Below, in pieces: positions 1 through 64,000 of a stretch of 64,000 nucleotides of DNA (position 1 is the first letter of the stretch; every line of letters starts with the position of its first letter). Source of the DNA: Mesorhizobium sp. Lineage in GTDB: Bacteria; Pseudomonadota; Alphaproteobacteria; Rhizobiales; Rhizobiaceae. The translations under genes were made by a program, and so were the position numbers. Below the pieces are notes generated by a model. The model saw only the letters and a program-made list of their open reading frames with translations, searched no databases and was not told the origin of the DNA. The DNA is taken from positions 186,001 through 250,000 of the forward strand of contig SAJS01000002.1 in NCBI GenBank assembly GCA_004017535.1. Direction: 5' to 3'.

Positions 1-860
1 GGCGCGACGAACTGGCCGCTATAGAGCTGCAGTCCAGGCTCGGTGGTCCAGACTTCCATCTCTACGCCGGAATTGGCGCCTTGCACCCAGGCGGCCTGGT
101 GCAGCGGTCCACGGCTGGAGGCGAGGCAGTAATTCAGGTCGTATCGAAGCTGCTCTCCTTCCAATTCCATGCGCAGCGCCCGCGCCTGCCGGAAATCGAA
201 AGGCGTGCCGTCGACCGGCTTCACCACACCGGTCGGGATCATCTCGTCATCGACGGGCGTGTAGGCGCCGGCGTTGAGCATCAGCCGATGGTCGAGGATG
301 TCGCCGGCGCCGCCATCGTCGAGGTTGAAATAGGAGTGCTGCGCCAGATTGCAGAGTGTCGGCTCCTCGCAAGTCGCGGTCAGTTCCATGCTGAGCGTGC
401 CGGGGATCTTCAGCCGGTAGGTGCAGGTGACGTCGAGTGCGCCGGGAAAACTCATCGCGCCGTCCGGATCGTGCAGTGTCAGCGTCACGAAATCGCGGCC
501 ATGCAGCGAGACGGTCCATGGCCGGTGGAAAAAGCCTTCCGAGCCGCCATGCAGCGTGTGCTTGCCGAGAAAATTCTGCTCGGTCTGGTAGCGCTGGCCG
601 GCAATGGTGAAACGGCCGCCGCCGATGCGGTTGGCGAAGCGGCCGACCACGGCGCCGAAGAAGGCGCGGTCGGTCTCGTAAGGTTCGAAGCGGTCGTAGC
701 CCAGCACCAGCGGCGCGTCGTGGCCATTCAGTCGAAGATCCTGGACGATCGCGCCCAGTCCGATGATGTTGGCGGTCAAGCCGCCGCCCCGGATCGTGAA
801 CCGGCGTACGGCCTCGCCCGCCTGCGTCGTGCCGAAGACCTCGCCGTCCTTCATCGCCAT
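1..860 (-). CDS. galM: aldose 1-epimerase (galactose mutarotase), 3' end cut by window
   Basis: Interconverts alpha and beta anomers of aldohexoses in the cytoplasm. Reading the minus strand from 860 gives 286 codons without a stop, running off the window edge. The family is about 340 residues, so roughly the last 50 are missing. Family marks are VVGRFANRIGGGRF, the substrate His in TLHGG, the catalytic-acid His in QHSYFNLDD, and TTEPGLQLYSGQF near the edge. The catalytic Glu near the C terminus would lie outside the window. The start ATG at 860 has another in-frame ATG two codons on (854); neither has a strong ribosome site, so the start is uncertain. It follows gabD on the same strand after about 97 bases. 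Confidence 0.88.
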   Translation of the reverse strand, partial: MAMKDGEVFGTTQAGEAVRRFTIRGGGLTANIIGLGAIVQDLRLNGHDAPLVLGYDRFEPYETDRAFFGAVVGRFANRIGGGRFTIAGQRYQTEQNFLGKHTLHGGSEGFFHRPWTVSLHGRDFVTLTLHDPDGAMSFPGALDVTCTYRLKIPGTLSMELTATCEEPTLCNLAQHSYFNLDDGGAGDILDHRLMLNAGAYTPVDDEMIPTGVVKPVDGTPFDFRQARALRMELEGEQLRYDLNYCLASSRGPLHQAAWVQGANSGVEMEVWTTEPGLQLYSGQFVA

Positions 861-957
861 GCCCGAAATATTTATTGCCTGATCCGTGGATTTAGGCCGG
901 CCGCGTGTCATCCGGCAAGGGCAGGCGCAGAATCCGCCCCTGCCCCATGAGTTGGCA

Positions 958-2415
958 TCAGAGCCCCAAGCCGCCAAAGCAGGCATATTTGGTGTCGAGA
1001 TAGTCCTCGATGCCCTGATGCCCGCCTTCGCGGCCGAGACCGGATTCCTTGACGCCGCCGAAGGGCGCCTCCGGCGTGGTGATCAGGCCTTCATTGACGC
1101 CGACCATGCCGTATTTGAGGCCTTCCATGACCCGGAAGGCGCGGCCGAGATTGCCGGTGTAGAAATACGCGGCGAGGCCGAACTCGGTGTCGTTGGCCAA
1201 GGCCACCGCCTCTTCCTCGGTCTCGAACTTGAAGACGGGCGCGATCGGCCCAAAAATCTCTTCCTTCATGAATCGCATGTTCGGCGTGGCGCCGGAGATC
1301 ACCGTCGGCTGGAAGAACGAGCCGCCCAGCGCATGGCGCTTGCCGCCGGCGACGACCTTGCCGCCCTTGGACGTGGCGTCGGCGATGAATTCCTCGACCT
1401 TCTCGACCGCCTTCTCGTCGATCAGCGGTCCCTGCTGCACGCCTTCCTCGAGGCCCGAGCCGACCTTGAGGTTGTTGCTGGCGGCGGCGAGCTTCTCGAC
1501 GAACTGGTCATAGATGCCTGCCTGGACGAGGAAGCGGTTGGTGCACACGCAGGTCTGGCCGGAATTGCGGTATTTCGCGGTGATGGCGCCGGCCACCGCG
1601 CGGTCGACATCAGCGTCGTCGAAGACCAGGAACGGCGCATTGCCGCCGAGCTCCATCGACACTTTCTTGACCGTCGTGGCGGACTTCTGGATCAGCAGCT
1701 TGCCGATTTCGGTCGAGCCCGTGAAGGTGATCTTCTTGACCAGCGGATTGGTGCAGAGTTCGTCGCCGATCTCGCCGGCCGAGCCGGTCACGACGTTGAC
1801 GACGCCCTTCGGGAAACCCACTTCCTCAACCAGCGCGCCCCAGGCGAGGCCGGAATAAGGCGTCTGCGAGGCGGGCTTCACCACAGCCGTGCAACCGGCG
1901 GCCAAGGCCGGGCCGATCTTGCGGGCGAGCATCGAGGACGGAAAATTCCACGGCGTGATGGCGGCGATGACGCCGACCGGCTCCTTGGTCACAAGAATGC
2001 GGCGGTCGCCCCATGGCGACGGCACGATGTCGCCATAGACGCGGCGGCCTTCCTCGGCGAACCACAGGATGTAGGCCGCGGACGAGCCGATCTCGCCCTT
2101 GGATTCGGTGAGCGACTTGCCCTGCTCGATGGTCAGCAGCTCGGCCAGCACGTCCTGATTGTCCATCATCGCGTCATGCAGCTTGCGCAACAGCTTCGAG
2201 CGCTCGAGCGCGGTGGTCTTGCGCCAGCTCTTGAAGGCTTCCTCGGCGGCCTCGATGGCGCGGCGGGTCTCGGCCTTGCCGGCCTTCGGCACGGTGCCGA
2301 TCTTGAGGCCCGTCGCCGGATTGTTGACGTCGATGGTCTGGCCGCTGTCGGCCTGCACCCATTCACCATTGATGAGATTGGCCTGGCGCATGAAATGGCT
2401 GGTTTTCTGAAGCAT
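958..2415 (-). CDS. gabD: succinate-semialdehyde dehydrogenase, NAD(P)+
   Basis: Oxidises succinate semialdehyde to succinate, the last step of GABA catabolism. 485 residues, the usual length of the family. Aldehyde dehydrogenase motifs are in order: ITPWNFP, KPASQTP, FTGSTEIGK, the Glu in MELGGNAP, the catalytic Cys in NSGQTCVCTNR (the double-Cys context is typical of GabD), and EEIFGPI. The start at 2415 (MLQKTSH) is chosen because GGAGG lies seven bases upstream; an in-frame codon further upstream would add 28 residues unlike the family. It stands alone with galM downstream on the same strand, and no other GABA genes are in view. Confidence 0.93.
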   Translation of the reverse strand: MLQKTSHFMRQANLINGEWVQADSGQTIDVNNPATGLKIGTVPKAGKAETRRAIEAAEEAFKSWRKTTALERSKLLRKLHDAMMDNQDVLAELLTIEQGKSLTESKGEIGSSAAYILWFAEEGRRVYGDIVPSPWGDRRILVTKEPVGVIAAITPWNFPSSMLARKIGPALAAGCTAVVKPASQTPYSGLAWGALVEEVGFPKGVVNVVTGSAGEIGDELCTNPLVKKITFTGSTEIGKLLIQKSATTVKKVSMELGGNAPFLVFDDADVDRAVAGAITAKYRNSGQTCVCTNRFLVQAGIYDQFVEKLAAASNNLKVGSGLEEGVQQGPLIDEKAVEKVEEFIADATSKGGKVVAGGKRHALGGSFFQPTVISGATPNMRFMKEEIFGPIAPVFKFETEEEAVALANDTEFGLAAYFYTGNLGRAFRVMEGLKYGMVGVNEGLITTPEAPFGGVKESGLGREGGHQGIEDYLDTKYACFGGLGL

Positions 2416-2593
2416 GGTCTGGCCTCCGTTCGGCGCGCTGATCGGCCGTTTTTCTGGATATCCGTTGAAGCGTGCTTCAAGAGCCGCACGCCGGCGCATT
2501 GCTCTTACCTAGGGAAAGGCGGGCAAGCAATCACAAGATGGCATATAGGGGTTGGGCCAGCAAAGGCGAGCCGCGCAAATGCTTGCTGGACGC

Positions 2594-3544
2594 TTATCCG
2601 AAGATATGCACGACCACCGTCAGCCAGAACGACGTAGTCACCACCGCGCTTGCCGTGGCAAGCGTCATCTGGTTCGAGGCCAGCGCCTGGCCGGTGTTGA
2701 ACTGGACGGCGATCAGGTAGGAATTGATGCCCGACGGCAGCGCCGCGACGACGACCGCGACCTTGGATGTCAGCGGCGGCAGGCCGAGCAGCCACACGAA
2801 GGCCAGCACCAGCGCTGGCATCAGGAACAGTTTCAGCACCGACAGCGTCAGCGCCGGACTGATATTGCCGGAGATGCCGAAGCGGCGCAGGCTGAGCCCC
2901 ATGGCGAACAGCGCCACGGGACCGGCCGTGTCGGCGAGCGTGTCGACCAGCCGCTCGACAAGGTCGGGCAGCGGCGCGCCGGTAAGACGCCAGGCGAGCC
3001 CGGCCAGGATGCCGATGATCAGCGGATTGATGAACAGCCGCCTAAGAAAGCTTTTGACGACGCGCAGCGGATGGACCGTCTCGCCGCTGCCGCGCCCGAA
3101 CATCTCGAACAGCACGATCGAGGCCATCATCATGATCGGCAGGTGGACCGAAACCAGCAGCGACAGGACTTCGAAGCCGCTGGCGCCGAATATGCCGAGG
3201 ATGAACGGCGCGCCGAGCAGCACGACATTGGAATAGGCCGAGGATACCCCGCCGACGATGCCCGCGCGTGCGTCCCGACCGAACAGCCGGGTCGTGACTA
3301 GATGGCCCGCGGCCCAGGTGATGGCGACGGCAGCGAAATAGGCGCCCCACAGCGACCATGGCGCCACACCGTGGAAATCCGACTTGACCATGGTTTGGAA
3401 CAGAAGCAGCGGCATCGCCACATTGACGGCGAATTCGGAAATGCCGTCCCCGCTCGCCGGCTTCAGATAGCCGGTCAGCCCGGCCAGATAGCCGAGCGCC
3501 ACGAGGCTGAAGACGAAAAGGACGGTTTCGGTGAGCGGAGTCAT
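2594..3544 (-). CDS. AEC-family (auxin efflux carrier-like) permease
   Basis: Integral membrane protein of 316 residues with about ten hydrophobic segments in two halves, typical of the AEC/malonate transporter family (Mem_trans). The family exports or imports small organic acids such as malonate; the substrate cannot be told from sequence. Recognisable pieces are the N-terminal helix FVFSLVALGYLAG, the conserved Asn/Pro-containing FAVNVAMPLLLF, and the symmetric helix near residues 225-300 with PSGINSYLIAVQF. It is transcribed in the same direction as gabD but separated by about 180 bases, so co-transcription is possible but unproven. Confidence 0.82.
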   Translation of the reverse strand: MTPLTETVLFVFSLVALGYLAGLTGYLKPASGDGISEFAVNVAMPLLLFQTMVKSDFHGVAPWSLWGAYFAAVAITWAAGHLVTTRLFGRDARAGIVGGVSSAYSNVVLLGAPFILGIFGASGFEVLSLLVSVHLPIMMMASIVLFEMFGRGSGETVHPLRVVKSFLRRLFINPLIIGILAGLAWRLTGAPLPDLVERLVDTLADTAGPVALFAMGLSLRRFGISGNISPALTLSVLKLFLMPALVLAFVWLLGLPPLTSKVAVVVAALPSGINSYLIAVQFNTGQALASNQMTLATASAVVTTSFWLTVVVHIFG

Positions 3545-3705
3545 TTTGCGGCGGAGACATTTTTCCCGTGATAGGCGAGCCCCGACCGCTGTGCAATTGG
3601 CGCCGCACGCCTATCTCCGGCGCCTCTGCTTGTTTTCCGGACGGCTTTGCGATCCCTATATGCCGATCACGGCCTCGGCCCGCCCGGGCCGCCAAAGGAC
3701 TTCCG

Positions 3706-4254
3706 ATGCTGCGACTTGTTCTGGCGCTTTTCCTCCTTGCCGCTCCCACTCTTGCCCACGCGACCGATGCCGGCTGGGCGCTGCTGCGCGACGGCGGCCA
3801 TGTCGTGCTGCTTCGCCACGCCTTCGTCACCGGGGCGACGGACCCGGCCAATTTCGACATCAGCAATTGCGCCACCCAGCTCAATTTGTCCGAGCGCGGC
3901 AAGCAGCAGGCAAGCCGCATCGGCGCGCTGTTCGCTGCCCGCGCGGCGCCGATCGACCATGTCCTCTCCAGCCGCTACTGCCGCTGCCTCGACACCGCCC
4001 GAATCGCTTTCGAATCCGAGCCGCAGCCTTTCGCGCCACTCGACCTGCTCAAGACCGACCCGGCTGAGAAAGCCGCCCAGATGGCGGCAATCGTAAAGGA
4101 GATCCGCGGCTATTCGGGCTCGGACAATCTGGTGCTGGTCACGCATCTCGAAGACATCGAGGCGCTCACCGGCGTGGCGCCGCGCGAGGGCGAGGCTGTG
4201 GTCGTGGCGCCGGACGGCGACGGCCTCAAGGTGCTGGGGCGCGTGACTTTCTAA
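3706..4254 (+). CDS. periplasmic histidine phosphatase family protein
   Basis: A small member (182 residues) of the phosphoglycerate-mutase/histidine phosphatase superfamily, which transfers phosphate through an active-site His. The phosphohistidine loop reads VVLLRHAF, so the usual RHG is RHA. SSRYCRCLDTA supplies the second Arg region and VTHLEDIEALTG the second His. An N-terminal segment ending ALFLLAAPTLAHA looks like a cleavable signal peptide, placing the protein in the periplasm. The start ATG at 3706 is chosen because it begins this signal peptide and has AAAGGA just upstream. Substrate unknown. Divergent from the AEC permease. Confidence 0.78.
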   Translation: MLRLVLALFLLAAPTLAHATDAGWALLRDGGHVVLLRHAFVTGATDPANFDISNCATQLNLSERGKQQASRIGALFAARAAPIDHVLSSRYCRCLDTARIAFESEPQPFAPLDLLKTDPAEKAAQMAAIVKEIRGYSGSDNLVLVTHLEDIEALTGVAPREGEAVVVAPDGDGLKVLGRVTF

Positions 4255-4466
4255 GGCATCGCTCCAGCCAGTGTTGCCGAAATGCAACTCCCGGAAGAAG
4301 CCGCAAATTTGCCGTGACAATGCCGCTTGCGACAACCCGTCGCAGGGTCTATAGGCGCGCTCCCGGTCACGAAAACCGAAGCGAGCACAACGGTTGGAGC
4401 TTTCGTCTCCGCCCGCGCAGGCGGCTTTGCCGCGCTGTGTACGGCGCCGTTTCGGGGGTTGGGATC

Positions 4467-4541
4467 GCCGATGTAGCTCAGAGGTGAGAGCGCCGGATTT
4501 GGGTCCGGAGGTCGAGGGTTCGAGTCCCTTCATCAGCACCA
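4467..4541 (+). tRNA. tRNA-Pro(TGG)-like gene, abnormal anticodon arm
   Basis: Folds as a cloverleaf by eye. The acceptor GCCGATG pairs with CATCAGC (one mismatch, third pair) and is followed by A and an encoded CCA. The D stem is GCTC/GAGC, and the T arm is GAGGG-TTCGAGT-CCCTT. The anticodon arm is odd: CCGGA/TCCGG leaves a 6-base loop TTTGGG, or CCGG/CCGG an 8-base loop. Pro (TGG) is the best guess only because of TTTGGG. The last three bases overlap the next tRNA-like gene. It may be a decayed tRNA or one with an altered role. Confidence 0.45.
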
Positions 4542-4611
4542 CGGATAGCTCAGCGGGTAGAGCATCAGATTTGTAATCTGACTGTCGAAGGTTCGATTCC
4601 TTCTCCAACGG
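4539..4611 (+). pseudogene. tRNA-Thr(TGT)-like gene with broken acceptor stem
   Basis: The anticodon arm TCAGA-TTTGTAA-TCTGA is perfect, with anticodon TGT (Thr). The T arm GAAGG-TTCGATT-CCTTC and D arm GCTC/GAGC are also intact. The acceptor would pair CCACGGA with TCCAACG, which gives only four of seven pairs, and no CCA follows. It overlaps the preceding tRNA-like gene by three bases. This is most simply a tRNA relic; processing from a joint transcript with repair of the 3' end cannot be excluded. Confidence 0.45.
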
Positions 4612-4975
4612 CCTGATAAGCCGACACCTTCAGGTGGTGTTATCCAAAACGGTCCGGGGACCGGAATGCGAGGACTTCACGGACGGCAGGGCTTCGGCCC
4701 CGCCGGGCGGCGACGTCCTGCGCCATCGGCTCGCGGCCAGGCCCGCGGTGACGATCAAGGCGCGGCGCGGCCGGCAAGGGAAGCTTCGGCTTCCGGCGCC
4801 CGCTTCGCCGCCCCGCGATCCGCTCCCGAAGGCCCGCTTCGCGCGGATGCCACCGGTCTCCGGATCATTCGTGCCCAGGAACATGAAGTACGACGACGTG
4901 AAACGAAAAACGAAAAGGATGATCGACGCATGACGTGACGCCTCGCATGGGGCCATGCCCGACAAGAGTAAGACA
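4612..4975. other. 364-base stretch without a convincing gene
   Basis: Very GC-rich between the tRNA-like pair and the slipin gene. Short open frames exist on both strands (for example about 4634-4933 plus and 4630-4986 minus), but they are compositionally biased, rich in Arg, Pro and Ala, and show no recognisable family. The slipin promoter is expected in its right part; no clear consensus promoter or terminator was recognised. Confidence 0.4.
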
Positions 4976-6118
4976 ATGAAGACCATTCTCGAAAAGGCTC
5001 TTGGACGCCAGCGCGTCCTCGTAAAGGAAAATGAGCGTGCCGTCGCCCTCTACAAGGGCGAGATCCAGGCGATCCTGATGCCGGGCGAACATTGGCTCGC
5101 CAACCGGCGCGGCAACCTGGAGATCTCCAGGCACGACCTGAAGAACCCGGAATTCGTTTCGGCTTACGAGAAGGCATTGTTCGACAAGCTCCCGGACGTG
5201 GCCGCGCGTCACTTCACCGTCGTCCGCACCGGACGCATGGAGATCGCCGTGATCGAGCGCGACGGCGCGCTGCATTCTGTACTGTCGCCGGACCGCAAGC
5301 TGGTGCTGTGGACGGATGCCGGTCCGTGGAAGGTCACCACCGTCGACACGGCGGCCGATCTCGCCATCGATCCGGCGCTGATGCGCCGGCTCGGCCAGGC
5401 CCGGAAGACGGAACACATGTTCCTGCATCCGGTCGTGGATGGCCAGGTCGGGCTGCTCTTCGTGGATGGTGTGTTCGTTCGCACGCTTGAAGCGGGCGTG
5501 CATGCCTTCTGGAATGTCGGCCGCATGGTCCAGGTGAAGGTCGTCGACATCAAGCGCCAGTCGCTCGATGTCGCCGGGCAGGAAGTGCTGACCAGGGATC
5601 GCGTGACGATCCGCGTCAACATCGCCGCAGAATACCGGGTCGTCGACCCGGTCCAGGCGGTGAGCACGGTGAAGGACTTCTCGGAAGCCCTCTACCGCGC
5701 CCTGCAGTACGCCTTCCGCAAGACGCTTGGCGCGCTCACGCTCGACCAGATCCTCGACAAGAAGGTCACGGTCGACGAGGACGCGGCGGCCAAGGTGCGC
5801 GACGACATGGCCGCGATCGGCCTCGAGGTCAGCGATATCGCTCTCAAGGATGTGATCCTGCCGGGCGACATGCGCGAGATCCTCAACCAGGTGGTTTCGG
5901 CCGAGAAGCAGGCCGAGGCCAACGTCATCCGCCGCCGCGAGGAGACGAACGCCACGCGTTCGCTGCTCAACACGGCCAAGGTGATGGCCGAGAACCCGGT
6001 GATGCTGCGGCTGAAGGAGCTCGAGGCTCTGGAGGCCATCGCCGGCAAGGTCGAGCGGCTCACCGTCCACAACGGGACGGGCGGGCTGCTCAACGATCTC
6101 GTCAAGCTCCGCGACTGA
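4976..6118 (+). CDS. slipin / SPFH (band 7, stomatin-like) family protein
   Basis: 380 residues. The core from about residue 120 to 330 is the band-7/SPFH fold, with LTRDRVTIRVNIAAEYRVVDP, YRALQYAFRKTLGALTLDQIL and GLEVSDIALKDVILPGDMRE. A charged helical stretch with SAEKQAEANVIRRREETNATR follows, as in stomatins. There is no obvious N-terminal membrane hairpin, unlike classical slipins, so it may be a soluble or peripheral scaffold. SPFH proteins organise membrane microdomains and proteases; this one's partner is unknown because no NfeD-like gene is adjacent. The start at 4976 (MKTILEKALG) matches the family better than the in-frame ATG at 4955. A strong terminator follows. Confidence 0.83.
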   Translation: MKTILEKALGRQRVLVKENERAVALYKGEIQAILMPGEHWLANRRGNLEISRHDLKNPEFVSAYEKALFDKLPDVAARHFTVVRTGRMEIAVIERDGALHSVLSPDRKLVLWTDAGPWKVTTVDTAADLAIDPALMRRLGQARKTEHMFLHPVVDGQVGLLFVDGVFVRTLEAGVHAFWNVGRMVQVKVVDIKRQSLDVAGQEVLTRDRVTIRVNIAAEYRVVDPVQAVSTVKDFSEALYRALQYAFRKTLGALTLDQILDKKVTVDEDAAAKVRDDMAAIGLEVSDIALKDVILPGDMREILNQVVSAEKQAEANVIRRREETNATRSLLNTAKVMAENPVMLRLKELEALEAIAGKVERLTVHNGTGGLLNDLVKLRD

Positions 6119-6152
6119 TGCATGTCGCTCAGCTGACGCAGCGTAAGATGGG

Positions 6153-6187
6153 AAGGGCCGCCGGTTCGAACGGCGGCCCTTCTTGCG
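6153..6187 (+). terminator. intrinsic terminator after the slipin gene
   Basis: AAGGGCCGCCG (6153-6163) and CGGCGGCCCTT (6171-6181) form an 11-bp perfect stem with a 7-base loop, followed by a short T-rich tail. It isolates the slipin gene from the downstream lipid A operon. Confidence 0.75.
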
Positions 6188-6311
6188 TTCCCAAAGCCGG
6201 CGTCCCATCTGCTCCCGGCGCATCAGGCCTTTTCCTGCCGGGAAAAACCGATTAGACAGCGCCCAAAGCAAGATGCGGACAGATTCCGCCCGCAACCCGA
6301 AGGAAGAGCCC

Positions 6312-6593
6312 TTGTCCACCACGTTCGAGAAAGTCGCCAAGATCATTGCCGACACCAGCGAGATCGATATCGACACCATCACGCCCGAGAGCCACACCAT
6401 CGACGATCTCGGCATCGACAGCCTCGATTTCCTCGACATCGTCTTCGCCATCGACAAGGAATTCGGCATCAAGGTGCCGCTGGAGAAGTGGACGCAGGAG
6501 GTCAATGACGGCAAGGCCTCGACCGACGACTATTTCGTCATGAAGAACCTGTGCGCCAAGATCGACGCGCTGGTCGCGGCCAAGAGCGCCTGA
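6312..6593 (+). CDS. acpXL: acyl carrier protein AcpXL
   Basis: Specialised acyl carrier protein that bears the 27-hydroxyoctacosanoyl chain destined for rhizobial lipid A. 93 residues when read from the TTG at 6312, which has AGGAAGAG upstream and gives the family start [13 protein letters not shown]. The phosphopantetheine Ser is in [13 protein letters not shown]. AcpXL-type sequence continues with [16 protein letters not shown] and a C terminus around [13 protein letters not shown]. Upstream in-frame ATGs would add an unlikely basic extension. It is first gene of a cluster ending with lpxXL, as in other rhizobia, although the usual fabZXL neighbour is missing. Confidence 0.93.
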
Positions 6594-6625
6594 TGTCCAC
6601 GGCGAGCGCGAACTTGACGCGCTCC

Positions 6626-6672
6626 GCGCATGACCCCGAAATCGGCATCGATTTTCGGAAAGGATCATGCGC
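6626..6672 (+). repeat. dispersed intergenic palindrome, family 3
   Basis: Nested inverted repeat: GCGCATGA (6626-6633) with TCATGCGC (6665-6672), and CCGAAA (6636-6641) with TTTCGG (6653-6658). The sequence is of the kind scattered between rhizobial genes. It contains the in-frame ATG at 6667 that might be mistaken for the start of the next gene. Confidence 0.65.
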
Positions 6673-6708
6673 AAAATCAAAAAGTCGCCTGACCCACAAC
6701 AGCCGCCC

Positions 6709-7896
6709 ATGAGTTCCCACGACGTCGTCATCACCGGCATCGGCCTTGTCTCCTCACTGGGAGAGGGTCCGGATGCCCATTGGCAAAAGCTTACGCAGCC
6801 TGGGTTCCAGCCAGTGCTCGATGCGGAGCGCTTCGCCCCCTATACCATTCATCCCCTGCCTGACATCGACTGGAATCTGCAGATCGCCAAGCGCGGCGAC
6901 CAGCGCCAGATGGAAACCTGGCAGCGCCTCGGCACCTATGCCGCCGGCCTGGCGCTGGACGATGCGGGAATCAAGGGCAATGACGAGCTTTGCACCACCA
7001 TGGACATGGTGGTGGCCGCCGGCGGCGGCGAGCGCGACGAGGCCGTCGACGCCGCGATCCTTGCGGCTTCCGAGAGCCGCAACGACCGCGACGTGCTGCT
7101 CAACGAGAAGCTGACGACGGAACTGCGGCCGACTTTGTTCCTGGCCCAGCTCTCCAACCTGCTCGCCGGCAACATCTCGATCGTCCACAAGGTCACCGGT
7201 TCCTCCCGCACCTTCATGGGCGAGGAAGGCGCCGGCGTCTCGGCCGTCGAGACGGCAGCCGCGCGCATCCGCTCGGGACAGTCGACCCATGTTCTGGTCG
7301 GCGGCGCCTTCCAGACCGAGCATTCCGACATGCTGCTCGGCTACGAGCTTGCCGGCTACCTGCATCGCGGCCCCTGGAAGCCGGTCTGGCAGCGCCAGGG
7401 CTCCGAAGGCGGCGGCGTGGTCACCGGTTCGGGCGGCGCTTTCCTGGTGCTGGAGCAGCGCGAGCACGCGAAAAGCCGCGGCCGAAGGATCTATGCCGAG
7501 CTCGGCCCCATCGTGTCCAGCCGCGCCAGACGCCGCCTGGGCGAATTGGATGCCGAGATCGTGGCCCTGCTGAAGCAGGCCGAATTGCCCGCCGGCGAAC
7601 TGCTGACGATATCCGGCGCTTCGGGCGCTCATGTAGCCACGGCCGCGGAGAAAGCGGCGCTCGACGCCAGTCCGGCGCTCGCCGTGCGCGGCTTCTCGAC
7701 GCTGACCGGCCATATGAAGGAGGCGCAGTTCCCCTTCGCCGTGGCGCTCGCGGCAATGGCGATCGACCGCAAGGCTGGGTACCCTGTTTTCGACGCCGCA
7801 GCCGAGAAGCCGTTTGACGGTGCGCCGAAGGCAGTCCTTGCAACGGCGATCGGCTATCACCAATTCGAGGGCATGGGGCTGATCAAAGCGGCCTGA
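6709..7896 (+). CDS. fabF2XL: beta-ketoacyl-ACP synthase-like protein without catalytic Cys (FabF2XL position)
   Basis: 395 residues of thiolase/ketosynthase fold, beginning with the typical VVITGIGLVSSLGEGPDAHW. The nucleophile region, TACASG in its neighbour, reads FMGEEGAG here. Aligning from the shared helix after it puts Glu where Cys should be. The NAHGTST motif is also replaced (ISGASGAHVA), and only the last His survives in LTGHMKEAQ. In polyketide systems such Cys-less partners (chain-length factors) pair with an active ketosynthase, and a similar heterodimer with the next gene product is my inference. Start 6709 is chosen because the alternative ATG 6667 lies inside a dispersed repeat, but that one has the better ribosome site. 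The gene symbol rests on gene order. Confidence 0.78.
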   Translation: MSSHDVVITGIGLVSSLGEGPDAHWQKLTQPGFQPVLDAERFAPYTIHPLPDIDWNLQIAKRGDQRQMETWQRLGTYAAGLALDDAGIKGNDELCTTMDMVVAAGGGERDEAVDAAILAASESRNDRDVLLNEKLTTELRPTLFLAQLSNLLAGNISIVHKVTGSSRTFMGEEGAGVSAVETAAARIRSGQSTHVLVGGAFQTEHSDMLLGYELAGYLHRGPWKPVWQRQGSEGGGVVTGSGGAFLVLEQREHAKSRGRRIYAELGPIVSSRARRRLGELDAEIVALLKQAELPAGELLTISGASGAHVATAAEKAALDASPALAVRGFSTLTGHMKEAQFPFAVALAAMAIDRKAGYPVFDAAAEKPFDGAPKAVLATAIGYHQFEGMGLIKAA

Positions 7897-7924
7897 GTAC
7901 CATCGAGGCTGTCAAGGACAAAAC

Positions 7925-9196
7925 ATGGCCAATCTCAAAGACCACATGGGCAGGCCGGTCGTGGCCGTCACTGGCATCGGTGTCGTGACGTCGCTTGGCG
8001 TCGGCAAGACCGACAATTGGGCGGCGCTGACATCCGGCAAATCCGGTATCCATCCGATCACCCGCTTTCCGGTCGATCACCTCAACACCCGCATTTCCGG
8101 CATGGTCGACTTCCTGCCGTCGAGCTCGAAGGGCGCAAGCCACCTCACTTACGAACTGGCCGAGACCGCGGCCCAGGAAGCCGTGTCGGAAGCAGGCCTC
8201 GATTCCGGCGATTTCGGCGGCCCGCTGTTCCTCGCCTCGCCGCCGGTTGAGCTCGACTGGGCCGACCGCTTCTCGCTCTACAATTCCGACAAGAAGGATG
8301 GCGGTTCCGAGAGATTGCTGCGCGTCGCCCGCGCGTTGAAGGAGCTCGACCTCTTCGAAACCACCCAGTTCGGCTCGATCGCCGACCGACTGGCCGACCG
8401 CTTCGGCACGCACGGCCTGCCGATCACGCTCTCGACCGCATGCGCTTCTGGCGCTACCGCCATCCAACTCGGCGTCGAGGCGATCCGGCGCGGCGAATGC
8501 GACAAGGCGCTGTCGATCGGCGCCGACGGCTCGGCGACAGCCGAGGCGCTGATCCGCTTCTCGCTGCTTTCTGCCCTTTCCACCCATAACGACATCCCGG
8601 AAAAGGCGTCGAAACCCTTCTCCAAGGATCGCGATGGCTTCGTGCTCGCCGAGGGATCGGGCGCTCTGGTGCTGGAATCGCTGGAAGCCGCCCTGGCCCG
8701 CGGCGCGACGATCCTCGGCATCATGCGCGGCTGCGGCGAAAAGGCCGACGATTTCCACCGCACTCGCTCCAAGCCCGATGCGTCGCCGGCGATCGCGGCG
8801 GTGCGCGCCGTCCTTGCCGACGCGGGCATGAGCGAGGACGAGATCGAGTATGTCAACGCTCACGGCACCTCGACGCCGGAAAACGACAAGATGGAGCATC
8901 TGTCGCTGTCTACCGTGTTCGGCGAGCGTATCGGCTCGATGCCGGTCTCGTCGAACAAGTCGATGATCGGCCACACGCTGTCGGCCGCCGGCGCGGTCGA
9001 GGCCGCCTTCTCGCTGATGACCATGCGCGAAAGCGTCATCCCGCCGACCATCAATTACGACAATCCCGATCCGGCCATTGTCCTTGACGTCGTCCCGAAC
9101 AAGAAGCGCAACGCCGAGGTCCGTACGGTTTTGTCGAACTCTTTCGGCTTCGGAGGCCAGAACACCTGCCTTGTCATGGCGCGGGAACCGGTCTAA
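7925..9196 (+). CDS. fabF1XL: beta-ketoacyl-ACP synthase (FabF1XL type)
   Basis: Active ketosynthase of 423 residues that would condense malonyl-ACP with acyl-AcpXL during very-long-chain hydroxy fatty acid synthesis. The full catalytic triad is present: Cys in STACASGATAIQLG, His in NAHGTSTPENDK and His in MIGHTLSAAGAVEA. It also has GFGGQNTCLV at the C terminus. It lies 28 bases after its Cys-less partner on the same strand, in the acpXL-lpxXL operon. The chain-length role is inferred from this context. Confidence 0.88.
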   Translation: MANLKDHMGRPVVAVTGIGVVTSLGVGKTDNWAALTSGKSGIHPITRFPVDHLNTRISGMVDFLPSSSKGASHLTYELAETAAQEAVSEAGLDSGDFGGPLFLASPPVELDWADRFSLYNSDKKDGGSERLLRVARALKELDLFETTQFGSIADRLADRFGTHGLPITLSTACASGATAIQLGVEAIRRGECDKALSIGADGSATAEALIRFSLLSALSTHNDIPEKASKPFSKDRDGFVLAEGSGALVLESLEAALARGATILGIMRGCGEKADDFHRTRSKPDASPAIAAVRAVLADAGMSEDEIEYVNAHGTSTPENDKMEHLSLSTVFGERIGSMPVSSNKSMIGHTLSAAGAVEAAFSLMTMRESVIPPTINYDNPDPAIVLDVVPNKKRNAEVRTVLSNSFGFGGQNTCLVMAREPV

Positions 9197-9214
9197 GCGG
9201 ACATTTTTCCGCCA

Positions 9215-9293
9215 ATGCATGTCGCGCCAAAGCGAAATCGGTCTTGCGACAACGACATGCATGACAAAGAACCTGAAGCGCATTGCGCTTCAG
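9215..9293 (+). repeat. dispersed intergenic palindrome, family 2, copy A
   Basis: ATGCATGTCG (9215-9224) and CGACATGCAT (9253-9262) are a perfect 10-bp inverted repeat separated by 28 bases. A second hairpin follows: CTGAAGCGC-ATT-GCGCTTCAG (9273-9293). The same layout with the same 28-base spacing recurs at 40490-40571. It sits between two genes of the lipid A operon, so it is probably transcribed. Confidence 0.75.
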
Positions 9294-9312
9294 AACCGAA
9301 CTGACAGGCCCT

Positions 9313-10341
9313 ATGCGCGCATTGCAACTTATCGAGGATCGCCGTCTCGAAACGGTGGACCTACCGCCTCCCCCACCGCCTTCGCTGGGCGAAGTGACGC
9401 TCCGCATCAAGGCGGTGGCGCTCAACCATATCGACGTTTGGGGCTGGCGCGGCATGGCTTTCGCCAAACGCAAGCTGCCGCTGGTTGTAGGCGCCGAAGC
9501 TTCCGGCGAGGTCGAAGCGGTCGGCCCTGGCGTCTCAAACCTGCTGCCGGGGCAGTTGGTTTCGATCTACGGCGCGCGCACCTGCGGGCTTTGCCGCGCC
9601 TGCCGCGAAGGCCGCGACAATCTGTGCGAGCATGTTTCCGGCGTCCACGGTTTCCATCTTGACGGCTTCGCCCAGGAAAAGATCAACCTGCCGGCGCGCC
9701 TGCTGGTGCCCGCTCCTCCCGGCGTCACCGAAATCGGCGCGGCGGTCGCGCCCGTGACCTTCGGCACCGTCGAGCACATGCTGTTCGACAACGCCAAGCT
9801 GGAACCCGGCGAGACCATTCTCGTCCATGCCGGCGGCTCCGGAATCGGCACCGCCGCCATCCAGCTGGCCAAGAAGATGGGCTGCACGGTCATCACCACG
9901 GTCGGCTCGAACGACAAGATCGAAAAGGCCAAGGCGCTCGGCGCCGACCACATCATCAACTACCGTGAGGACCGCTTCGAGGGCGTGGTGCGCAAGCTGA
10001 CGAAGAAGAAAGGCGTCGACGTCGTCTTCGAACATGTCGGCGCCGACACGTTCGCCGGCTCGATGCTGTCCCTGAAGCGCGGCGGGCGCCTCGTCACCTG
10101 CGGTTCGACCTCGGGCGTGTCGACCCAGGTCAATCTGATGCAGCTCTTCCAGCAGCAGCTGAAGCTGCTCGGTTCCTTCGGCTGCCGCATGGAGAACATG
10201 GCCAACGCCATGCAGAAGATGGCCTCTGGCCTCGTTGCCCCGGTAATCGACACCGAGGTGGGTTTCGACGACATCGATGCCGCGCTGAAGCGCATGGAAG
10301 GCCGCGACGTCTTCGGCAAGATCATCCTGCGCGTTTCCTAA
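9313..10341 (+). CDS. zinc-type alcohol dehydrogenase / quinone oxidoreductase family protein (lipid A cluster)
   Basis: Medium-chain dehydrogenase/reductase of 342 residues. The structural-zinc lobe is present (TCGLCRACREGRDNLCEH, four Cys), and the NAD(P) site is LVHAGGSGIGTAAIQLAKKMG. In rhizobial acpXL-lpxXL clusters a gene of this family lies between the ketosynthases and lpxXL. Its exact redox step in making or oxidising the 27-hydroxyoctacosanoyl chain is not established from sequence. The start at 9313 (MRALQLIEDRRL) matches the family; the in-frame codon 30 bases upstream lies at the end of the repeat. Confidence 0.82.
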   Translation: MRALQLIEDRRLETVDLPPPPPPSLGEVTLRIKAVALNHIDVWGWRGMAFAKRKLPLVVGAEASGEVEAVGPGVSNLLPGQLVSIYGARTCGLCRACREGRDNLCEHVSGVHGFHLDGFAQEKINLPARLLVPAPPGVTEIGAAVAPVTFGTVEHMLFDNAKLEPGETILVHAGGSGIGTAAIQLAKKMGCTVITTVGSNDKIEKAKALGADHIINYREDRFEGVVRKLTKKKGVDVVFEHVGADTFAGSMLSLKRGGRLVTCGSTSGVSTQVNLMQLFQQQLKLLGSFGCRMENMANAMQKMASGLVAPVIDTEVGFDDIDAALKRMEGRDVFGKIILRVS

Positions 10342-10361
10342 AGCAGTTCCAGGAAAGGCGG

Positions 10362-11354
10362 ATGGTCGGCAACGCGCTCAGGAAAGCCCGGCGGGACTTC
10401 ATGTTCCGCTACGGCCGGCGGCTGCGCCAGATGGAGCACTGGCTGGTCGCCCGGCTCGCCATGGTGTTGCTCTCGCTGCTGCGCCTGTTGCCGCCGGACA
10501 GCGCGCTCAACTTCGCCGACCGCGCCGCCCGCCGGGTCGGTCCGCTGGTGGGGCGCCACCGCGTCGCGGTCAACAATCTGCGCCTGGCCTATCCGCAAAA
10601 GAGCGACGCCGAAATCGAGGCCATCGCGCGCGACATGTGGGGCAACATGGCCCGCCTCGCGGCGGAATACATCTTCCTCGATGCATTGTTCGACTTCGAC
10701 CCGGACGCTTCGAAGCCAGGCCGAGTCGAGGTTCGCGGCATCGAGCATTTCGTCGCGATCGCCGGCGAGAAGAAGCCTCACATCCTCTTCACCGGCCATC
10801 TCGGCAATTTCGAGCTGCTGCCGGTGGCCGCGGCCACGTTCGGCATGAACATAACGGCGCTGTTTCGCCCGCCGAACAATCCTTATCTCGCCGACTACAT
10901 CCATTCGACGCGCCGCTCCTCGATGGGCGCCCTGCTGCCCTCCGCCGCCGGTGCCTCTTTCGCCCTCGCCGCCATTCTGGAGAAAGGCGGCAATATCGGT
11001 GTCCTGGTCGATCAGAAATTCTCAGGCGGCGTGGAGACGACGTTCTTCGGCCGCCCGTGCCAGACCAACCCGATGCTTGGCATGCTAGCCCGCCACTATG
11101 ACAGCGACGTCTATCCGGCCCGCTGCGTCAGGCTGCCGGGCAACCGCTTTCGCCTTGAGATCGAGGACAAGTTGGACTTGCCGCGTACCGAGGACGGCAG
11201 CGTCGATGTCGACGCCACCACCCAGCTGCTCACCGACGTGGTCGAGCGCTGGGTGCGCGAGGATCCAGGACAATGGATGTGGTTCCACAAGCGATGGGAA
11301 ATCAGCGGCCGCCGCCGCAAGCGCAGGCAGGCGAAGGCGGCAGCCGGCCAGTAA
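10362..11354 (+). CDS. lpxXL: lipid A C28 very-long-chain acyltransferase LpxXL
   Basis: Transfers the 27-hydroxyoctacosanoyl group from AcpXL to lipid A at the inner membrane. 330 residues of the LpxL/HtrB acyltransferase family, with the catalytic HX4E motif in FTGHLGNFELLP, the following ITALFRPPNNPYL, and a hydrophobic N-terminal segment (WLVARLAMVLLSLLRLLPP). It is last of the acpXL cluster, 20 bases after the dehydrogenase. The C terminus is very basic (GRRRKRRQAK). Its stop codon TAA forms the loop of a perfect 9-bp hairpin (11343-11363), which lacks a T-run. Confidence 0.92.
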   Translation: MVGNALRKARRDFMFRYGRRLRQMEHWLVARLAMVLLSLLRLLPPDSALNFADRAARRVGPLVGRHRVAVNNLRLAYPQKSDAEIEAIARDMWGNMARLAAEYIFLDALFDFDPDASKPGRVEVRGIEHFVAIAGEKKPHILFTGHLGNFELLPVAAATFGMNITALFRPPNNPYLADYIHSTRRSSMGALLPSAAGASFALAAILEKGGNIGVLVDQKFSGGVETTFFGRPCQTNPMLGMLARHYDSDVYPARCVRLPGNRFRLEIEDKLDLPRTEDGSVDVDATTQLLTDVVERWVREDPGQWMWFHKRWEISGRRRKRRQAKAAAGQ

Positions 11355-11377
11355 CTGGCCGGCACCGCCACCCGGAT

Positions 11378-11809
11378 TTAGTTGGTGACCACGATCCGCG
11401 TGTTGCCGAAGCCGACCTCTTTGACCATCGTGTAGAAGGTCGCGGCGTTGGCCGGATGCAGGCGCACGCAACCATGCGACGCCGGGCGCCCGAGATGTCT
11501 CACCGCACCGGTGCCGTGAATGGCGTAGCCGCCATGGAAGAACACCGAATAGGGCATCGGCGAGTTGTCATACTTGCGCGAATACCACATCCGGGCGGTC
11601 CATTGCGGCCGGTAGCTGCCGCGCGGCGTGAAATAGCCAGGTCGCGCCGTCGACACGCTCCAGCGGTAGAGCACCTGGCCATATTTGCTGACGGTCATGG
11701 TCTGCGATGAGACGTCGATATTTGCGACCAGCGTGGCCGCCCGGCCTGCGACGGACATGCCGAACAACGCGGTCGCCAGCACGGTTGCCATGAGAACGAA
11801 CTTTTTCAT
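11378..11809 (-). CDS. L,D-transpeptidase (YkuD domain), exported
   Basis: 143 residues with a signal peptide (MKKFVLMATVLATALFGMSVAGRA is the hydrophobic leader region), so it acts in the periplasm on peptidoglycan. The YkuD catalytic signature is present: His in YAIHGTG and Cys in SHGCVRLHPANA. The family makes 3-3 cross-links or anchors proteins to peptidoglycan. The start ATG at 11809 is selected because it opens the signal peptide and has AAAGGGG upstream. It is convergent with lpxXL. Confidence 0.88.
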   Translation of the reverse strand: MKKFVLMATVLATALFGMSVAGRAATLVANIDVSSQTMTVSKYGQVLYRWSVSTARPGYFTPRGSYRPQWTARMWYSRKYDNSPMPYSVFFHGGYAIHGTGAVRHLGRPASHGCVRLHPANAATFYTMVKEVGFGNTRIVVTN

Positions 11810-12071
11810 GCGATCAAACCCCTTTGATTGCCCCCTGCCACTCACGCGGTTTTTCCATCTTTTTGCCGGCAGATGCGTTAAGTACCACACACTCCTTGAC
11901 GAATCCGCCAATCCAATCCGATGAATTTGAACGATTTTCCCGGAATAGTTGCCGCCTCGACACGCACCCTCTGAAGTTTAGGCGCGGGCGTTGGGCCATC
12001 CCCCGATCGTCGTGTGGCAATGTGCGACTGGTTGCTTGCAAAAGTGCTGCGTTCCTTCTTCAATCCACCGA

Positions 12072-13349
12072 ATGAGTGAACGACTTTTCAAGGCGGTCGA
12101 GGACCGGATCGACGACCTGGTTGCGCTGACCGCGGACCTGATCCGCTTCCCGACCGTCAATCCGCCCGGCGAAGCCTACCGGCCATGCGCCGAGTTGCTG
12201 GGCGCCCGCCTGAAGAAACTCGGCTTCGAAACCGAGTTCATCCGTGCCGAGGGCGCGCCTGGCGACAGCGACCGCTATCCACGCGTCAACGTGATCGCCC
12301 GCTTCGACGGCCGCTCGCCCGGCCCCTGTGTGCATTTCAACTCACATATCGACGTGGTCGAGGCCGGCGACGGCTGGACCGTCGATCCCTTTGCCGGCGT
12401 GGTGAAGGACGGCAGGGTCTACGGCCGCGGTGCCTGCGACATGAAGGGCGGCCTGGCGGCCTCCGTCATCGCCGTCGAAGCCTTTATGGCGACCTATCCC
12501 GACTTTCCCGGCGCCATCGAGATATCGGGCACGGCGGACGAGGAATCGGGCGGTTTCGGCGGCGTCGCCCATCTGGCCAGGCTCGGCTATTTCTCCAAGC
12601 CGAAGGTCGACCACGTCATCATCCCGGAGCCCTTGAACAAGGACCGCATCTGCCTCGGCCATCGCGGCGTTTGGTGGGCCGAGATCGAGACCAAGGGCGA
12701 GATCGCGCATGGCTCGATGCCGTTCCTCGGCGACAATGCGGTGCGCCATATGGGCGCCGTGCTGCAGGCTTTCGAGGAGGAACTGTTCCCGGCGCTCGAC
12801 CGCAAGATGACGCGCATGCCGGTGGTGCCGGAAGGCGCCCGGCGCTCGACCATGAACATCAATTCCATCCATGGCGGCCAGACCGAGGATTTCCGGCCGG
12901 GGCTTCCCTCGCCCAACGTGCCGGATTGGTGCCGGCTCACCATAGACCGGCGCTTCCTGCTCGAAGAGGATATCGCCACCGTCAAGGGGGAGGTCACCGG
13001 CATCCTGGAGCGGCTGAAACGCGAGCGCAAGAAATTCGACTATGAGATCCGCGACCTGATGGAGGTGCTGCCGCTGATGACCGAGCGCGATGCGCCAGTG
13101 GTGAAGGCCGTCGCGAAAGGCATCATGGAGGTGTTCGACCGCGAACCCCACTATGTGATCTCGCCCGGCACCTACGACCAGAAGCACGTCGCGCGCCTCG
13201 GCCACCTTTACGACTGCATCGCCTACGGCCCGGGCATTCTCGACCTTGCGCATAGGCCGGACGAATGGGTGGGCATCGCCGACATGGTGGAATCGGCCAA
13301 GGTGATGGCGATCGGCCTCAATGTGCTCTTGCGCGGCACGACCGGCTAA
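12072..13349 (+). CDS. ArgE/DapE family M20 metallo-deacylase
   Basis: Cytoplasmic dinuclear-zinc hydrolase of 425 residues that removes acyl or aminoacyl groups from amide-linked substrates; the true substrate is unknown. Motifs: HFNSHIDVVEAGDGW (metal His and Asp), YGRGACDMKGGLA (bridging Asp), SGTADEESGG (catalytic Glu-Glu) and IIPEP. The start at 12072 (MSERLFKAVED) is chosen for family fit. It precedes a dipeptide/oligopeptide ABC transporter on the same strand, which suggests that it processes an imported peptide-like compound. Confidence 0.85.
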   Translation: MSERLFKAVEDRIDDLVALTADLIRFPTVNPPGEAYRPCAELLGARLKKLGFETEFIRAEGAPGDSDRYPRVNVIARFDGRSPGPCVHFNSHIDVVEAGDGWTVDPFAGVVKDGRVYGRGACDMKGGLAASVIAVEAFMATYPDFPGAIEISGTADEESGGFGGVAHLARLGYFSKPKVDHVIIPEPLNKDRICLGHRGVWWAEIETKGEIAHGSMPFLGDNAVRHMGAVLQAFEEELFPALDRKMTRMPVVPEGARRSTMNINSIHGGQTEDFRPGLPSPNVPDWCRLTIDRRFLLEEDIATVKGEVTGILERLKRERKKFDYEIRDLMEVLPLMTERDAPVVKAVAKGIMEVFDREPHYVISPGTYDQKHVARLGHLYDCIAYGPGILDLAHRPDEWVGIADMVESAKVMAIGLNVLLRGTTG

Positions 13350-13464
13350 TGGGCAAAAACATTCCGCCTGGCGCCGCCCGGCAGCACGAAACGCAATTTA
13401 CTCGCGCGCCAAATCACGCTTCTATCCGCCAGCTTGAGCATGTTTGAGCAATGGGAGTTCAGCG

Positions 13465-14946
13465 ATGAGACTGTGGAAGACCATCCTGGCCGCGGCTGTG
13501 CTGTCGCTTGCCGGCGCCACCTCGGCCTTTGCCGCGCGCACCGACCTCACGCTCGGAATCGTGCTCGAGCCGCCACATCTCGATCCAACCGCCGGCGCGG
13601 CCGCCGCCATCGGCGAAGTCACCTATGCCAATGTCTTTGAAGGGTTGACGCGCATCGACGACAACGGCCAGGTTCAGCCCGCTCTCGCCGAGAGCTGGGC
13701 CGTTTCCGGTGACGGCAAGGCCTACACATTCAAGCTGCATTCCGGCGTGAAATTCCACGATGGCTCGGCCTTCAGCGCCGACGACGTGAAATTCTCGTTG
13801 GATCGCGCGCGTGCCAAGGATTCGCTCAATCCGCAAAAGCAGCTCTTTGCCCACATCACCGCTGTCACGGCGGTCGATCCGGCGACCGTCAAGGTCACTC
13901 TCGACGGGCCGCAGGGCAGTTTCCTTTACGACATGGGCCAGGTTGCGGCGGTGATCGTGGCGAAGGGGTCGGCCGACGGCAATAAGGACAGGCCGATCGG
14001 CACCGGTCCCTTCAAGCTCGATCACTGGGCCAAGGGTTCCGAGATCACGCTCGTCAAGAACCCGGACTACTGGGGTACAGCCGCCGCGCTCGACAAGGCG
14101 ACATTCCGTATTGTGCCCGACGCAGCCGCGGCCGTCCCCGCCTTGCTCTCGGGCGACATCCAGGCTTTCGCCAACATGCCCGCGCAGGACGCGCTCGGGC
14201 AGGTCCAGTCCGACCCGCGCTTCAGCGTCGTGATCGGTTCGACCGAGGGCGAGACGATCCTGTCGATCAACAACAAGAAGCCGCCCTTCGACAAGCTCGC
14301 GGTGCGGCAGGCGCTCGCCTCGGCGATCGATCGCAATGCCATCATCGCAGCCGCCTCGAACGGTCTTGGAAAGCCGATCGGCTCTCATTTCTCGCCGGGC
14401 GACGCGGGTTATGTCGATCTCACCGGCGTCTACCCGCACGATATCGCCAATGCCAAGGCGTATCTGAAGGAAGCGGGGCTGGAGAACGGCTTCTCGGCCA
14501 CGATCAAGCTGCCGCCCGTGCCCTACGCGCGCGACGGCGGCCAGGTGATTCAGTCCCAGCTGAAGGAGATCGGGGTCGATCTGCAGATCATTCCGGTCGA
14601 ATGGGCGGAGTGGCTGAGCCAGGTCTTCACCAACAAGGACTACGACCTGACGATCGTTTCCCATGTCGAGCCGAACGACATCGATATCTATTCGCGGCCC
14701 GGCTATTATTTCCAGTATGACAACCCGAAGTTCAACGATGTCATCAAGGCGCTTGGCACCGCGGTCGACAAGGACAAGAGGCTGGAGCTGCTGGGCGACG
14801 CGCAGAAGATTCTCGCCCACGACGTGCCCGCCGTCTACCTGTTCGAGCTGCCCAAGATTGGCGTTTGGGATGCCAAGCTGCAGGGCATGTGGACGAACTG
14901 GCCGATCGAGGCGGATGACCTCACCAAGGTGAAGTGGACGGATTGA
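13465..14946 (+). CDS. ABC transporter substrate-binding protein, peptide/nickel (DppA/OppA) family
   Basis: Periplasmic binding protein of 493 residues (family SBP_bac_5). The signal peptide covers about the first 25 residues (TILAAAVLSLAGATSAFA). The family core shows YANVFEGLTRIDDNG, PALAESWAVSGDGKAYTF, KFHDGSAFSADDVKFSLDR and GTGPFKLDHW. GGGAG precedes the ATG at 13465. It heads a four-gene transporter operon (binding protein, two permeases, fused ATPases) and follows an ArgE/DapE-type deacylase. Ligand specificity is not readable. Confidence 0.9.
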   Translation: MRLWKTILAAAVLSLAGATSAFAARTDLTLGIVLEPPHLDPTAGAAAAIGEVTYANVFEGLTRIDDNGQVQPALAESWAVSGDGKAYTFKLHSGVKFHDGSAFSADDVKFSLDRARAKDSLNPQKQLFAHITAVTAVDPATVKVTLDGPQGSFLYDMGQVAAVIVAKGSADGNKDRPIGTGPFKLDHWAKGSEITLVKNPDYWGTAAALDKATFRIVPDAAAAVPALLSGDIQAFANMPAQDALGQVQSDPRFSVVIGSTEGETILSINNKKPPFDKLAVRQALASAIDRNAIIAAASNGLGKPIGSHFSPGDAGYVDLTGVYPHDIANAKAYLKEAGLENGFSATIKLPPVPYARDGGQVIQSQLKEIGVDLQIIPVEWAEWLSQVFTNKDYDLTIVSHVEPNDIDIYSRPGYYFQYDNPKFNDVIKALGTAVDKDKRLELLGDAQKILAHDVPAVYLFELPKIGVWDAKLQGMWTNWPIEADDLTKVKWTD

Positions 14947-14974
14947 GAGCGGCGCGATCGCCCGATCGCTTCCC

Positions 14975-15922
14975 ATGACCGCCTACCTCGTAAAGCGCCT
15001 CATCATCGCGGCCCTCACGCTGGTGCTGGCCTCGATGGTGGTGTTCGCCGTCATGGAGGTCCTGCCCGGCGACCCGGCGCGGCTGATGCTGGGCCTCAAT
15101 GCCAGCGCCGACCAGGTGGAGTTGCTGCGCAACCAGATGGGGCTGAACGCGCCGCTGCTGCTGCGCTACCTGCACTGGGCAGGCGGCCTGCTCAGCCTCG
15201 ATTTCGGCCGTTCCTACACCTATTCGGTCCCCGTCATCGACCTGGTGCGGGAACGCATTGCCGTCTCCCTGCCGCTGGCGCTGATCGCGCTGGCGCTCTC
15301 GACCATCATCGCTATTCCGGTCGGCGTGTTCTCCGCCAGCCGCCAGGGCCGCGCGGGCGATACGCTGGCCATGAGCGTCGCCCAGCTCGGAGTCGCGGTG
15401 CCGAATTTCTGGTTCGCTCTGATGTTGATCTACCTGTTTGCCGTCTGGCTGCATCTGGTGCCGGCCGGCGGCTTTCCGGGCTGGAATGCGGGCATCTGGC
15501 CCGCTTTGAAATCCCTGATCCTGCCGGCCGTGGCCCTGGCGCTGCCGCAGGCTGCGATCCTGGGGCGCGTCGCCCGCTCGGCGCTGATCGAGGTGCTCAA
15601 CGAGGACTATATCCGCACCGCGCGCGCCAAGGGCCTGCCCTACCGCGCCGTGCTGTGGCGCCATGCATTGCGCAACGCCATGATCCCGGTGCTCACCATC
15701 CTCGGCCTGCAATTCGCCTTCCTGCTTGCCGGCACCATCATCATTGAGAATGTCTTCTACCTGCCTGGCCTCGGCCGGCTGATCTTCCAGGCCATCACCC
15801 AGCGCGACCTGATCGTGGTCGAGAGCATTGTCATGCTTCTGGTCGCCGCCGTGATCCTGATCAACCTCCTCGTCGATTTCTCCTACGCCATCGTCGACCC
15901 GCGCCTTAGAGGCCGGCAATGA
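14975..15922 (+). CDS. ABC transporter permease, DppB type
   Basis: Inner-membrane permease of 315 residues with about six membrane segments and the BPD_transp_1 EAA loop near residues 205-225 (LNEDYIRTARAKGLPYRAV). The N terminus (RLIIAALTLVLASMVVFAVMEVLPGDPA) is the typical DppB/OppB first helix. It starts 28 bases after the binding protein gene, and its stop overlaps the next permease's start as ATGA, so the two are translationally coupled. Confidence 0.9.
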   Translation: MTAYLVKRLIIAALTLVLASMVVFAVMEVLPGDPARLMLGLNASADQVELLRNQMGLNAPLLLRYLHWAGGLLSLDFGRSYTYSVPVIDLVRERIAVSLPLALIALALSTIIAIPVGVFSASRQGRAGDTLAMSVAQLGVAVPNFWFALMLIYLFAVWLHLVPAGGFPGWNAGIWPALKSLILPAVALALPQAAILGRVARSALIEVLNEDYIRTARAKGLPYRAVLWRHALRNAMIPVLTILGLQFAFLLAGTIIIENVFYLPGLGRLIFQAITQRDLIVVESIVMLLVAAVILINLLVDFSYAIVDPRLRGRQ

Positions 15923-16788
15923 CCATGCACGTCGACCTGCCGGAGGAAACCATCGCCGGCGTGCTGGCCAAGGCCTTTGGCAACCGCTCCTTCCTGATCG
16001 GTCTGGCCATCACGCTGCTGATTGTGACCGTCGCGCTCGTCTCCTTCGTCTGGACGCCTTACGACGTCACCAGGCTGGTGATAGCCGACAAGACGCAGGC
16101 GCCCTCTTGGGCCCACTGGTTCGGCACCGACCATTTCGGTCGTGACATCCTGTCGATGATCATGGTCGGCGCCCGCAATTCGATCGCCGTGGCTCTGGTC
16201 GCAGTCGGCATCGGCATGGGCATCGGCGTGCCGCTCGGCGCCCTGGCCGCCGCGCGGGGCGGATTGGCTGACGAGGCTCTGATGCGCGTCAACGACGTCG
16301 TCTTCGCCTTTCCTGCCCTGCTCTCGGCGATCATGATCACCGCGATCTTCGGCCCCGGCGCCGTCAACGCCATCATCGCCATCGGCATCTTCAACATACC
16401 TGTCTTCGCGCGCGTCGCCCGCGCGGGCGCTTTAGCCATCTGGCCGCGCGAATTCATCCTCGCCGCACGCGCCGCCGGCAAGGGCATGACGCGCATCAGC
16501 ATCGAGCACATCCTGCCCAACATCGCGACGCTGCTCTTGGTCCAGGGCACCATCCAGTTCGCGCTCGGCATCCTCGCCGAAGCCGGACTTTCCTATGTCG
16601 GCCTGGGCGCCCAGCCGCCGATGCCGAGCTGGGGCCGCATGCTGTTCGACGCGCAGACGCGCATGGTGATCGCGCCCTGGATGGCGATCTTTCCCGGCAT
16701 GGCGATCGTCATCACCGTGCTCGGGCTGAACCTGCTCGGCGACGGCATCGCCGACATCCTCGATCCGAAATCGCGGCGGCGCCGATGA
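15919..16788 (+). CDS. ABC transporter permease, DppC type
   Basis: Second inner-membrane permease, 289 residues, with the DppC/OppC hallmark GTDHFGRDILSMIMVGARNS after the first helix and the EAA loop near REFILAARAAGKGMTRI. It carries five to six membrane segments. ATGA overlaps join it to both neighbours (15919-15922 and 16785-16788), which indicates one transcript and coupled translation. It forms a heterodimeric pore with the DppB-type subunit. Confidence 0.9.
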   Translation: MTMHVDLPEETIAGVLAKAFGNRSFLIGLAITLLIVTVALVSFVWTPYDVTRLVIADKTQAPSWAHWFGTDHFGRDILSMIMVGARNSIAVALVAVGIGMGIGVPLGALAAARGGLADEALMRVNDVVFAFPALLSAIMITAIFGPGAVNAIIAIGIFNIPVFARVARAGALAIWPREFILAARAAGKGMTRISIEHILPNIATLLLVQGTIQFALGILAEAGLSYVGLGAQPPMPSWGRMLFDAQTRMVIAPWMAIFPGMAIVITVLGLNLLGDGIADILDPKSRRRR

Positions 16789-18407
16789 GCCTGCTCGAGA
16801 TCGAAAACCTGTCGCTTACGATCGGCGCCACACCGATCCTCAAAGGCGTCGAGCTGACAGTCTTGCCGGGCGAGGTCGTCGGCCTGGTCGGGGAATCCGG
16901 CTCTGGCAAGTCGATGACGGCGCTGACCATCATGCAGCTCCTCCCTCATCTGGCGCGCGCCGAGGGTCGCGTGACCTTCGACGGCATCGACATCCTCGGC
17001 GCCACCGAAGATCAGATGTGCGCCTTGCGCGGTGACGATATCGGCATGGTCTTCCAGGAACCGATGACGGCGCTGAACCCGGTCAAGACGATCGGCGAGC
17101 AGGTGGCCGAAGGCATTCGCTGGCACACCAAAGCGGGCCGGGCCGAAGCCGAGGACCGCGCGCGAAAAATCCTCGACCGCGTCGGGCTGCCGGAAGCCAA
17201 ATTCCCGCTGTCGCGCTATCCGCACGAACTGTCCGGCGGCCAGCGCCAGCGCGTCGTCATCGCCATCGCCTGCGCGCTGAAGCCAAAGCTACTGATCGCC
17301 GACGAGCCGACGACGGCGCTCGACGTGGTGCTGCAGGCGCAGATCCTCGATCTCCTACGCGATCTGGTCCGCGAGAACCGTATGGGCCTGCTGCTGATCT
17401 CGCACGACCTCGCCGTCGTGACCGAGATGGCCGACCGCCTGACCATCCTGCGCCGTGGCGAGGTGACGGAGGCCGGCGACACCGCGCGCACGCTGTCCGA
17501 GCAGCAGCATCCCTACACGCGCGAGCTGGCACTGGCTTCCATGCACCTGCCGGCGCGGCCGAAACCGCATCTTGCCGGGTCGGCAAAGCCCTTGCTCGAA
17601 GTCGAAGGTGTCGGCCGTGACTATCGGGGCCGGCGCAAATCCCTGCTCCGGCCGGCGCAGCCGATCCGCGCCGTCGACAATGTCTCGCTCACCATCGAGC
17701 CCGCGCAATCCGTGGCGCTCGTCGGCCGCTCCGGTTGCGGCAAGTCAACACTTGCCCGCATGATCCTCGCCTTGGACAAGCCGACGGGGGGCACGATCCG
17801 CTTTCGCGGCGAGGCCATCACGGGTAAAGCGGAGGCCGAGCTGAAGCCGGCGCGGCGCGACATGCAAGCCGTGTTCCAGGATCCCTACGGCTCCTTCGAC
17901 CCGCGCCAGAAGGTAGAGAAGCTGGTGGCCGAGCCGTTGCATCTTCTGGAAAAGCAGCCGACGCAGGCTGAGCGGCGCGAGATGGTCGCGCATGCGCTCG
18001 ATGAAGTCGGGCTCGGTCCGCGCGACATGGACAAATATCCACATGAATTCTCGGGCGGCCAGCGCCAGCGCCTGTCGATCGCCCGCGCCATCATCACCCG
18101 CCCAAAGCTGGTGGTTGCCGACGAGCCGGTCTCGGCGCTCGATGTCTCGATCCGCGCCCAGATCCTCGACCTCTTCGCCGAGCTCAATCAGAAGCTCGGC
18201 ATCGCCTATCTCTTCATCACCCATGACCTGACCGTCGCCCGCGCCATGGCGGACGAGGTGCTCGTCATGCATGAAGGCAAAATCGTCGAGCGCGGCCGGA
18301 CCGCCGACGTGCTCAACCATCCCAGCTCGGAAGCGGCGCAAGCGCTGGTCGCGGCGGCGCCCGATCTTCACCGAGCCATCGCGCGACGCATGCAGGAACA
18401 GGGCTAA
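16785..18407 (+). CDS. fused ABC transporter ATP-binding protein (DppD-DppF type)
   Basis: 540 residues carrying two complete nucleotide-binding domains. Domain 1 (about 1-255) has Walker A GESGSGKS, signature LSGGQRQRV and Walker B LLIADEPT. Domain 2 (about 268-530) has GRSGCGKST, FSGGQRQRL and LVVADEPV. The oligopeptide-binding C-terminal extension after domain 1 includes HPYTRELALAS. The fusion replaces the separate DppD and DppF seen in enterics and completes the transporter operon begun at 13465. A GC-rich hairpin (18410-18426, no T-run) lies between this gene and the convergent TerB gene. Confidence 0.92.
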   Translation: MSLLEIENLSLTIGATPILKGVELTVLPGEVVGLVGESGSGKSMTALTIMQLLPHLARAEGRVTFDGIDILGATEDQMCALRGDDIGMVFQEPMTALNPVKTIGEQVAEGIRWHTKAGRAEAEDRARKILDRVGLPEAKFPLSRYPHELSGGQRQRVVIAIACALKPKLLIADEPTTALDVVLQAQILDLLRDLVRENRMGLLLISHDLAVVTEMADRLTILRRGEVTEAGDTARTLSEQQHPYTRELALASMHLPARPKPHLAGSAKPLLEVEGVGRDYRGRRKSLLRPAQPIRAVDNVSLTIEPAQSVALVGRSGCGKSTLARMILALDKPTGGTIRFRGEAITGKAEAELKPARRDMQAVFQDPYGSFDPRQKVEKLVAEPLHLLEKQPTQAERREMVAHALDEVGLGPRDMDKYPHEFSGGQRQRLSIARAIITRPKLVVADEPVSALDVSIRAQILDLFAELNQKLGIAYLFITHDLTVARAMADEVLVMHEGKIVERGRTADVLNHPSSEAAQALVAAAPDLHRAIARRMQEQG

Positions 18408-18424
18408 GCAGCCGGCCGGGCCGG

Positions 18425-18856
18425 CTATTCCTCTGGCTTCACCAAATCGACCGGACTGATATCGAGCAGGTCGAGCGTGCGGCGCAGCAGCTTCACCTCG
18501 CTCTCCGCCAGCTTGGAATCGGCCTTGGCGATCTCGGCCATGTGGCGCGCGAGTAGCTTCCGGCGCTCGACATCGAGGTCGCGAAACAGCGCGATCGCCT
18601 GCGAGCCGTTGGTTTCGTAGCCATAGTCGTTGAGATATTCGATGACGCTGTCGATCGAGGCCTCGGGAATGCCAAAGGCTTCCCTGCAGATGCGGCGGAA
18701 AACGACCATCTCGCTCTCCGAGACCGAACCGTCGGCCAGGATCATACGAAACAGCATCAAAAGCTCCGCCGAGAGCACCGGATCATCCGCCACCTTGCGA
18801 ACGCCCGGGTCACCGTCGAAGATCGAACGTATCTGGTCGAGCAGCGCCATCGCCAT
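18425..18856 (-). CDS. TerB-family (tellurite resistance) protein
   Basis: 143-residue soluble, acidic, all-helical protein of the TerB domain family, with the typical core LLMLFRMILADGSVSESEM and a mirrored second half around HMAEIAKADSKLAESEVKLL. TerB domains bind metal and are found in stress and membrane-associated systems; a tellurite function is not implied. The start ATG at 18856 has GGAGGG at good spacing; the ATG at 18850 is an alternative. It stands alone and convergent with the Dpp operon. Confidence 0.78.
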   Translation of the reverse strand: MAMALLDQIRSIFDGDPGVRKVADDPVLSAELLMLFRMILADGSVSESEMVVFRRICREAFGIPEASIDSVIEYLNDYGYETNGSQAIALFRDLDVERRKLLARHMAEIAKADSKLAESEVKLLRRTLDLLDISPVDLVKPEE

Positions 18857-18889
18857 CAGCCCTTCCCTCCGCGATTCCATCCGATTTTT

Positions 18890-18984
18890 AGAGCAAATCC
18901 TGGAAGAGTGTGAAGTGGTTTTCCGTTCGCAATTGCGCCATGGCAAAGGATAAATAGGTTCGGCGTGTAACGGCGAACCGCTCT
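18890..18984. repeat. dispersed intergenic element, family 1, diverged copy
   Basis: It begins AGAGCAAATCCTGGAAGAG and ends with AACCGCTCT. This matches in order and spacing the element at 62681-62780 (in inverse orientation) and part of that at 32933-32989. The copy is diverged: the terminal hairpin is only partly conserved. Confidence 0.6.
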
Positions 18985-19059
18985 GGCGTGGAATTGGGTC
19001 TTGCGGAAACAGGTGGAGCGTGATGGAAGCTGCGGCTTCCTTACAAACACCCCTCTCCG

Positions 19060-19845
19060 ATGATCGACCTCACCCTGCAGACCGTCCTCATCCTAACCGC
19101 CGCCGCCTTTGCGGCCGGCTTCGTCGACTCGATCGCCGGCGGCGGGGGGCTGATTACCATCCCGGCGCTGCTGCTTGCCGGCTTTTCGCCGGTCGCAGCC
19201 CTCGGCACCAACAAATTGCAAGGCATGTTCGGTTCCGGCTCGGCCACCATTCACTATGCCGCCAACGGCCAAGTCGACCTGCGCCGCCAGCTGCCGTCGG
19301 CGCTGCTGGCGCTTGTCGGCGGCGCGGTCGGCGCGCTTTTGGCGACGGTCGTCCCCGGCGATTTCCTGCGCGCGCTGCTGCCGCTGCTCCTGATCGCCAT
19401 CGCGCTCTATTTCGCGCTGAAGCCGAACATGGACGACGTCGACCGCGCCGAACGGCTGTCGCCTTTCCTGTTCGGGCTGATCATCCCGCCGCTGGTGGGC
19501 TTTTATGATGGCGTCTTCGGCCCCGGCGCAGGGTCCTTTTACATGCTCGCCTTCGTCACGCTTGCCGGCTACGGCGTGCTCAAGGCGACGGCGCACACCA
19601 AGCTGCTCAACTTCGCCTCCAACATCGGCGGCTTCGTCGTCTTCGCCGCCGTCGGCGTCATCGACTGGAAGGTCGGCCTGATGATGGGCGCAGCCCAGTT
19701 CATCGGCGCCCGTGTCGGTGCCAGCCTTGCCATCCGCATCGGTGCCCGGCTGATCAAGCCGCTGCTCGTCTTGGTCTGCCTGGCCCTGGCCGTCAAGTTG
19801 TTAGCCGACCCGGCCAATCCGCTGCGCCAGCCAATTGGTATGTGA
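19060..19845 (+). CDS. TSUP (TauE/SafE) family membrane transporter
   Basis: 261 residues with eight predicted membrane helices in two repeats, each opening with a glycine-rich motif (GFVDSIAGGGGLITIPALLL, and GFYDGVFGPGAGSFYMLAFV in the second). TSUP proteins move sulfite, sulfonates or organosulfur compounds and some organic anions; the substrate is unassigned here. GTNKLQGMFGSG is the usual loop after helix 2. It lies alone before a tiny membrane protein gene. Confidence 0.85.
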   Translation: MIDLTLQTVLILTAAAFAAGFVDSIAGGGGLITIPALLLAGFSPVAALGTNKLQGMFGSGSATIHYAANGQVDLRRQLPSALLALVGGAVGALLATVVPGDFLRALLPLLLIAIALYFALKPNMDDVDRAERLSPFLFGLIIPPLVGFYDGVFGPGAGSFYMLAFVTLAGYGVLKATAHTKLLNFASNIGGFVVFAAVGVIDWKVGLMMGAAQFIGARVGASLAIRIGARLIKPLLVLVCLALAVKLLADPANPLRQPIGM

Positions 19846-19896
19846 CCGCACCGCTGGTAGAATAAGCGCGCGCGAATCATGTTGGAGGGACTAGAC

Positions 19897-20067
19897 ATGA
19901 ATCTCAGTGCACCTACCCAAATCGTGTTCATTATTTCGTTGGTCATCGCCGTCATCGGCCTTCTTGCCGCTCTTGGCGTTCTTGCATTCATTCCGCTTGC
20001 GTCCGTTTGGATCATGCTTATCGCTTATATCGTGCTCGCCGCCGGCTGTTTGATGCGCGGCGCTTGA
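19897..20067 (+). CDS. small two-helix membrane protein, unknown function
   Basis: 56 residues, almost entirely two hydrophobic helices (VFIISLVIAVIGLLAALGVL and VWIMLIAYIVLAAGCL) joined by a short loop. GGAGGG lies nine bases before the ATG at 19897, which supports translation. No family was recognised with confidence. An intrinsic terminator follows at 20092-20117, so it is a self-contained unit or the end of the TSUP transcript. Confidence 0.6.
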   Translation: MNLSAPTQIVFIISLVIAVIGLLAALGVLAFIPLASVWIMLIAYIVLAAGCLMRGA

Positions 20068-20091
20068 AATTCTGAGAGCGTAGGCACTCGG

Positions 20092-20117
20092 AGCGCTCGG
20101 CCCTGCCGGGCGCTTTT
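20092..20117 (+). terminator. intrinsic terminator after the small membrane protein gene
   Basis: AGCGC-T-CGGC-CCT-GCCG-G-GCGCT followed by a T-run of four: a 9-bp stem with one internal mismatch. It faces the convergent cobQ gene. Confidence 0.6.
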
Positions 20118-20185
20118 GATTTCTCGCCAAGGCAGAGACTCCAGCGATGCGGGAAAGTCGCCGTCAAACCTTCTGCATCGAGCAC

Positions 20186-21655
20186 CTATCGCGCCAGGCC
20201 AAAGATCGCGTCGCAGTCGAGATGCCGCTCCAGTTCCGCTGCGACCTCGTCCAGCGCCTTCTCGACCTCGGCGCGATAGTCGATGCCGCCGCCTTTGACG
20301 CCAAGGCTCTCCAGATAGGCGGCGCGAAAGGCGTCGGCGGAAAATAGCCCGTGCAGATAGGTGCCGATCACCTTGCCGTCGGCCGAAACCGCGCCGTCCT
20401 CGGCGCCGTTGAGGATCGTCGACGGCCGCGTCGTGTCCGGCCCGGTGGTGCGGCCGAGATGGATTTCATAGCCCTCGAGCGGCAGGCCGAACTGCACCGA
20501 ATGCGCGCTTGAATTGCGCACGGTCTTTTCCGGCTCCATCACCGTTTCGATGTCGAGCAGACCAAGGCCCTCGGCCTCTCTCACGCTGCCTTCGATGCCG
20601 TCGGGATCGCGCACCATGCGGCCGAGCATCTGGTAGCCGCCGCAGATGCCAACGACATGGCCGCCGCGCTTGCGGTGGGCGAGAAGGTCGCGGTCCCAGC
20701 CATTCTCGCGGAATTTGAGCAAATCGCCGATTGTCGATTTGGAGCCGGGGATGACGACCAGCCCGCCATCTTCCGGCAGCCTCTTGCCCGGCGGCACGAA
20801 CACCACCTCGACCTGCGGCTCGGCTTTGAGCGGATCGAGATCGTCGAAATTGGCGATGCGCGACAGCATCGGCACCGCCACCTTCAGCGCCCGTTTCCCG
20901 CCGGAAGCGAGGCGTTCGAGCACGACGGAATCTTCGGACGGCAGCCGGCCGGCCGCCTTCAGCCAAGGCACGACGCCGAAGCAGCGCCAGCCGGTGAATT
21001 TCTCGATCGCCTTGATGCCGTCGTCGAACAGCGAGACATCGCCGCGGAACTTGTTGATGAGATAGCCGGCGATCATGCGCCGGTCTTCCTCCGGCAGGAT
21101 GAGATGCGTGCCGGCGACCGAGGCGATGACGCCGCCACGATCGATGTCGCCGACCAGGATCACCGGCACATTGGCGCGCGTCGCAAAACCCATATTGGCG
21201 ATGTCGCGGCTGCGCAGATTGATCTCGGCTGGCGAGCCCGCGCCCTCGACAATGACCAGGTCGGCCCGCTCGCCGACCTTGGCCCAGGAATCGAGCACCG
21301 CATCCATCAGCCTGGCTTTCATCGCCTGGTAGTCACGCGCCCGCGCCTCGCCATAGACCTTGCCCTGCACCACCACTTGCGAGCCGATGTCGCTCTGCGG
21401 CTTGAGCAGCACCGGGTTCATATGCACGGTTGGGCGAACCCCACAGGCCAGCGCCTGCAGCCATTGCCCCCGACCGATCTCGCCTTCGCCGGCTTCGCTG
21501 GGAATGTCGGCGACGGCGGCATTGTTCGACATGTTCTGCGGCTTGAACGGTCGGACCTTCAACCCGCGATTCTTGGCGGCGCGGCAAAGCCCGGCCACCA
21601 GCACGGTCTTGCCGACATCCGAACCGGTGCCCTGCAGCATGACCGCTTTTGCCAT
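20186..21655 (-). CDS. cobQ: cobyric acid synthase
   Basis: ATP- and glutamine-dependent amidation of adenosylcobyrinic a,c-diamide to cobyric acid in cobalamin synthesis. 489 residues, the normal length. The N-terminal dethiobiotin-synthetase-like ATPase domain begins VMLQGTGSDVGKTVLVAGL and FKPQNMSNNAAV. The C-terminal class I glutaminase has its Cys in GICGGYQMLG and its His near YLHGLF. The start ATG overlaps the stop of the upstream cupin gene as TGATG, which implies translational coupling. No other cob genes are in view. Cobalamin made with this enzyme would feed the corrinoid-dependent methyltransferases further along the window. Confidence 0.95.
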   Translation of the reverse strand: MAKAVMLQGTGSDVGKTVLVAGLCRAAKNRGLKVRPFKPQNMSNNAAVADIPSEAGEGEIGRGQWLQALACGVRPTVHMNPVLLKPQSDIGSQVVVQGKVYGEARARDYQAMKARLMDAVLDSWAKVGERADLVIVEGAGSPAEINLRSRDIANMGFATRANVPVILVGDIDRGGVIASVAGTHLILPEEDRRMIAGYLINKFRGDVSLFDDGIKAIEKFTGWRCFGVVPWLKAAGRLPSEDSVVLERLASGGKRALKVAVPMLSRIANFDDLDPLKAEPQVEVVFVPPGKRLPEDGGLVVIPGSKSTIGDLLKFRENGWDRDLLAHRKRGGHVVGICGGYQMLGRMVRDPDGIEGSVREAEGLGLLDIETVMEPEKTVRNSSAHSVQFGLPLEGYEIHLGRTTGPDTTRPSTILNGAEDGAVSADGKVIGTYLHGLFSADAFRAAYLESLGVKGGGIDYRAEVEKALDEVAAELERHLDCDAIFGLAR

Positions 21656-22272
21656 CAGCCCCTGCCTCTCAAGTCATTCATCGGGCCGATCGTCGACTTC
21701 TGCGCCAGCGGCCCGCCGCGCCAAAGATAGAGCGCCATCAGCGGCTCCTTGCCGGTGCGCATGGCATGGCTGACATTCGACGCATGGTTGATCACCTCGC
21801 CAGCATCGCGAACATGGTACCCGCCCTCGCCCATTCGCCACTCGGTGCCGCCGGTCAGCGGGATGTAGATTTCTTCCGCGATGTGGTGATGGTCGGGATA
21901 GACGATATCCGGCCCGAGGATCAGCAGGCCGCCCGCGACCGCATCATTGACGAAATGCCCGCGCGTGCCGAACACTTCCAGCCAACCGTAATTGTCGATG
22001 AAACCCTGCCCGAAATCGGCGGCGCTATAGGTCTGCCCCCAGCGCAGCTCGTCCCGATGGTCGGCAACGAACCGCGTCAGCGGCTTGGCGTCGGCCGGCG
22101 CAAGCTCGTCGATACGATCGAGATAGTCGAGGCAGCCAAGCGTCCGCGGCTCGAGTGCACGAGCCGACATGTCCCAGCCGATGCGCTCGACTTCGTCCGC
22201 GACCAGGTCGTTGTCGACGCCGGCGAGATAGGCATGGAATCGCTCCAGCAACTCATCGAAAATTGTCGGCAC
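21655..22272 (-). CDS. DMSP lyase-family cupin (DddQ-like)
   Basis: 205 residues with a cupin core whose metal-binding segment HHHIAEEIYIPLTG, followed by a His in VINHASNVSHAM, matches the H-x-H...EEIY...H pattern of DddQ. DddQ cleaves dimethylsulfoniopropionate to dimethyl sulfide and acrylate. The wider cupin superfamily also holds proteins without that activity, so the substrate is unproven. The C-terminal part (ALYLWRGGPLA) also fits the DMSP_lyase family. Its stop overlaps the cobQ start (21655). Divergent from an acyl-CoA dehydrogenase gene. The pairing with cobQ is unusual. Confidence 0.7.
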   Translation of the reverse strand: MPTIFDELLERFHAYLAGVDNDLVADEVERIGWDMSARALEPRTLGCLDYLDRIDELAPADAKPLTRFVADHRDELRWGQTYSAADFGQGFIDNYGWLEVFGTRGHFVNDAVAGGLLILGPDIVYPDHHHIAEEIYIPLTGGTEWRMGEGGYHVRDAGEVINHASNVSHAMRTGKEPLMALYLWRGGPLAQKSTIGPMNDLRGRG

Positions 22273-22411
22273 GCAAGAGCTCCGTTAGTTATTCCATGCA
22301 CAGCCGGTTCTCAACGGCCCGGGTTGCGCGGCGGCATCATTGGTCTAGATTGAACGGCGCGCAAAGCCAAAAACGACAGGCCAGAAGGTCTGAAACGACA
22401 GGGAGCACGCC

Positions 22412-23578
22412 ATGGACGCTGCAGTCGATGCGGGCACTGGCCAGTTCGAACTCAATGAGGAACAGCGCGCCATCCAGGAGATGGCCCAGGCCTTCGCGGC
22501 CGATCGCGTCGCGCCCAATGCGCTCGACTGGGACAGGGCAAAGCACTTCCCCGCCGACGTGATTCGCGAGACGGGCCCGCTCGGCCTCGGCGGCATCTAT
22601 GTGCGCGACGATGTCGGCGGTTCGGCGCTTGGGCGGCTGGACGCGGTGCTGATCTTCGAGGCGCTTGCCCACGCCGACCCGGCCTTCTCCTCTTTCATTT
22701 CCATTCACAATATGGCGGCCTCGATGATCGACCGCTTCGGCTCGGACGAGCAGCGCCAGCGCTTCCTGCCGAAACTGACGTCGATGGAGTGGCTGGCGAG
22801 CTATTGCCTGACCGAGCCGGGCTCCGGCTCGGACGCCGCCGCGCTAAAGACGCGCGCGGTCAAGAGCGGCGGCGATTATGTCCTCAACGGCGCCAAGCAG
22901 TTCATTTCCGGCGCCGGCGACAGCGATCTTTACGTGGTGATGGCGCGCACCGGCGGCGACGGCCCGAAAGGCATATCGACCTTCGTCGTGCCCAAGGATG
23001 CGCCGGGCCTCTCCTTCGGCGCCAACGAGCACAAGATGGGCTGGCACATGCAGTCGACCCGCCAGGTCATCTTCGAGGACTGCAAGGTGCCGGCCGAGAA
23101 CCTGCTGGCAGCGGAAGGCGCCGGCTTCGGCATCGCCATGGCGGGCCTCGACGGCGGAAGGCTGAACATCGCCGCCTGCTCGCTGGGCGGCGCGCAATCG
23201 GCGCTCGACAAGGCGCTTGCCTATACGGCAGAGCGCAAGGCCTTCGGCACCAAGATCAACCAGTTCCAGGCGCTGCAGTTCAGGCTGGCCGACATGGAGA
23301 CGGAGCTGCAGGCAGCCCGCATCTTCCTCTACGCCGCCGCCTCCAAGCTCGACTACAAGGCGCCGGACGCCGGCAAATGGTCGGCGATGGCCAAGCGCTT
23401 CGTTACCGATATCGGCTTCGACATCGCCAATCAGGCGCTGCAATTGCATGGCGGCTACGGCTATCTGCACGACTACGGCATCGAGAAGCTGGTGCGGGAT
23501 CTCCGCGTCCACCAGATCCTCGAAGGCACCAACGAGATCATGCGCGTCATCATTGCGCGGACGCTGATCGGCCGCTGA
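22412..23578 (+). CDS. isobutyryl-CoA dehydrogenase-type acyl-CoA dehydrogenase
   Basis: FAD enzyme of 388 residues that oxidises a short branched acyl-CoA; with the next gene it fits valine degradation. Motifs: YCLTEPGSGSDAAALKT, the FAD region QLHGGYGYLHDYGIEK, and the C-terminal VHQILEGTNEIMRVI with the catalytic-region Glu. GGGAG precedes the ATG at 22412. It is followed after 24 bases by 3-hydroxyisobutyrate dehydrogenase. Confidence 0.88.
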   Translation: MDAAVDAGTGQFELNEEQRAIQEMAQAFAADRVAPNALDWDRAKHFPADVIRETGPLGLGGIYVRDDVGGSALGRLDAVLIFEALAHADPAFSSFISIHNMAASMIDRFGSDEQRQRFLPKLTSMEWLASYCLTEPGSGSDAAALKTRAVKSGGDYVLNGAKQFISGAGDSDLYVVMARTGGDGPKGISTFVVPKDAPGLSFGANEHKMGWHMQSTRQVIFEDCKVPAENLLAAEGAGFGIAMAGLDGGRLNIAACSLGGAQSALDKALAYTAERKAFGTKINQFQALQFRLADMETELQAARIFLYAAASKLDYKAPDAGKWSAMAKRFVTDIGFDIANQALQLHGGYGYLHDYGIEKLVRDLRVHQILEGTNEIMRVIIARTLIGR

Positions 23579-23602
23579 CGGCAACAAAATCGGGAGAAAA
23601 CG

Positions 23603-24487
23603 ATGGCAACCATCGCCTTCATCGGCCTCGGCAACATGGGCAATCCAATGGCCGCTAATCTCGTAAAGGCTGGCCACGCTGTGCTGGGCTTCGACCTCGT
23701 GCCGGAAAACCTTACGGTGGCGAAAGAGCACGGCGTGACCGTCATGGCGAACGCCGTCGCCGCGGTGAAGGACGCCGATGTGGTCATCACCATGTTGCCC
23801 GCCGGCAAGCATGTGCTGTCGGTCTATGAGGACATCGCGCCCAAGGCAAAGAAAGGCGCGCTGTTCATCGATTCCTCGACCATCGATGTCGAATCGGCGC
23901 GCAAGGCGCATGCGATTGCCGCCAAGCACGGCCTGCCCTCGATCGACGCCCCGGTCTCCGGCGGCACTGGCGGCGCCACGGCCGGCACGTTGACCTTCAT
24001 GGCCGGCGGCTCGGACGAAGCCTTCGCCAGCGCCGAGCCGATCCTGAAGCCGATGGCCGGACGCGTCGTTCATTGCGGCGGCGATGGCACCGGCCAAGCC
24101 GCCAAGATCTGCAACAACATGATTCTCGGCATCTCGATGATCGGCGTCGCCGAAGCCTTTGTGCTCGCCGAAAAGCTCGGTCTGTCGCACCAGGCGCTGT
24201 TCGACGTCGCTTCCACCTCGTCGGGCCAATGCTGGTCGCTGACCACCTATTGCCCGGTACCCGGCCCTGTTCCGGCCTCGCCGGCCAATCGCGACTACAA
24301 GCCGGGCTTTGCCGCCGCGCTCATGCTGAAGGACCTGAAACTGTCGCAGGAAGCCGCCCAGAGCGCGGGCGCCGTGACCCCGCTCGGCGCCGAAGCCACG
24401 CAGCTTTATGCCTTGTTCAACGCGCAAGGCCACGCCGGCGTTGATTTTTCCGGCATTATTAATTTCCTGCGCGGCAACCAGGCGTAA
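23603..24487 (+). CDS. mmsB: 3-hydroxyisobutyrate dehydrogenase
   Basis: NAD-dependent oxidation of 3-hydroxyisobutyrate to methylmalonate semialdehyde in valine catabolism. 294 residues. Beta-hydroxyacid dehydrogenase motifs: nucleotide site IAFIGLGNMGNPMAANL, substrate motif DAPVSGGTGGATAGTL, and the catalytic Lys in GQAAKICNNMILG. GGGAGAA lies before the ATG. It forms a two-gene unit with the acyl-CoA dehydrogenase; a hairpin (24516-24541) follows. Confidence 0.92.
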   Translation: MATIAFIGLGNMGNPMAANLVKAGHAVLGFDLVPENLTVAKEHGVTVMANAVAAVKDADVVITMLPAGKHVLSVYEDIAPKAKKGALFIDSSTIDVESARKAHAIAAKHGLPSIDAPVSGGTGGATAGTLTFMAGGSDEAFASAEPILKPMAGRVVHCGGDGTGQAAKICNNMILGISMIGVAEAFVLAEKLGLSHQALFDVASTSSGQCWSLTTYCPVPGPVPASPANRDYKPGFAAALMLKDLKLSQEAAQSAGAVTPLGAEATQLYALFNAQGHAGVDFSGIINFLRGNQA

Positions 24488-24515
24488 GCCACTGCTTTTC
24501 AAAGGTTATTGAAAT

Positions 24516-24541
24516 ATTTGCCGACGCGAAGCCGGCAAATT
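24516..24541 (+). terminator. weak terminator-like hairpin after mmsB
   Basis: ATTTGCCG (24516-24523) pairs with CGGCAAAT (24533-24540). The T-tract is short, so termination strength is doubtful. Confidence 0.4.
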
Positions 24542-24594
24542 TAGATTTGCTTAAGGTCTCGCTAACCCACCGGTAACGATGTGCCTTTAAAACG

Positions 24595-24735
24595 GACTGC
24601 GAGGCGGACAGCGCGTCCGCCCGGCGCTCCGGATCAGGTCTCGCGTACCGGAGCCCGTAAGTTTCGCAAGTGTTTCGTAGCGAAACGCCATGCGTATCTG
24701 GCAAAGCCGCGTTCCCTTTGGGGCGCGGTTTTTGC
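24595..24735 (+). ncRNA. candidate structured small RNA with terminator
   Basis: Four hairpins follow one another in a region with no gene. They are GCGGAC/GTCCGC (24604-24620), GCTCCGG/CCGGAGC (24626-24654), GTTTCGC/GCGAAAC (24661-24686), and a terminator-like hairpin CCGCG..CGCGG with inner CCC-TTT-GGG and a run of five T (24707-24733). Such a series ending in an intrinsic terminator is what an independent small RNA looks like. No known family was recognised, the 5' end is a guess, and the last hairpin alone could serve as the terminator of mmsB. Confidence 0.35.
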
Positions 24736-24808
24736 GTTTTGGAGGCATCGCGCACGACGCCCAGGAATGGACCGGGCGCCCATTGAGGAGCGCCCGGACA
24801 ATATCCCC

Positions 24809-26188
24809 TCAGCGCTTCCGCAAATCGGTATCCGCGAGATCGAGCGCCTTGGCGATCCGCTCGCAGGCCATGTCGATCGTGTCGCGCGTCCAGATCAGCG
24901 GCGGCGAGAGAATCATGGTGTCGCCGGTGGCCCGCAGCATCATGCCGTTCGCGATCGCATGGTCGCGCACGACGACCGCCGCGCTTCCTGACGGCAGATA
25001 ACGCTCCTTGGTCGCCTTGTCCTTGACGATCTCGATCGCGCCCATCAGGCCGATCGAACGCACCTCGCCAACCAGCCTGTGCCCGGCGATCCGCTCCTGC
25101 AGTGCCTGCGCGAAATACGGCCCGGTGTCGTTCCTGACGCGCTCGACCAGGCCTTCCTTCTCGATGATCTCGAGGTTCTTCAGCGCCACCGCGCAGGCCA
25201 CCGGATGACCGGAATAGGTGTAGCCGTGATAGAACTCGCCGCCCTTCTCGACCAGAGTCTTGGCCACGCGGTCACCGACCAGCAGCGCCGACAGCGGCTG
25301 GTAGCCCGAGGTCAGCGCCTTGGCGGTGGTGATGGTGTCGGGCTCGATCCCGAAAGTCTGCGCGGCGAACCATTCGCCGGTGCGGCCATAGCCGGTGATC
25401 ACCTCGTCCAGCATCAGCAGCACATCGTATTTGCGGCAGATGCGCTCGACTTCCGGCCAGTAGCTCATCGGCGGGATCTTCACCCCGCCGGCGCCCATCA
25501 CCGGCTCGCCGATGAAGGCGGCGACCTTGTCGGCGCCGGCTTCGAGGATCGCGTCCTCGACCGCCTTCGCCGCGCGGATGCCGAAATCATGGTCGCTTTC
25601 GCCGGGCAGCGCCAGCTCATAGGCATAGGGCATCATCACATGGACGATATTGGGCACCGCGCCGCCGAGCTGCTTGTGCATCGGCTCCATGCCGCCGAGC
25701 GAGGTGCCGGCGATGGTCGAGCCATGATAAGCCATCTTGCGCGAGATGATGCGGTTCTTCTCGGGCTTGCCTTCGAGCGCCCAATAGTGGCGCACGAGCC
25801 TGAGCGCCGTGTCGTTGGCCTCCGAACCGGACGAACCGTAGAAGACCTGGCTGACATGCTTGGGGGCCAGCTCCGCCAGCTTCTTCGACAACAGCACCGG
25901 CGTCGGCGTCGAGCATTTGAAGAAGGAGTTGTAGTAAGGCAGCTCCTTCATCTGCGCGTAAGCCGCCTCGGCCAGTTCGTCGCGGCCGTAGCCGACATTG
26001 ACGCACCAAAGGCCGGCCATGCCGTCGAGGATTTCGGTGCCGTCGGCGTCGTAGATGAACGGTCCCTTGGCATGGGTGATGATGCGCGAGCCCGCCTCAC
26101 GCAGCTCCTTGTGGTCGGTGAAGGGATGAAGGTGATGCGCGGCGTCGATCTGCTGAAGCTGCTTCAGCGAATAATTCTGATAGGTCAT
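24809..26188 (-). CDS. class III PLP-dependent aminotransferase (omega-amino acid:pyruvate type)
   Basis: 459 residues. Fold type I aminotransferase with GSSGSEANDTALRL, YHGSTIAGTSLGG, the cofactor Asp in LLMLDEVITGYGRTG and the Schiff-base Lys in TTAKALTSGYQPL. The family transfers the amino group of beta-alanine, putrescine, GABA or similar omega-amines to pyruvate; specificity is not readable. The start at 26188 (MTYQNYSLKQL) has AGGAAAG upstream, and the upstream in-frame extension is rejected. It stands alone. Confidence 0.85.
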   Translation of the reverse strand: MTYQNYSLKQLQQIDAAHHLHPFTDHKELREAGSRIITHAKGPFIYDADGTEILDGMAGLWCVNVGYGRDELAEAAYAQMKELPYYNSFFKCSTPTPVLLSKKLAELAPKHVSQVFYGSSGSEANDTALRLVRHYWALEGKPEKNRIISRKMAYHGSTIAGTSLGGMEPMHKQLGGAVPNIVHVMMPYAYELALPGESDHDFGIRAAKAVEDAILEAGADKVAAFIGEPVMGAGGVKIPPMSYWPEVERICRKYDVLLMLDEVITGYGRTGEWFAAQTFGIEPDTITTAKALTSGYQPLSALLVGDRVAKTLVEKGGEFYHGYTYSGHPVACAVALKNLEIIEKEGLVERVRNDTGPYFAQALQERIAGHRLVGEVRSIGLMGAIEIVKDKATKERYLPSGSAAVVVRDHAIANGMMLRATGDTMILSPPLIWTRDTIDMACERIAKALDLADTDLRKR

Positions 26189-26393
26189 GGATTTGGTCTT
26201 TCCTCTTGAATCAATCCGGCAACAGCCGGGGCGGATTCTCAGAGGAAGGCGGGCGGCGAATAGCCGATGCGGGCGCAAAGCCGCAACAACTCGGCGCGAA
26301 GGGTCCGCGGTGACGGCGTCACCGCGACCCCGAAGGCGCCTGATGTGCTGAAACGGATCATGGCGGCAGCTTATGCCGCCTGCGGTTAGAAAT

Positions 26394-28463
26394 TCAAGCC
26401 GTTCTGGTCAGCGCCTGCTTGAGGAACATGTAGCGCATCGCCGTCTGCGCGGCCTGCGGCCGGCGGTCGCCGCGCCCGCCATGGCCGCCTTCGGTCTCCT
26501 CGAAGAACAGCGTCTTGCCGTGGCCGGCCTCCTTAAGCCGCGCCGCCATCTTGCGCGCGTGTCCAGGATGGACGCGGTCGTCGGCGGTCGAGGTCATCAG
26601 CAGCACCGGCGGATAAGCAACATCGGCCGCGACATGCTGGTAGGGCGAATAGGAGGCGAGCCAGGCCGCCTCCTCCGGCTTCGACGGATCGCCATATTCG
26701 GCAATCCACGAAGCGCCGGGCGGCAATTCGGTGTAGCGCAGCATGTCGAGCAGCGGCACGTCGATGATGACGGCGCCGAACAATTCCGGCCGCTGCGTCA
26801 GCGACGTGCCGGTAAGCAGGCCGCCATTGGAGCCGCCCTGGATGCCGAGCTGCGCCGCCGTGGTGATGCCGCGCCTGACCACGTCCTCGGCCACCGCCGC
26901 GAAGTCGTCGAAGGCGTTCTGGCGCTTGCCCTTCAGCGCCGCCTGGTGCCAGGCCGGACCGAACTCGCCGCCGCCGCGGATATTGGCCTGGATATAGGCG
27001 TTGCCCTTGTCCAGCCAGAGCTTGCCGCGGATTCCGGCATAGCCTGGCAGCAGTGGCACTTCGAAGCCGCCATAGCCGTAGAGCAGCGCCGGCACCGGCC
27101 CCTTCTGGTCGCGGCGCCTGACCACGAAATACGGGATCATCGTGCCGTCCTTCGAGCGCGCCTCGAACTGCTCCGAAACATAGGGCGAGGCATCGAAGCG
27201 GGCCGGCTGTGATTTCACGGTTTCCAGCGTCTCGCCGTCGTCGTCCGACCAGATGATCGAGCTCGGCGTCAGGAAATCGGTGAAGGAGAAGGAGACGCTC
27301 GAGCCGAAATGCTCGGCATGGCTGATGCCGACATTGCCGTTATCGGGCAATGCCACCGGCTTCAGCGACCAGCCCTTTGCGGTGCGGCCACAGGCGATGA
27401 CCTTGCCGCGCACATTGTCCATCAGGTTGATGAACAGCCGGTCCTGTGTCCTGGCCAGCCCGGCGATCGAAACGCGATGCGCCGGCGCAAGCACGGTTTC
27501 AAATGGACCGAACTCGCCCGTGTCGATCCAGCGGTCGAAATCGACCGAGTAAAGGCCGTCGGGCAGGCATTGGGTGCCGTCGGGCGCCGTCCACGAGCTG
27601 CGCACGCCGAAGACCAGCTGGCCCTTGAAGATCGCCGTGTCGGTGGCGTCGTCGGGCAGCGGGATGCGCCGGTTCTCGCCAGAAGCCAGCCGCAGGAAAC
27701 TGTGCGAGGTGAAGAAGTCGAGCGTGTTGCCGAGCAGCACATGCCGCTTGTCGCCGTCATACTCGACGCCGCCGCCGACCGCGAGATGCTGTTTCTCGCC
27801 TTCGAAAATCGGCGTGGCGTCCTCGAGCTTTGTGCCGCGCCGCCAGAGCTTGATGACGCGAGGATAGCCGGACCGTGTTTTGTCTTCCTCTTGGAAAGCC
27901 GCCGAGACGATCACCGTGTCCTTGTCCAGCCAGGTAAAGCTCGACTTGGATGCCGGAGCCCGAAACCCGTCCTCGACGAAGGATTTGGTCGCGATGTCGA
28001 ACTCGCGCATCTCGCTGGCATCGCCGCCGTCCGGCGACATGTAAAGCAGGCAGCGGTTGAAATCGGGATAGAGCCGGCTCGCCCCGCCGAACACCCATTT
28101 CACGCCTTCCTTCGCCGAGAGCTTATCGAAATCGATGATCGTCTCCCAATCCGGCTTCTCGGTCTTGTAAGAAGCGACGGGCGTGCGCCGCCACAGGCCC
28201 AGCGCGTTGGTCTTGTCCTGCCAGAAATTATAGACGTAGCCGGCAAGCGCGGCCCCTACCGGCATATTGTCCTCGGCCGTCATCAGGTCGAGCGCTGTCT
28301 CGAAGGTCGCCTGATAGGAAGAATCGCCCTGCAATTCGGCCACCGTAAGCGCATTCTGGCGATGAACCCAGCCCAGCGCTTCCTTGCCGTTGCGATCCTC
28401 CAGCCAGAGGAAGGGATCGTTGGCGGTCAATTCGGGCTGGGTTTTGGTCATTGCGCTGGTCAT
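26394..28463 (-). CDS. prolyl oligopeptidase family serine peptidase (S9)
   Basis: 689 residues: an N-terminal beta-propeller (about 70-400) and a C-terminal alpha/beta-hydrolase. Catalytic residues are Ser in IQGGSNGGLL, Asp in STADDRVHPGHA and His in EGGHGGRG. The start (MTSAMTKTQPEL) has GGAG six bases upstream. No signal peptide, so cytoplasmic, where it trims short (often proline-containing) peptides. The prolyl oligopeptidase group prefers substrates below about 30 residues. Divergent from the first MttB-family gene, with about 215 bases between them. Confidence 0.88.
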   Translation of the reverse strand: MTSAMTKTQPELTANDPFLWLEDRNGKEALGWVHRQNALTVAELQGDSSYQATFETALDLMTAEDNMPVGAALAGYVYNFWQDKTNALGLWRRTPVASYKTEKPDWETIIDFDKLSAKEGVKWVFGGASRLYPDFNRCLLYMSPDGGDASEMREFDIATKSFVEDGFRAPASKSSFTWLDKDTVIVSAAFQEEDKTRSGYPRVIKLWRRGTKLEDATPIFEGEKQHLAVGGGVEYDGDKRHVLLGNTLDFFTSHSFLRLASGENRRIPLPDDATDTAIFKGQLVFGVRSSWTAPDGTQCLPDGLYSVDFDRWIDTGEFGPFETVLAPAHRVSIAGLARTQDRLFINLMDNVRGKVIACGRTAKGWSLKPVALPDNGNVGISHAEHFGSSVSFSFTDFLTPSSIIWSDDDGETLETVKSQPARFDASPYVSEQFEARSKDGTMIPYFVVRRRDQKGPVPALLYGYGGFEVPLLPGYAGIRGKLWLDKGNAYIQANIRGGGEFGPAWHQAALKGKRQNAFDDFAAVAEDVVRRGITTAAQLGIQGGSNGGLLTGTSLTQRPELFGAVIIDVPLLDMLRYTELPPGASWIAEYGDPSKPEEAAWLASYSPYQHVAADVAYPPVLLMTSTADDRVHPGHARKMAARLKEAGHGKTLFFEETEGGHGGRGDRRPQAAQTAMRYMFLKQALTRTA

Positions 28464-28677
28464 GCGGGTCTCCGGGTGTCATCTCGCGGCCCGCCCTACA
28501 TCGCGTTCGCCGCACGAACATTCAAGAGTGGCATCGCGCGATGCCGCTTGGCGGTAGGGTCAGCGGCTCCCCATCCGTCATGTCGCTTCCCTCGCCCTAG
28601 TGGTCGCCGCCACCTCACCGGCTGCATTGCCGCCGGTCCATTATGCCGGCCAATTTCGCATCCTCACGAGGCTTCTC

Positions 28678-30255
28678 ATGACCGCCGCCCTTCATCCCGC
28701 CGAACCGGCATTGGCAACCGATCGCGCCCGCCGTGGCGGCCGCGCGGGCAAGCGCGCCGGCGGCTCGGCCGCTTTCGAGCAGCCCGCCTTCCGGCAGTTG
28801 AAGAACCCGCTGACGCCGACCAAGTTCGTGTCCGACGACGAGTTGGAATCGATCCACCTCGCCTCGCTGCGCGTGCTGAAGGAGATCGGCGTCGACGTCC
28901 TGCACGAGGAAGCCCGCCGCATCATGAAGGCGCATGGCGCGGATGTGCGCGAAGGCTCGGAGCGCGTGCGCTTCGACAGCGACATGATCCTCGAGCTCGT
29001 CTCGCACTGCCCCTCGGAATTCACGCTGCACGCCCGCAACCCGGCGCATAATCTGCGCTTCGGCGGCAACAACCTCATCCTGTCGATGATGGCTTCCGCG
29101 CCCAACTGCTCCGATCTCGACCGCGGCCGCCGGCCAGGCAACCAGGCGGACTATCGCAACTTCCTGCGCCTGGCGCAGATGCACAACATCCTGCAATGCA
29201 CCGGCGGCTATCCGGTCGAGCCGATCGATATCCACCCGTCGGTGCGGCACCTGGAGTGCATCCGCGATCTCGCCATGCTGACCGACAAGGTCTTCCACAT
29301 CTATTCGCTCGGCAAGGAGCGCAATGTCGACGGCATCGAGATCACCCGCATCGCCCGCGGCATCAGCCGCGAGCAACTGATGGCCGAACCGTCGGTCTTC
29401 ACCATCATCAACACCAATTCGCCGCTCAAGCTCGACGTGCCGATGATGGAAGGCATCATCCAGATGGCGAGCATGGGCCAGGCCGTGATCGTCACGCCGT
29501 TCACGCTGTCGGGCGCCATGGCGCCCGTCACCGTCGCCGGCGCGCTGGTGCAGCAGAATGCCGAGGCGCTCTCCGGCATCGCCTTCGCGCAGATGGTCAA
29601 GAAGGGCGCGCCGGTCGGCTATGGCGGCTTCACCTCCAATGTCGACATGAAGTCCGGCGCGCCGGCCTTCGGCACGCCCGAATACATGAAGGCGCAGCTC
29701 GTCGGCGGCCAGCTGGCGCGGCGCTACAACATCCCCTACCGCACCTCAAACACCTGCGCCGCCAACACGGTCGACGCGCAGGCCGCCTATGAAAGCGTGT
29801 TCTCGCTGTGGGGCGCGATCCAGGGCGGCGGCAACCTGATGATGCACGGCGCCGGCTGGCTGGAAGGCGGCCTGCGCTGCTCCTATGAAAAGACGATCCT
29901 CGACATCGACCTGTTGCAGATGGTGGCCGAGTTCCTCACCCCCCTCGACCTTTCCGAGGATGCGCTCGGCTTCGACGCCATCCAGGCGGTCGGCCCCGGC
30001 GGCCATTTCTTCGGCACCCAGCACACGCAGGAGCGCTACAAGACCGCCTTCTACTCGCCGATCGTCTCTGACTGGCGCAACTTCGAAACCTGGACCGAGG
30101 CCGGCTCGCCGACGGCGATGGAACGCACCAACAAGGTATGGAAGGAGCGCCTTGCCTCCTACGAGGAGCCGTATATGGATCCGGCCATCCGCGAGGAACT
30201 CAACGATTTCGTCGAAAAGCGCCGCGCCGAAGGCGGCGCGCCGACGGATTTCTGA
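28678..30255 (+). CDS. MttB-family (trimethylamine methyltransferase-like, non-pyrrolysine) methyltransferase 1
   Basis: 525-residue TIM-barrel methyltransferase of the MttB superfamily. It would move a methyl group from a quaternary amine to a corrinoid protein. No in-frame stop occurs, so it is a non-pyrrolysine member like the glycine-betaine enzyme MtgB. Shared landmarks with the second copy (45159-46733): IVTPFTLSGAMAPVTVAGAL, KKGAPVGYGG, SGAPAFGTPE and HGAGWLEGGLRCSYEK. Residues about 15-31 are an Arg/Gly-rich tail (RARRGGRAGKRAGG) seen on several enzymes of this region. The start at 28678 has GAGG upstream. It is followed after about 100 bases by a dimethylglycine dehydrogenase-like gene. 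The substrate (glycine betaine or another betaine) is inferred. Confidence 0.85.
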   Translation: MTAALHPAEPALATDRARRGGRAGKRAGGSAAFEQPAFRQLKNPLTPTKFVSDDELESIHLASLRVLKEIGVDVLHEEARRIMKAHGADVREGSERVRFDSDMILELVSHCPSEFTLHARNPAHNLRFGGNNLILSMMASAPNCSDLDRGRRPGNQADYRNFLRLAQMHNILQCTGGYPVEPIDIHPSVRHLECIRDLAMLTDKVFHIYSLGKERNVDGIEITRIARGISREQLMAEPSVFTIINTNSPLKLDVPMMEGIIQMASMGQAVIVTPFTLSGAMAPVTVAGALVQQNAEALSGIAFAQMVKKGAPVGYGGFTSNVDMKSGAPAFGTPEYMKAQLVGGQLARRYNIPYRTSNTCAANTVDAQAAYESVFSLWGAIQGGGNLMMHGAGWLEGGLRCSYEKTILDIDLLQMVAEFLTPLDLSEDALGFDAIQAVGPGGHFFGTQHTQERYKTAFYSPIVSDWRNFETWTEAGSPTAMERTNKVWKERLASYEEPYMDPAIREELNDFVEKRRAEGGAPTDF

Positions 30256-30357
30256 TTTTCTGTGTGAGGATGAACAGTCGACCCCCACTCCGTTGGGCTT
30301 CGCTTGGCCTCCATACCAATCATTCGATTCAGTCTCTGTAAAAACGGATCTATCTTC

Positions 30358-32928
30358 ATGAAATCCCACGTAAAAGCGGTTGTCATCGGCGGCGGCGTCG
30401 TCGGGTGCTCGGTGCTTTATCATCTCGCCAAGGCCGGCTGGACCGACATCATGCTGATCGAACGCTCGGAGCTGACTTCCGGCTCGTCCTGGCATGCGGC
30501 GGGCGGCTTCCACACGCTGAACGGCGATCCGAACGTCGCCAAGCTGCAGGCCTATACGGTCCAGCTCTACAAGGAGATCGAGGAACTCTCCGGCCAGTCC
30601 TGCTCGCTGCATTTGACCGGCGGGGTCATGATGGCCGATACGCCCGAGCGCATGGATTTCCTGCGGCTGGCCCACGCCAAGGGCCGCTATCTCGGCATGG
30701 ACACCGAGCTGATCACGCCCTCGGAAGCCAAGGCCATGTTCCCGCTGATGGACGAGAAGAACTTCGTCGGCGCCATGTGGGATCCGGTCGAGGGCCATCT
30801 CGATCCGTCCGGCACCACCATCGCCTATTCCAAGGCGGCCAAGAAACTCGGCGCCGAGATCGTGCTGCGCAACCGCGTCGTTGATCTCACGCAGCAGCCG
30901 GACGGCACCTGGCACGTCGTCACCGAGCAGGGCACGGTCCACGCCGAGCATGTCGTCAACTGCGGCGGCCTGTGGGCGCGCGAGATCGGCCGCATGGTCG
31001 GCGTCGAGCTGCCGGTGCTGGCGATGGAGCATATGTACCTCTTGACCGAGCCGATGCCGGAGGTCGAGGAATTCAACAAGTCGACCGGCCGCGAGATGAT
31101 CGGCGTGCTCGACTTCAAGGGCGAGATCTACACCCGCCAGGAGCGCAACGGCATCCTGCTCGGCACCTATGAGAAGGCCTGCAAGCCCTGGTCGCCGGTC
31201 AACACGCCGTGGGATTTCGGCCATGAGCTTTTGCAGCCCGACATCGACCGCATCGCGCCGTCGCTGGAAATCGGCTTCAAGCATTTCCCCGGCATCGAGA
31301 AGGCCGGCATCAAGCAGATCATCAACGGCCCCTTCACCTTCGCGCTCGACGGCAACCCGCTGGTCGGTCCGGTGCAGGGCCTGACCAACTTCTGGTGCGC
31401 CTGCGCCGTCATGGCCGGCTTCAGCCAGGGCGGTGGCGTCGGCCTCGCGCTCTCCAACTGGATGGTGCATGGTGATCCGGGTTTCGACGTCTGGGGCATG
31501 GATGTCGCCCGCTTCGGCGAATGGGCGACGCTGCGCTACACCAACGCCAAGGTGCGCGAGAACTATTCGCGCCGCTTCTCGATCCGCTTCCCGAACGAGG
31601 AACTGCCCGCCGCCCGCCCGGCGCAGACAACGCCGCTCTACGACACCATGCTCGCCAACAACGCTGTCATGGGCGATAGCTGGGGCCTGGAAACCCCGCT
31701 CTGGTTCGCGCCCAAGGGCACCGAGCCGAAGGACATCGTGTCCTTCCATCGCTCCAACGATTTCGGCCCGATCGGGGAGGAAGTGCGCGCCACGCGCGAG
31801 AAGGTCGGCGTCACCGAGATCGCCAACTTCGCCAAATACGAAGTGTCCGGCCAGGGCGCGGAGGATTTCCTCAACCGGCTGATGACCAACCGGATGCCGA
31901 AGACCGGGCGCATCGTGCTGACCCCGATGGTCAACGAGTTCGGCAAGCTGATCGGCGACTTCACCATCGCCAAATCAGGCGAGGACCGCTTCATGATCTG
32001 GGGCTCTTCAGCCGCGCAGAAATACCATATGCGCTGGTTCGAGAAGCATCTGCCCAAGGACGGTTCGGTGCGCATCCACCGCTTCGACCAGACGCTGGTA
32101 GGACTCTCCATCGCCGGGCCGAAATCCCGCGACCTCCTGCAGAAGCTGGTCGATGTCGACGTCTCGACCAAGGCCTTCCGCTTCATGGACTTCCGCGAGA
32201 TGGCGGTCGGCGGCGCGCCCTGCATGGTAAACCGCATCACCTATACCGGTGACCTCGGCTACGAGATCTGGATGGCTCCGGCGTATCAGCGCCTCGTCTA
32301 CAAGGCGATCAAGGAGGCGGGCGAGGAATTCGGCCTCGTCGATTTCGGTATGCGGGCGCTGCTGTCGATGCGTCTGGAAAAGAACTTCCCGACCTGGTTC
32401 CGCGAGCTTCGCCCGATCTACGGGCCCTTCGAAGGCTCGATGGATCGCTTCATCAAGCTGGAGAAGAACGACTTCATCGGTCGCGAGGCGTCGGCCAAGG
32501 AGCATGCCGAAGGACCAAAACTGCGGCGCGTCTCCTTCATCGTCGATGCCGTCGACGCCGACGTGATGGGCGACGAGCCGATCTGGGCCAAGGTCAGCAA
32601 GGACTTCGGCACGGTCGAGAAGCCGCATGGTTACGGCGCGCCGCGCTTCGACGAAACGGGCAAGGAAGTCCGCGGCTCCAAGGCTGCCGAAGGCGCCTCC
32701 GCCGTGCGCGGCATCGTTGATGGCGAATGGCGCGTTGTCGGCTGGGTGACGTCGGGCGGCTATGCGCATTACGTCCAGAAATCGATGGCGCAGGGCTACG
32801 TCCCTGCTGCTCTCGCCGAGGACGAAAGCGCCGGCCTGTTCGAGATCGAGATTCTTGGCCACCGCCGCCCGGCCCGCATCAATGTTGAGCCGCCCTTTGA
32901 CCCGAGCGGCGAGAAGATGCGGACCTGA
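30358..32928 (+). CDS. dimethylglycine/sarcosine dehydrogenase-like flavoprotein with GcvT domain
   Basis: 856 residues. The N-terminal FAD domain begins VVIGGGVVGCSVLYHLAKAGW. The His of SSWHAAGGFH matches the covalent FAD attachment site of dimethylglycine and sarcosine dehydrogenases. The C-terminal half (about 430-850) is a GcvT-like folate-binding domain with YTGDLGYEIW and a final GRPARIN-type region (GHRRPARINVEPPF). Family members oxidise an N-methyl group and pass the one-carbon unit to THF as methylene-THF. Placed directly after an MttB-type gene, it would act on the product of the first demethylation (for example dimethylglycine). The start at 30358 is set by the nucleotide-binding motif; the ribosome site is weak. 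Confidence 0.88.
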   Translation: MKSHVKAVVIGGGVVGCSVLYHLAKAGWTDIMLIERSELTSGSSWHAAGGFHTLNGDPNVAKLQAYTVQLYKEIEELSGQSCSLHLTGGVMMADTPERMDFLRLAHAKGRYLGMDTELITPSEAKAMFPLMDEKNFVGAMWDPVEGHLDPSGTTIAYSKAAKKLGAEIVLRNRVVDLTQQPDGTWHVVTEQGTVHAEHVVNCGGLWAREIGRMVGVELPVLAMEHMYLLTEPMPEVEEFNKSTGREMIGVLDFKGEIYTRQERNGILLGTYEKACKPWSPVNTPWDFGHELLQPDIDRIAPSLEIGFKHFPGIEKAGIKQIINGPFTFALDGNPLVGPVQGLTNFWCACAVMAGFSQGGGVGLALSNWMVHGDPGFDVWGMDVARFGEWATLRYTNAKVRENYSRRFSIRFPNEELPAARPAQTTPLYDTMLANNAVMGDSWGLETPLWFAPKGTEPKDIVSFHRSNDFGPIGEEVRATREKVGVTEIANFAKYEVSGQGAEDFLNRLMTNRMPKTGRIVLTPMVNEFGKLIGDFTIAKSGEDRFMIWGSSAAQKYHMRWFEKHLPKDGSVRIHRFDQTLVGLSIAGPKSRDLLQKLVDVDVSTKAFRFMDFREMAVGGAPCMVNRITYTGDLGYEIWMAPAYQRLVYKAIKEAGEEFGLVDFGMRALLSMRLEKNFPTWFRELRPIYGPFEGSMDRFIKLEKNDFIGREASAKEHAEGPKLRRVSFIVDAVDADVMGDEPIWAKVSKDFGTVEKPHGYGAPRFDETGKEVRGSKAAEGASAVRGIVDGEWRVVGWVTSGGYAHYVQKSMAQGYVPAALAEDESAGLFEIEILGHRRPARINVEPPFDPSGEKMRT

Positions 32929-32932
32929 AGCA

Positions 32933-32989
32933 ATTCCAGGGCAAACAGACAGAGCGGTTTGCCGTTTCCACGAAAGGGCGAACCGCTCT
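32933..32989. repeat. dispersed intergenic element, family 1, short copy
   Basis: It opens with AGCAATTCCAGGGC and ends in a hairpin AGAGCGGTT (32951-32959) with AACCGCTCT (32981-32989). It shares sequence with 62681-62780 but lacks the central part. It lies just after the flavoprotein stop codon and may shape the 3' end of that transcript. Confidence 0.6.
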
Positions 32990-33069
32990 GGTGATTTCTT
33001 GGATCGCGCCGATTGCTGTGGCATGGTCGATGCCCGCTACCGGCGCATCAGCATGAGAAGACCATCCCC

Positions 33070-34581
33070 TTGCGGCAGTTAGAGAAATGGACCGACTGGC
33101 TCTGCGATGAACGGGTCGGCCCCTTCAGCGCCGCGGTCGCGTTTGCCCTCCTCTATTGCCTGACGCAGATCGTGGTGATGCCACTGTTGTCCCACGTTGC
33201 GGGCACCGGCGTAGGCGTCGACGATTCCGAACAGCTGATGGAAATGCGGTTCCTCGCCGCCGGCTACGGCAGCTCGCAGCCGCCTTTATACACCTGGCTG
33301 GCGATGCTTGCGGCCTCGCTGGTCGGAACCAGCGTCCTTGCCCTCAAGATCGTCAAATACGGCCTGCTGGCCGCGGGGCTCACCGCCTATTTCATCGCCA
33401 TACGCCGCTTTGGCTACTCGAACCGCGCCGCCGCCGCCGGCATGTTCGGGCTGCTCCTGTTTCCCCAGATCTTCTGGGAAATGCAGCATGCCCTCACCCA
33501 CTCGGTCGCCATATTCTGCTTCACCTCGGTGCTGCTTCTGGCGCTGGTCGAGGTGGAGAAGCGGCGATCGGCCGTTGCCTATGCGTTTTTGGGCCTGGCG
33601 ACGGCGGCCGCGATGCTGTCGAAATACAACATCGTCATCTTCCTTGCCGCCCTGTTCCTGGCATCTCTATCGGTCCGCGAAACACGTGAGGCGATCTGCG
33701 ACCGCCGCTTCCTGATCAGCGTGACCGTGGCGATCCTTGCGTGCCTCCCGACGCTTTACTGGAGCATCGCGCACCCGGATGACTTCCTGGCGCACAGCGG
33801 CGGCTTCGGCGCTGGCAAGGGCGAAAGCCCCCTGGAGACGGCGGCGCTCGCCCTGCGGGGGCTTGGCAATGCGATACTCAATTTCGCGGGTATGCCGATA
33901 GCTATCGTTGCCGTCGCGTTTTTCCTGGTCGCACGAAAAACCGTCACAACGCCACAGCCGGCGCGCTGGCCCGAAAAGCTGCTGTGGCGCACGATTGCCC
34001 TTGCCTTGCTGGTCACGCTGGTGGTGGTTCTGGTCGGTGGCATCACCCAGTTTCGCGATCGCTGGGTGCTACCCATATTCGTCCTTTTGCCCGCCGTCCT
34101 TGCCATGCGTTTTGACGCCATCGGCCACAGGGGCGGAAAAGCACAGGGAACCATCGTCTTCGTCGGCGCGGTCCTCGCCATCCTTGTTCTGCCGGTAAGC
34201 TGGTACATGCATCTGCACGGCGGCGACAGCCGCGGCGGCGTCGTGCGTATGGATTACAGGTCGCTTTACGAGCAGATCAACGCTGACGGACCGGTCAAGA
34301 CCGTGGTGTCGAGCTGGTTCTGGGTCGGCAATCTGCGCCTGGTCGACGCCGATCTCATCGCGCTCGATGACGAGACACCGGACTTCGCCCGGTCGATCCG
34401 CGAGCCGGCGGTGCTTGTGCTGACCGATGACAGGGAATCGTCCTCGGACGTCTTCGAAGAATTGGCGAGAGCCGGCTATGCGATGGACACTGTCCACCGC
34501 ACTGTCGAGGTGCCGCAGGCGCTCGGCTTCCCGCCGCGCAAGGTCACGATCACCAAACTGCATAAGAAGATCGCGCCGTAA
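33070..34581 (+). CDS. ArnT-like/PMT-family (GT39) membrane glycosyltransferase
   Basis: About 503 residues, with roughly ten membrane helices. The first periplasmic loop carries the family acidic motif in VGVDDSEQLMEMR and SQPPLYTWL. Members transfer a sugar from a polyprenyl-phosphate donor to lipid or protein. The soluble C terminus (about 380-503) is short. The start is uncertain: a TTG at 33070 with GAGAAG upstream fits, and a TTG at 33013 in frame is an alternative. It lies between the flavoprotein and the DddP-like gene but has no evident link to methyl transfer. Confidence 0.72.
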   Translation: MRQLEKWTDWLCDERVGPFSAAVAFALLYCLTQIVVMPLLSHVAGTGVGVDDSEQLMEMRFLAAGYGSSQPPLYTWLAMLAASLVGTSVLALKIVKYGLLAAGLTAYFIAIRRFGYSNRAAAAGMFGLLLFPQIFWEMQHALTHSVAIFCFTSVLLLALVEVEKRRSAVAYAFLGLATAAAMLSKYNIVIFLAALFLASLSVRETREAICDRRFLISVTVAILACLPTLYWSIAHPDDFLAHSGGFGAGKGESPLETAALALRGLGNAILNFAGMPIAIVAVAFFLVARKTVTTPQPARWPEKLLWRTIALALLVTLVVVLVGGITQFRDRWVLPIFVLLPAVLAMRFDAIGHRGGKAQGTIVFVGAVLAILVLPVSWYMHLHGGDSRGGVVRMDYRSLYEQINADGPVKTVVSSWFWVGNLRLVDADLIALDDETPDFARSIREPAVLVLTDDRESSSDVFEELARAGYAMDTVHRTVEVPQALGFPPRKVTITKLHKKIAP

Positions 34582-34597
34582 GGTGTCAGGGGGACGA

Positions 34598-35938
34598 ATG
34601 GACAAGCTGGGCTTCGGCCGCCATCGCAAGATCATGCCCTTCGAGCCCGGCTCGGTCGAGGCGCTGCGCGAGGCTTCGCGCGAGAAGGCGGCCTCGCTCA
34701 ACCAGCATGTGCTGGGCTATGGCGCGACAGCCGAGGCCGAATGGGCGGCTGCAGGCGCTGCCGCTCCAAACCTGGTTGCCATGCGGAGCTACCGGCTCGA
34801 GCGCATCCGCGCCGAGCTGAAGCGCCGCGACTATGCCGGCGCCCTGCTCTACGACCCGGTCAACATCCGCTACGCGACCGACTCGACCAACATGCAGCTC
34901 TGGGTCGCGCACAACCCGACGCGCCACTGTTTCGTCGCCACCGAAGGCCCGGTGGTGCTGTTCGACTATTTCTCCTGCGAGCACCTGTCCGACCATTCGG
35001 GCGTCGTCGACGAGGTGCGGCCGGCGGTATCGTGGATGTATCTCTACAGCGGCGAGTTGACCGATGCGAAGGTTCGCCGCTGGGGCGGCGGCATCGCCGA
35101 ACTCGTTGACGAGCATGGCGGCGGCAATCGACGCATCGCCGTCGACCACATCAATCCCGAAGGTGTCGAGGAGCTCGCCCGCCGCGGCATTGCGATCGGC
35201 AATGGCGAGGCGGTGATGGAAAACGCGCGTCTCATCAAATCGCCGGACGAGATCCTCGGCATGCGGCGCTCGATCATCGCCTGCGAGGCGGCGATGGGCG
35301 AGATGGAAGCAGCCTTGAAGCCCGGCATCTCCGAGAACGAATTGTGGGCGGAGCTGCATCGCGGCAACATCGCGCGCGGCGGCGAGTGGATCGAGACGCG
35401 GCTTCTGTCGTCCGGCCCTCGCACCAATCCCTGGTTCCAGGAATGCTCCTCGCGCGTCATCGAGAATGGCGACCTCGTCGCCTTCGACACCGACCTGATC
35501 GGCCCCTACGGTTTCTGCGCCGATCTCTCGCGCACATGGCTTTGCGGCGACAGGCCGCCGTCGAACGAGCAGCGGGATCTGTTCCGCATCGCCGCCGACC
35601 AGATCGCCCAGAACATGGATCTGATGCGGCCGGGCATCTCCTTCCGCGATCTCGTCGAGCGCTCGGCGGTGCCGCCGGACGATTGCTACCCCACGCGCTA
35701 CGGCGTGCTCTATCACGGCGTCGGCCTGGCGGACGAATATCCGACGCTGCCGCACCCCGGCGATTGGACCACCGACACGCCGGACGGCGTGCTCGAGCCC
35801 GGCATGGTGCTCTGCGTCGAAAGCTATATCGGCAGGCTTGGCGGACACGAAGGCGTCAAGATCGAGGAACAGATCCTGATCACCGAGACCGGCAACGAGA
35901 AGCTGTCAGCCTACACGCTGGACGAACGGCTGCTCTGA
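34598..35938 (+). CDS. M24-family metalloenzyme resembling DMSP lyase DddP
   Basis: 446 residues of the creatinase/prolidase (M24) fold. All metal ligands are present: two Asp in FDTDLIGPYGFCADLSRTW and a third Asp in its ADLS part, His in YHGVGLADEYP, Glu in LCVESYIG and Glu in VKIEEQILI. From memory, several stretches closely match DddP of marine bacteria (NIRYATDSTNMQLW, GGEWIETRLL, GPRTNPWFQEC, HGVGL.DE), including the second Asp after the His thought to be catalytic in DddP. Ordinary Xaa-Pro peptidases diverge there. DMSP cleavage is therefore plausible but unproven; a peptidase or creatinase-like role remains possible. GGGGG lies close to the ATG. It starts 16 bases after the glycosyltransferase. 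Confidence 0.78.
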   Translation: MDKLGFGRHRKIMPFEPGSVEALREASREKAASLNQHVLGYGATAEAEWAAAGAAAPNLVAMRSYRLERIRAELKRRDYAGALLYDPVNIRYATDSTNMQLWVAHNPTRHCFVATEGPVVLFDYFSCEHLSDHSGVVDEVRPAVSWMYLYSGELTDAKVRRWGGGIAELVDEHGGGNRRIAVDHINPEGVEELARRGIAIGNGEAVMENARLIKSPDEILGMRRSIIACEAAMGEMEAALKPGISENELWAELHRGNIARGGEWIETRLLSSGPRTNPWFQECSSRVIENGDLVAFDTDLIGPYGFCADLSRTWLCGDRPPSNEQRDLFRIAADQIAQNMDLMRPGISFRDLVERSAVPPDDCYPTRYGVLYHGVGLADEYPTLPHPGDWTTDTPDGVLEPGMVLCVESYIGRLGGHEGVKIEEQILITETGNEKLSAYTLDERLL

Positions 35939-36745
35939 CGCGCCGCCTTCGATCGCCGCGACGGCCTCGCGCATCGCGGCGATGATCGGGGCCGGGGTGG
36001 TCCTGGCGGTGATATAGGGCAGGCCCTTGCGCCGCGCTGTCCAGCCGACGACCTTGACATCCCGCGCGGCCGGCTCGAAGCGCTGCGCCAGCGCCCAGCT
36101 TTCGCAGTCGATCGCCGCGATGTCGGCCCTGCCCTCGGCGATGGCGATGATCGACGACCGGTGGCCGCCGCTCTCGCCGCGCGAGGCGAAGATATCCAGG
36201 CTTTCGCCCATCGCCTCCAGGTCGCGCGTCAGCGCGATCAGCCCGGACATCGAATCCGGATTGTTGTAGGCGAAGCGCTTGCCGCGAATGAGATCGAGCG
36301 GGATCACAGCCTTGCCATCCTGCGGCGAGGCAACCGACGAACCGCCATCCGAGGCCATCACCAGCGCGCTGGAATAAAGTTCGCCCTGTCCGCCCTCGAA
36401 TGCATCGTAGTTCGGCTGGGCAACCACTCGCACATGGCGGGCAAGGCCGAGTTCCATCGGCCCCCAGCAGGTCTGCCCGAACAGAAGCGCCGGGCTCAGC
36501 CAGAGCTGGTGGAAATCGAGCTCGTCCGGGGGCAGCGTCGCCGGGTCCGGCGCGATCACCTCACCGGCGGCGTCGAGGATCCCGCCGGGCACCGGCGGCA
36601 GATCACCATTGCGGCGCACGATCGTTTCCGGCGCGTCGACGCCTCTTTGCCGCAAGGCGTCGCGGAGCCGCGCCCATTGGGCGTCGACCTCGCCCCGCGC
36701 TTCGGGCCAGTCATACATCGGCAGGGCCGCAACGAACTTGCTCAT
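35906..36745 (-). CDS. PhnD/SsuA-like substrate-binding protein without signal peptide
   Basis: 279 residues of periplasmic-binding fold related to phosphonate-binding PhnD (VPG..LYSSALVMASDGG, then NNPDSMSGLIAL and GRADIAAIDCESWALA). The usual order of the two lobes is present. No signal peptide is visible: it begins MSKFVAALPMYDWPEARG, so either it is cytoplasmic or the ligand is sensed inside the cell. No permease or ATPase gene is adjacent. Its 3' end overlaps that of the convergent DddP-like gene by 33 bases. Confidence 0.7.
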   Translation of the reverse strand: MSKFVAALPMYDWPEARGEVDAQWARLRDALRQRGVDAPETIVRRNGDLPPVPGGILDAAGEVIAPDPATLPPDELDFHQLWLSPALLFGQTCWGPMELGLARHVRVVAQPNYDAFEGGQGELYSSALVMASDGGSSVASPQDGKAVIPLDLIRGKRFAYNNPDSMSGLIALTRDLEAMGESLDIFASRGESGGHRSSIIAIAEGRADIAAIDCESWALAQRFEPAARDVKVVGWTARRKGLPYITARTTPAPIIAAMREAVAAIEGGASEQPFVQRVG

Positions 36746-36822
36746 GTCGAACAGCTTTCAAGGACAGGCGACCTTCGGCGCCTGCGTTCCGCCGCGAAAA
36801 AAGCGAGCGCGGAAAGTCGAAA

Positions 36823-37845
36823 TTACTCTTTCGGCGGCTCGGCCGGAACCGGCGCCGTGCCAAGCCCGCTCACATTGCGTGCCCTGACGCGCGGCTTGAA
36901 GGCGCGGCCGGGCTCCGGCGTGCGCCGCAGCACCGGATGGACGACCGGCTCCTTGGCCTTAAAAGCGTGGGCCTTGAGCATCGCGAAATAGTTCGGATAG
37001 GCATAACCGTTGTTCATCCGCAGCCACTCTTCGCGGCACTCGCGAAACAGTTTTGGCAACCTATACCAGGCAATCGTCGGGCTCTTGTGATGAATGAAAT
37101 GCAGATTGTTGTTCAGGAACAGGAAGGAGAGCGGCGAACGCTCGACAATCACCGTGCGCCCCTCCGGATGCTCCGACCACTGGTGCTCCGCATAGGTGCG
37201 GATCGAGATCAGCGACTGGCCGAACCACACCGGCACCAGGATATAGAGCCAGAGCGGAATGCCGAAGCCAAACGTGACGATCGGCACCACAACCGCGAGA
37301 CCGATGGCATGCAGCAGCCAAGCCTTGCGGATCACCTTGTCGCCGGCAAGGATCTGCTTGGCATCGTCGATGAAGAAGCCAACCGAGGACAGCAACGGCC
37401 CGAGAATGAAGCGGCCGACCATCGTGTTGTTGATCTTGAGCAGAAGCTTCATTGTCGGCGGCAGTTCCTCGTGCATCCAGAGCGCCTGGTAATAGCTCTC
37501 CGGATCGTCGAGCGGATCGGTCAGCCGCTCGTCCGCGTGATGACGAAGGTGGATGGTCTTGAAGCGGCGGAACGGCCACACCATGCCGATCGGCAAAAAG
37601 ACGAAGGCTTCATTGATCCTGGCGTTGCGGGTCGGATGGCCGTGCGACACCTCATGCATCAGCGAGGATTGCAGAGCCAGTATAAAAGGCAGGATGGCAA
37701 GCGCCAAAAGCGGATAAGATGGCCACAGCAGGAAGCCTATTGCGAACCACGCGCCGTAGCAGAAGAGAATGAGGCAGACTGTCGGCCATTCGATTGCCGG
37801 TGCGCTGCTGCGTCTCTTGTTCATGCCGGTATTCGTGCTTGCCAT
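36823..37845 (-). CDS. membrane fatty acid desaturase-family di-iron enzyme
   Basis: 340-residue integral membrane di-iron protein. Histidine boxes are HEVSHGH (about 62-68), HLRHH (about 98-102), AEHQW and HFIHH (about 245-249), with hydrophobic pairs between. The family includes desaturases, hydroxylases and monooxygenases of alkyl groups; carotenoid or lipid desaturation is only one option. The start is uncertain: ATG 37845 (MASTNTGMNKRR) is used, with GTG 37857 and a later ATG as alternatives. Divergent from an XRE regulator, suggesting local control. It lies in the methyl-transfer region, where an oxygenase attacking an N- or S-alkyl compound would make sense, but this is inference. Confidence 0.75.
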   Translation of the reverse strand: MASTNTGMNKRRSSAPAIEWPTVCLILFCYGAWFAIGFLLWPSYPLLALAILPFILALQSSLMHEVSHGHPTRNARINEAFVFLPIGMVWPFRRFKTIHLRHHADERLTDPLDDPESYYQALWMHEELPPTMKLLLKINNTMVGRFILGPLLSSVGFFIDDAKQILAGDKVIRKAWLLHAIGLAVVVPIVTFGFGIPLWLYILVPVWFGQSLISIRTYAEHQWSEHPEGRTVIVERSPLSFLFLNNNLHFIHHKSPTIAWYRLPKLFRECREEWLRMNNGYAYPNYFAMLKAHAFKAKEPVVHPVLRRTPEPGRAFKPRVRARNVSGLGTAPVPAEPPKE

Positions 37846-37887
37846 GCTATCGACCACTGCCTTCCAGTCGCCGGAACCAACCCGATT

Positions 37888-37907
37888 CCTGACAGCATTG
37901 TGTCAGG
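37888..37907. promoter_or_regulatory. 20-base inverted repeat in desaturase/XRE divergent promoter
   Basis: CCTGACA (37888-37894) and TGTCAGG (37901-37907) are a perfect 7-bp inverted repeat with a 6-base gap. A smaller palindrome GTTGC-C-GCAAC follows at 37916-37926. Both lie between divergently transcribed desaturase and XRE genes, so they are candidate operators for that regulator. Confidence 0.45.
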
Positions 37908-38073
37908 AGCCTATCGTTGCCGCAACGCGACAAAGCGCACAAACTGTTGCGAGTGCGCATTTTCAGCCGCATATGTTATACATTGTAAACAAATATGGGG
38001 ATTCATTTCCGCCTGAGCCACGTTCAAGACGCTCCCGGCGCAAATTTTTCCTCTCCGAAGCAGGAGCAGCGTG

Positions 38074-38931
38074 ATGGACAAGCGCGATCTGTCGACTCTC
38101 TTCCGGGAGCGGTTGAAAATGCTCTTGACACGATCCGACCTCAACCAGTCGGCCTTCGCGGCCGCGGTCGGCATAGACCGCTCGGCATTGTCGCAGCTCC
38201 TGTCAGGCGCCTCGACCCGGCTGCCCCGTGCCGAGACGCTTCTCAACATCGCGGCCGAGTTCAAAGTGTCGCTCGACTGGCTGCTGGGCCTCTCCCAGGA
38301 CGAGGGTGTCACCGGCGAAATTAGGGAGAGCCTGGAGATCGAGGAGGCGCCGGACGGTTTTGACCGCACGCTGCTCGCCAAATGGCATGCCGAGGCTGCA
38401 GGCACGAAAATCCGCTACGTACCGGCAGGCATCCCTGACCTTCTGCGCACCGAGGCGCTGATCGAATATGAGGCCGGCATCACCAACAAGAGCCGCGAGG
38501 CGCAGGCCGGCGAAACGCAATACCGCATCGACTATACAAGGCGGCCGGAGACCGACATGGAGGTCTGCATGCCGCGCCACACGCTGGAGATCTTCGCGCG
38601 CGGGCTCGGCGTCTGGGATCGTTTTCCCGAAGCCGACCGCCGTGCCCAGTTGCTGCACATGGCAGCTCTGCTTGACGACCTTTACCCGACCTTCCGCCTG
38701 TTTCTCTATGACGGACGCATGCGCTATTCGATCCCTTACACGATCTTCGGCCCCTACCGCGCCGCTATCTATGTCGGCGACATGTATCTGGTCTTGAACG
38801 CGACCCAGCCGATCCGCACCCTCACCAGCCATTTCGACAATCTGATCCGCGCTGCCGACATCAATGCGCATGAGGCGGCGAGCTTCGCGCAGAGGCTGGC
38901 CGAGACGTCTTTCCCGTCAGGCTCGGTCTGA
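38074..38931 (+). CDS. XRE-family transcriptional regulator with unassigned C-terminal domain
   Basis: 285 residues. The N-terminal HTH (about 5-70) reads FRERLKMLLTRSDLNQSAFA, then VGIDRSALSQLLSG and LLNIAAEFKVSLDWLLGL. The C-terminal part (about 90-285) has no family I can name; it is rich in aromatic residues (FRLFLYDGRMRYSIPYTIFG) and may bind a ligand. ATG 38074 has AGGAG seven bases upstream; the GTG at 38071 is adjacent. It is divergent from the desaturase, with palindromes between them. Confidence 0.8.
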   Translation: MDKRDLSTLFRERLKMLLTRSDLNQSAFAAAVGIDRSALSQLLSGASTRLPRAETLLNIAAEFKVSLDWLLGLSQDEGVTGEIRESLEIEEAPDGFDRTLLAKWHAEAAGTKIRYVPAGIPDLLRTEALIEYEAGITNKSREAQAGETQYRIDYTRRPETDMEVCMPRHTLEIFARGLGVWDRFPEADRRAQLLHMAALLDDLYPTFRLFLYDGRMRYSIPYTIFGPYRAAIYVGDMYLVLNATQPIRTLTSHFDNLIRAADINAHEAASFAQRLAETSFPSGSV

Positions 38932-39045
38932 GCGCTTGCTGCCCGGTCGACCACCATCCAACCAATGGTGAGGCCTGCATCGAAATCGATGCCGAGATCA
39001 ATCCGGCCTATAAGGTCTTCTCGGCCGCAAACGCGTTGACTGGAC

Positions 39046-39061
39046 ATAAAGACTTCTTTAT
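39046..39061. promoter_or_regulatory. palindrome before the Bmt gene (SahR-like operator)
   Basis: ATAAAGA-CT-TCTTTAT: a perfect 7-bp inverted repeat with a 2-base gap, about 20 bases before the homocysteine methyltransferase start. Nearly the same half-site, extended to 10 bp, occurs at 53081-53102. It resembles, from memory, the AT-rich palindromes assigned to the ArsR-type regulator SahR of proteobacterial methionine metabolism; this identity is inference. Confidence 0.6.
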
Positions 39062-39081
39062 ATCGTTATTTGAATTCGAAC

Positions 39082-40113
39082 ATGAAAGCCGAAGCCATGA
39101 CCGCGACCAACCCGATTGACGCACTGCTGGCCGAAAAGGGCGTGCTCCTGGCCGACGGCGCCACCGGCACCAATCTGTTCGCTATGGGTCTCGAGGCCGG
39201 CGAGGCGCCCGAGCTGCTCAACGAGACGGCGCCCGAGACCATTGCCAGCCTGCATCAGAACTTCGTCGATGCCGGCGCCGACATCATCCTGACCAACTCC
39301 TTCGGCGGCACCCGCCACCGGCTCAAGCTGCATCATGCGCAGGACCGCGTGCACGAGTTGAACAAGCGCGCCGCCGAGATCGCCCGATCCGTCGCCGACA
39401 AGGCCGGCCGCAAGGTGATCGTCGCCGGCTCTGTCGGCCCGACCGGCGAGTTGCTGGTGCCGCTCGGCGCCCTGACCTATGAGGATGCCGTTGACGCCTT
39501 CGCCGAGCAGATCGAGGGTCTCAAGGCCGGCGGCGCCGAAGTCGCCTGGATCGAGACCATGTCGGCGCCCGACGAGATCCGCGCCGCGGCCGAAGCCGCC
39601 ATCCGCGTCGGTCTGCCCTATACCTATACCGGTTCGTTCGACACCGCAGGACGCACCATGATGGGGCTGCTGCCGAAGGACATCCACGCCGTCGCCGACG
39701 GCCTGTCGCAGGCCCCGCTCGGTGTCGGCGCCAATTGCGGCGTCGGCGCTTCCGATATCCTCGCCTCCCTGCTCGACATGACCGAGGCGAAGCCGGAGGC
39801 GACCGTGATCGTCAAGGGCAATTGCGGCATTCCGGAATTCCGCGGCAGTGAAATCCACTATTCCGGCACGCCGGAGCTGATGTCCGATTATGTGCGCCTG
39901 GCGGTCGATGCCGGCGCCAAGATCGTCGGCGGCTGCTGCGGCACCTCTTTCGCCCACCTCGCCGCCATGCGCAAGGCGCTCGACGCGCACACCAAGGCAG
40001 CGCGCCCAACCGTCGAGACGATCATCGAGCGCATCGGCCCGATGCGCAACAAGACGGCAAGCGCTGGGGACAGCGGCGAAGGCAGGCGCGAACGCAGGCG
40101 CAGCCGCGCCTGA
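39082..40113 (+). CDS. bmt: betaine-homocysteine-type S-methyltransferase
   Basis: Transfers a methyl group (typically from glycine betaine or a related compound) to homocysteine, giving methionine. 343 residues, a zinc enzyme: the first Cys is in GVGANCGVGASD and the paired Cys in IVGGCCGTSFAH, with LADGATGTNLF at the start. Its C terminus is a short Arg-rich tail (GEGRRERRRSRA), like other enzymes of this region. The start is uncertain (ATG 39082 or 39097, no strong ribosome site). Preceded by a palindrome at 39046. It gives the methyl-transfer region an outlet to methionine. Confidence 0.85.
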   Translation: MKAEAMTATNPIDALLAEKGVLLADGATGTNLFAMGLEAGEAPELLNETAPETIASLHQNFVDAGADIILTNSFGGTRHRLKLHHAQDRVHELNKRAAEIARSVADKAGRKVIVAGSVGPTGELLVPLGALTYEDAVDAFAEQIEGLKAGGAEVAWIETMSAPDEIRAAAEAAIRVGLPYTYTGSFDTAGRTMMGLLPKDIHAVADGLSQAPLGVGANCGVGASDILASLLDMTEAKPEATVIVKGNCGIPEFRGSEIHYSGTPELMSDYVRLAVDAGAKIVGGCCGTSFAHLAAMRKALDAHTKAARPTVETIIERIGPMRNKTASAGDSGEGRRERRRSRA

Positions 40114-40386
40114 CTATTTGCTGTTTTCGGCGTAGCGCGACAGCGCAGTGCTGAAATCGACGACGTTCTCGGAATTCATCGTCGCCAGCGCGCCCGACGC
40201 GTCGGGGTCGGTGATCTGTTCCAGCATCACGCGAAAACGGTCGTTGTTGAGCGCCGAAAGCGCCGTGTTGCGAGCCGCATCGACATCGCTCCTGATGCGC
40301 GCCGATTCCGCCGAAGCCGTGGACGATCCCCGCACCGGCGCATTGGCCGCCGTCGCGTTCGCATTGCCGATTGTCGTAATATGCAC
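40114..40386 (-). CDS. small protein of unknown function
   Basis: 90 residues, hydrophilic, mostly helical, no membrane segment. It begins at a GTG (40386) with GAGGGAC upstream. The composition (many Ala, Ser, Asn, Asp) is ordinary for a folded small protein. No family recognised. Its stop abuts that of the convergent bmt gene (40113/40114). Confidence 0.5.
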   Translation of the reverse strand: MHITTIGNANATAANAPVRGSSTASAESARIRSDVDAARNTALSALNNDRFRVMLEQITDPDASGALATMNSENVVDFSTALSRYAENSK

Positions 40387-40489
40387 TGCTGTCCCTCAAA
40401 TCTATCAGCACTGACTAACAGACGCTGATTGCAATGATGTTCCGGAAAAACCAAGCAATTTAACGATTGCAAAAAGGCCGACGGGACAA

Positions 40490-40571
40490 TGCATGTCGCC
40501 CAGAAGTGTGCAGCGGTTCTGGGGCAACGACATGCATCAAAAAACTTAAGCGCGTCGCACCGCGACGCGCT
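40490..40571 (+). repeat. dispersed intergenic palindrome, family 2, copy B
   Basis: ATGCATGTCG (40490-40499) and CGACATGCAT (40528-40537), gap 28 bases, followed by the hairpin AGCGCGTCGC-ACC-GCGACGCGCT (40549-40571). Same architecture as copy A at 9215-9293. The gap sequences are similar, and the downstream hairpins are alike in place but not in sequence. Confidence 0.75.
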
Positions 40572-40609
40572 CTTAGTCCCGCCGGCCCGACATTCAAGGC
40601 CGCAACGCT

Positions 40610-42802
40610 CTATTTATTGCCATCCAGCGATGAGGCCAGACGCACCAGCGACAGGAACTCCGCCCTGTAGCCGAACGGATCCGCGCCACGCGCGGCATTG
40701 GCGATCTCGGCGATGCGGTCATAGCCGAAATTCGCCGTCTGATCCTCGTCGCGCAGTTTCTGCCCGAAGGCCGCGACGGCAACCGAAAAACGCTGGTCGG
40801 CGCCGGCTGCATCGAAGGACGAGACCTCGTTGACAGCGGTCACCGGCGTGGTGATGAGCTTCGAGACATTCTCGCTCGGCAGCTTGTAGCGGATCTTGAC
40901 GAAGGCATATTCATCGGCATTGGCGACGCCGCCATTGTCGACCTTGGCCTGGCCGTAGCGTAGCGGATCGACCTGCTCGCCGCCGCTCCCTTTCGGCGTG
41001 ATTTCATAGACCGCCGTCACCGAATGGCCCGAACCGATATCGCCGGCATCGACACGGTCATTGTTGAAATCCTCGCGCTTCAAGGCGCGGGTCTCATAAC
41101 CGACGAGACGGTATTCGGAGACCTTGGCCGGGTTGAACTCGACCTGTATCTTGACGTCCTTGGCGATGGTGAACAGCGTCGAGGAGGCATCCTCGACCAG
41201 CACCTTCTCGGCTTCGGCCAAAGTGTCGATATAGGCGGCCGTGCCGTTGCCGTTCTGGGCGATGGTCTGCATCATCTGGTCGTTGAGATTGCCGCGCCCG
41301 AAACCGAACACCGAGAGGAAGACGCCGGTCTTGCGCTCCTTCTCGATCAGTTGCTTGAGGTCGTCGTCATCGGTCTGGCCGACATTGAAGTCGCCGTCGG
41401 TGGCGAGCATCACGCGGTTGACGCCGTCCTTGACGAAGGATTGCTGGGCAAGCTTGTAGGCTTCGCGGATGCCTTCCTCGCCGGCCGTCGATCCGCCGGG
41501 CTCGAGATTATCGATGGCCGCAAGGATTTTCTGCTTTTCCGCCGCCTGGGTCGGCATCAGCACTGTGCCGGCATTGCCGGCATAGGTGACGATCGAGACG
41601 GTGTCGTCGGGTTTGAGCTTGCTGACCAGCAGGCGAAAGGCGGATTTAAGCAGGGGCAGCTTGTCCGGCTCGTCCATCGAGCCCGACACATCGATCAAGA
41701 AGACGAGGTTGGCCTTGGGCTGCTCGGCCGGCTTCACGTCGAAACCCTTGATCGCGACATGCATGAGCTTGGTGTGCTCGTTCCACGGCGTCGGCATGAC
41801 GGTGACGGTCGAGTTGAATGGCGTCGCGGCCGAATCCGGACCCTTCCAGCCATAGGGGAAGTAGTTGATCATTTCCTCGACCCGCACGGTATCCGGATCT
41901 GGCAATGTGCCTTCCTTCAGCGAGCGCCGCACGAAGGAATAGGAGGCCGTGTCGACGTCGATCGAGAAGGTCGAGACCGGGTCCTGCGCCGTTTCATGGA
42001 CCGGATTGGTCTTGAAAGTCTCGATGCGGTCGCGGTTTTCCTCCTGCGGCTGCCTCTGGTCGGCAGGCATAGGCGCGGGCTGCACCATGAGCTTGGAATC
42101 GGCCATTGCCGGAGGAGACGCCGGGCTCGCCGCCGCTACCCCTGCCGGCGCCTTGTCGGCTCGCTCCAACTCGTCGGCGCTCCGCTTGGGGGAATAGCCC
42201 GCAATTGGCCCGACCCCGTCCTTACCGCCGGTTGCGAGTTGGCCACTCTCGGCTGGCGCGGGTTGCAGGGCCGGCTCGGCTTCGGGCGTCGCCTCCTGCT
42301 TGAGCAGGCTGTCGACTTCTGTCGCCGGTTTGGGCGGCGTTGCCGGCAGCATTTGTGAATTGGTCCGGGTCTCCGCGTCCGCATCGGTCTTCTTCGCCTT
42401 TGCCGGCGCAGCCGCCAGCGGCTCGCTGATCGCCGGCTGCTGAGGCGCGGGCTTCTGCGCCACCGGCTTGTCGGCCAGCGTCTCGGTGATCTTGCCGTTG
42501 CCGGTAATGACGGGCGGCTGCTCCTTCAGCATCTCGAAAGCGGCATATCCGGCGATAGGCAGCGCGACCAGCGCGGTGATGGCCGGCGTGGCAATGAGTT
42601 TCCGTTGCATAATGTCTCTCCAGAGCTTTTGTGCTCGCTCCGTGAGACGAAGGCCTGCCGACGTTCCTTGGGGGGCGGTCGAATTTTTTTCATCGAGGTC
42701 GAACGCCTGCATTGCGGCGGCCAGCGCGCGCGCCTTCGCTTCGCCGTCCGACGCCGGTATCGCGAGATCGCGCAGCCTTTCGAGTTCGTTGTCGTCGACC
42801 AT
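40610..42802 (-). CDS. VWA-domain protein with N-terminal membrane anchor
   Basis: About 730 residues. A short cytoplasmic N terminus precedes one membrane helix (TPAITALVALPIAGYAAF), a low-complexity Pro/Ala linker, then a von Willebrand factor A domain with an intact MIDAS motif (FLIDVSGSMDEPDKL) and a C-terminal DUF3520-like region. The N-terminal cytoplasmic piece begins MVDDNELERLRDLA. Its gene follows an ECF sigma factor gene with only 2 bases between stop and ATG, so they form one operon; the anchor protein may act as the sigma factor's partner or output. Function unknown. Confidence 0.8.
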   Translation of the reverse strand: MVDDNELERLRDLAIPASDGEAKARALAAAMQAFDLDEKNSTAPQGTSAGLRLTERAQKLWRDIMQRKLIATPAITALVALPIAGYAAFEMLKEQPPVITGNGKITETLADKPVAQKPAPQQPAISEPLAAAPAKAKKTDADAETRTNSQMLPATPPKPATEVDSLLKQEATPEAEPALQPAPAESGQLATGGKDGVGPIAGYSPKRSADELERADKAPAGVAAASPASPPAMADSKLMVQPAPMPADQRQPQEENRDRIETFKTNPVHETAQDPVSTFSIDVDTASYSFVRRSLKEGTLPDPDTVRVEEMINYFPYGWKGPDSAATPFNSTVTVMPTPWNEHTKLMHVAIKGFDVKPAEQPKANLVFLIDVSGSMDEPDKLPLLKSAFRLLVSKLKPDDTVSIVTYAGNAGTVLMPTQAAEKQKILAAIDNLEPGGSTAGEEGIREAYKLAQQSFVKDGVNRVMLATDGDFNVGQTDDDDLKQLIEKERKTGVFLSVFGFGRGNLNDQMMQTIAQNGNGTAAYIDTLAEAEKVLVEDASSTLFTIAKDVKIQVEFNPAKVSEYRLVGYETRALKREDFNNDRVDAGDIGSGHSVTAVYEITPKGSGGEQVDPLRYGQAKVDNGGVANADEYAFVKIRYKLPSENVSKLITTPVTAVNEVSSFDAAGADQRFSVAVAAFGQKLRDEDQTANFGYDRIAEIANAARGADPFGYRAEFLSLVRLASSLDGNK

Positions 42803-42804
42803 GG

Positions 42805-43362
42805 TCACACTTCCCCGGCTGAACGCATCAGCATCTTCAGCCGTTTCTTCGCTTCATGGATGTGCCAGGAAACCGTCGTCTCCGAGATCGCCATCACCTC
42901 CGCCGCCGCCGCGTGGTTGAGACCTTCGCCATAGACGAGCAGCACCGCATCGCGTTGCTTGTCCGGCAGCAGCCGCACCGTCTTCCACAACGCCTCGGCG
43001 GGATCGTCCGCCGGCACCTCGCCCGCGATCGACGCATAGGCGCCATAGGCATCGACCTTGGCGGTATCGCGGGCGCGCTTGCGCATCATGTCGCGCGAAG
43101 CATTCAGCGTAATGGCATAGAGCCATGTCGTGAAGGCGCCATTGCCCTGATAGTCGCGGATCGCGCGGCCGAGCCGCACGCAGACATCCTGAGCAATGTC
43201 CTCGGCGTCGGCCTTCCTGCCGCACCAGCGATAGGCGGCGCGATAGACGAAGCCATAGTGCCTTTCGACCAGTTTGCCGAAAGCCCCCCTGTCTCCGCCC
43301 CTCGCCCGCCCGATCAACTCGGCATCGGAGGCTTCGCTGTCGTCCAGCATCATCGCCGTCAT
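42805..43362 (-). CDS. ECF RNA polymerase sigma factor
   Basis: 185 residues with sigma region 2 (LVERHYGFVYRAAYRWCG, then DAEDIAQDVCVRL, GAFTTWLYAITLNASRD) and region 4 (LPDKQRDAVLLVYGEGLNHA, ISETTVSWHIHEAKKRL). No region 3, as in ECF factors. Co-transcribed with the VWA-domain protein gene, as in several alphaproteobacteria. The regulator is probably that membrane protein or a partner not seen here. Confidence 0.9.
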   Translation of the reverse strand: MTAMMLDDSEASDAELIGRARGGDRGAFGKLVERHYGFVYRAAYRWCGRKADAEDIAQDVCVRLGRAIRDYQGNGAFTTWLYAITLNASRDMMRKRARDTAKVDAYGAYASIAGEVPADDPAEALWKTVRLLPDKQRDAVLLVYGEGLNHAAAAEVMAISETTVSWHIHEAKKRLKMLMRSAGEV

Positions 43363-43543
43363 TTGCCCGTTGGACGAAGGCTAATGGCCAATCCTTGGGG
43401 CGATGAAAAGATTTTTCTGCGGCACCACTTTTCCTTCTCTCCGTTCCATGCGGAGAAGGTGCCCGAAGGGCGGATGAGGGCAGCGCGAACATTCGAAAGC
43501 TCGAGCTCTACAGTGCCCTCCCCGCAATCGGCGAGATGACGGC

Positions 43544-44275
43544 TCAGCCCAGCGTCTCTTTGAAAAACGTCGTCAGCCGCTTCCAATGCCTCTCCGCGCC
43601 CACCTCATCGTAGACGCTGTGGTCCTTTATGCACCAGCCATGGCCGACGCCGACATAGTTCTCGATCGTATGGTTGACCTCTGCCACCCTGAGCGCCTCC
43701 GCCAGCCGCGCCGACTGCTCGGGCGGGAAGCTGCCGTCGACGCCGGCGACGCCGACATAGACGCGCGCCTTGATCGAAGCCGCTTTGCGATGCGGGCTGT
43801 CGGCCGCGTCGCTGGCCAGATTACCGCCATGGAAGCTTGCCGCGGCAACGATACGGTCCGGGTAGCTCGCCGCCGCGTTCAACGCCCGCGCGCCGCCCAT
43901 GCAATAGCCGACGACGCCGATCGGTCCGCCAATGCCCTCGGCCGCGAACGCGTCGAGGAAGGCGCTGCCGTCGCGGATGGTCATGCCCTGCGTCGTACCG
44001 CCGCTCAGCATCAACAGCAGGGCCTTGGTCTTTGCCTCGGTGAACGCGGTTTTGGGATCGAAGGGGCCATAGGGCGCATAGCGGTAGAAGAGATCGGGCA
44101 GCAGCACGGCATAGCCATGCCCCGCGAGGCGCTCCGCCATCTGGTCGAGCACCGGACGCGGACCGAAAATATCCATGTAGAGGATGATTCCGGCCTTGGC
44201 CGGCGCGGCTGGACGAAACAGCCGAGCCTTCGCCGTGCCGTCCTGGGTCTTGATCTCGATGTCCCGCTTCGTCAT
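43544..44275 (-). CDS. dienelactone hydrolase family protein
   Basis: 243-residue alpha/beta-hydrolase with a cysteine nucleophile in VVGYCMGGARAL, Asp in GVAGVDGSFPPE and His in YVGVGHGWCIKD. The family hydrolyses dienelactones or related esters; substrate unknown. The start at 44275 (MTKRDIEIKTQDG) is chosen; an in-frame upstream extension is rejected. It stands between the sigma factor operon and a ferredoxin-like gene. Confidence 0.85.
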   Translation of the reverse strand: MTKRDIEIKTQDGTAKARLFRPAAPAKAGIILYMDIFGPRPVLDQMAERLAGHGYAVLLPDLFYRYAPYGPFDPKTAFTEAKTKALLLMLSGGTTQGMTIRDGSAFLDAFAAEGIGGPIGVVGYCMGGARALNAAASYPDRIVAAASFHGGNLASDAADSPHRKAASIKARVYVGVAGVDGSFPPEQSARLAEALRVAEVNHTIENYVGVGHGWCIKDHSVYDEVGAERHWKRLTTFFKETLG

Positions 44276-44379
44276 TGCGCGCTCCGCTTGTTGCCACGCG
44301 ATAGATATCTGCGCCGCTCGCCAGGGCAAGCCACGACATCTCAATGGCGGTCAAGTTTCCGTGCGGTCCGGAAGAATGT

Positions 44380-45069
44380 CTACACCCCGGCGAACGCCGC
44401 CATATGGAAGGCCTGGATATCAGCCGGATAGCGATACTCAGCGCCATAGGGACAGGCGTTGCGGTCGAGGCAGCCGCCGCTCCGGCAGGGCTCGCCTCGC
44501 GGTCCGCGCACATGCGCCAGACACGCCTGGTGCGCAAAGCCATCCACCGAATAGGCGTCCACCGGACAGGATTTCAGGCAGGGTTTTTCGACACATGTGT
44601 CGCAAAGATGAATCGCTGCATGAGGTTCGGGAACAGAAATCTCGCCCTCGAACAGCAACGCGCCGCGATAGGCATGCCAAAGCCCATACTGAGGATGCAT
44701 GAGGATGCCGAGCGGCGACGGCCTCAGCGCTTCCGCCCGCATCGCCCATTGCTGGAACGGCAGGTAAGGCCGGTCTGAAGGCGAAACGGCACGCGCGCCG
44801 AAGCCTTGCGCGACCGCGCCGATCACCTCACGCGCCCAGCTGTCGAGCGGATTGGCGATGGCCCGAGGCTGTCCCTCGAGCCAGCGTTGGAAATATGGCC
44901 ATGGCGCCGCGCCCGCCTGTCCAACAAGGAGCACCGATTTGGCTGGAAAGCCGGAAAGTCCGGCTGGCGCCATCTCATCGTCGCCAAAAGTGAAACCGCT
45001 GCGAAGGATCAGGCCATTGGCCGCGAGCGCGGCCGCAATCTCCTCGGCCGTGCCGCGCGAAAAAGTCAT
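44380..45069 (-). CDS. 4Fe-4S ferredoxin-type protein near the corrinoid genes
   Basis: 229 residues. A C-terminal part has eight Cys suited to two [4Fe-4S] clusters: CDTCVEKPCLKSCPVDAY, then a second set around HQACLAHV, GEPCRSGGC and RNACPYGAEY. The N-terminal half has no motif I can name, but the arrangement is like QueG-type epoxyqueuosine reductase. Encoded next to the second MttB gene on the same strand. In corrinoid systems such proteins reduce cob(II)alamin, so electron supply for reactivation is a reasonable guess, not shown. Confidence 0.75.
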   Translation of the reverse strand: MTFSRGTAEEIAAALAANGLILRSGFTFGDDEMAPAGLSGFPAKSVLLVGQAGAAPWPYFQRWLEGQPRAIANPLDSWAREVIGAVAQGFGARAVSPSDRPYLPFQQWAMRAEALRPSPLGILMHPQYGLWHAYRGALLFEGEISVPEPHAAIHLCDTCVEKPCLKSCPVDAYSVDGFAHQACLAHVRGPRGEPCRSGGCLDRNACPYGAEYRYPADIQAFHMAAFAGV

Positions 45070-45158
45070 CTCTTCCGGTCCGGGTCGGAGAACGCGCTCC
45101 GCCAGACTTCCTTGTGAATGATGTCGGCCACTTTAGCCCGGCCTGAATCGGGCTCCTT

Positions 45159-46733
45159 TCACGTGAAGGCGTCCGGCATCGAGCCTTTCTTCTTGGCGAT
45201 GAACTCCTTCAGCGCCTCGTCGATGGCCGGATCGAGATGCGGCGCCTCGTAGCTCTCCAGCCAGCGGCGGGCTAGCTCGTTGGCGCGCTGCGGCGCGGTC
45301 TTCTCGCCCTCGGCCAGCCACTGCTCATAGGAATTGTTGTCGGCGATGTTCGAGCGGTAGAAGGCCGTCTGGAAATTCGCCTGGGTGTGATCGCAGCCGA
45401 GATAATGGCTGCCCGGACCGACCTGGCGGATGGCGTCCATCGCCTGGCCGTTTTCCGACAGGTCGACGCCCTCGCAGAACTTCTGCTGCATGCCGAGCTG
45501 ATCGATGTCCATCATGAATTTCTCGTAGCAGGAGGCGAGACCGCCCTCGAGCCAACCCGCCGAATGCAGCACGAAATTGGTGCCTGCAAGGATCGTCGAG
45601 TTGAGCGTGTTGGCGCTCTCATAGGCCGCCTGCGCATCCGGGATCTTCGAGGCGCAGAGCGAGCCGCCGGTGCGGAACGGCAGGCCGAGCCGCCGCGCCA
45701 GCTGGGCAGCGCCGTAGGAGACCAGCGACGGCTCCGGCGTGCCGAAGGTCGGCGCGCCGGACTGCATCGAGATCGACGAGGCGAAGGTGCCGAACAGCAC
45801 CGGCGCGCCGGGCTTGATCAGCTGCGTGAACGAGGCGCCGGCGAGCACTTCTGCCAGCACCTGCGTCAGTGTGCCGGCGACCGTCACCGGGCTCATCGCA
45901 CCGGCCAGGATGAAGGGCGTGACGATACAGGCCTGGTTGTGGCGCGAATAGACTTTCAGCGCGCCGAGCATCGTCTCGTCGAACACCATCGGCGAGTTGG
46001 CGTTGATCAGGCTGGTCAGCACCGTGTTGTTCTCGACGAAGTCGTCGCCGAACACGAGCTTGGCCATCGCCACCGTGTCCTCGGCCCGCTCCGGCGCGGT
46101 CACAGAGCCCATGAACGGCTTGTCCGAGTAACGGATATGCGCGTAGATCATATCGAGATGGCGCTTGTTGACCGGCACGTCGACCGGCTCACACACCGTG
46201 CCGCCCGAATGGTGGATCGAAGGCGCCATGTAAGCGAGCTTCACGAAATTCTGGAAATCCTCGATCGTCGCGTAGCGGCGGTTGCCGTCAAGATCGCGCA
46301 CGAAGGGCGGGCCGTAGACCGGCGCGAACACGGTCGCGTTGCCGCCGATCTGTACCGAGCGTTCCGGGTTGCGCGCATGCTGGGTGTAGATGGAAGGCGC
46401 GGTCTTCAGCAGCGAGCGGCAGAGCCCCTTAGGGAAATGCACGCGCTCGCCCTTGACGTCGGCGCCCGCTTCTTTCCACAGCGCCAGCGCCTCGGCGTCA
46501 TCGCGAAAGATGATGCCGATCTCTTCCAGCACCGTGTCGGTGTTCTTCTCGATCAGCGCCAGGCCTTCCTCGTTGAGGACCTCGTAGACGTTGATCTTGC
46601 GCTTGATGTAGGTGAGCTGGGTGCCCGGACCGCCGCCTGAACGGGCTGCCCGGCGTGCCGCCGCGCCGCCGCTGGCGCCGCGACCGCGTCGTCCACCCGG
46701 CGCTTCCTGCTCGACTGCCGCGTTATCGCTCAT
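45159..46733 (-). CDS. MttB-family (non-pyrrolysine) methyltransferase 2
   Basis: 524 residues, a second MttB superfamily member with the same landmarks as the first (IVTPFILAGAMSPVTVAGTL, KPGAPVLFG, SGAPTFGTPE, HSAGWLEGGLASCYEK), but clearly diverged, so a different substrate is possible. No in-frame stop. The N terminus (about residues 13-36) is Arg/Gly/Ala-rich (GGRRGRGASGGAAARRAARS). AGGAAG lies before the ATG. Divergent from the corrinoid-protein gene across about 270 bases, which makes them a natural pair: methyltransferase plus its corrinoid partner. Confidence 0.87.
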   Translation of the reverse strand: MSDNAAVEQEAPGGRRGRGASGGAAARRAARSGGGPGTQLTYIKRKINVYEVLNEEGLALIEKNTDTVLEEIGIIFRDDAEALALWKEAGADVKGERVHFPKGLCRSLLKTAPSIYTQHARNPERSVQIGGNATVFAPVYGPPFVRDLDGNRRYATIEDFQNFVKLAYMAPSIHHSGGTVCEPVDVPVNKRHLDMIYAHIRYSDKPFMGSVTAPERAEDTVAMAKLVFGDDFVENNTVLTSLINANSPMVFDETMLGALKVYSRHNQACIVTPFILAGAMSPVTVAGTLTQVLAEVLAGASFTQLIKPGAPVLFGTFASSISMQSGAPTFGTPEPSLVSYGAAQLARRLGLPFRTGGSLCASKIPDAQAAYESANTLNSTILAGTNFVLHSAGWLEGGLASCYEKFMMDIDQLGMQQKFCEGVDLSENGQAMDAIRQVGPGSHYLGCDHTQANFQTAFYRSNIADNNSYEQWLAEGEKTAPQRANELARRWLESYEAPHLDPAIDEALKEFIAKKKGSMPDAFT

Positions 46734-46845
46734 GATCGTTCTTCCTGTAACTTGGCCTGAATTGGCTGGGCGGCCCGTCGCTGCCGCCTCTTGCCTGGAT
46801 CGTAGCCATGCACCCTATTGGAAACGGCCAGCCAGCGCCAACACC

Positions 46846-46911
46846 TGTCGCAAAATCGACAAGAAAAGCGCCAATTTTTCAGTCGCTTTCCTTTTGCGGG
46901 AAGTCGCAAAT
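46846..46911. promoter_or_regulatory. inverted repeats in the MttB2/corrinoid divergent promoter
   Basis: TGTCG-CAAAAT-CGACA (46846-46861) is a perfect inverted repeat. A second element, TTTGCG (46893-46898) with CGCAAA (46905-46910), includes the 9-mer GTCGCAAAT (46903-46911). The identical 9-mer forms both halves of a perfect palindrome before the GlxA-type regulator gene at 61531-61552. This suggests, without proof, control of the divergent pair by that regulator. Confidence 0.5.
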
Positions 46912-47005
46912 CAGCTATGGCTAGCTTGCCCTCGCGGGTTAGGTATTGGCGCATCGATTTTTAGGCTGCCGCAGTCATTCCCAGCAGCAAGGAGCCCGAG
47001 GAAAA

Positions 47006-47704
47006 ATGGCCGACGACGAGATCATCCTTTCCGAGCTTTCCGACGAGGAGCTTGTGCAGCAGATGCACGACGACCTCTATGACGGTCTGAAGGAAGAAAT
47101 CGAGGAAGGCACCAACATCCTTCTGGAGCGCAATTGGGCGCCTTACAAGGTGCTGACCGAAGCGCTGGTCGAGGGCATGCGCATCGTCGGCGAGGATTTT
47201 CGCGACGGCATCCTGTTCGTGCCGGAAGTGCTGCTTTCGGCCAACGCCATGAAAGCCGGCATGGCGATCCTTCGTCCGCTGCTCGCCGCCACCGGCGCGC
47301 CGAAGCAGGGCAAGATGGTGATCGGCACCGTCAAGGGCGACATTCACGACATCGGCAAGAACCTCGTCGGCATGATGATGGAAGGCGCCGGCTTCGACGT
47401 CATCGACCTCGGCATCAACAACGCGGTCGAGAAATATCTCGACGCCATCGAGCAGCACCAGCCCGACATCATCGGCATGTCGGCGCTGCTCACCACCACC
47501 ATGCCCTATATGAAGGTCGTCATCGACACGATGAAGGAAAAGGGCATCCGCGACGATTATGTCGTCCTAGTCGGTGGCGCGCCGCTCAATGAGGAGTTCG
47601 GCAAGGCCGTAGGCGCCGACGCCTATTGCCGCGACGCCGCCGTGGCGGTCGAGACGGCCAAGGACTTCATGAAGCGCAAGCACAACGTTCGCGCTTCCGC
47701 CTGA
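47006..47704 (+). CDS. corrinoid (B12-binding) methyl carrier protein, MtbC/MttC/MtgC type
   Basis: 232 residues, the usual size of corrinoid proteins of methylamine and betaine systems. An N-terminal helical B12-cap (about 10-85, LVQQMHDDLYDGLKEEI) precedes a Rossmann-type B12-binding domain with the base-off histidine in VKGDIHDIGKNLVG (DxHxxG) and later MSALLTTTMPYMKVVI and VVLVGGAPLNEEFG. It accepts the methyl group from an MttB-type enzyme and hands it to a methyl-THF-forming partner. It has AAGGAG upstream, and an intrinsic terminator follows. Divergent from MttB2. Confidence 0.93.
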   Translation: MADDEIILSELSDEELVQQMHDDLYDGLKEEIEEGTNILLERNWAPYKVLTEALVEGMRIVGEDFRDGILFVPEVLLSANAMKAGMAILRPLLAATGAPKQGKMVIGTVKGDIHDIGKNLVGMMMEGAGFDVIDLGINNAVEKYLDAIEQHQPDIIGMSALLTTTMPYMKVVIDTMKEKGIRDDYVVLVGGAPLNEEFGKAVGADAYCRDAAVAVETAKDFMKRKHNVRASA

Positions 47705-47726
47705 TACGAGGCATCAGGATGGACCT

Positions 47727-47758
47727 AAAAAAGCCGCGCCTTGCAGCGCGGCTTTTTT
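47727..47758 (+). terminator. strong intrinsic terminator after the corrinoid protein gene
   Basis: A 13-bp perfect stem (AAAAAAGCCGCGC / GCGCGGCTTTTTT, 47727-47739 and 47746-47758) with a 6-base loop and a T-run of six. The A-tract on the left makes it bidirectional, so it can also stop the convergent entericidin-like gene. Confidence 0.85.
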
Positions 47759-47786
47759 GTTCCCAGATGATGGAAAAGGCTGCCGA

Positions 47787-47921
47787 TCAGTTGACAGTGT
47801 CCTTGACCGCCCTTGCCGTCGATTTGACGTCCTTGCCGACGCCCCGGATGGTGTTGGCGCAGGCGGTGAGCGCAAGCGCGCAGGCCAGGATGGCGATCGG
47901 CGCGACGCGTAGCAGTTTCAT
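47787..47921 (-). CDS. entericidin-like small lipoprotein
   Basis: 44 residues: MKLLRVAPIAILACALALTAC with a lipobox (LTAC), then ANTIRGVGKDVKSTA and a short Lys/Asp tail. The GVGKDVK segment is typical of the entericidin A/B family. The signal-peptidase II Cys is residue 21. GGGAG lies upstream of the ATG at 47921. A membrane-attached small lipoprotein, possibly toxin- or stress-related as in enterics; its function here is unknown. Confidence 0.75.
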   Translation of the reverse strand: MKLLRVAPIAILACALALTACANTIRGVGKDVKSTARAVKDTVN

Positions 47922-47974
47922 GAACGGTGTCTCCCTCGACAGATATTAAGCCCCGCAGCGAAAGCCGGCCCGAC

Positions 47975-48604
47975 TTGGTCAAGACGCAAAAAACGGAACC
48001 GAATCAAACAGACAGGCTGCTCGTCATCGCCTGCGGGATGATTGCGCGCGAAGTTTTGGCCGTCAAGCAACAGCTAAAGCTCGACCATCTCGAGCTGACC
48101 TGCCTGCCGGCCGAGTTCCATTTCTATCCGGACCGCATCGCGCCGGCGATGGACAAGGCGATCGAGAAGGCCAAGGCGGAGGGCTACGATCACATCTTCG
48201 TCGGCTATGCCGACTGCGGCACGGGCGGCCTGCTCGATCGCGTCATCGAGAAGCACGGCGTCGAGCGCATGGCCGGGCCGCACTGCTTTGCCTTCTACCA
48301 GGGCATGGACGCCTATGCGAAGGTCGCCGATGGCGACATGATGTCGTTCTACATGACCGACTTCCTGTGCCGCCAGTTTGAGGCCTTCTTCATCAAGCCG
48401 CTCGGCCTCGACCGGCATCCCGAGCTGATCAAGGACTATTTCGGCAATTACGAGAAGCTGATTTATCTCGCCCAGACCGACGATCCGGAACTCGACAAGG
48501 TCGCCGAGAAGGCTGCGGTTATGCTCGGCCTCGCGTACGAGCGCCGCCGGACTGGCTATGGTGATCTGAGGGCCGAGCTGGCGCGGGCGGCGGAATCTGG
48601 CTGA
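47975..48604 (+). CDS. DUF1638 protein, accessory to methyl-transfer systems
   Basis: About 209 residues, soluble, with conserved DUF1638 pieces: LLVIACGMIAREVLAV at the start, YPDRIAPAMDKAIEKA, GYADCGTGGLLDRVIEK and AGPHCFAFYQGM. Several Cys and His are conserved, so metal or cofactor binding is possible. Genes of this family are often found beside corrinoid methyltransferase genes, but the function is unknown. The start is uncertain: no ATG, TTG 47975 is preferred, GTG 47927 overlaps the divergent lipoprotein gene. Confidence 0.75.
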   Translation: MVKTQKTEPNQTDRLLVIACGMIAREVLAVKQQLKLDHLELTCLPAEFHFYPDRIAPAMDKAIEKAKAEGYDHIFVGYADCGTGGLLDRVIEKHGVERMAGPHCFAFYQGMDAYAKVADGDMMSFYMTDFLCRQFEAFFIKPLGLDRHPELIKDYFGNYEKLIYLAQTDDPELDKVAEKAAVMLGLAYERRRTGYGDLRAELARAAESG

Positions 48605-48627
48605 GACTTTCGATCGGGGGGAATTCC

Positions 48628-49206
48628 ATGCCGGCTGGACCTTTGCTCCTCGCTTTGCTCGTGAGCGTCTGCATGGCCCTGCCGGCATACGCCGACGGCG
48701 AGGTGCAGAAGCTGATCACCGCCGCCGACAAGGCGCGGCTGGATAAGTATGGCGAGACGCGCAAGGCCGCCCTCGAGGTGGCAAAGGCCGGCAATCCGGC
48801 GGAGGTCAAGCAGTTGGATGACCTGCTCGCCAAGCCGCTCGTCGCCTTCTCCGACACGGACCTCACCGGCAACTGGAAATGCCGCACCATCAAGGCCGGC
48901 GGCTTGAGCCCGCTGATCATCTATGGCTGGTTCAGGTGCAAGGTGACCGACGACGGCTCCGTCTGGCGGCTTACCAAGATCAGCGGCTCGCAACGCACCA
49001 CCGGTCGCTTCTTCGACGATGGCGAGAAGCGCTCGATCTATCTCGGCTCGTTCTCGGTGAACAACGACAAGGCCAAGCCCTATGGCAGCGGTCCTGAGAG
49101 CGATCAGGTCGGCTACGCCTTCCGCAACAGTGCCACCGAATGGCGCATCGAATTCCCCGCACCCTATTACGAATCCAAGCTCGACATCATGGAATTCAAG
49201 CGCTGA
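48628..49206 (+). CDS. exported DUF4893-like protein
   Basis: 192 residues beginning with a signal peptide (LLLALLVSVCMALPAYA). The mature part has LTGNWKCRTIKAGG, YGWFRCKVTDDG, RTTGRFFDD and RNSATEWRIEFPAPYYESK, resembling the DUF4893 family. It probably acts in the periplasm; function unknown. It lies 23 bases after DUF1638 with GGGGG upstream, and may share its transcript. Confidence 0.68.
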   Translation: MPAGPLLLALLVSVCMALPAYADGEVQKLITAADKARLDKYGETRKAALEVAKAGNPAEVKQLDDLLAKPLVAFSDTDLTGNWKCRTIKAGGLSPLIIYGWFRCKVTDDGSVWRLTKISGSQRTTGRFFDDGEKRSIYLGSFSVNNDKAKPYGSGPESDQVGYAFRNSATEWRIEFPAPYYESKLDIMEFKR

Positions 49207-49281
49207 GCCGGGTACTGAAACGCCTCCGGCACACCAAGGGTTAACCCGCCCCGCATAGCATGCGCCCGGTTTTCAAAGCGG

Positions 49282-50073
49282 GTGCTTGCCGTGGCGGCGT
49301 CGGAATCGAGTAGGCGACCCATCGTGGTCGTCACAGAAGGTGGTCCGCATATCTGGGCCATCGTCAATGCGCTCGCCGATCGGATCGGTTCTGTCAGCGT
49401 CATCCTCGAAGCCCCTGAATCCAAAAAGCGCCTGCTCATGGGCCGCGCGCGGCGGCAGGGCTGGATCTCGGCCATCGGCCAGCTCGGCACGATGGTGCTG
49501 ACGAGACTCGGCAAGCGCTTTCTGGCCGGTCATGCCGAACGGCTGATCGCCGAGGAAAAGCTCGATACCGAGCCGCGGCAGGGCCAGGCAATCATCCACG
49601 TGCCCTCGGCCAACGGGCCGGAATGCCTGAAGGAAATCGTGAGCATCAATCCTGGCGTCGTCCTGCTCGCCGGCTGCAGGCTGCTGTCCAAGGACATGCT
49701 AGCCAAGATGCCTTGCCCGGTGCTCAACTATCACGCCGGCATCGCGCCAAAATATCGCGGCATGAATGGCGGCTACTGGGCGCTGGCCTCCGGCGACGCA
49801 CAAAACTTCGGCACGACCGTTCACCTGGTCGATGCCGGCGTCGACACCGGCGGCGTGCTCAAGCAGGCGCGCGGCAAGCCCAGGACGGGCGACACCATCG
49901 CCAGCTACGCGCTGCGCCAGGCAGCGTTTTCGCGCGATATCTGCGTCGAGGCGGTCAGCGACGCGCTGGCCGGTAGGCTGGAAACCATCGACCCCGGACT
50001 GCCGTCCAAGCAGTGGTTTCACCCGACGATCTGGTTCTACCTCTGGACGGGCTTGACCAAGCGCGTCTGGTAG
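49282..50073 (+). CDS. formyltransferase-family protein
   Basis: 263 residues with the N-formyltransferase active-site signature: Asn and His in LNYHAGIAPKYRG and Asp in HLVDAGVDTGGVL, as in methionyl-tRNA and sugar formyltransferases. The N-terminal lobe is less conserved, so the substrate is not the tRNA for certain. Such enzymes use 10-formyl-THF, which links it loosely to the folate chemistry around it. It starts with GTG 49282 (GTG 49291 is an alternative). Confidence 0.72.
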   Translation: MLAVAASESSRRPIVVVTEGGPHIWAIVNALADRIGSVSVILEAPESKKRLLMGRARRQGWISAIGQLGTMVLTRLGKRFLAGHAERLIAEEKLDTEPRQGQAIIHVPSANGPECLKEIVSINPGVVLLAGCRLLSKDMLAKMPCPVLNYHAGIAPKYRGMNGGYWALASGDAQNFGTTVHLVDAGVDTGGVLKQARGKPRTGDTIASYALRQAAFSRDICVEAVSDALAGRLETIDPGLPSKQWFHPTIWFYLWTGLTKRVW

Positions 50074-50092
50074 CACTGTCAGGCAGGCGGTT

Positions 50093-50111
50093 TGTATGCT
50101 ATTGTCATACA
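50093..50111. promoter_or_regulatory. inverted repeat before the toxin-antitoxin operon
   Basis: TGTATG (50093-50098) and CATACA (50106-50111) with a 7-base gap. It sits immediately before the DUF1778 antitoxin gene; antitoxins of this type usually bind such sites to repress their own operon. Confidence 0.55.
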
Positions 50112-50127
50112 GAAAGTGAGATCTACC

Positions 50128-50394
50128 ATGTCTAATATGGCTCCTCTCAGCGTCCGGGTGACGTTGGACGAACGCGAGATACTTGAAGCCGCCGCAAGCC
50201 AAGCCAACACCAATCTCAGTGACTTTATCCGCCGCAAAGCAGTCGAAGCCGCTGAAATGGAGGTGTTGGACGGACGTCTCGTAGCGATCCCGGCTGCAGA
50301 TTGGGAAAAGTTTGAGGCTTGGGCGAAGTCGCCGCCGCGGGCGCGCGCCGGTCTGCAAAAGCTCGCTGCATCGCAGCCTGTATGGCAGGACTGA
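50128..50394 (+). CDS. DUF1778 antitoxin (ribbon-helix-helix)
   Basis: 88 residues. N-terminal ribbon-helix-helix DNA-binding half (PLSVRVTLDEREILEAAASQ, then NTNLSDFIRRKAVEAA), followed by a C-terminal segment that neutralises the partner. The TacA family pairs with a GNAT acetyltransferase toxin. The start at 50128 is chosen; a palindrome lies upstream. The stop overlaps the start of the toxin gene by 13 bases, the standard arrangement. Confidence 0.85.
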   Translation: MSNMAPLSVRVTLDEREILEAAASQANTNLSDFIRRKAVEAAEMEVLDGRLVAIPAADWEKFEAWAKSPPRARAGLQKLAASQPVWQD

Positions 50395-50891
50395 CAGAAC
50401 CTCGACCGCTTGCTGCGGACGACGACAGAGACGCCTTCGACTGCGGTCGTGAGTCGCTGAACAATTGGTTTCGCCGCAATGCCTGGCGCAATCAACAAGA
50501 CGGAATCTCGCGCACCAGCATCATATGCGCAAACGGTCTCATTGCCGCCTATGTCGCCCTCAGCGCCGGCCAGATCGAACGGGCATATCTGCCAAAGTCT
50601 TCGCAACGCAATCGCCCTGATCCGATCCCCATAATTCTGCTTGGCCAACTTGCCGTGGATCTTCGCTATCAAAATCGAGGATGCCGACGTTCGCTTCTCT
50701 TATTTGCGCTCCGCACTGCGGTACGATTGTCGGCCGACATCGGATGCTTCGGCGTCCTCATCCACCCGCTCGACGAAACGGTGAGAGACTTCTATCGCAG
50801 CTTCGATTTCGAAGACCTGCCGTTCGATCCGAAACGAAGTATGATCGTGCGTATCGCCGACTTGAGAGAAAGCGGCTTCGGCTACGAATAA
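50382..50891 (+). CDS. GNAT-family acetyltransferase toxin (TacT-like)
   Basis: 169 residues of the TacT toxin type, which acetylates aminoacyl-tRNA and stalls translation. It starts inside the antitoxin gene (MAGLTEPRPLAADDDRDAF). Acetyl-CoA binding is in LGQLAVDLRYQNRGCRRSLL, but where most homologs have the pattern Q-x-x-G-x-G this reads QNRGCR, so the second Gly is missing. The catalytic Tyr is kept (RDFYRSFDFE). It may be weakly active or inactive; this needs a test. Confidence 0.8.
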   Translation: MAGLTEPRPLAADDDRDAFDCGRESLNNWFRRNAWRNQQDGISRTSIICANGLIAAYVALSAGQIERAYLPKSSQRNRPDPIPIILLGQLAVDLRYQNRGCRRSLLLFALRTAVRLSADIGCFGVLIHPLDETVRDFYRSFDFEDLPFDPKRSMIVRIADLRESGFGYE

Positions 50892-51064
50892 GGCAAGTTT
50901 CGAGAGCATGCGGTGCTGCGCGTCTGGTGATCAGCCGGCGACGATTCCAGCATTCGCTTTGCGCCATCGCCTGCGTCGCTTTTGAAGGGGCGCGCGTCGT
51001 CCCATAACAAGCGGCCCAACAGCGCATGCGGCAATGCTCCAACATATCGAGGAGTTGAGAATTC

Positions 51065-51367
51065 ATGGCCGATCTGATCGTCGTCTATTGGCGCGACATT
51101 CCCGCCCAGGTCATCGTCAAGAAGGGCCGGCAGAACGCCAAGCGCGAACTGCCGCTGCGCTTCACCGAGGCAATCGACATGTGCGCCATGCGCACCGGCG
51201 CCGGCGGCACCGACGACTATCTGGCGGAATGGCGCAAGGCCGACCCGGTTCCGGTCGGCGACGACATCGAGGCCGAGGTCGAGAAGGCCTATCAGGAACT
51301 CGACGCGAAATATGATCGCGAGCGGCTGGTCGCTCTGGTCAAGGCTGGCGGGAAAGAAAATGTCTGA
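51065..51367 (+). CDS. 'virulence factor' family protein of the MetV-MetF operon
   Basis: 100 residues matching the family annotated as virulence factor (PF13769-type), despite the name found in non-pathogens: MADLIVVYWRDIPAQVIVK, AKRELPLRFTEAIDMCAMRT and GTDDYLAEWRKADPVPVG. No known activity. It is translationally coupled to the next gene: its stop (51365-51367) lies inside it. GAGGAG lies upstream. Its constant presence before a MetV-like gene in my recall suggests a job in that complex; it is not a virulence gene by any evidence here. Confidence 0.75.
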   Translation: MADLIVVYWRDIPAQVIVKKGRQNAKRELPLRFTEAIDMCAMRTGAGGTDDYLAEWRKADPVPVGDDIEAEVEKAYQELDAKYDRERLVALVKAGGKENV

Positions 51368-51950
51368 CAAGCAGCCGGCGGTCACCCAGGCCACATTGGT
51401 CAAGAAGGCAGCGCCGAAATCCGACTACAAGCCTGCCGACGTGTCGCCGCAGCGGCGCGTCCAGCGCACCTTCGCCGTGCGGCTGTGGTCGATCAGGCAT
51501 TCGCGACTGCTCGAATGGTTCTACAGCCGGTTCGCCGACGCCTTCCTGCTCCTCCACCCTCTGTGGAAGGGCATCGGCTACGGCCGGGTCGAAGCTCCGG
51601 TCAAGTTTGTCGAGAAGCGCGTGAAGGGCTTCATGTTCGACTGCCGCATGTGCGGCCAGTGCGTGCTTTCCTCCACCGGCATGTCGTGCCCAATGAACTG
51701 CCCGAAGCAGCTGCGCAACGGCCCTTGCGGCGGCGTGCGCGCCAACGGCAATTGCGAGGTCGAGCCGGACATGCCTTGCGTCTGGGTCAAGGCCTGGGAA
51801 GGCTCGCGCAATATGGTGCATGGCGACAAGATCCTGACCGTGCAGAAGCCCGTCGATCAGTCGCTGCGCGAAACCTCGGCATGGCTGCGCGTGACCGCGC
51901 AGGCTGCCGCCGCGCGTGAAACGAGCCAGACCCCCGGAGCTTCGGCATGA
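51360..51950 (+). CDS. MetV-like methylenetetrahydrofolate reductase C-terminal (Cys-rich) protein
   Basis: 196 residues. A Cys-rich metal or Fe-S cluster region reads CRMCGQCVLSSTGMSCPMNC, then PKQLRNGPCGGVRANGNC and MPCVW, the MTHFR_C family known from MetV, the small subunit of the MetFV reductase of acetogens. In those organisms MetV lets MetF use or give electrons beyond NADH. The N-terminal part has a helical linker. Overlaps at both ends (51360-51367 and ATGA 51947-51950) couple it to the upstream small protein and to metF. Confidence 0.85.
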   Translation: MSDKQPAVTQATLVKKAAPKSDYKPADVSPQRRVQRTFAVRLWSIRHSRLLEWFYSRFADAFLLLHPLWKGIGYGRVEAPVKFVEKRVKGFMFDCRMCGQCVLSSTGMSCPMNCPKQLRNGPCGGVRANGNCEVEPDMPCVWVKAWEGSRNMVHGDKILTVQKPVDQSLRETSAWLRVTAQAAAARETSQTPGASA

Positions 51951-53038
51951 ACGCCCGCCAGCGCGACGAGAACCCGGCCGGCATCCACCTGCCGCTCGAT
52001 CCCCTGCCCGGCCACACGTCGCGCGGCCGGCTGGAGCGCGTGCTGCGCCGCGGCGAGTTCGCGGTGACCACCGAGCTCAATCCGCCCGACAGCGCCGATC
52101 CGGAGGACGTCTACAACCGCGCCAAGATCTTCGACGGTTGGGTCGACGCCATCAACGCGGTCGATGCCTCGGGCGCCAACTGCCACATGTCCTCGGTCGG
52201 CATCTGCGCGCTGCTCACCCGCATGGGTTATGCGCCGATCATGCAGATCGCCTGCCGCGATAAGAACCGCATCGCCATCCAGGGCGACGTGCTGGGCGGA
52301 GCGGCGATGGGCGTGGCCAACATGCTCTGCCTCACCGGCGATGGCGTGCAGGCTGGCGACCAGCCTGGCGCCAAGCCGGTGTTCGACCTCGATTCCATGT
52401 CCCTGCTCGAAACCATCCGCATCATGCGCGACAACGGCAAGTTCCTGTCCGGCCGCAAGCTGACGACGCCGCCGCAGGTTTTCCTCGGCTGCGCGGTCAA
52501 CCCCTTCGCGCCGCCTTACGACTTCCGCCCGATCCATCTCGGCAAGAAGATCGCCGCCGGGGCGCAATTCGCGCAGACGCAGTACTGTTTCGACGTGCCG
52601 ATGTTCAAAGCCTTCATGCAGAAGGCGCGCGACCTCGGCCACACCGAAAAGCTGTTCCTGCTTTGCGGCGTCGGCCCGCTCGCTTCCGCCAAGACGGCGA
52701 AATGGATCCGCTCCAACGTGCCGGGCATCCACATCCCCGATGCGGTGATCAAGCGGCTGGAAGGCGCGCAGGATCAGAAGAAGGAAGGCAAGCAGCTCTG
52801 CATCGACATCATCAACGAGGTGAAGGAAATCCCGGGCGTCGCAGGCATCCATGTGATGGCCTACCGCCAGGAAGAATATGTCGCCGAGATCGTCGATGAA
52901 TCCGGCGTGCTGAAAGGCCGCCAGCCCTGGAAGCGCGAGATCCGGCGTGACGACCAGCTGGTCGCCCAGCGGCTCGATCACATACTGCACGACGAGATTA
53001 CCGAAACCCAGGTCGACATGGTGAAGACCGCGCATTGA
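51947..53038 (+). CDS. metF: methylenetetrahydrofolate reductase
   Basis: Catalyses methylene-THF to methyl-THF, or the reverse when methyl groups are oxidised. 363 residues, FAD-binding TIM barrel: FAVTTELNPPDSADPEDVY, NAVDASGANCHMSSVG, ICALLTRMGYAPIMQIACR, and LTGDGVQAGDQPG. Coupled to the MetV-like gene by a 4-base overlap (51947). About 40 bases after its stop a 22-base palindrome precedes the methyl-THF methyltransferase gene. Within this region it is the step that links the corrinoid methyl group to the folate pool. Confidence 0.93.
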   Translation: MNARQRDENPAGIHLPLDPLPGHTSRGRLERVLRRGEFAVTTELNPPDSADPEDVYNRAKIFDGWVDAINAVDASGANCHMSSVGICALLTRMGYAPIMQIACRDKNRIAIQGDVLGGAAMGVANMLCLTGDGVQAGDQPGAKPVFDLDSMSLLETIRIMRDNGKFLSGRKLTTPPQVFLGCAVNPFAPPYDFRPIHLGKKIAAGAQFAQTQYCFDVPMFKAFMQKARDLGHTEKLFLLCGVGPLASAKTAKWIRSNVPGIHIPDAVIKRLEGAQDQKKEGKQLCIDIINEVKEIPGVAGIHVMAYRQEEYVAEIVDESGVLKGRQPWKREIRRDDQLVAQRLDHILHDEITETQVDMVKTAH

Positions 53039-53080
53039 CAGCATTGTCGGCACGCATTCGCTTGAACCAAATCAGATAAC

Positions 53081-53102
53081 GATATAAAGAACTCTTTATA
53101 TC
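53081..53102. promoter_or_regulatory. 22-base palindrome before the methyl-THF methyltransferase gene
   Basis: GATATAAAGA (53081-53090) and TCTTTATATC (53093-53102) are a perfect 10-bp inverted repeat with AC between, about 16 bases before the start codon. The same ATAAAGA core is palindromic at 39046-39061, before bmt. The two share the 7-bp half-site and 2-base spacer exactly. The position suggests repression of MtrA-type and Bmt genes by one regulator of methionine or SAH metabolism (inference). Confidence 0.7.
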
Positions 53103-53118
53103 CCGACGGAGAGATCGC

Positions 53119-54093
53119 ATGACCCGCACCATCGTCGCCTCGGCGACCCGAGAAATCGTCATCGGCTTCGATCAGCCCTTCTGCGTGATCGGCGAACGCA
53201 TCAACCCGACCGGCCGCAAGAAGCTCGCCGCCGAGATGGTGGCCGGCAACTTCGAGACCGTCATCAAGGACGCGCTGGAACAGGCCGCCTGCGGCGCCAC
53301 CATGCTCGACGTCAATGCCGGCGTCACCGCCGTCGACCCGAACGCGACCGAGCCGGCGCTTCTGGTGCAGACGCTCGAGATCGTGCAGGGCCTGGTCGAC
53401 CTGCCGCTGTCGATCGACTCTTCGGTCACCGCCGCCATCGAGGCCGCGCTGAAGGTCGCCAAGGGCCGCCCGTTGGTCAACTCCGTCACCGGCGAGGAAG
53501 AGAAGCTCGAGGCCATCCTGCCGCTGGTCAAGAAATACAACGTCCCGGTCGTCGCCATCTCCAACGACGAGACCGGCATCTCGATGGATCCGGATGTCCG
53601 CTTCGCCGTCGCCAAGAAGATCGTCGAGCGCTGCGCCGACCACGGCATTCCTTCGCATGACGTCGTGGTCGACCCGCTGGTGATGCCGATCGGGGCGCTG
53701 GGCGATGCCGGACGCCAGGTGTTCGCGCTGCTGCGGCGGCTCCGCGAAGAGCTCAAGGTCAACACCACCTGCGGCCTCTCCAACATCTCCTTCGGCCTGC
53801 CGCACCGCCACGGCATCAACGCCGCCTTCATCCCGATGGTGATCGGCGCCGGCATGACCTCCGCAATCATGAACCCGGTCCGTCCGCAGGAAATGGAAGC
53901 CGTGCGCGGCGCCAATGTGCTCAACGGCACCGACGAGAACTGCACCAACTGGATCCGCACCTACAAGGACTACAAGCCGGCCGAAGGCGGCCATGCCGCT
54001 GCCGCTCCGGTCGCGGTCACCGCTCCTGGTGAAGGCGCTGCCGCCGGCGGCCGCCGCCGCGGCGGCCGCGAAGCCCGCATGGCCAGGGGATAA
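53119..54093 (+). CDS. methyltetrahydrofolate:corrinoid methyltransferase (MtrA/AcsE-type)
   Basis: 324 residues, pterin-binding TIM-barrel of the DHPS/MetH-pterin/AcsE fold. Moves methyl between THF and a corrinoid protein, in either direction. Landmarks: CVIGERINPTGRKKLA at the start, MLDVNAGVTAVDPN, SIDSSVTAAIEAAL, VAISNDETGIS, then DPLVMPIGAL and CGLSNISFGLPHR. Its C terminus (about 295-324) is low-complexity, ending AAGGRRRGGREARMARG. GGAG at 53108 fits the ATG. A perfect palindrome overlaps the promoter. Confidence 0.88.
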   Translation: MTRTIVASATREIVIGFDQPFCVIGERINPTGRKKLAAEMVAGNFETVIKDALEQAACGATMLDVNAGVTAVDPNATEPALLVQTLEIVQGLVDLPLSIDSSVTAAIEAALKVAKGRPLVNSVTGEEEKLEAILPLVKKYNVPVVAISNDETGISMDPDVRFAVAKKIVERCADHGIPSHDVVVDPLVMPIGALGDAGRQVFALLRRLREELKVNTTCGLSNISFGLPHRHGINAAFIPMVIGAGMTSAIMNPVRPQEMEAVRGANVLNGTDENCTNWIRTYKDYKPAEGGHAAAAPVAVTAPGEGAAAGGRRRGGREARMARG

Positions 54094-54172
54094 GCGCGCA
54101 ATCGTGGGCCGCACCGCAAACAAGGTTGGTCCGATCGCATCGTGGATGCGGTCGGATAGCTCTGCTTTGCGT

Positions 54173-54415
54173 TCAGGCCATGCCCAAAATGGCGTCGAAC
54201 AACACCATGCCCGCCCACGATCCGAAAATGCCCGTGACCCCGCCGACGATGAAATCATCGTCATACGCGGGCCAGTAGGCGTGCAGCACCAGGGTTCCGA
54301 CGATCGCGCCGACAATCCCTGTGGCAAGATATTGCGGATTGCGCAGCCAAGAGCCCTTGATCACGCGCATCATGGTGAGCGCGGTGAAGATGGCGGAAAG
54401 CAGCAGATCCGACAT
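54173..54415 (-). CDS. small membrane protein, unknown function
   Basis: 80 residues with two or three hydrophobic helices (LLLSAIFTALTMMRVI, YLATGIVGAIVGTLVLHAYW, FIVGGVTGIFGSWAGMVLFDAIL). An in-frame upstream codon would add 22 residues. The sequence is glycine-rich in the helices. No family recognised. It lies antisense between the methyl-THF methyltransferase and the corrinoid activator genes. Confidence 0.6.
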   Translation of the reverse strand: MSDLLLSAIFTALTMMRVIKGSWLRNPQYLATGIVGAIVGTLVLHAYWPAYDDDFIVGGVTGIFGSWAGMVLFDAILGMA

Positions 54416-54504
54416 GATTGGCCCCTGGACCAACGGACTCTCCGCCCAATAGTAGAACGATCCGTTAAACGGCATCGGCAATTGCCATCGAGACGCGTGC
54501 CAGC

Positions 54505-56574
54505 ATGAATCCTCCCGCCAACATCACCGATCCGCTCGTCCTGTTCATGCCGTCGGGCAAGCGCGGCCGGTTCCCGGTTGGCACGCCGGTGCTCGATGCG
54601 GCGCGCCAGCTCGGCGTCTATGTCGAAAGCGTGTGCGGCGGCCGCGCCACCTGCGGGCGCTGCCAGATCGAGGTGCAGGAAGGCAATTTCGCCAAGCACA
54701 AGATCATCTCGTCCAACGACCACATCTCGCCCAAGGGCGCCAAGGAAGAGCGCTACGAGCGCGTGCGCGGCCTGCCCGAGCGGCGCCGCCTCTCCTGCTC
54801 GGCACAGATACTCGGCGACCTCGTCATCGATGTGCCGCAGGACACGGTCATCAACGCCCAGACCATCCGCAAGGACGCCGACACCAGGGTGATCGCGCGC
54901 GATACGGCGATCCGCATGTGCTATGTCGAGATCGAAGAGCCCGACATGCACAAGCCGCTCGGCGATCTCGACCGGCTCAAGATCGCCCTGATGAAAGACT
55001 GGGGTCTCAAGAATCTCGAATTCGATTTCTATCTTCTGCCGCAGGTGCAAGGCATCCTGCGCAAGGGCAACTGGACCGCAACGGCCGCCATCCACAAGGA
55101 TGCCGACAGCGACATCGCGCGCGTCATCGCGCTGTGGCCTGGCCTGAAGAACGAGGCCTACGGCCTCGCCTGCGACATCGGCTCGACCACCATTGCCATG
55201 CATCTGGTGTCGCTGCTGTCGGGCCGCGTCGCCGCGTCCTCCGGCACCTCCAATCCGCAGATCCGCTTCGGCGAGGATCTGATGAGCCGCGTCTCCTATG
55301 TGATGATGAATCCGGACGGCCGCGAGGGCATGACGGTTGCCGTGCGCGAGGCCATTTCCAGCCTGGTCGACAAGGTGTGCGCCGAAGGCAACGTCCAGCG
55401 TAACGACATCCTGGATTCCGTCTTCGTCGGCAATCCGATCATGCATCATTTGTTCCTCGGCATCGATCCGACCGAGCTCGGCGGCGCGCCCTTCGCGCTC
55501 GCCGTCTCCGGCGCGGTGCGCATCAAGGCCTCCGACATCGGCCTGAAGCTCAACCAGGGCGCGCGCCTCTACATGCTGCCCTGCATTGCCGGCCATGTCG
55601 GTGCCGATGCCGCCGCCGTCACGCTGTCGGAAGGCCCGCATCGCCAGGACGAGATGATGCTGATCGTCGACGTCGGCACCAACGCCGAGATCGTGCTCGG
55701 CAACCGGACGCGCGTCGTCGCGGCCTCGTCCCCCACCGGCCCGGCCTTCGAGGGCGCGGAAATCTCCGGCGGCCAGCGCGCGGCGCCCGGCGCCATCGAG
55801 CGCGTGCGCATCGATCCGGACACGCTGGAGCCGCGCTACCGCGTCATCGGTTCGGAGCTCTGGTCAGATCAGCCGGGCTTCGCCGAAAGCGTACAGGCGA
55901 CAGGCGTCACCGGCATTTGCGGCTCCGGCATCATCGAAGTGATCGCCGAGATGTATCTGTCGGGCATCATCTCCGAAGACGGCGTCGTAGACGGGTCGCT
56001 TGCCGCGCGCTCGCCCCGCGTCGTACCCAACGGCCGCACCTTCTCCTATGTGCTGAAGGAAGGCGAGCCGAAGATCACCATCACGCAGAACGACGTGCGC
56101 GCCATCCAGCTTGCCAAGGCGGCGCTCTATGCCGGCACCAAGCTGTTGATGGAAAAGCAGCACGCCGATCATGTCGACCGTATCCACTTCGCCGGCGCCT
56201 TCGGTTCCTTCATCGATCCGAAATATGCCATGGTGCTCGGCCTGATCCCGGACTGCGACCTCGACAAGGTCTCGGCCGTCGGCAACGCCGCCGGCGCCGG
56301 CGCGCGCATGGCGCTCTTGAACCGTGGCTACCGTCGCGAGATCGAAGAGACGGTGAGCAGGATCGAGAAGATCGAGACGGCGTTGGAACCGAAATTCCAG
56401 GAGCACTTCGTCTACGCCATGGCGTTGCCGAACAAGGTCGACCCCTTCCCCAAGCTGTCGGCCGCGGTGAAGCTGCCGCCGCGCAAGGCAATGAGCGAGG
56501 ACGGCGCCACAGGCGACGCCACCCCGCGCCGGCGCTCACGCGAGGAGCGCGCGGCGCGCCGCGGCCGCGACTAA
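54505..56574 (+). CDS. ASKHA-domain [2Fe-2S] corrinoid reductive activator (RACo/RamA-like)
   Basis: 689 residues. The N-terminal [2Fe-2S] ferredoxin domain carries CGGRATCGRCQIEV and the fourth Cys in RLSCSAQILG. From about residue 200 comes an ASKHA (actin/Hsp70-like) ATPase fold with phosphate loops in GLACDIGSTTIAMHL and IVDVGTNAEIVLGNRT. Such proteins use ATP to reduce inactive cob(II)alamin back to cob(I)alamin so the corrinoid carrier can accept methyl groups again. The C-terminal tail (PRRRSREERAARRGRD) is Arg-rich. It needs an electron donor; the ferredoxin at 44380-45069 is a candidate. Confidence 0.9.
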   Translation: MNPPANITDPLVLFMPSGKRGRFPVGTPVLDAARQLGVYVESVCGGRATCGRCQIEVQEGNFAKHKIISSNDHISPKGAKEERYERVRGLPERRRLSCSAQILGDLVIDVPQDTVINAQTIRKDADTRVIARDTAIRMCYVEIEEPDMHKPLGDLDRLKIALMKDWGLKNLEFDFYLLPQVQGILRKGNWTATAAIHKDADSDIARVIALWPGLKNEAYGLACDIGSTTIAMHLVSLLSGRVAASSGTSNPQIRFGEDLMSRVSYVMMNPDGREGMTVAVREAISSLVDKVCAEGNVQRNDILDSVFVGNPIMHHLFLGIDPTELGGAPFALAVSGAVRIKASDIGLKLNQGARLYMLPCIAGHVGADAAAVTLSEGPHRQDEMMLIVDVGTNAEIVLGNRTRVVAASSPTGPAFEGAEISGGQRAAPGAIERVRIDPDTLEPRYRVIGSELWSDQPGFAESVQATGVTGICGSGIIEVIAEMYLSGIISEDGVVDGSLAARSPRVVPNGRTFSYVLKEGEPKITITQNDVRAIQLAKAALYAGTKLLMEKQHADHVDRIHFAGAFGSFIDPKYAMVLGLIPDCDLDKVSAVGNAAGAGARMALLNRGYRREIEETVSRIEKIETALEPKFQEHFVYAMALPNKVDPFPKLSAAVKLPPRKAMSEDGATGDATPRRRSREERAARRGRD

Positions 56575-56581
56575 AGTAAGC

Positions 56582-57604
56582 TCATTCCGCGGCCCCTGCG
56601 GCCGCGGCGCTTCTGGTCTTGACCGCGGCCTTCGGGCGTTGCGGGTGCAGCAGGGTGATCAGCGGCTTTTCGATAACCAGATAAAGCACTGCCGAGAATG
56701 CAAGGGTGCCGATCAGGATCGTCGCCGGCTGCAAAGCTGCGGGGATCCCGATCCTCAGGACGACACCCGTCGCCAGCACGCCGACCACGACGTGCCACAA
56801 ATAGATCGAATACGACGCATCGCCGAGGAAAGTGGGCAAGGCAGCCGGCTTGAACGGTCGGGCCCGCTCGGCAAAAACCGCGCCCGCCACGACCAATGCA
56901 GCCGAAAGACCCCAGCGCAGGGCGCGAGGCAAATCGGCATCGAACAACTGGCCGGCGGCAAGCAGAAGGAATCCCGCACCGGCCAGCGCCAGCGCCGCAC
57001 CGAGCGGCGGCCTGGCGCCCTGGAGCCACAAGCGCGCCACGACGACGCCAGCCGCGAACTCGATCACGACAGGATCGGTGAAGGCTCGTGCGTATCCCCC
57101 GGGCAGGACGAAATGCAGCGCGACGATGGCGACAAGGGCGCTCACGAGAACGCCGAACCGCCAGCGCTCGCCCAGGAACAGGACAAGCGTGAAAACGAGA
57201 TAGAACATCATCTCGTAGCAAAGCGTCCAACCCTGTATGACGATGGGTTGCAGCGCATCCTCTTGCAGGACCGGCAGGAAGAACAGCGAGCCGACGAAAT
57301 TCGCCACATTGAGGAAATGGCCGTAGAAGAACTGAGGCTTGAGCAGGATGCCTGCCGTGGTCAGCAGCGTGACGATCCAGTAGAGAGGCACGATGCGGGT
57401 GATCCGGCGCCCCATGAAACGCCAGGGATCGGCCGAGCTGCCCGCCGTCGTCACCCACATGATGAAGCCGCTGATGACGAAGAAGACGTCGACGCCGGCT
57501 GCTCCGACGTCGAACGGACCGCCGAACTGCTCGCTGACGTGAAAGCAAACGACCGCGCACGCCGCGAGGCCGCGCAGGTATTGAATGCTGTGTATGCTTG
57601 TCAC
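56582..57604 (-). CDS. acyltransferase-3 (OafA/YrhL-type) membrane protein
   Basis: 340 residues, about ten membrane helices. The family N terminus is present (IQYLRGLAACAVVCFHVSEQ, with the catalytic His), followed by VDVFFVISGFIMWV. It probably O-acetylates a polysaccharide, lipopolysaccharide or Nod-factor-like sugar; the acceptor is unknown. It starts with GTG at 57604, with AGGG upstream. It is convergent with the corrinoid activator gene; the stops are only a few bases apart. Confidence 0.85.
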   Translation of the reverse strand: MTSIHSIQYLRGLAACAVVCFHVSEQFGGPFDVGAAGVDVFFVISGFIMWVTTAGSSADPWRFMGRRITRIVPLYWIVTLLTTAGILLKPQFFYGHFLNVANFVGSLFFLPVLQEDALQPIVIQGWTLCYEMMFYLVFTLVLFLGERWRFGVLVSALVAIVALHFVLPGGYARAFTDPVVIEFAAGVVVARLWLQGARPPLGAALALAGAGFLLLAAGQLFDADLPRALRWGLSAALVVAGAVFAERARPFKPAALPTFLGDASYSIYLWHVVVGVLATGVVLRIGIPAALQPATILIGTLAFSAVLYLVIEKPLITLLHPQRPKAAVKTRSAAAAGAAE

Positions 57605-57744
57605 GATGCCCTGACCCGTCTCGCATCATGCTGCGGTGCACGCCCCCCACGCCGCATTGCACAATAACTATGCAGCTCCTCGTCTCTGTCAACCGCCGAT
57701 GGCAGCTATTCAGACCGGAGCCGGCTCGTCGGCCCGCTTAATTC

Positions 57745-57785
57745 ATTTGCATGCAAATGTTTCCGGATCCGCGCGATCCGGAAAC
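57745..57785. promoter_or_regulatory. double palindrome upstream of a DUF1127 gene
   Basis: ATTTGCATGCAAAT (57745-57758) is a perfect 14-base palindrome. Directly abutting it, GTTTCCGGATC (57759-57769) and GATCCGGAAAC (57775-57785) are a perfect 11-bp inverted repeat. They lie between the GTG of the acyltransferase gene and the DUF1127 gene. They may be protein-binding sites or a transcript hairpin. Confidence 0.55.
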
Positions 57786-57896
57786 CAAAGCGCAGTTCTC
57801 GCGAAATCGGCCCGATACATGCGTGACGCATTTAGCGGCCATCGCATGGCGGCAGCGGCCATCCTCGGCCGCCATTGCTCTTCAAGGGAGATGAAA

Positions 57897-58082
57897 ATGT
57901 CGATGTTCGGAAATCTCAGTCGCTTCGGTGTCACCATCCGGCGGGCTCATGCCAGGAACAAGGCGATCCGCGCGCTCAACGATCTGCCGGCGCATGTCCA
58001 GAAGGATATCGGCTGGCCGGCCTCGCCGCCGAGCGACCCGCAGGCAGCACTGCACAAGCTGCTTCTGGGCACGCCGCGCTGA
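57897..58082 (+). CDS. DUF1127 small basic protein 1
   Basis: 61 residues. The conserved C-terminal motif of DUF1127 is visible: RALNDLPAHVQKDIGWP. The N-terminal part is amphipathic and basic (MSMFGNLSRFGVTIRRAHAR). Rhizobial DUF1127 proteins are linked to RNA maturation, phosphate/carbon control and stress; its role here is unknown. The start at 57897 is selected because AAGGGAG lies six bases before it; ATG 57891 has no spacing. Confidence 0.8.
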   Translation: MSMFGNLSRFGVTIRRAHARNKAIRALNDLPAHVQKDIGWPASPPSDPQAALHKLLLGTPR

Positions 58083-58192
58083 TGACCTTCGCCGACAAAT
58101 GCAAGCTGCTCCGCAGGCGCCGGGGCCGCGATGCGGCTCCGGCGACCGGCGACAACAAGCTGCGCGCCCCGCTGCTGCCGAAGCGGCGCTGA
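58082..58192 (+). CDS. possible 36-residue basic peptide coupled to DUF1127
   Basis: The DUF1127 stop TGA overlaps this ATG (TGATG). The frame runs 36 codons: MTFADKCKLLRRRRGRDAAP and a basic C terminus (LLPKRR). No family recognised and no own ribosome site is needed if coupled. It may be a chance frame. Confidence 0.25.
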   Translation: MTFADKCKLLRRRRGRDAAPATGDNKLRAPLLPKRR

Positions 58193-58378
58193 GCAATTCC
58201 ACGGAGGCGCGCAGCGACTGGCTCGGCGACTTCGCCATAGCCCCCGTAATTGCGGGAACCGGCACCACCGGATCACGCCGATGTGCCAGCGTTAATCCTT
58301 GACATTTTTAGCAGCGGTACAATCTTCGCAGAGCGGGGGAATTCTCTTAGTCGGCTCTGCCGAGATCCGTGTATCCGC

Positions 58379-59395
58379 ATGCCCAGTTTGAAAAGCCATC
58401 TCGTTTCGTTCGTCCTGCGGCACAGCCGCAAGAAGGCGTTCTCCAGTCCCGAGAACCTGCAGCGCTGGATCGCCTACGCCCGCAAGACCGAGGATCATCA
58501 TCCGCCGGCTCTTATCAAGGCGCGACTGGACATCACCGAGACCGAGATCGATGGCTTCCCCGTCTATGAGATCGCCCCAAAGGCGGGCGAGCGCCGGCGC
58601 ATCCTTTACATGCATGGCGGCGCCTATGTCTTCCAGATCACTTCCTACCACTGGGGGCTGATCGCCGAGATGGCCGAGCGTCTCGGTTTCGGCATCACCG
58701 TGCCGATCTACCCAATCGCGCCCGAGCACAATTTCCATCACATGTTCGGCATGGTCGGCGACGTCTACCGGCGCATGCTCGAAGAGACCGAGGCCGAAGA
58801 CATCGTCTTCATGGGCGATTCCGCCGGCGGCAACATGGCCGTCGTGCTAACCATGATGGCGACTGAGGACGGCCTGCCCTCGCCGTCGCGGCATGTGCTG
58901 ATCTCGCCCGGCCTCGACGTTTCGCTTGCAAATCCTGAAGTCTTCGAGGCCGAGCGCCAGGATCCTTGGCTGGGCATTCCAGGTGGGCTGGAAGCGGTGC
59001 GGCTCTACAGCGCCGGTTTCGATCGCAAAGACTGGCACATCAGCCCGCTTTACGGCGACTTGTCCCTGCTGCCGAAAACGCTGCTGCTGACCGGCTCACG
59101 CGACATGCTGACACCGGACAATCTCATCTTCGCCGAACGGGCGCGGGCTGCCGGCGTGGAGGTGGACGTGGTCTACGAGGAGGGCATGTTCCACGTCTGG
59201 CCGCTGATCGAGATGCCGGAAGCGCGCCGCGCGCGCGACAGCATCGTATCGTTCCTGAGGGATGAAGCCCGCAGTCAAGCCGAAAGGGAGACGGTCAACT
59301 CGTCGGCCAAGGGCCTATCAAGAGCTCCGTTGATGACCGGATTTGCGAGTACGAAGATCGCGTCGGCGATTTCATCGCTTCGATCGGGCTGGTAG
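58379..59395 (+). CDS. hormone-sensitive-lipase-type alpha/beta hydrolase
   Basis: 338 residues, HSL family (GDSAGG nucleophile elbow with Ser; oxyanion HGG in YMHGGAYVF; Asp in SRDMLTPDN; His in MFHVWPLI). Acts on short-chain esters; substrate unknown. The start is at 58379. The last roughly 35 residues (after RDSIVSFLRDEARSQAER) look unlike the family and lie over the 3' end of the convergent gene 59275-59613, so the true stop may have been lost. Confidence 0.82.
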   Translation: MPSLKSHLVSFVLRHSRKKAFSSPENLQRWIAYARKTEDHHPPALIKARLDITETEIDGFPVYEIAPKAGERRRILYMHGGAYVFQITSYHWGLIAEMAERLGFGITVPIYPIAPEHNFHHMFGMVGDVYRRMLEETEAEDIVFMGDSAGGNMAVVLTMMATEDGLPSPSRHVLISPGLDVSLANPEVFEAERQDPWLGIPGGLEAVRLYSAGFDRKDWHISPLYGDLSLLPKTLLLTGSRDMLTPDNLIFAERARAAGVEVDVVYEEGMFHVWPLIEMPEARRARDSIVSFLRDEARSQAERETVNSSAKGLSRAPLMTGFASTKIASAISSLRSGW

Positions 59396-59613
59396 CTGAT
59401 ATCGTCCCTGAATTCGATCAGATTTGCCCATTCCTCCACGTCGGACGCGGCTAGCTCCCCCGTGAGAAAGCGACGGAGCGTCCTTGCCATGTGATCGGCG
59501 CTAAGGACAACGATCGGCGTATCCGACCAGCCAAGCTCGTCAATCATGTCGGTCAGCCGCTCAATCGGCTTTGCGAACGCAACGAGGTCGCTGAGCACCG
59601 AAAGTCGGTCCAT
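59275..59613 (-). CDS. acidic small protein, unknown function
   Basis: 112 residues, acidic, mainly helical (MDRLSVLSDLVAFAKPIERL, then WANLIEFRDDISYQ and FVLANPVINGALDRPLADEL). No family recognised, though size and composition would fit an immunity-type protein. Overlaps the 3' end of the convergent hydrolase gene by 121 bases. The start may be ATG 59613 or GTG 59616. It lies just downstream of the LysR gene. Confidence 0.55.
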   Translation of the reverse strand: MDRLSVLSDLVAFAKPIERLTDMIDELGWSDTPIVVLSADHMARTLRRFLTGELAASDVEEWANLIEFRDDISYQPDRSDEIADAIFVLANPVINGALDRPLADELTVSLSA

Positions 59614-59621
59614 CACGTTCG

Positions 59622-60521
59622 TCAGAACTTGCCGGTCTCGCGGAACAGCTCGAACGTCGCCCGGATATGGTCAGCCACGGCCTTCACCGGCGCGCTGGCG
59701 TCGGGCGCCACCACCATGGCGAGATTGTAGGTGCCGATCTCGGGCATGCCGTCCTTGGCGCCCAGCGAGACCATCTCGTCGCCGAGGAAGGATTTCGGCA
59801 GCGGCGCCACCGCAAGGTCGGCCATGATCGCGGCGCGCTGCCCGGCCGTGTGGGCGCTCATATAGGCGATGCGGTAGTTGCGGCCCTCGCGTCCGAGCGC
59901 TTCGAGCGCGCCGGCCCGCCAGGCGCAGCCCTCCTCCCACAGCGACACCGGCAGTGGCTCGCGCAGATGCGCGCAGCCGCCCTTGGCGCCCGCCCATACG
60001 ATCGGTTCGGTCAAAAGCACCTCGGCGCCGATCGCGCTGGTCTTGTAGGAATTGGTGAGCAGCGTGATGTCGAGCGCGCGGTCATCCATGCGCCGGCGCA
60101 GATTGATGCTCTGGTCGATGGTGACGTCAACGGCGATCGAGGGATGCGACTGGGCGAAGCGCTTCAACACATGCGGCAGCACGCGCTCGCCATAGTCGTC
60201 CGGGGACCCAAGCCGCACCACGCCGACAATGTCGGGGATGATGAACTTCGACACCACCTCCCGGTTGATCGACAACAGCCGGCGGGCATAGCCGAGTAGC
60301 ATCTCGCCATCCGTGGTCAGCGTCACCGAACGCGCATCGCGCGCGAAGACGGAACGGCCGAGAATATCCTCCAGCTTCTTGATCTGCATGGAGACGGCCG
60401 ACGGCGTGCGGAACACCGCGTTGGCGGCGGTGGTGAAGGAGCCGGTCTCGGCGATCGCCACGAAGGTGCGCAGCACATCGAGGTCAAGCAGCGGCAAAGG
60501 GTGATTGAGCGGGGCGTTCAT
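59622..60521 (-). CDS. LysR-family transcriptional regulator
   Basis: 299 residues: winged HTH at the N terminus (LDVLRTFVAIAETGSFTTAA, VFRTPSAVSMQIKKLEDIL) and a LysR substrate domain with LPHVLKRFAQSHPSIAVDV. The effector is unknown. Divergent from a DUF1127 gene across about 220 bases, with T-rich motifs in between (for example TGATG-CAATC-CATCA at about 60542-60556) that could be its operator. Confidence 0.88.
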   Translation of the reverse strand: MNAPLNHPLPLLDLDVLRTFVAIAETGSFTTAANAVFRTPSAVSMQIKKLEDILGRSVFARDARSVTLTTDGEMLLGYARRLLSINREVVSKFIIPDIVGVVRLGSPDDYGERVLPHVLKRFAQSHPSIAVDVTIDQSINLRRRMDDRALDITLLTNSYKTSAIGAEVLLTEPIVWAGAKGGCAHLREPLPVSLWEEGCAWRAGALEALGREGRNYRIAYMSAHTAGQRAAIMADLAVAPLPKSFLGDEMVSLGAKDGMPEIGTYNLAMVVAPDASAPVKAVADHIRATFELFRETGKF

Positions 60522-60739
60522 GGGAGCCGACCTTCAATTTTTCTGATGCAATCCATCATTCCATTTCGTTTGATTGAACATCAGTCCGGGCGCATAGTCA
60601 ACTCGATCGATGCAGGATGCTGCCAAAAGCGGCCATGAAACGACCCTGACACAGTCCTGCAATCGACATGAAATGAAGCTGAAACAGACCTGACCTAACG
60701 CAGTGACGGGCGCATCCTGCCCGCCCAGAGGAGAAAGAA

Positions 60740-60925
60740 ATGTCTTTCCTGTCGTCCATCGGTCGGCTTGCGACCGAATTCAGCGCGGCCCGCGCCCGCT
60801 ACCAGACCGAACGCGCCATCCATGCGCTGCCGATCGAACTGCATAAGGATATCGGCTGGCCGGAAGCCGCCGACGTCAAGACCGGCTTGCGCCACGGTGT
60901 CGGAAGCTGGGCCGGAGCGAAGTAA
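60740..60925 (+). CDS. DUF1127 small basic protein 2
   Basis: 61 residues, the same length as the copy at 57897, with the conserved IHALPIELHKDIGWPEAAD and an N-terminal amphipathic segment (FLSSIGRLATEFSAARAR). GAGGAGAAAG precedes the ATG. An intrinsic terminator follows 25 bases after the stop. Confidence 0.85.
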   Translation: MSFLSSIGRLATEFSAARARYQTERAIHALPIELHKDIGWPEAADVKTGLRHGVGSWAGAK

Positions 60926-60949
60926 TCACGTGTGTATGGAGATCCGAAG

Positions 60950-60980
60950 GCCTGCCGCGTCAGCTCGGCAGGCTTTTTTT
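60950..60980 (+). terminator. intrinsic terminator after DUF1127 gene 2
   Basis: GCCTGCCG (60950-60957) and CGGCAGGC (60966-60973) form an 8-bp stem with an 8-base loop, followed by seven T. Confidence 0.85.
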
Positions 60981-61110
60981 GTTTGTTTTAGGTCTTTTTG
61001 TTTGCATTCAAACGACTTTTCTAGCCATGCCGCCGCTGCATGACGCATATGAACAACCCGCATAGCGGGTTAACAGGCCAAGTAAGGCACTGTAAATAAT
61101 AGGAAATTAT

Positions 61111-61146
61111 GGGCAAATTGCCCAAAAATGTCGCAAATCGTGTCGC
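61111..61146. promoter_or_regulatory. palindrome and GTCGCAAAT element in the 60.98-61.28 kb gap
   Basis: GGGCAA-A-TTGCCC (61111-61123) is followed by GTCGCAAAT (61130-61138) and TGTCGC (61141-61146). The 9-mer is the same half-site found before the GlxA regulator gene. The rest of this AT-rich gap between the terminator and the next small gene shows no gene. Confidence 0.45.
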
Positions 61147-61278
61147 TTTTCATATCAAGCGCTTCGTTTTTGCGATTTAGTTATTGCCAAAGCGAGCCTA
61201 TATCAGCGCCAGCAAAAACGAGCTGCCCCACTCCATCAAGCGAAGGCGACCCGTCTGAGCAACCAAATGGAGATGATG

Positions 61279-61413
61279 ATGAAGCTCTTTGCCCGCCTTT
61301 TCGCCCGGCGCGAAATGAACCTGACGACCGCTCTGGAGCGTCAGCGCCTCGCCAAGACCATGCCCGGCCAGACCGGCGCCGTGGCCGCTGCTCGTCTCGG
61401 CTTTGTTGCCTGA
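61279..61413 (+). CDS. small conserved-looking basic protein, unknown function
   Basis: 44 residues from ATG 61279, with GGAG six bases upstream: MKLFARLFARREMNLTTALE, then a C-terminal TMPGQTGAVAAARLGF. It is basic, and amphipathic at the start. A terminator follows at 61443. No family recognised, but the ribosome site and terminator make it a likely real gene. Confidence 0.5.
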   Translation: MKLFARLFARREMNLTTALERQRLAKTMPGQTGAVAAARLGFVA

Positions 61414-61442
61414 GACAATCCAGCACCGATAGGTTGAATTCG

Positions 61443-61475
61443 ACGCCGCCTGGCTTGCCGAGGCGGCGTTTTCAT
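61443..61475 (+). terminator. intrinsic terminator after the 44-residue gene
   Basis: ACGCCGCCT (61443-61451) and AGGCGGCGT (61461-61469) are a 9-bp stem, followed by a T-rich tail. Confidence 0.7.
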
Positions 61476-61530
61476 TTGGGCCGGGCAGTGTCGGCCGCGC
61501 AGTGACGCCCTGCGGTTGCACCGATTGCCC

Positions 61531-61552
61531 ATTTGCGACCGGTGTCGCAAAT
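61531..61552. promoter_or_regulatory. perfect palindrome before the GlxA-type regulator gene
   Basis: ATTTGCGAC (61531-61539) and GTCGCAAAT (61544-61552) are a perfect 9-bp inverted repeat with a 4-base gap, about 107 bases before the start codon. A second inverted repeat TGTCGC/GCGACA (61603-61608, 61619-61624) lies closer to the gene. It is probably an autoregulatory operator. Confidence 0.65.
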
Positions 61553-61658
61553 TTAATCTTCACTTGGCCGCCTACCCGATTGACAGGAATGGTTTTTCCT
61601 GTTGTCGCTATGCTGTTCGCGACATCCTGTTCGCGTCATGGCTGCGTGAGGTTTCCCC

Positions 61659-62660
61659 GTGAATGCCGTAAAGCACCCGATCAAAAGATCGTTTGTGTTC
61701 TTCCTCGTTCCCGACTTCACCATGATCGCCTTCGCGACAGCGCTCGATCCGCTGCGATCGGCCAATCGGATGCTCGGCTACGAGGCTTATAGCTGGCGCC
61801 TGGCGAGCATCGACGGCAAACCGGTTCGCGCCTCGAACGGCGTCGAATGCGCCGTCAACACCTCGCTCGAGGAGGAGCGCAGGAAGATGGCCGGGCCGGA
61901 TCGGCCGAACATGGCGATCGTCTGCAGCGGCATCAATGTCGAGCGCTACCACAACAAATCGGCCTTCGCCTGGCTGCGCGAGGAGTATAATCGCGGCGTC
62001 GCCGTCGGCGGACTGTGCACCGGCGCGCATATCCTGGCCGCCGCGGGCCTGCTGTCCAACAAGCGCTGCGCCATCCATTGGGAGAACCTTCCGGGTTTTT
62101 CCGAAGCCTTCCCGAAAGCCAATGTCTTTGCCGACCTCTTCGAAGTCGACCAGAACGTCTACACCTGCGCCGGCGGCACCGCCGCGCTCGACATGATGCT
62201 GAAGCTGATCGGCGACGATTTCGACGAGAGCCTGGTCAACCGCGTCTGCGAACAGGTGCTGACCGATCGGGTGCGCAGCCCGACCGACCGCCAGCGCCTG
62301 CCGCTGCGTGCCCGCCTCGGCGTCCAGAATTCCAAGGTGCTCACCATCATCGAGCTGATGGAGGCGAACCTCTCCGAGCCGCTGTCGCTGATCGAGATCG
62401 CCGACCATGTCGATCTGTCACGCCGGCAGATCGAGCGCCTGTTCCGCACCGAGATGGGCCGGTCGCCCGCCCGTTACTATCTGGAGATCCGGCTCGACCG
62501 CGCCAGGCATCTGCTGATCCAGTCGTCGATGCCGGTGGTCGAGGTGGCGGTCGCCTGCGGCTTCGTCTCCGCCTCGCATTTCTCCAAATGCTACCGCGAG
62601 CTCTACGCCCGCTCGCCGCAGCAGGAGCGCGTCGACCGCAAGCAACTGCTGGCGGCTTAA
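61659..62660 (+). CDS. GlxA-family AraC-type regulator, GbdR-like
   Basis: 333 residues. The N-terminal DJ-1/PfpI-type domain (about 10-190) has VGGLCTGAHILAAAGLL and AIHWENLPGF, and the C-terminal AraC HTH (about 225-325) has LSLIEIADHVDLSRRQIERL and VVEVAVACGFVSASHFSKCY. This architecture is that of GbdR, the glycine-betaine/dimethylglycine regulator of pseudomonads, and of related carnitine and arginine regulators. A betaine sensor is plausible, especially because the palindromic half-site before this gene recurs in the MttB2/corrinoid promoter. It starts with GTG 61659, with GAGG upstream. Confidence 0.8.
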   Translation: MNAVKHPIKRSFVFFLVPDFTMIAFATALDPLRSANRMLGYEAYSWRLASIDGKPVRASNGVECAVNTSLEEERRKMAGPDRPNMAIVCSGINVERYHNKSAFAWLREEYNRGVAVGGLCTGAHILAAAGLLSNKRCAIHWENLPGFSEAFPKANVFADLFEVDQNVYTCAGGTAALDMMLKLIGDDFDESLVNRVCEQVLTDRVRSPTDRQRLPLRARLGVQNSKVLTIIELMEANLSEPLSLIEIADHVDLSRRQIERLFRTEMGRSPARYYLEIRLDRARHLLIQSSMPVVEVAVACGFVSASHFSKCYRELYARSPQQERVDRKQLLAA

Positions 62661-62680
62661 GTAGGCAACAGACGAAGTCT

Positions 62681-62780
62681 AGAGCGGCTCACCGTTTCAC
62701 GGAAACGGTGAGCCGCCCTATCTCTTTGTTTTTACGCAATTCCGGACGGAAACCGCTCACACTTTTTCTGGAATTGCTCT
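62681..62780. repeat. dispersed intergenic element, family 1, full copy
   Basis: A 15-bp perfect hairpin GCGGCTCACCGTTTC-ACG-GAAACGGTGAGCCGC (62684-62716), then a conserved middle and a terminal GGAATTGCTCT. It is the best preserved of three copies (others at 32933-32989 and 18890-18984). Its right end overlaps the stop codon region of the convergent ATPase gene. Confidence 0.75.
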
Positions 62781-63570
62781 AAGCGGATAGCGCCTGCGCC
62801 GTCCGCATCGCCTCGATGCGGATGTCTTCGGTGAGCTGCGCCTTGAGCGCGGAGAATTCCGGACTGGTCTTCAGCGTGTAGTGGCGCGGATGCGGCAGAT
62901 CGACCGGCACGTCCGATTTGATGCGGCCGGGCCGGGCGCTCATCACGATCACCCGCGACGCCATGAAGATCGCCTCTTCGATGTCGTGGGTGACAAACAG
63001 CACCGTCTTCTTGCGCCGCTCCCAGATGCCGAGCAGCAATTCCTGCATCAACCCGCGCGTCTGGTTGTCGAGCGCACCAAACGGCTCGTCGAGCAGCAGG
63101 ATTTCCGGGTCGTTGGCCAGCGCCCGCGCGATTGCCGTGCGCTGCTGCATGCCGCCTGACAACTGTTTCGGCCAATGGTTCTCAAAGCCTTTCAGGCCGA
63201 CGAGATCGACATAGGAGGCGATGATCTCGTTGCGCTCGCGCTCGGGCCGGCCTTGCTCGCGCAGGCCGAAACCGATGTTTTCGGCGACCGTCAGCCAGGG
63301 AAACAGCGTGTAGGACTGGAACACCATGCCGCGGTCCGGTCCCGGCCTTGTGACCGCCTTGCCGTCGAGCAGCACGCGGCCCGTGCTCGGCGCTTCCAGT
63401 CCGGCGACGATCCTGAGCAAGGTCGACTTGCCGCAACCGGATGGCCCAAGGATGGTGATGAAGTCATTCGCCGCGACCGCGAGGTCGACCGGCTGCAGCG
63501 CCCGCACCGGCTGCCCGCCGCCGACCCCGGCAAAGGTCCGCGAAACGCCTTCGATTAGAAGCTTGCTCAC
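62779..63570 (-). CDS. ABC transporter ATP-binding protein, nitrate/sulfonate/taurine type
   Basis: 263 residues. Walker A ILGPSGCGKSTLLR, the Q-loop MVFQSYTLFPWL, signature QLSGGMQQRTAIARAL and Walker B ILLLDEPFGALD. It energises the permease encoded upstream. The start GTG 63570 has GGAG six bases before it and overlaps the permease stop (GTGA); ATG 63582 is an alternative. The substrate-binding gene is outside the window. Confidence 0.9.
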   Translation of the reverse strand: MSKLLIEGVSRTFAGVGGGQPVRALQPVDLAVAANDFITILGPSGCGKSTLLRIVAGLEAPSTGRVLLDGKAVTRPGPDRGMVFQSYTLFPWLTVAENIGFGLREQGRPERERNEIIASYVDLVGLKGFENHWPKQLSGGMQQRTAIARALANDPEILLLDEPFGALDNQTRGLMQELLLGIWERRKKTVLFVTHDIEEAIFMASRVIVMSARPGRIKSDVPVDLPHPRHYTLKTSPEFSALKAQLTEDIRIEAMRTAQALSA

Positions 63571-64000
63571 GCCAGGCTCCATGGAAAGAGCCAGCGGTTG
63601 AGCGCCTTGAAGGCGAAGTCGGACAGAAGCCCGATCAGCCCGATGACGATGATGCCGAAGATGATCTGTCCCGTCGCCAGCCGCGACTGGCTGTTGATGA
63701 TCATGTAGCCGATGCCGGAGGATGACCCGATCAGTTCGGCGACGATGACATAGGTCCACGCCCAGCCGAGCACCAGGCGCAGTGTTTCGGCGATCTCCGG
63801 CGCATTGGCCGGCATGATGACGCGCTTGACGATGCCGTTGTCGGTCGCCCCCAGCGTATAGGCGGCCTCGACCAGGTCTCGCCTCGTACTGCCGACCTTG
63901 ACCGCGACGATCAGGGTAATCTGGAATACAGAGCCGACGAAGATCACCAGGAGCTTCTCGAATTCTCCGATGCCGGCCCACAGGATGAGCAGCGGGATGA
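63567..64000 (-). CDS. ABC transporter permease, SsuC/TauC type, 5' end outside window
   Basis: The last about 144 residues of a BPD_transp_1 permease: IPLLILWAGIGEFEKLLVIF, the EAA loop around RDLVEAAYTLGATDNGIVKR, then GWAWTYVIVAELIG and GIIVIGLIGLLSDFAFKAL. The reading frame is open to the window edge. Coupled by a 4-base overlap to the ATPase gene downstream. Confidence 0.88.
   Translation of the reverse strand, partial: IPLLILWAGIGEFEKLLVIFVGSVFQITLIVAVKVGSTRRDLVEAAYTLGATDNGIVKRVIMPANAPEIAETLRLVLGWAWTYVIVAELIGSSSGIGYMIINSQSRLATGQIIFGIIVIGLIGLLSDFAFKALNRWLFPWSLA

What the first reader, a model, noticed from the sequence alone, without database searches (positions are those of the whole stretch)
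28678..56574. A near-complete corrinoid/folate methyl-transfer system in a presumably aerobic rhizobial genome
One 28-kb stretch encodes two MttB-type methyltransferases, a corrinoid carrier, methyl-THF:corrinoid methyltransferase, an ATP-dependent [2Fe-2S] corrinoid activator, MetF with a MetV-like partner, Bmt, and a dimethylglycine/sarcosine dehydrogenase-like flavoprotein. Together they could strip methyl groups from a betaine or similar compound and feed THF. Such systems are best known from anaerobes. Low-potential cob(I)alamin chemistry under air would be a physiological puzzle.
Basis: partly seen in the sequence, partly recalled or inferred. Interest (0 to 1): 0.9.

Follow-up and report, generated by a model that had tools for sequence, protein, structure and literature searches.

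The report
Aerobic B12 methyl-transfer gene cluster
A soil bacterium of the Mesorhizobium kind carries a vitamin-B12 enzyme set that very probably both makes methionine and strips methyl groups from betaine-like compounds in air; this kind of system was recently described by others, but two conserved proteins beside it, one resembling the human B12-processing protein CblC, seem to have been overlooked.

Summary
In detail: every gene named is there, and the core keeps its order in many rhizobia (80 loci). The main idea is not new. It is the aerobic MtgBCDE system: one corrinoid protein (MtgC) and one methyl-THF methyltransferase (MtgD) serve both a split methionine synthase (with MtgE/'Bmt') and a quaternary-amine demethylase (with MttB-type MtgB), with a RamA-like protein and DUF1638 for reactivation (PLoS Genet 2018; PNAS 2025, which also reports colocated genes in Sinorhizobium meliloti). 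The genome fits: no MetH, one corrinoid carrier, seven MttB proteins. How cob(I)alamin survives air stays open. I add two neglected parts. (1) The 229-aa gene directly downstream of MttB2, annotated elsewhere as 'ferredoxin' or 'hypothetical protein', belongs by fold to the MMACHC (human CblC)/QueG/reductive-dehalogenase B12 superfamily and has eight conserved cysteines: a candidate corrinoid chaperone or reductant. (2) The 100-aa PF13769 'virulence factor' is tied to this system (53 of 54 carriers among 289 sampled alphaproteobacteria have MttB). Function of both is inferred, not shown. Substrates of the two MttB proteins are unknown.

The parts
28600..30255 (+). MttB1, MttB/MtgB-family corrinoid methyltransferase without pyrrolysine
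   Evidence: PF06253 662 bits; no in-frame stop; NCBIfam pyrrolysine-type TIGR02369 296 bits, below cut-off 525
30304..32928 (+). dimethylglycine/sarcosine dehydrogenase-like flavoprotein with folate-binding GCV_T domain; 48 bp after MttB1
   Evidence: PF01266, PF16350, PF01571, PF08669
39070..40113 (+). Bmt / MtgE, homocysteine methyltransferase module of the split methionine synthase
   Evidence: PF02574; PRK07534 565 bits over cut-off 338; best PDB relatives are methionine synthases, BHMT weaker; aligns to MetH 3-323
44380..45069 (-). 229-aa CblC/QueG-like protein with eight conserved cysteines (two [4Fe-4S] clusters inferred), directly downstream of MttB2; candidate corrinoid chaperone or reductant
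   Evidence: no Pfam hit at 1e-3; weak MMACHC E=0.036 and QueG E=0.12; AF2 model pLDDT 92, pTM 0.88; Foldseek's 50 listed matches are MMACHC, QueG and reductive dehalogenases; eight invariant Cys in 52 sequences
45159..46733 (-). MttB2, MttB/MtgB-family methyltransferase
   Evidence: PF06253 776 bits; no in-frame stop; closest solved chain 4yyc_A, 982 bits; 2qne_A 425 and 9yce_A (named glycine betaine methyltransferase) 424 bits
46946..47704 (+). MtgC, cap plus B12-binding corrinoid carrier; the only PF02607 match of the genome
   Evidence: PF02607, PF02310; one match in own genome; aligns to MetH 633-863
47927..48604 (+). DUF1638 protein, implicated in corrinoid reactivation by published fitness data on its Phaeobacter homologue
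   Evidence: PF07796 81 bits; PMC5764234
49282..50073 (+). formyltransferase-like gene, often kept after DUF1638, role unknown
   Evidence: PF00551 66 bits; in 46 of 80 loci
51065..51367 (+). PF13769 protein, annotated 'virulence factor' in an S. meliloti record; conserved partner of the Mtg system, role unknown
   Evidence: PF13769 96 bits; in 68 of 80 loci; 53 of 54 sampled class genomes with it have MttB; annotation
51312..51950 (+). MetV-like partner of MetF; the frame as listed overlaps the PF13769 gene by 56 bp, so the true start may lie further in
   Evidence: PF12225 95 bits
51947..53038 (+). MetF2, methylenetetrahydrofolate reductase, proposed to run as methyl-THF oxidase
   Evidence: PF02219 106 bits; frame overlaps the end of MetV by 4 bp
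53119..54093 (+). MtgD, methyl-THF:corrinoid methyltransferase
   Evidence: PF00809; PRK07535 396 bits over cut-off 259; aligns to MetH 318-592
54505..56574 (+). RamA/RACo-type ATP-dependent corrinoid activator with N-terminal [2Fe-2S] domain
   Evidence: PF14574 302 bits, PF17651, PF17650, PF00111

Best explanation
This is an aerobic MtgBCDE corrinoid hub. MtgC carries the corrinoid. In one direction MttB1 or MttB2 moves a methyl group from a quaternary amine to cob(I)alamin on MtgC, MtgD passes it to THF, and MetF2 with its MetV-like partner oxidises methyl-THF to methylene-THF; the GCV_T flavoprotein beside MttB1 would take the next methyl group. In the other direction MtgD methylates MtgC from methyl-THF and MtgE (Bmt) makes methionine. 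RamA, with DUF1638, returns accidentally oxidised cob(II)alamin to cob(I)alamin. Shown here: gene content, gene order, absence of MetH and of PF02965, one carrier against seven MttB. Taken from published work on homologues: the dual role and the reactivation role. Inferred: substrates, direction of MetF2, and that the 229-aa CblC/QueG-like protein and the PF13769 protein serve this hub.
For: Family matches. The own genome has no MetH over cut-off; four MetH-like partial matches were found, three of them this window's Bmt, MtgC and MtgD, the fourth a weaker homocysteine-methyltransferase-like gene outside. No PF02965. One PF02607 carrier against seven MttB. Across 289 sampled genomes of the class MttB and RamA occur together in 59, MttB without RamA in 3, RamA without MttB in 5; MttB and DUF1638 together in 52, MttB without it in 10, DUF1638 without MttB in 1. 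In 101 genomes of the family 40 of 71 MttB genomes lack PF02965 against 6 of 30 without MttB. Of the five MttB genes outside the window, three (L128, L129, L130) have a GCV_T-type FAD enzyme or an ABC-transporter gene near them among the neighbours that I scanned; L131 and L132 showed neither. Published genetics: PMC12478193 (parts 1-4 of 6 read), PMC5764234 (passages).
Against: No expression or activity data for this organism. 31 of 71 MttB genomes of the family keep PF02965, so the hub does not always replace MetH. Purified Phaeobacter Bmt is reported to make methionine directly from betaine or DMSP without cobalamin (PMC12366255, abstract and passages), which conflicts with a purely modular role. 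NCBIfam's strict cut-offs for MtgC, RamA/AcsV and MttB are not met.
Confidence: 0.86

Rival explanations
1. The hub here is biosynthetic only: a split methionine synthase with its reactivation proteins, the MttB genes being unrelated passengers or scavengers of minor importance.
For: MetH is absent and the three pieces are all here; RamA occurs without MttB in 5 of 289 class genomes, one of which (G225) also has DUF1638 and an MtgC-like gene beside a homologue of the 229-aa gene (L112).
Against: MttB and RamA co-occur in 59 of the 67 class genomes that have either; where MttB2 was found near MtgC it lies upstream on the opposite strand in 73 of 74 loci; Ruegeria mtgC and mtgD mutants do not grow on glycine betaine even with methionine (PMC12478193).
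Confidence: 0.07
2. Bmt acts alone as a betaine:homocysteine methyltransferase and the corrinoid genes serve other substrates.
For: NCBIfam names it betaine--homocysteine S-methyltransferase; in-vitro activity of Phaeobacter Bmt (PMC12366255).
Against: Its best solved relatives are methionine synthases; human BHMT is far weaker (7e-41 against 7e-11). PMC12478193 states that S. meliloti-type Bmt lacks residues needed for betaine binding and that methionine restores growth of the bmt mutant on betaine.
Confidence: 0.1
3. The 229-aa protein is a general B12-handling (CblC-like) protein or a QueG-type reductase with no special tie to the Mtg hub; its place after MttB2 is incidental.
For: 14 of 60 class genomes with a strong hit lack MttB, 12 of them lack MttB, RamA and DUF1638; in the class sample it lay within 6 kb of a listed MttB, RamA or DUF1638 gene in only 9 of 60 genomes, own included (a lower bound); it follows a mutase gene of IcmF-like domain make-up in one (L118) and cobalamin-assembly genes in Methylibium.
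Against: In the window's family all 62 carriers found in 101 genomes have MttB, and in 67 of 67 loci with both genes it is downstream of MttB2 on the same strand.
Confidence: 0.45

Closest known systems
MtgBCDE dual methionine synthase / glycine betaine demethylase of Ruegeria pomeroyi and its S. meliloti counterpart (PMC12478193)
   Same: Same modules: PF06253, PF02310, PF00809, PF02574, RamA-like, DUF1638, MetF2; no MetH in the window's genome; several MttB paralogues; an annotated S. meliloti record has the same order of genes from RamA to the 229-aa gene, small genes in between apart.
   Different: Genes here lie together as the paper says of S. meliloti, unlike Ruegeria; MttB substrates untested; the main text does not mention ferredoxin, iron-sulfur or virulence, so neither the CblC/QueG-like gene nor the PF13769 gene is named in those words (supplements not seen).
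Split methionine synthase of Phaeobacter inhibens with DUF4445 and DUF1638 reactivation proteins (PMC5764234)
   Same: Three separate MetH modules plus RamA-like and DUF1638 proteins, no PF02965.
   Different: The passages seen do not deal with MttB, MetV or PF13769.
MtgBAC glycine betaine system of Desulfitobacterium hafniense (as cited in PMC12478193)
   Same: MttB-family methyltransferase, carrier, methyltransferase to THF.
   Different: Anaerobe; no homocysteine module described; window MttB2 scores 424 bits to the chain named glycine betaine methyltransferase (9yce) against 982 to 4yyc. That 9yce/2qne come from D. hafniense and 4yyc from S. meliloti is recalled.
MMACHC / CblC (PF16690), QueG (TIGR00276), reductive dehalogenases, for the 229-aa gene
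   Same: Same fold by Foldseek; a shared HPxxGxWxAxRG-like stretch with MMACHC; Fe-S cysteines as in QueG and dehalogenases (recalled).
   Different: Shorter than QueG; carries a C-terminal eight-cysteine domain that MMACHC lacks (recalled); below the cut-off of every curated family matched.

Membership tests
MtgBCDE dual system (PMC12478193) | MttB-family, corrinoid carrier, methyl-THF methyltransferase and homocysteine module as separate proteins | tested here: met
MtgBCDE dual system (PMC12478193) | RamA-like activator and DUF1638 present | tested here: met
MtgBCDE dual system (PMC12478193) | classical MetH absent (about 70% of MtgBCD genomes in the paper) | tested here: met
MtgBCDE dual system (PMC12478193) | MetE absent (in most MtgBCD genomes of the paper) | not tested
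MtgBCDE dual system (PMC12478193) | required for methionine synthesis and growth on glycine betaine | not testable with these tools
   needs mutants
Pyrrolysine-type trimethylamine methyltransferase MttB (TIGR02369) | score over curated cut-off and in-frame TAG for pyrrolysine (the latter recalled) | tested here: not met
   296 and 282 bits against 525; no stop inside either frame
Classical MetH (TIGR02082) | one chain with all modules and PF02965 | tested here: not met
RamA/RACo corrinoid activators | RACo linker, middle and ASKHA domains with an Fe-S N-terminus | tested here: met
   Pfam cut-offs passed; the narrower NCBIfam AcsV and RamA cut-offs are not passed (387/800, 122/500)
Betaine-homocysteine methyltransferase (PRK07534) for Bmt | score over curated cut-off | tested here: met
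   565 bits, cut-off 338
Betaine-homocysteine methyltransferase (human BHMT type) for Bmt | betaine-binding residues | not tested
   only the literature statement in PMC12478193
MMACHC (PF16690) for the 229-aa gene | score over gathering cut-off | tested here: not met
   14.1 bits against 27; a divergent homologue in L110 reaches 20.8 bits, E 3e-4, still below the cut-off
MMACHC/QueG/reductive dehalogenase fold superfamily for the 229-aa gene | overall fold | tested here: met
   Foldseek E 2.6e-8 to MMACHC, 1e-5 to QueG, 8e-4 to dehalogenases, TM-scores by query length 0.40-0.60
MMACHC/QueG/reductive dehalogenase fold superfamily for the 229-aa gene | binds a corrinoid | not testable with these tools
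   needs protein
QueG (TIGR00276) for the 229-aa gene | score over cut-off | tested here: not met
   11.3 bits against 200

The most novel reading that the evidence does not exclude
The 229-aa gene downstream of MttB2 founds a bacterial CblC-like family: a corrinoid-binding protein fused to a two-cluster [4Fe-4S] domain that loads, dealkylates or re-reduces the corrinoid of MtgC (and, in other lineages, of mutases such as IcmF), supplying the low-potential electrons that the RamA/DUF1638 activators need in air. The PF13769 'virulence factor' would be a further, unrecognised subunit of the same reactivation or methyl-transfer machinery. This would give a concrete answer to how cob(I)alamin chemistry is kept running in aerobes and a bacterial parallel to the human CblC route to methionine synthase and methylmalonyl-CoA mutase.
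Probability: 0.35. Interest if true: 0.75.

Novelty: new member of a known kind. Interest (0 to 1): 0.45.

Why it matters
The system itself links osmolyte use, methionine supply and B12 demand in soil and plant-associated bacteria, as already argued for the ocean. The added value is that comparative genomics points to two conserved proteins, not found in the papers that I searched, whose deletion would test directly how an aerobe keeps super-reduced cobalamin available. In the annotated records seen one is called virulence factor, the other ferredoxin or hypothetical protein. If the CblC-like reading holds, human B12 processing has a bacterial counterpart working on a methionine synthase.

Tried and rejected
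Considered and rejected: pyrrolysine-type trimethylamine methyltransferases (TIGR02369 cut-off not met and no in-frame stop); a classical MetH elsewhere in the genome; PF13769 as a subunit of MetFV only (rejected because 14 of 68 loci keep PF13769 with MtgD, RamA and DUF1638 but show no MetF, and because in 33 of 48 class genomes with both it lies within 200 bp of DUF1638 on the same strand; in the window's own genome the two are 2.5 kb apart); the 229-aa protein as an MttB-specific factor only (rejected because 14 of 60 class genomes with it lack MttB).

Led nowhere: fold search of the PF13769 model gave no match below E 0.15 although the model is confident (pLDDT 91.5); sequence search of MetV and PF13769 against solved structures gave nothing meaningful; Rfam found only two tRNA matches; the ten neighbours of 229-aa homologues that I scanned in MttB-free genomes showed no B12 domain except the mutase of L118; in 18 of the 20 fetched contexts (14 from genomes without MttB, 6 from genomes with it) none of the B12-related proteins that I used as queries was found, apart from one weak aminotransferase match in L120. 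My ORF caller did not pick the 229-aa homologue in 9 of the 20 contexts, so one search used tblastn.

Dropped before counts: 11 weak class hits of the 229-aa profile (E between 7e-8 and 7e-4) were set aside from the 60 strong ones; nine of them were fetched, and their best NCBIfam match is QueG, at 47-57 bits against its cut-off of 200. One weak hit in the family (G094, E 5e-5) was not counted among the 62; its region was fetched, and no frame of 200 residues or more there reached E 0.1. RamA in G328 (below cut-off) was not counted. For the alignment of the 229-aa gene I gave the window plus 51 of 64 usable homologues; for PF13769 the window plus 33 of 46. Fisher p-values ignore shared ancestry.


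Full report
WHAT WAS CHECKED. I called genes by frame composition and scanned most of the predicted proteins of the window against Pfam and a part of them against NCBIfam. The window lies in a genome of 6.86 Mb in 73 contigs; the closest named MtgC genes are from Mesorhizobium, so 'rhizobial' is right.

WHAT THE SYSTEM IS. The genome has no protein over the MetH cut-off. Four partial matches to the MetH model were found. Three are separate genes of this window: Bmt (model positions 3-323), MtgD (318-592) and MtgC (633-863). The fourth, weaker and homocysteine-methyltransferase-like, lies at C22:271681, outside the window. The MetH reactivation domain PF02965 is absent. There is one match to the carrier domain PF02607 and there are seven MttB-family proteins, 23-64% identical to one another. 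Three of the seven have a GCV_T-domain FAD enzyme next to them or within a few kb (MttB1 here, L128, L130) and two have peptide-type ABC transporter genes close by (L129, L130); among the neighbours that I scanned L131 and L132 had neither. I read this as a hub with spokes: one carrier, one methyltransferase to folate, one activator, several substrate enzymes.

THIS KIND IS KNOWN. PLoS Genet 2018 (PMC5764234; passages seen) identified by transposon fitness a three-part methionine synthase in Phaeobacter inhibens together with a RamA-like DUF4445 protein and a DUF1638 protein as likely B12 reactivators. PNAS 2025 (PMC12478193; parts 1-4 of 6 read) showed in Ruegeria pomeroyi that mtgC and mtgD mutants are methionine auxotrophs and do not grow on glycine betaine even with methionine, noted up to seven MttB-type genes in such marine genomes, and reported that in S. 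meliloti the genes lie together. The S. meliloti gene order is visible on an annotated record (CP090106).

HOW GENERAL. In 101 genomes of the family MttB is in 71 and PF02965 in 55; 40 of the 71 MttB genomes lack PF02965 against 6 of the 30 others. In 289 sampled genomes of the class MttB is in 62, RamA (PF14574, over cut-off) in 64, both in 59; DUF1638 in 53, of which 52 have MttB. The genomes are related, so these are not independent events.

AN OVERLOOKED PROTEIN, 1: THE 229-AA GENE. It lies 89 bp downstream of MttB2 on the same strand. It has no Pfam family at 1e-3. Its best weak matches are MMACHC in Pfam (E 0.036) and, among cobalamin enzymes in NCBIfam, QueG (E 0.12). Fifty-two sequences align with eight invariant cysteines; all eight are kept in 32 of 35 rows of a wider set that contains three genes twice. 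The structure prediction is confident (pLDDT 92, pTM 0.88). Foldseek against the PDB returns human MMACHC first (E 2.6e-8), then QueG and reductive dehalogenases; all 50 listed rows belong to these three groups (TM-scores by query length are moderate, 0.40-0.60). By sequence profile alone the PDB search is not significant: plain Fe-S subunits rank first (E 0.028 and 0.042) and MMACHC third (E 0.072), with a stretch GxxIHPxxGxWxAxRG aligned; the arginine is, from recall, one that is mutated in human cblC disease. A divergent homologue (L110), which keeps four of the eight cysteine positions in my alignment, matches MMACHC at E 3e-4, below the family cut-off. Nine longer proteins weakly hit by the profile have QueG as best NCBIfam match, again below its cut-off. 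Fold and weak sequence signals agree on the B12-reductase superfamily.

ITS DISTRIBUTION. In the family it is in 62 of 101 genomes (one weak hit, G094, not counted), and all 62 have MttB; 9 MttB genomes lack it. Two of the family matches carry an in-frame stop (G085, G019). In 67 of 67 loci with both genes it is downstream of MttB2 on the same strand, in 58 of them within 209 bp; 8 loci have an MttB2 match without it. In the class sample it is in 60 of 289, 46 with MttB, while 16 MttB genomes lack it. Results against a tight link: 12 of the 60 have none of MttB, RamA and DUF1638, and it is rarely next to these genes in the class sample (9 of 60 within 6 kb, own genome included; a lower bound because the MttB list was cut). 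Elsewhere it follows a mutase gene of IcmF-like domain make-up by 20 bp (L118), lies about 30 bp before an MtgC-like stretch in a genome without MttB (L112), follows cobalamin-assembly genes in Methylibium (a distant match, 28.5% identity) and follows an MttB gene in Paracoccus aminovorans. I read it as a B12-handling protein that the rhizobial Mtg operon has taken on. Corrinoid binding and electron transfer are inferred.

AN OVERLOOKED PROTEIN, 2: PF13769. This 100-aa protein, called 'virulence factor' in an S. meliloti record, is in 70 of 101 family genomes, 69 of them with MttB; the two MttB genomes without it are 85% and 76% complete. In the class sample it is in 54 of 289, 53 with MttB, while 9 MttB genomes lack it. 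In 33 of 48 class genomes with both it lies within 200 bp of DUF1638 on the same strand; in the window it is 2.5 kb away. In 14 of 68 loci it accompanies MtgD, RamA and DUF1638 without MetF. It therefore goes with the corrinoid module and not with MetFV alone. Its predicted fold has no significant PDB match.

IN PRINT? A search for papers with at least three of PF13769, virulence factor, methylenetetrahydrofolate reductase and corrinoid found none. DUF1638 is in three papers of the library. The main text of PMC12478193 holds no ferredoxin, iron-sulfur or virulence. Searches that combine MMACHC or CblC with QueG, bacterial homolog or 4Fe-4S terms (listings only) showed no title or abstract start on such a bacterial protein. 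These cover only the held open-access library, and supplements were not seen.

HOW IT MOST LIKELY WORKS. Quaternary amine plus MtgC-cob(I)alamin gives a tertiary amine and methyl-MtgC (MttB1 or MttB2); methyl-MtgC plus THF gives methyl-THF (MtgD); methyl-THF is oxidised by MetF2 with the MetV-like protein. In reverse, MtgD charges MtgC from methyl-THF and MtgE makes methionine. RamA and DUF1638 rescue cob(II)alamin. The electron source for RamA in air is not given in the parts of the papers that I saw; the 229-aa protein is the best candidate in the locus, and this is the testable new point.

VERDICT. A real, well-conserved system; a member of a recently described kind; two neglected conserved parts. 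Interest is moderate as found and higher if the CblC-like reading is proved.

Noticed in passing
21655-22272 (-) and 20186-21655 (-): A PF16867 (DMSP_lyase cupin) gene abuts a CobB/CobQ-like glutamine amidotransferase gene. With the DddP-like gene below this hints at DMSP use, untested.
   Followed up: no
34427-35938 (+): DddP-like M24 protein: 478 bits to the DddP equivalog, below its cut-off of 600, so not assignable as a DMSP lyase.
   Followed up: no
49282-50073 (+): A formyltransferase-like gene is found near MtgC in 46 of 80 loci, also beside DUF1638 in an S. meliloti record; it could handle formyl-THF but no role is known to me.
   Followed up: partly
50319-50891 (+): ORF with a weak GNAT acetyltransferase match (E 0.0056), found near MtgC in only 1 of 80 loci (L023): perhaps a recent insertion into an otherwise conserved block.
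   Followed up: no
40610-43362 (-): A YfbK/VWA-domain gene and an ECF sigma factor gene are found near MtgC in 38 and 40 of 80 loci, with no evident link to methyl transfer.
   Followed up: no
4467-4606 (+): Two adjacent tRNA matches in Rfam (4467-4538 and 4543-4606), where ARAGORN calls a single tRNA of undetermined type.
   Followed up: no
L110:3254-4027: A divergent homologue of the 229-aa protein that keeps four of the eight cysteine positions in my alignment and matches MMACHC at E 3e-4: a possible bridge between the Fe-S form and CblC.
   Followed up: partly
L127:5914-6534 (Methylibium petroleiphilum plasmid RPME01): A distant homologue of the 229-aa protein closes a run of genes that includes cbiB, cobyric acid synthase, cobT and cobS; its C-terminal cysteines are missing, and the next gene is a transposase.
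   Followed up: partly
G285:C88:45973-47545: Two PF13769 matches about 1.1 kb apart beside DUF1638.
   Followed up: no
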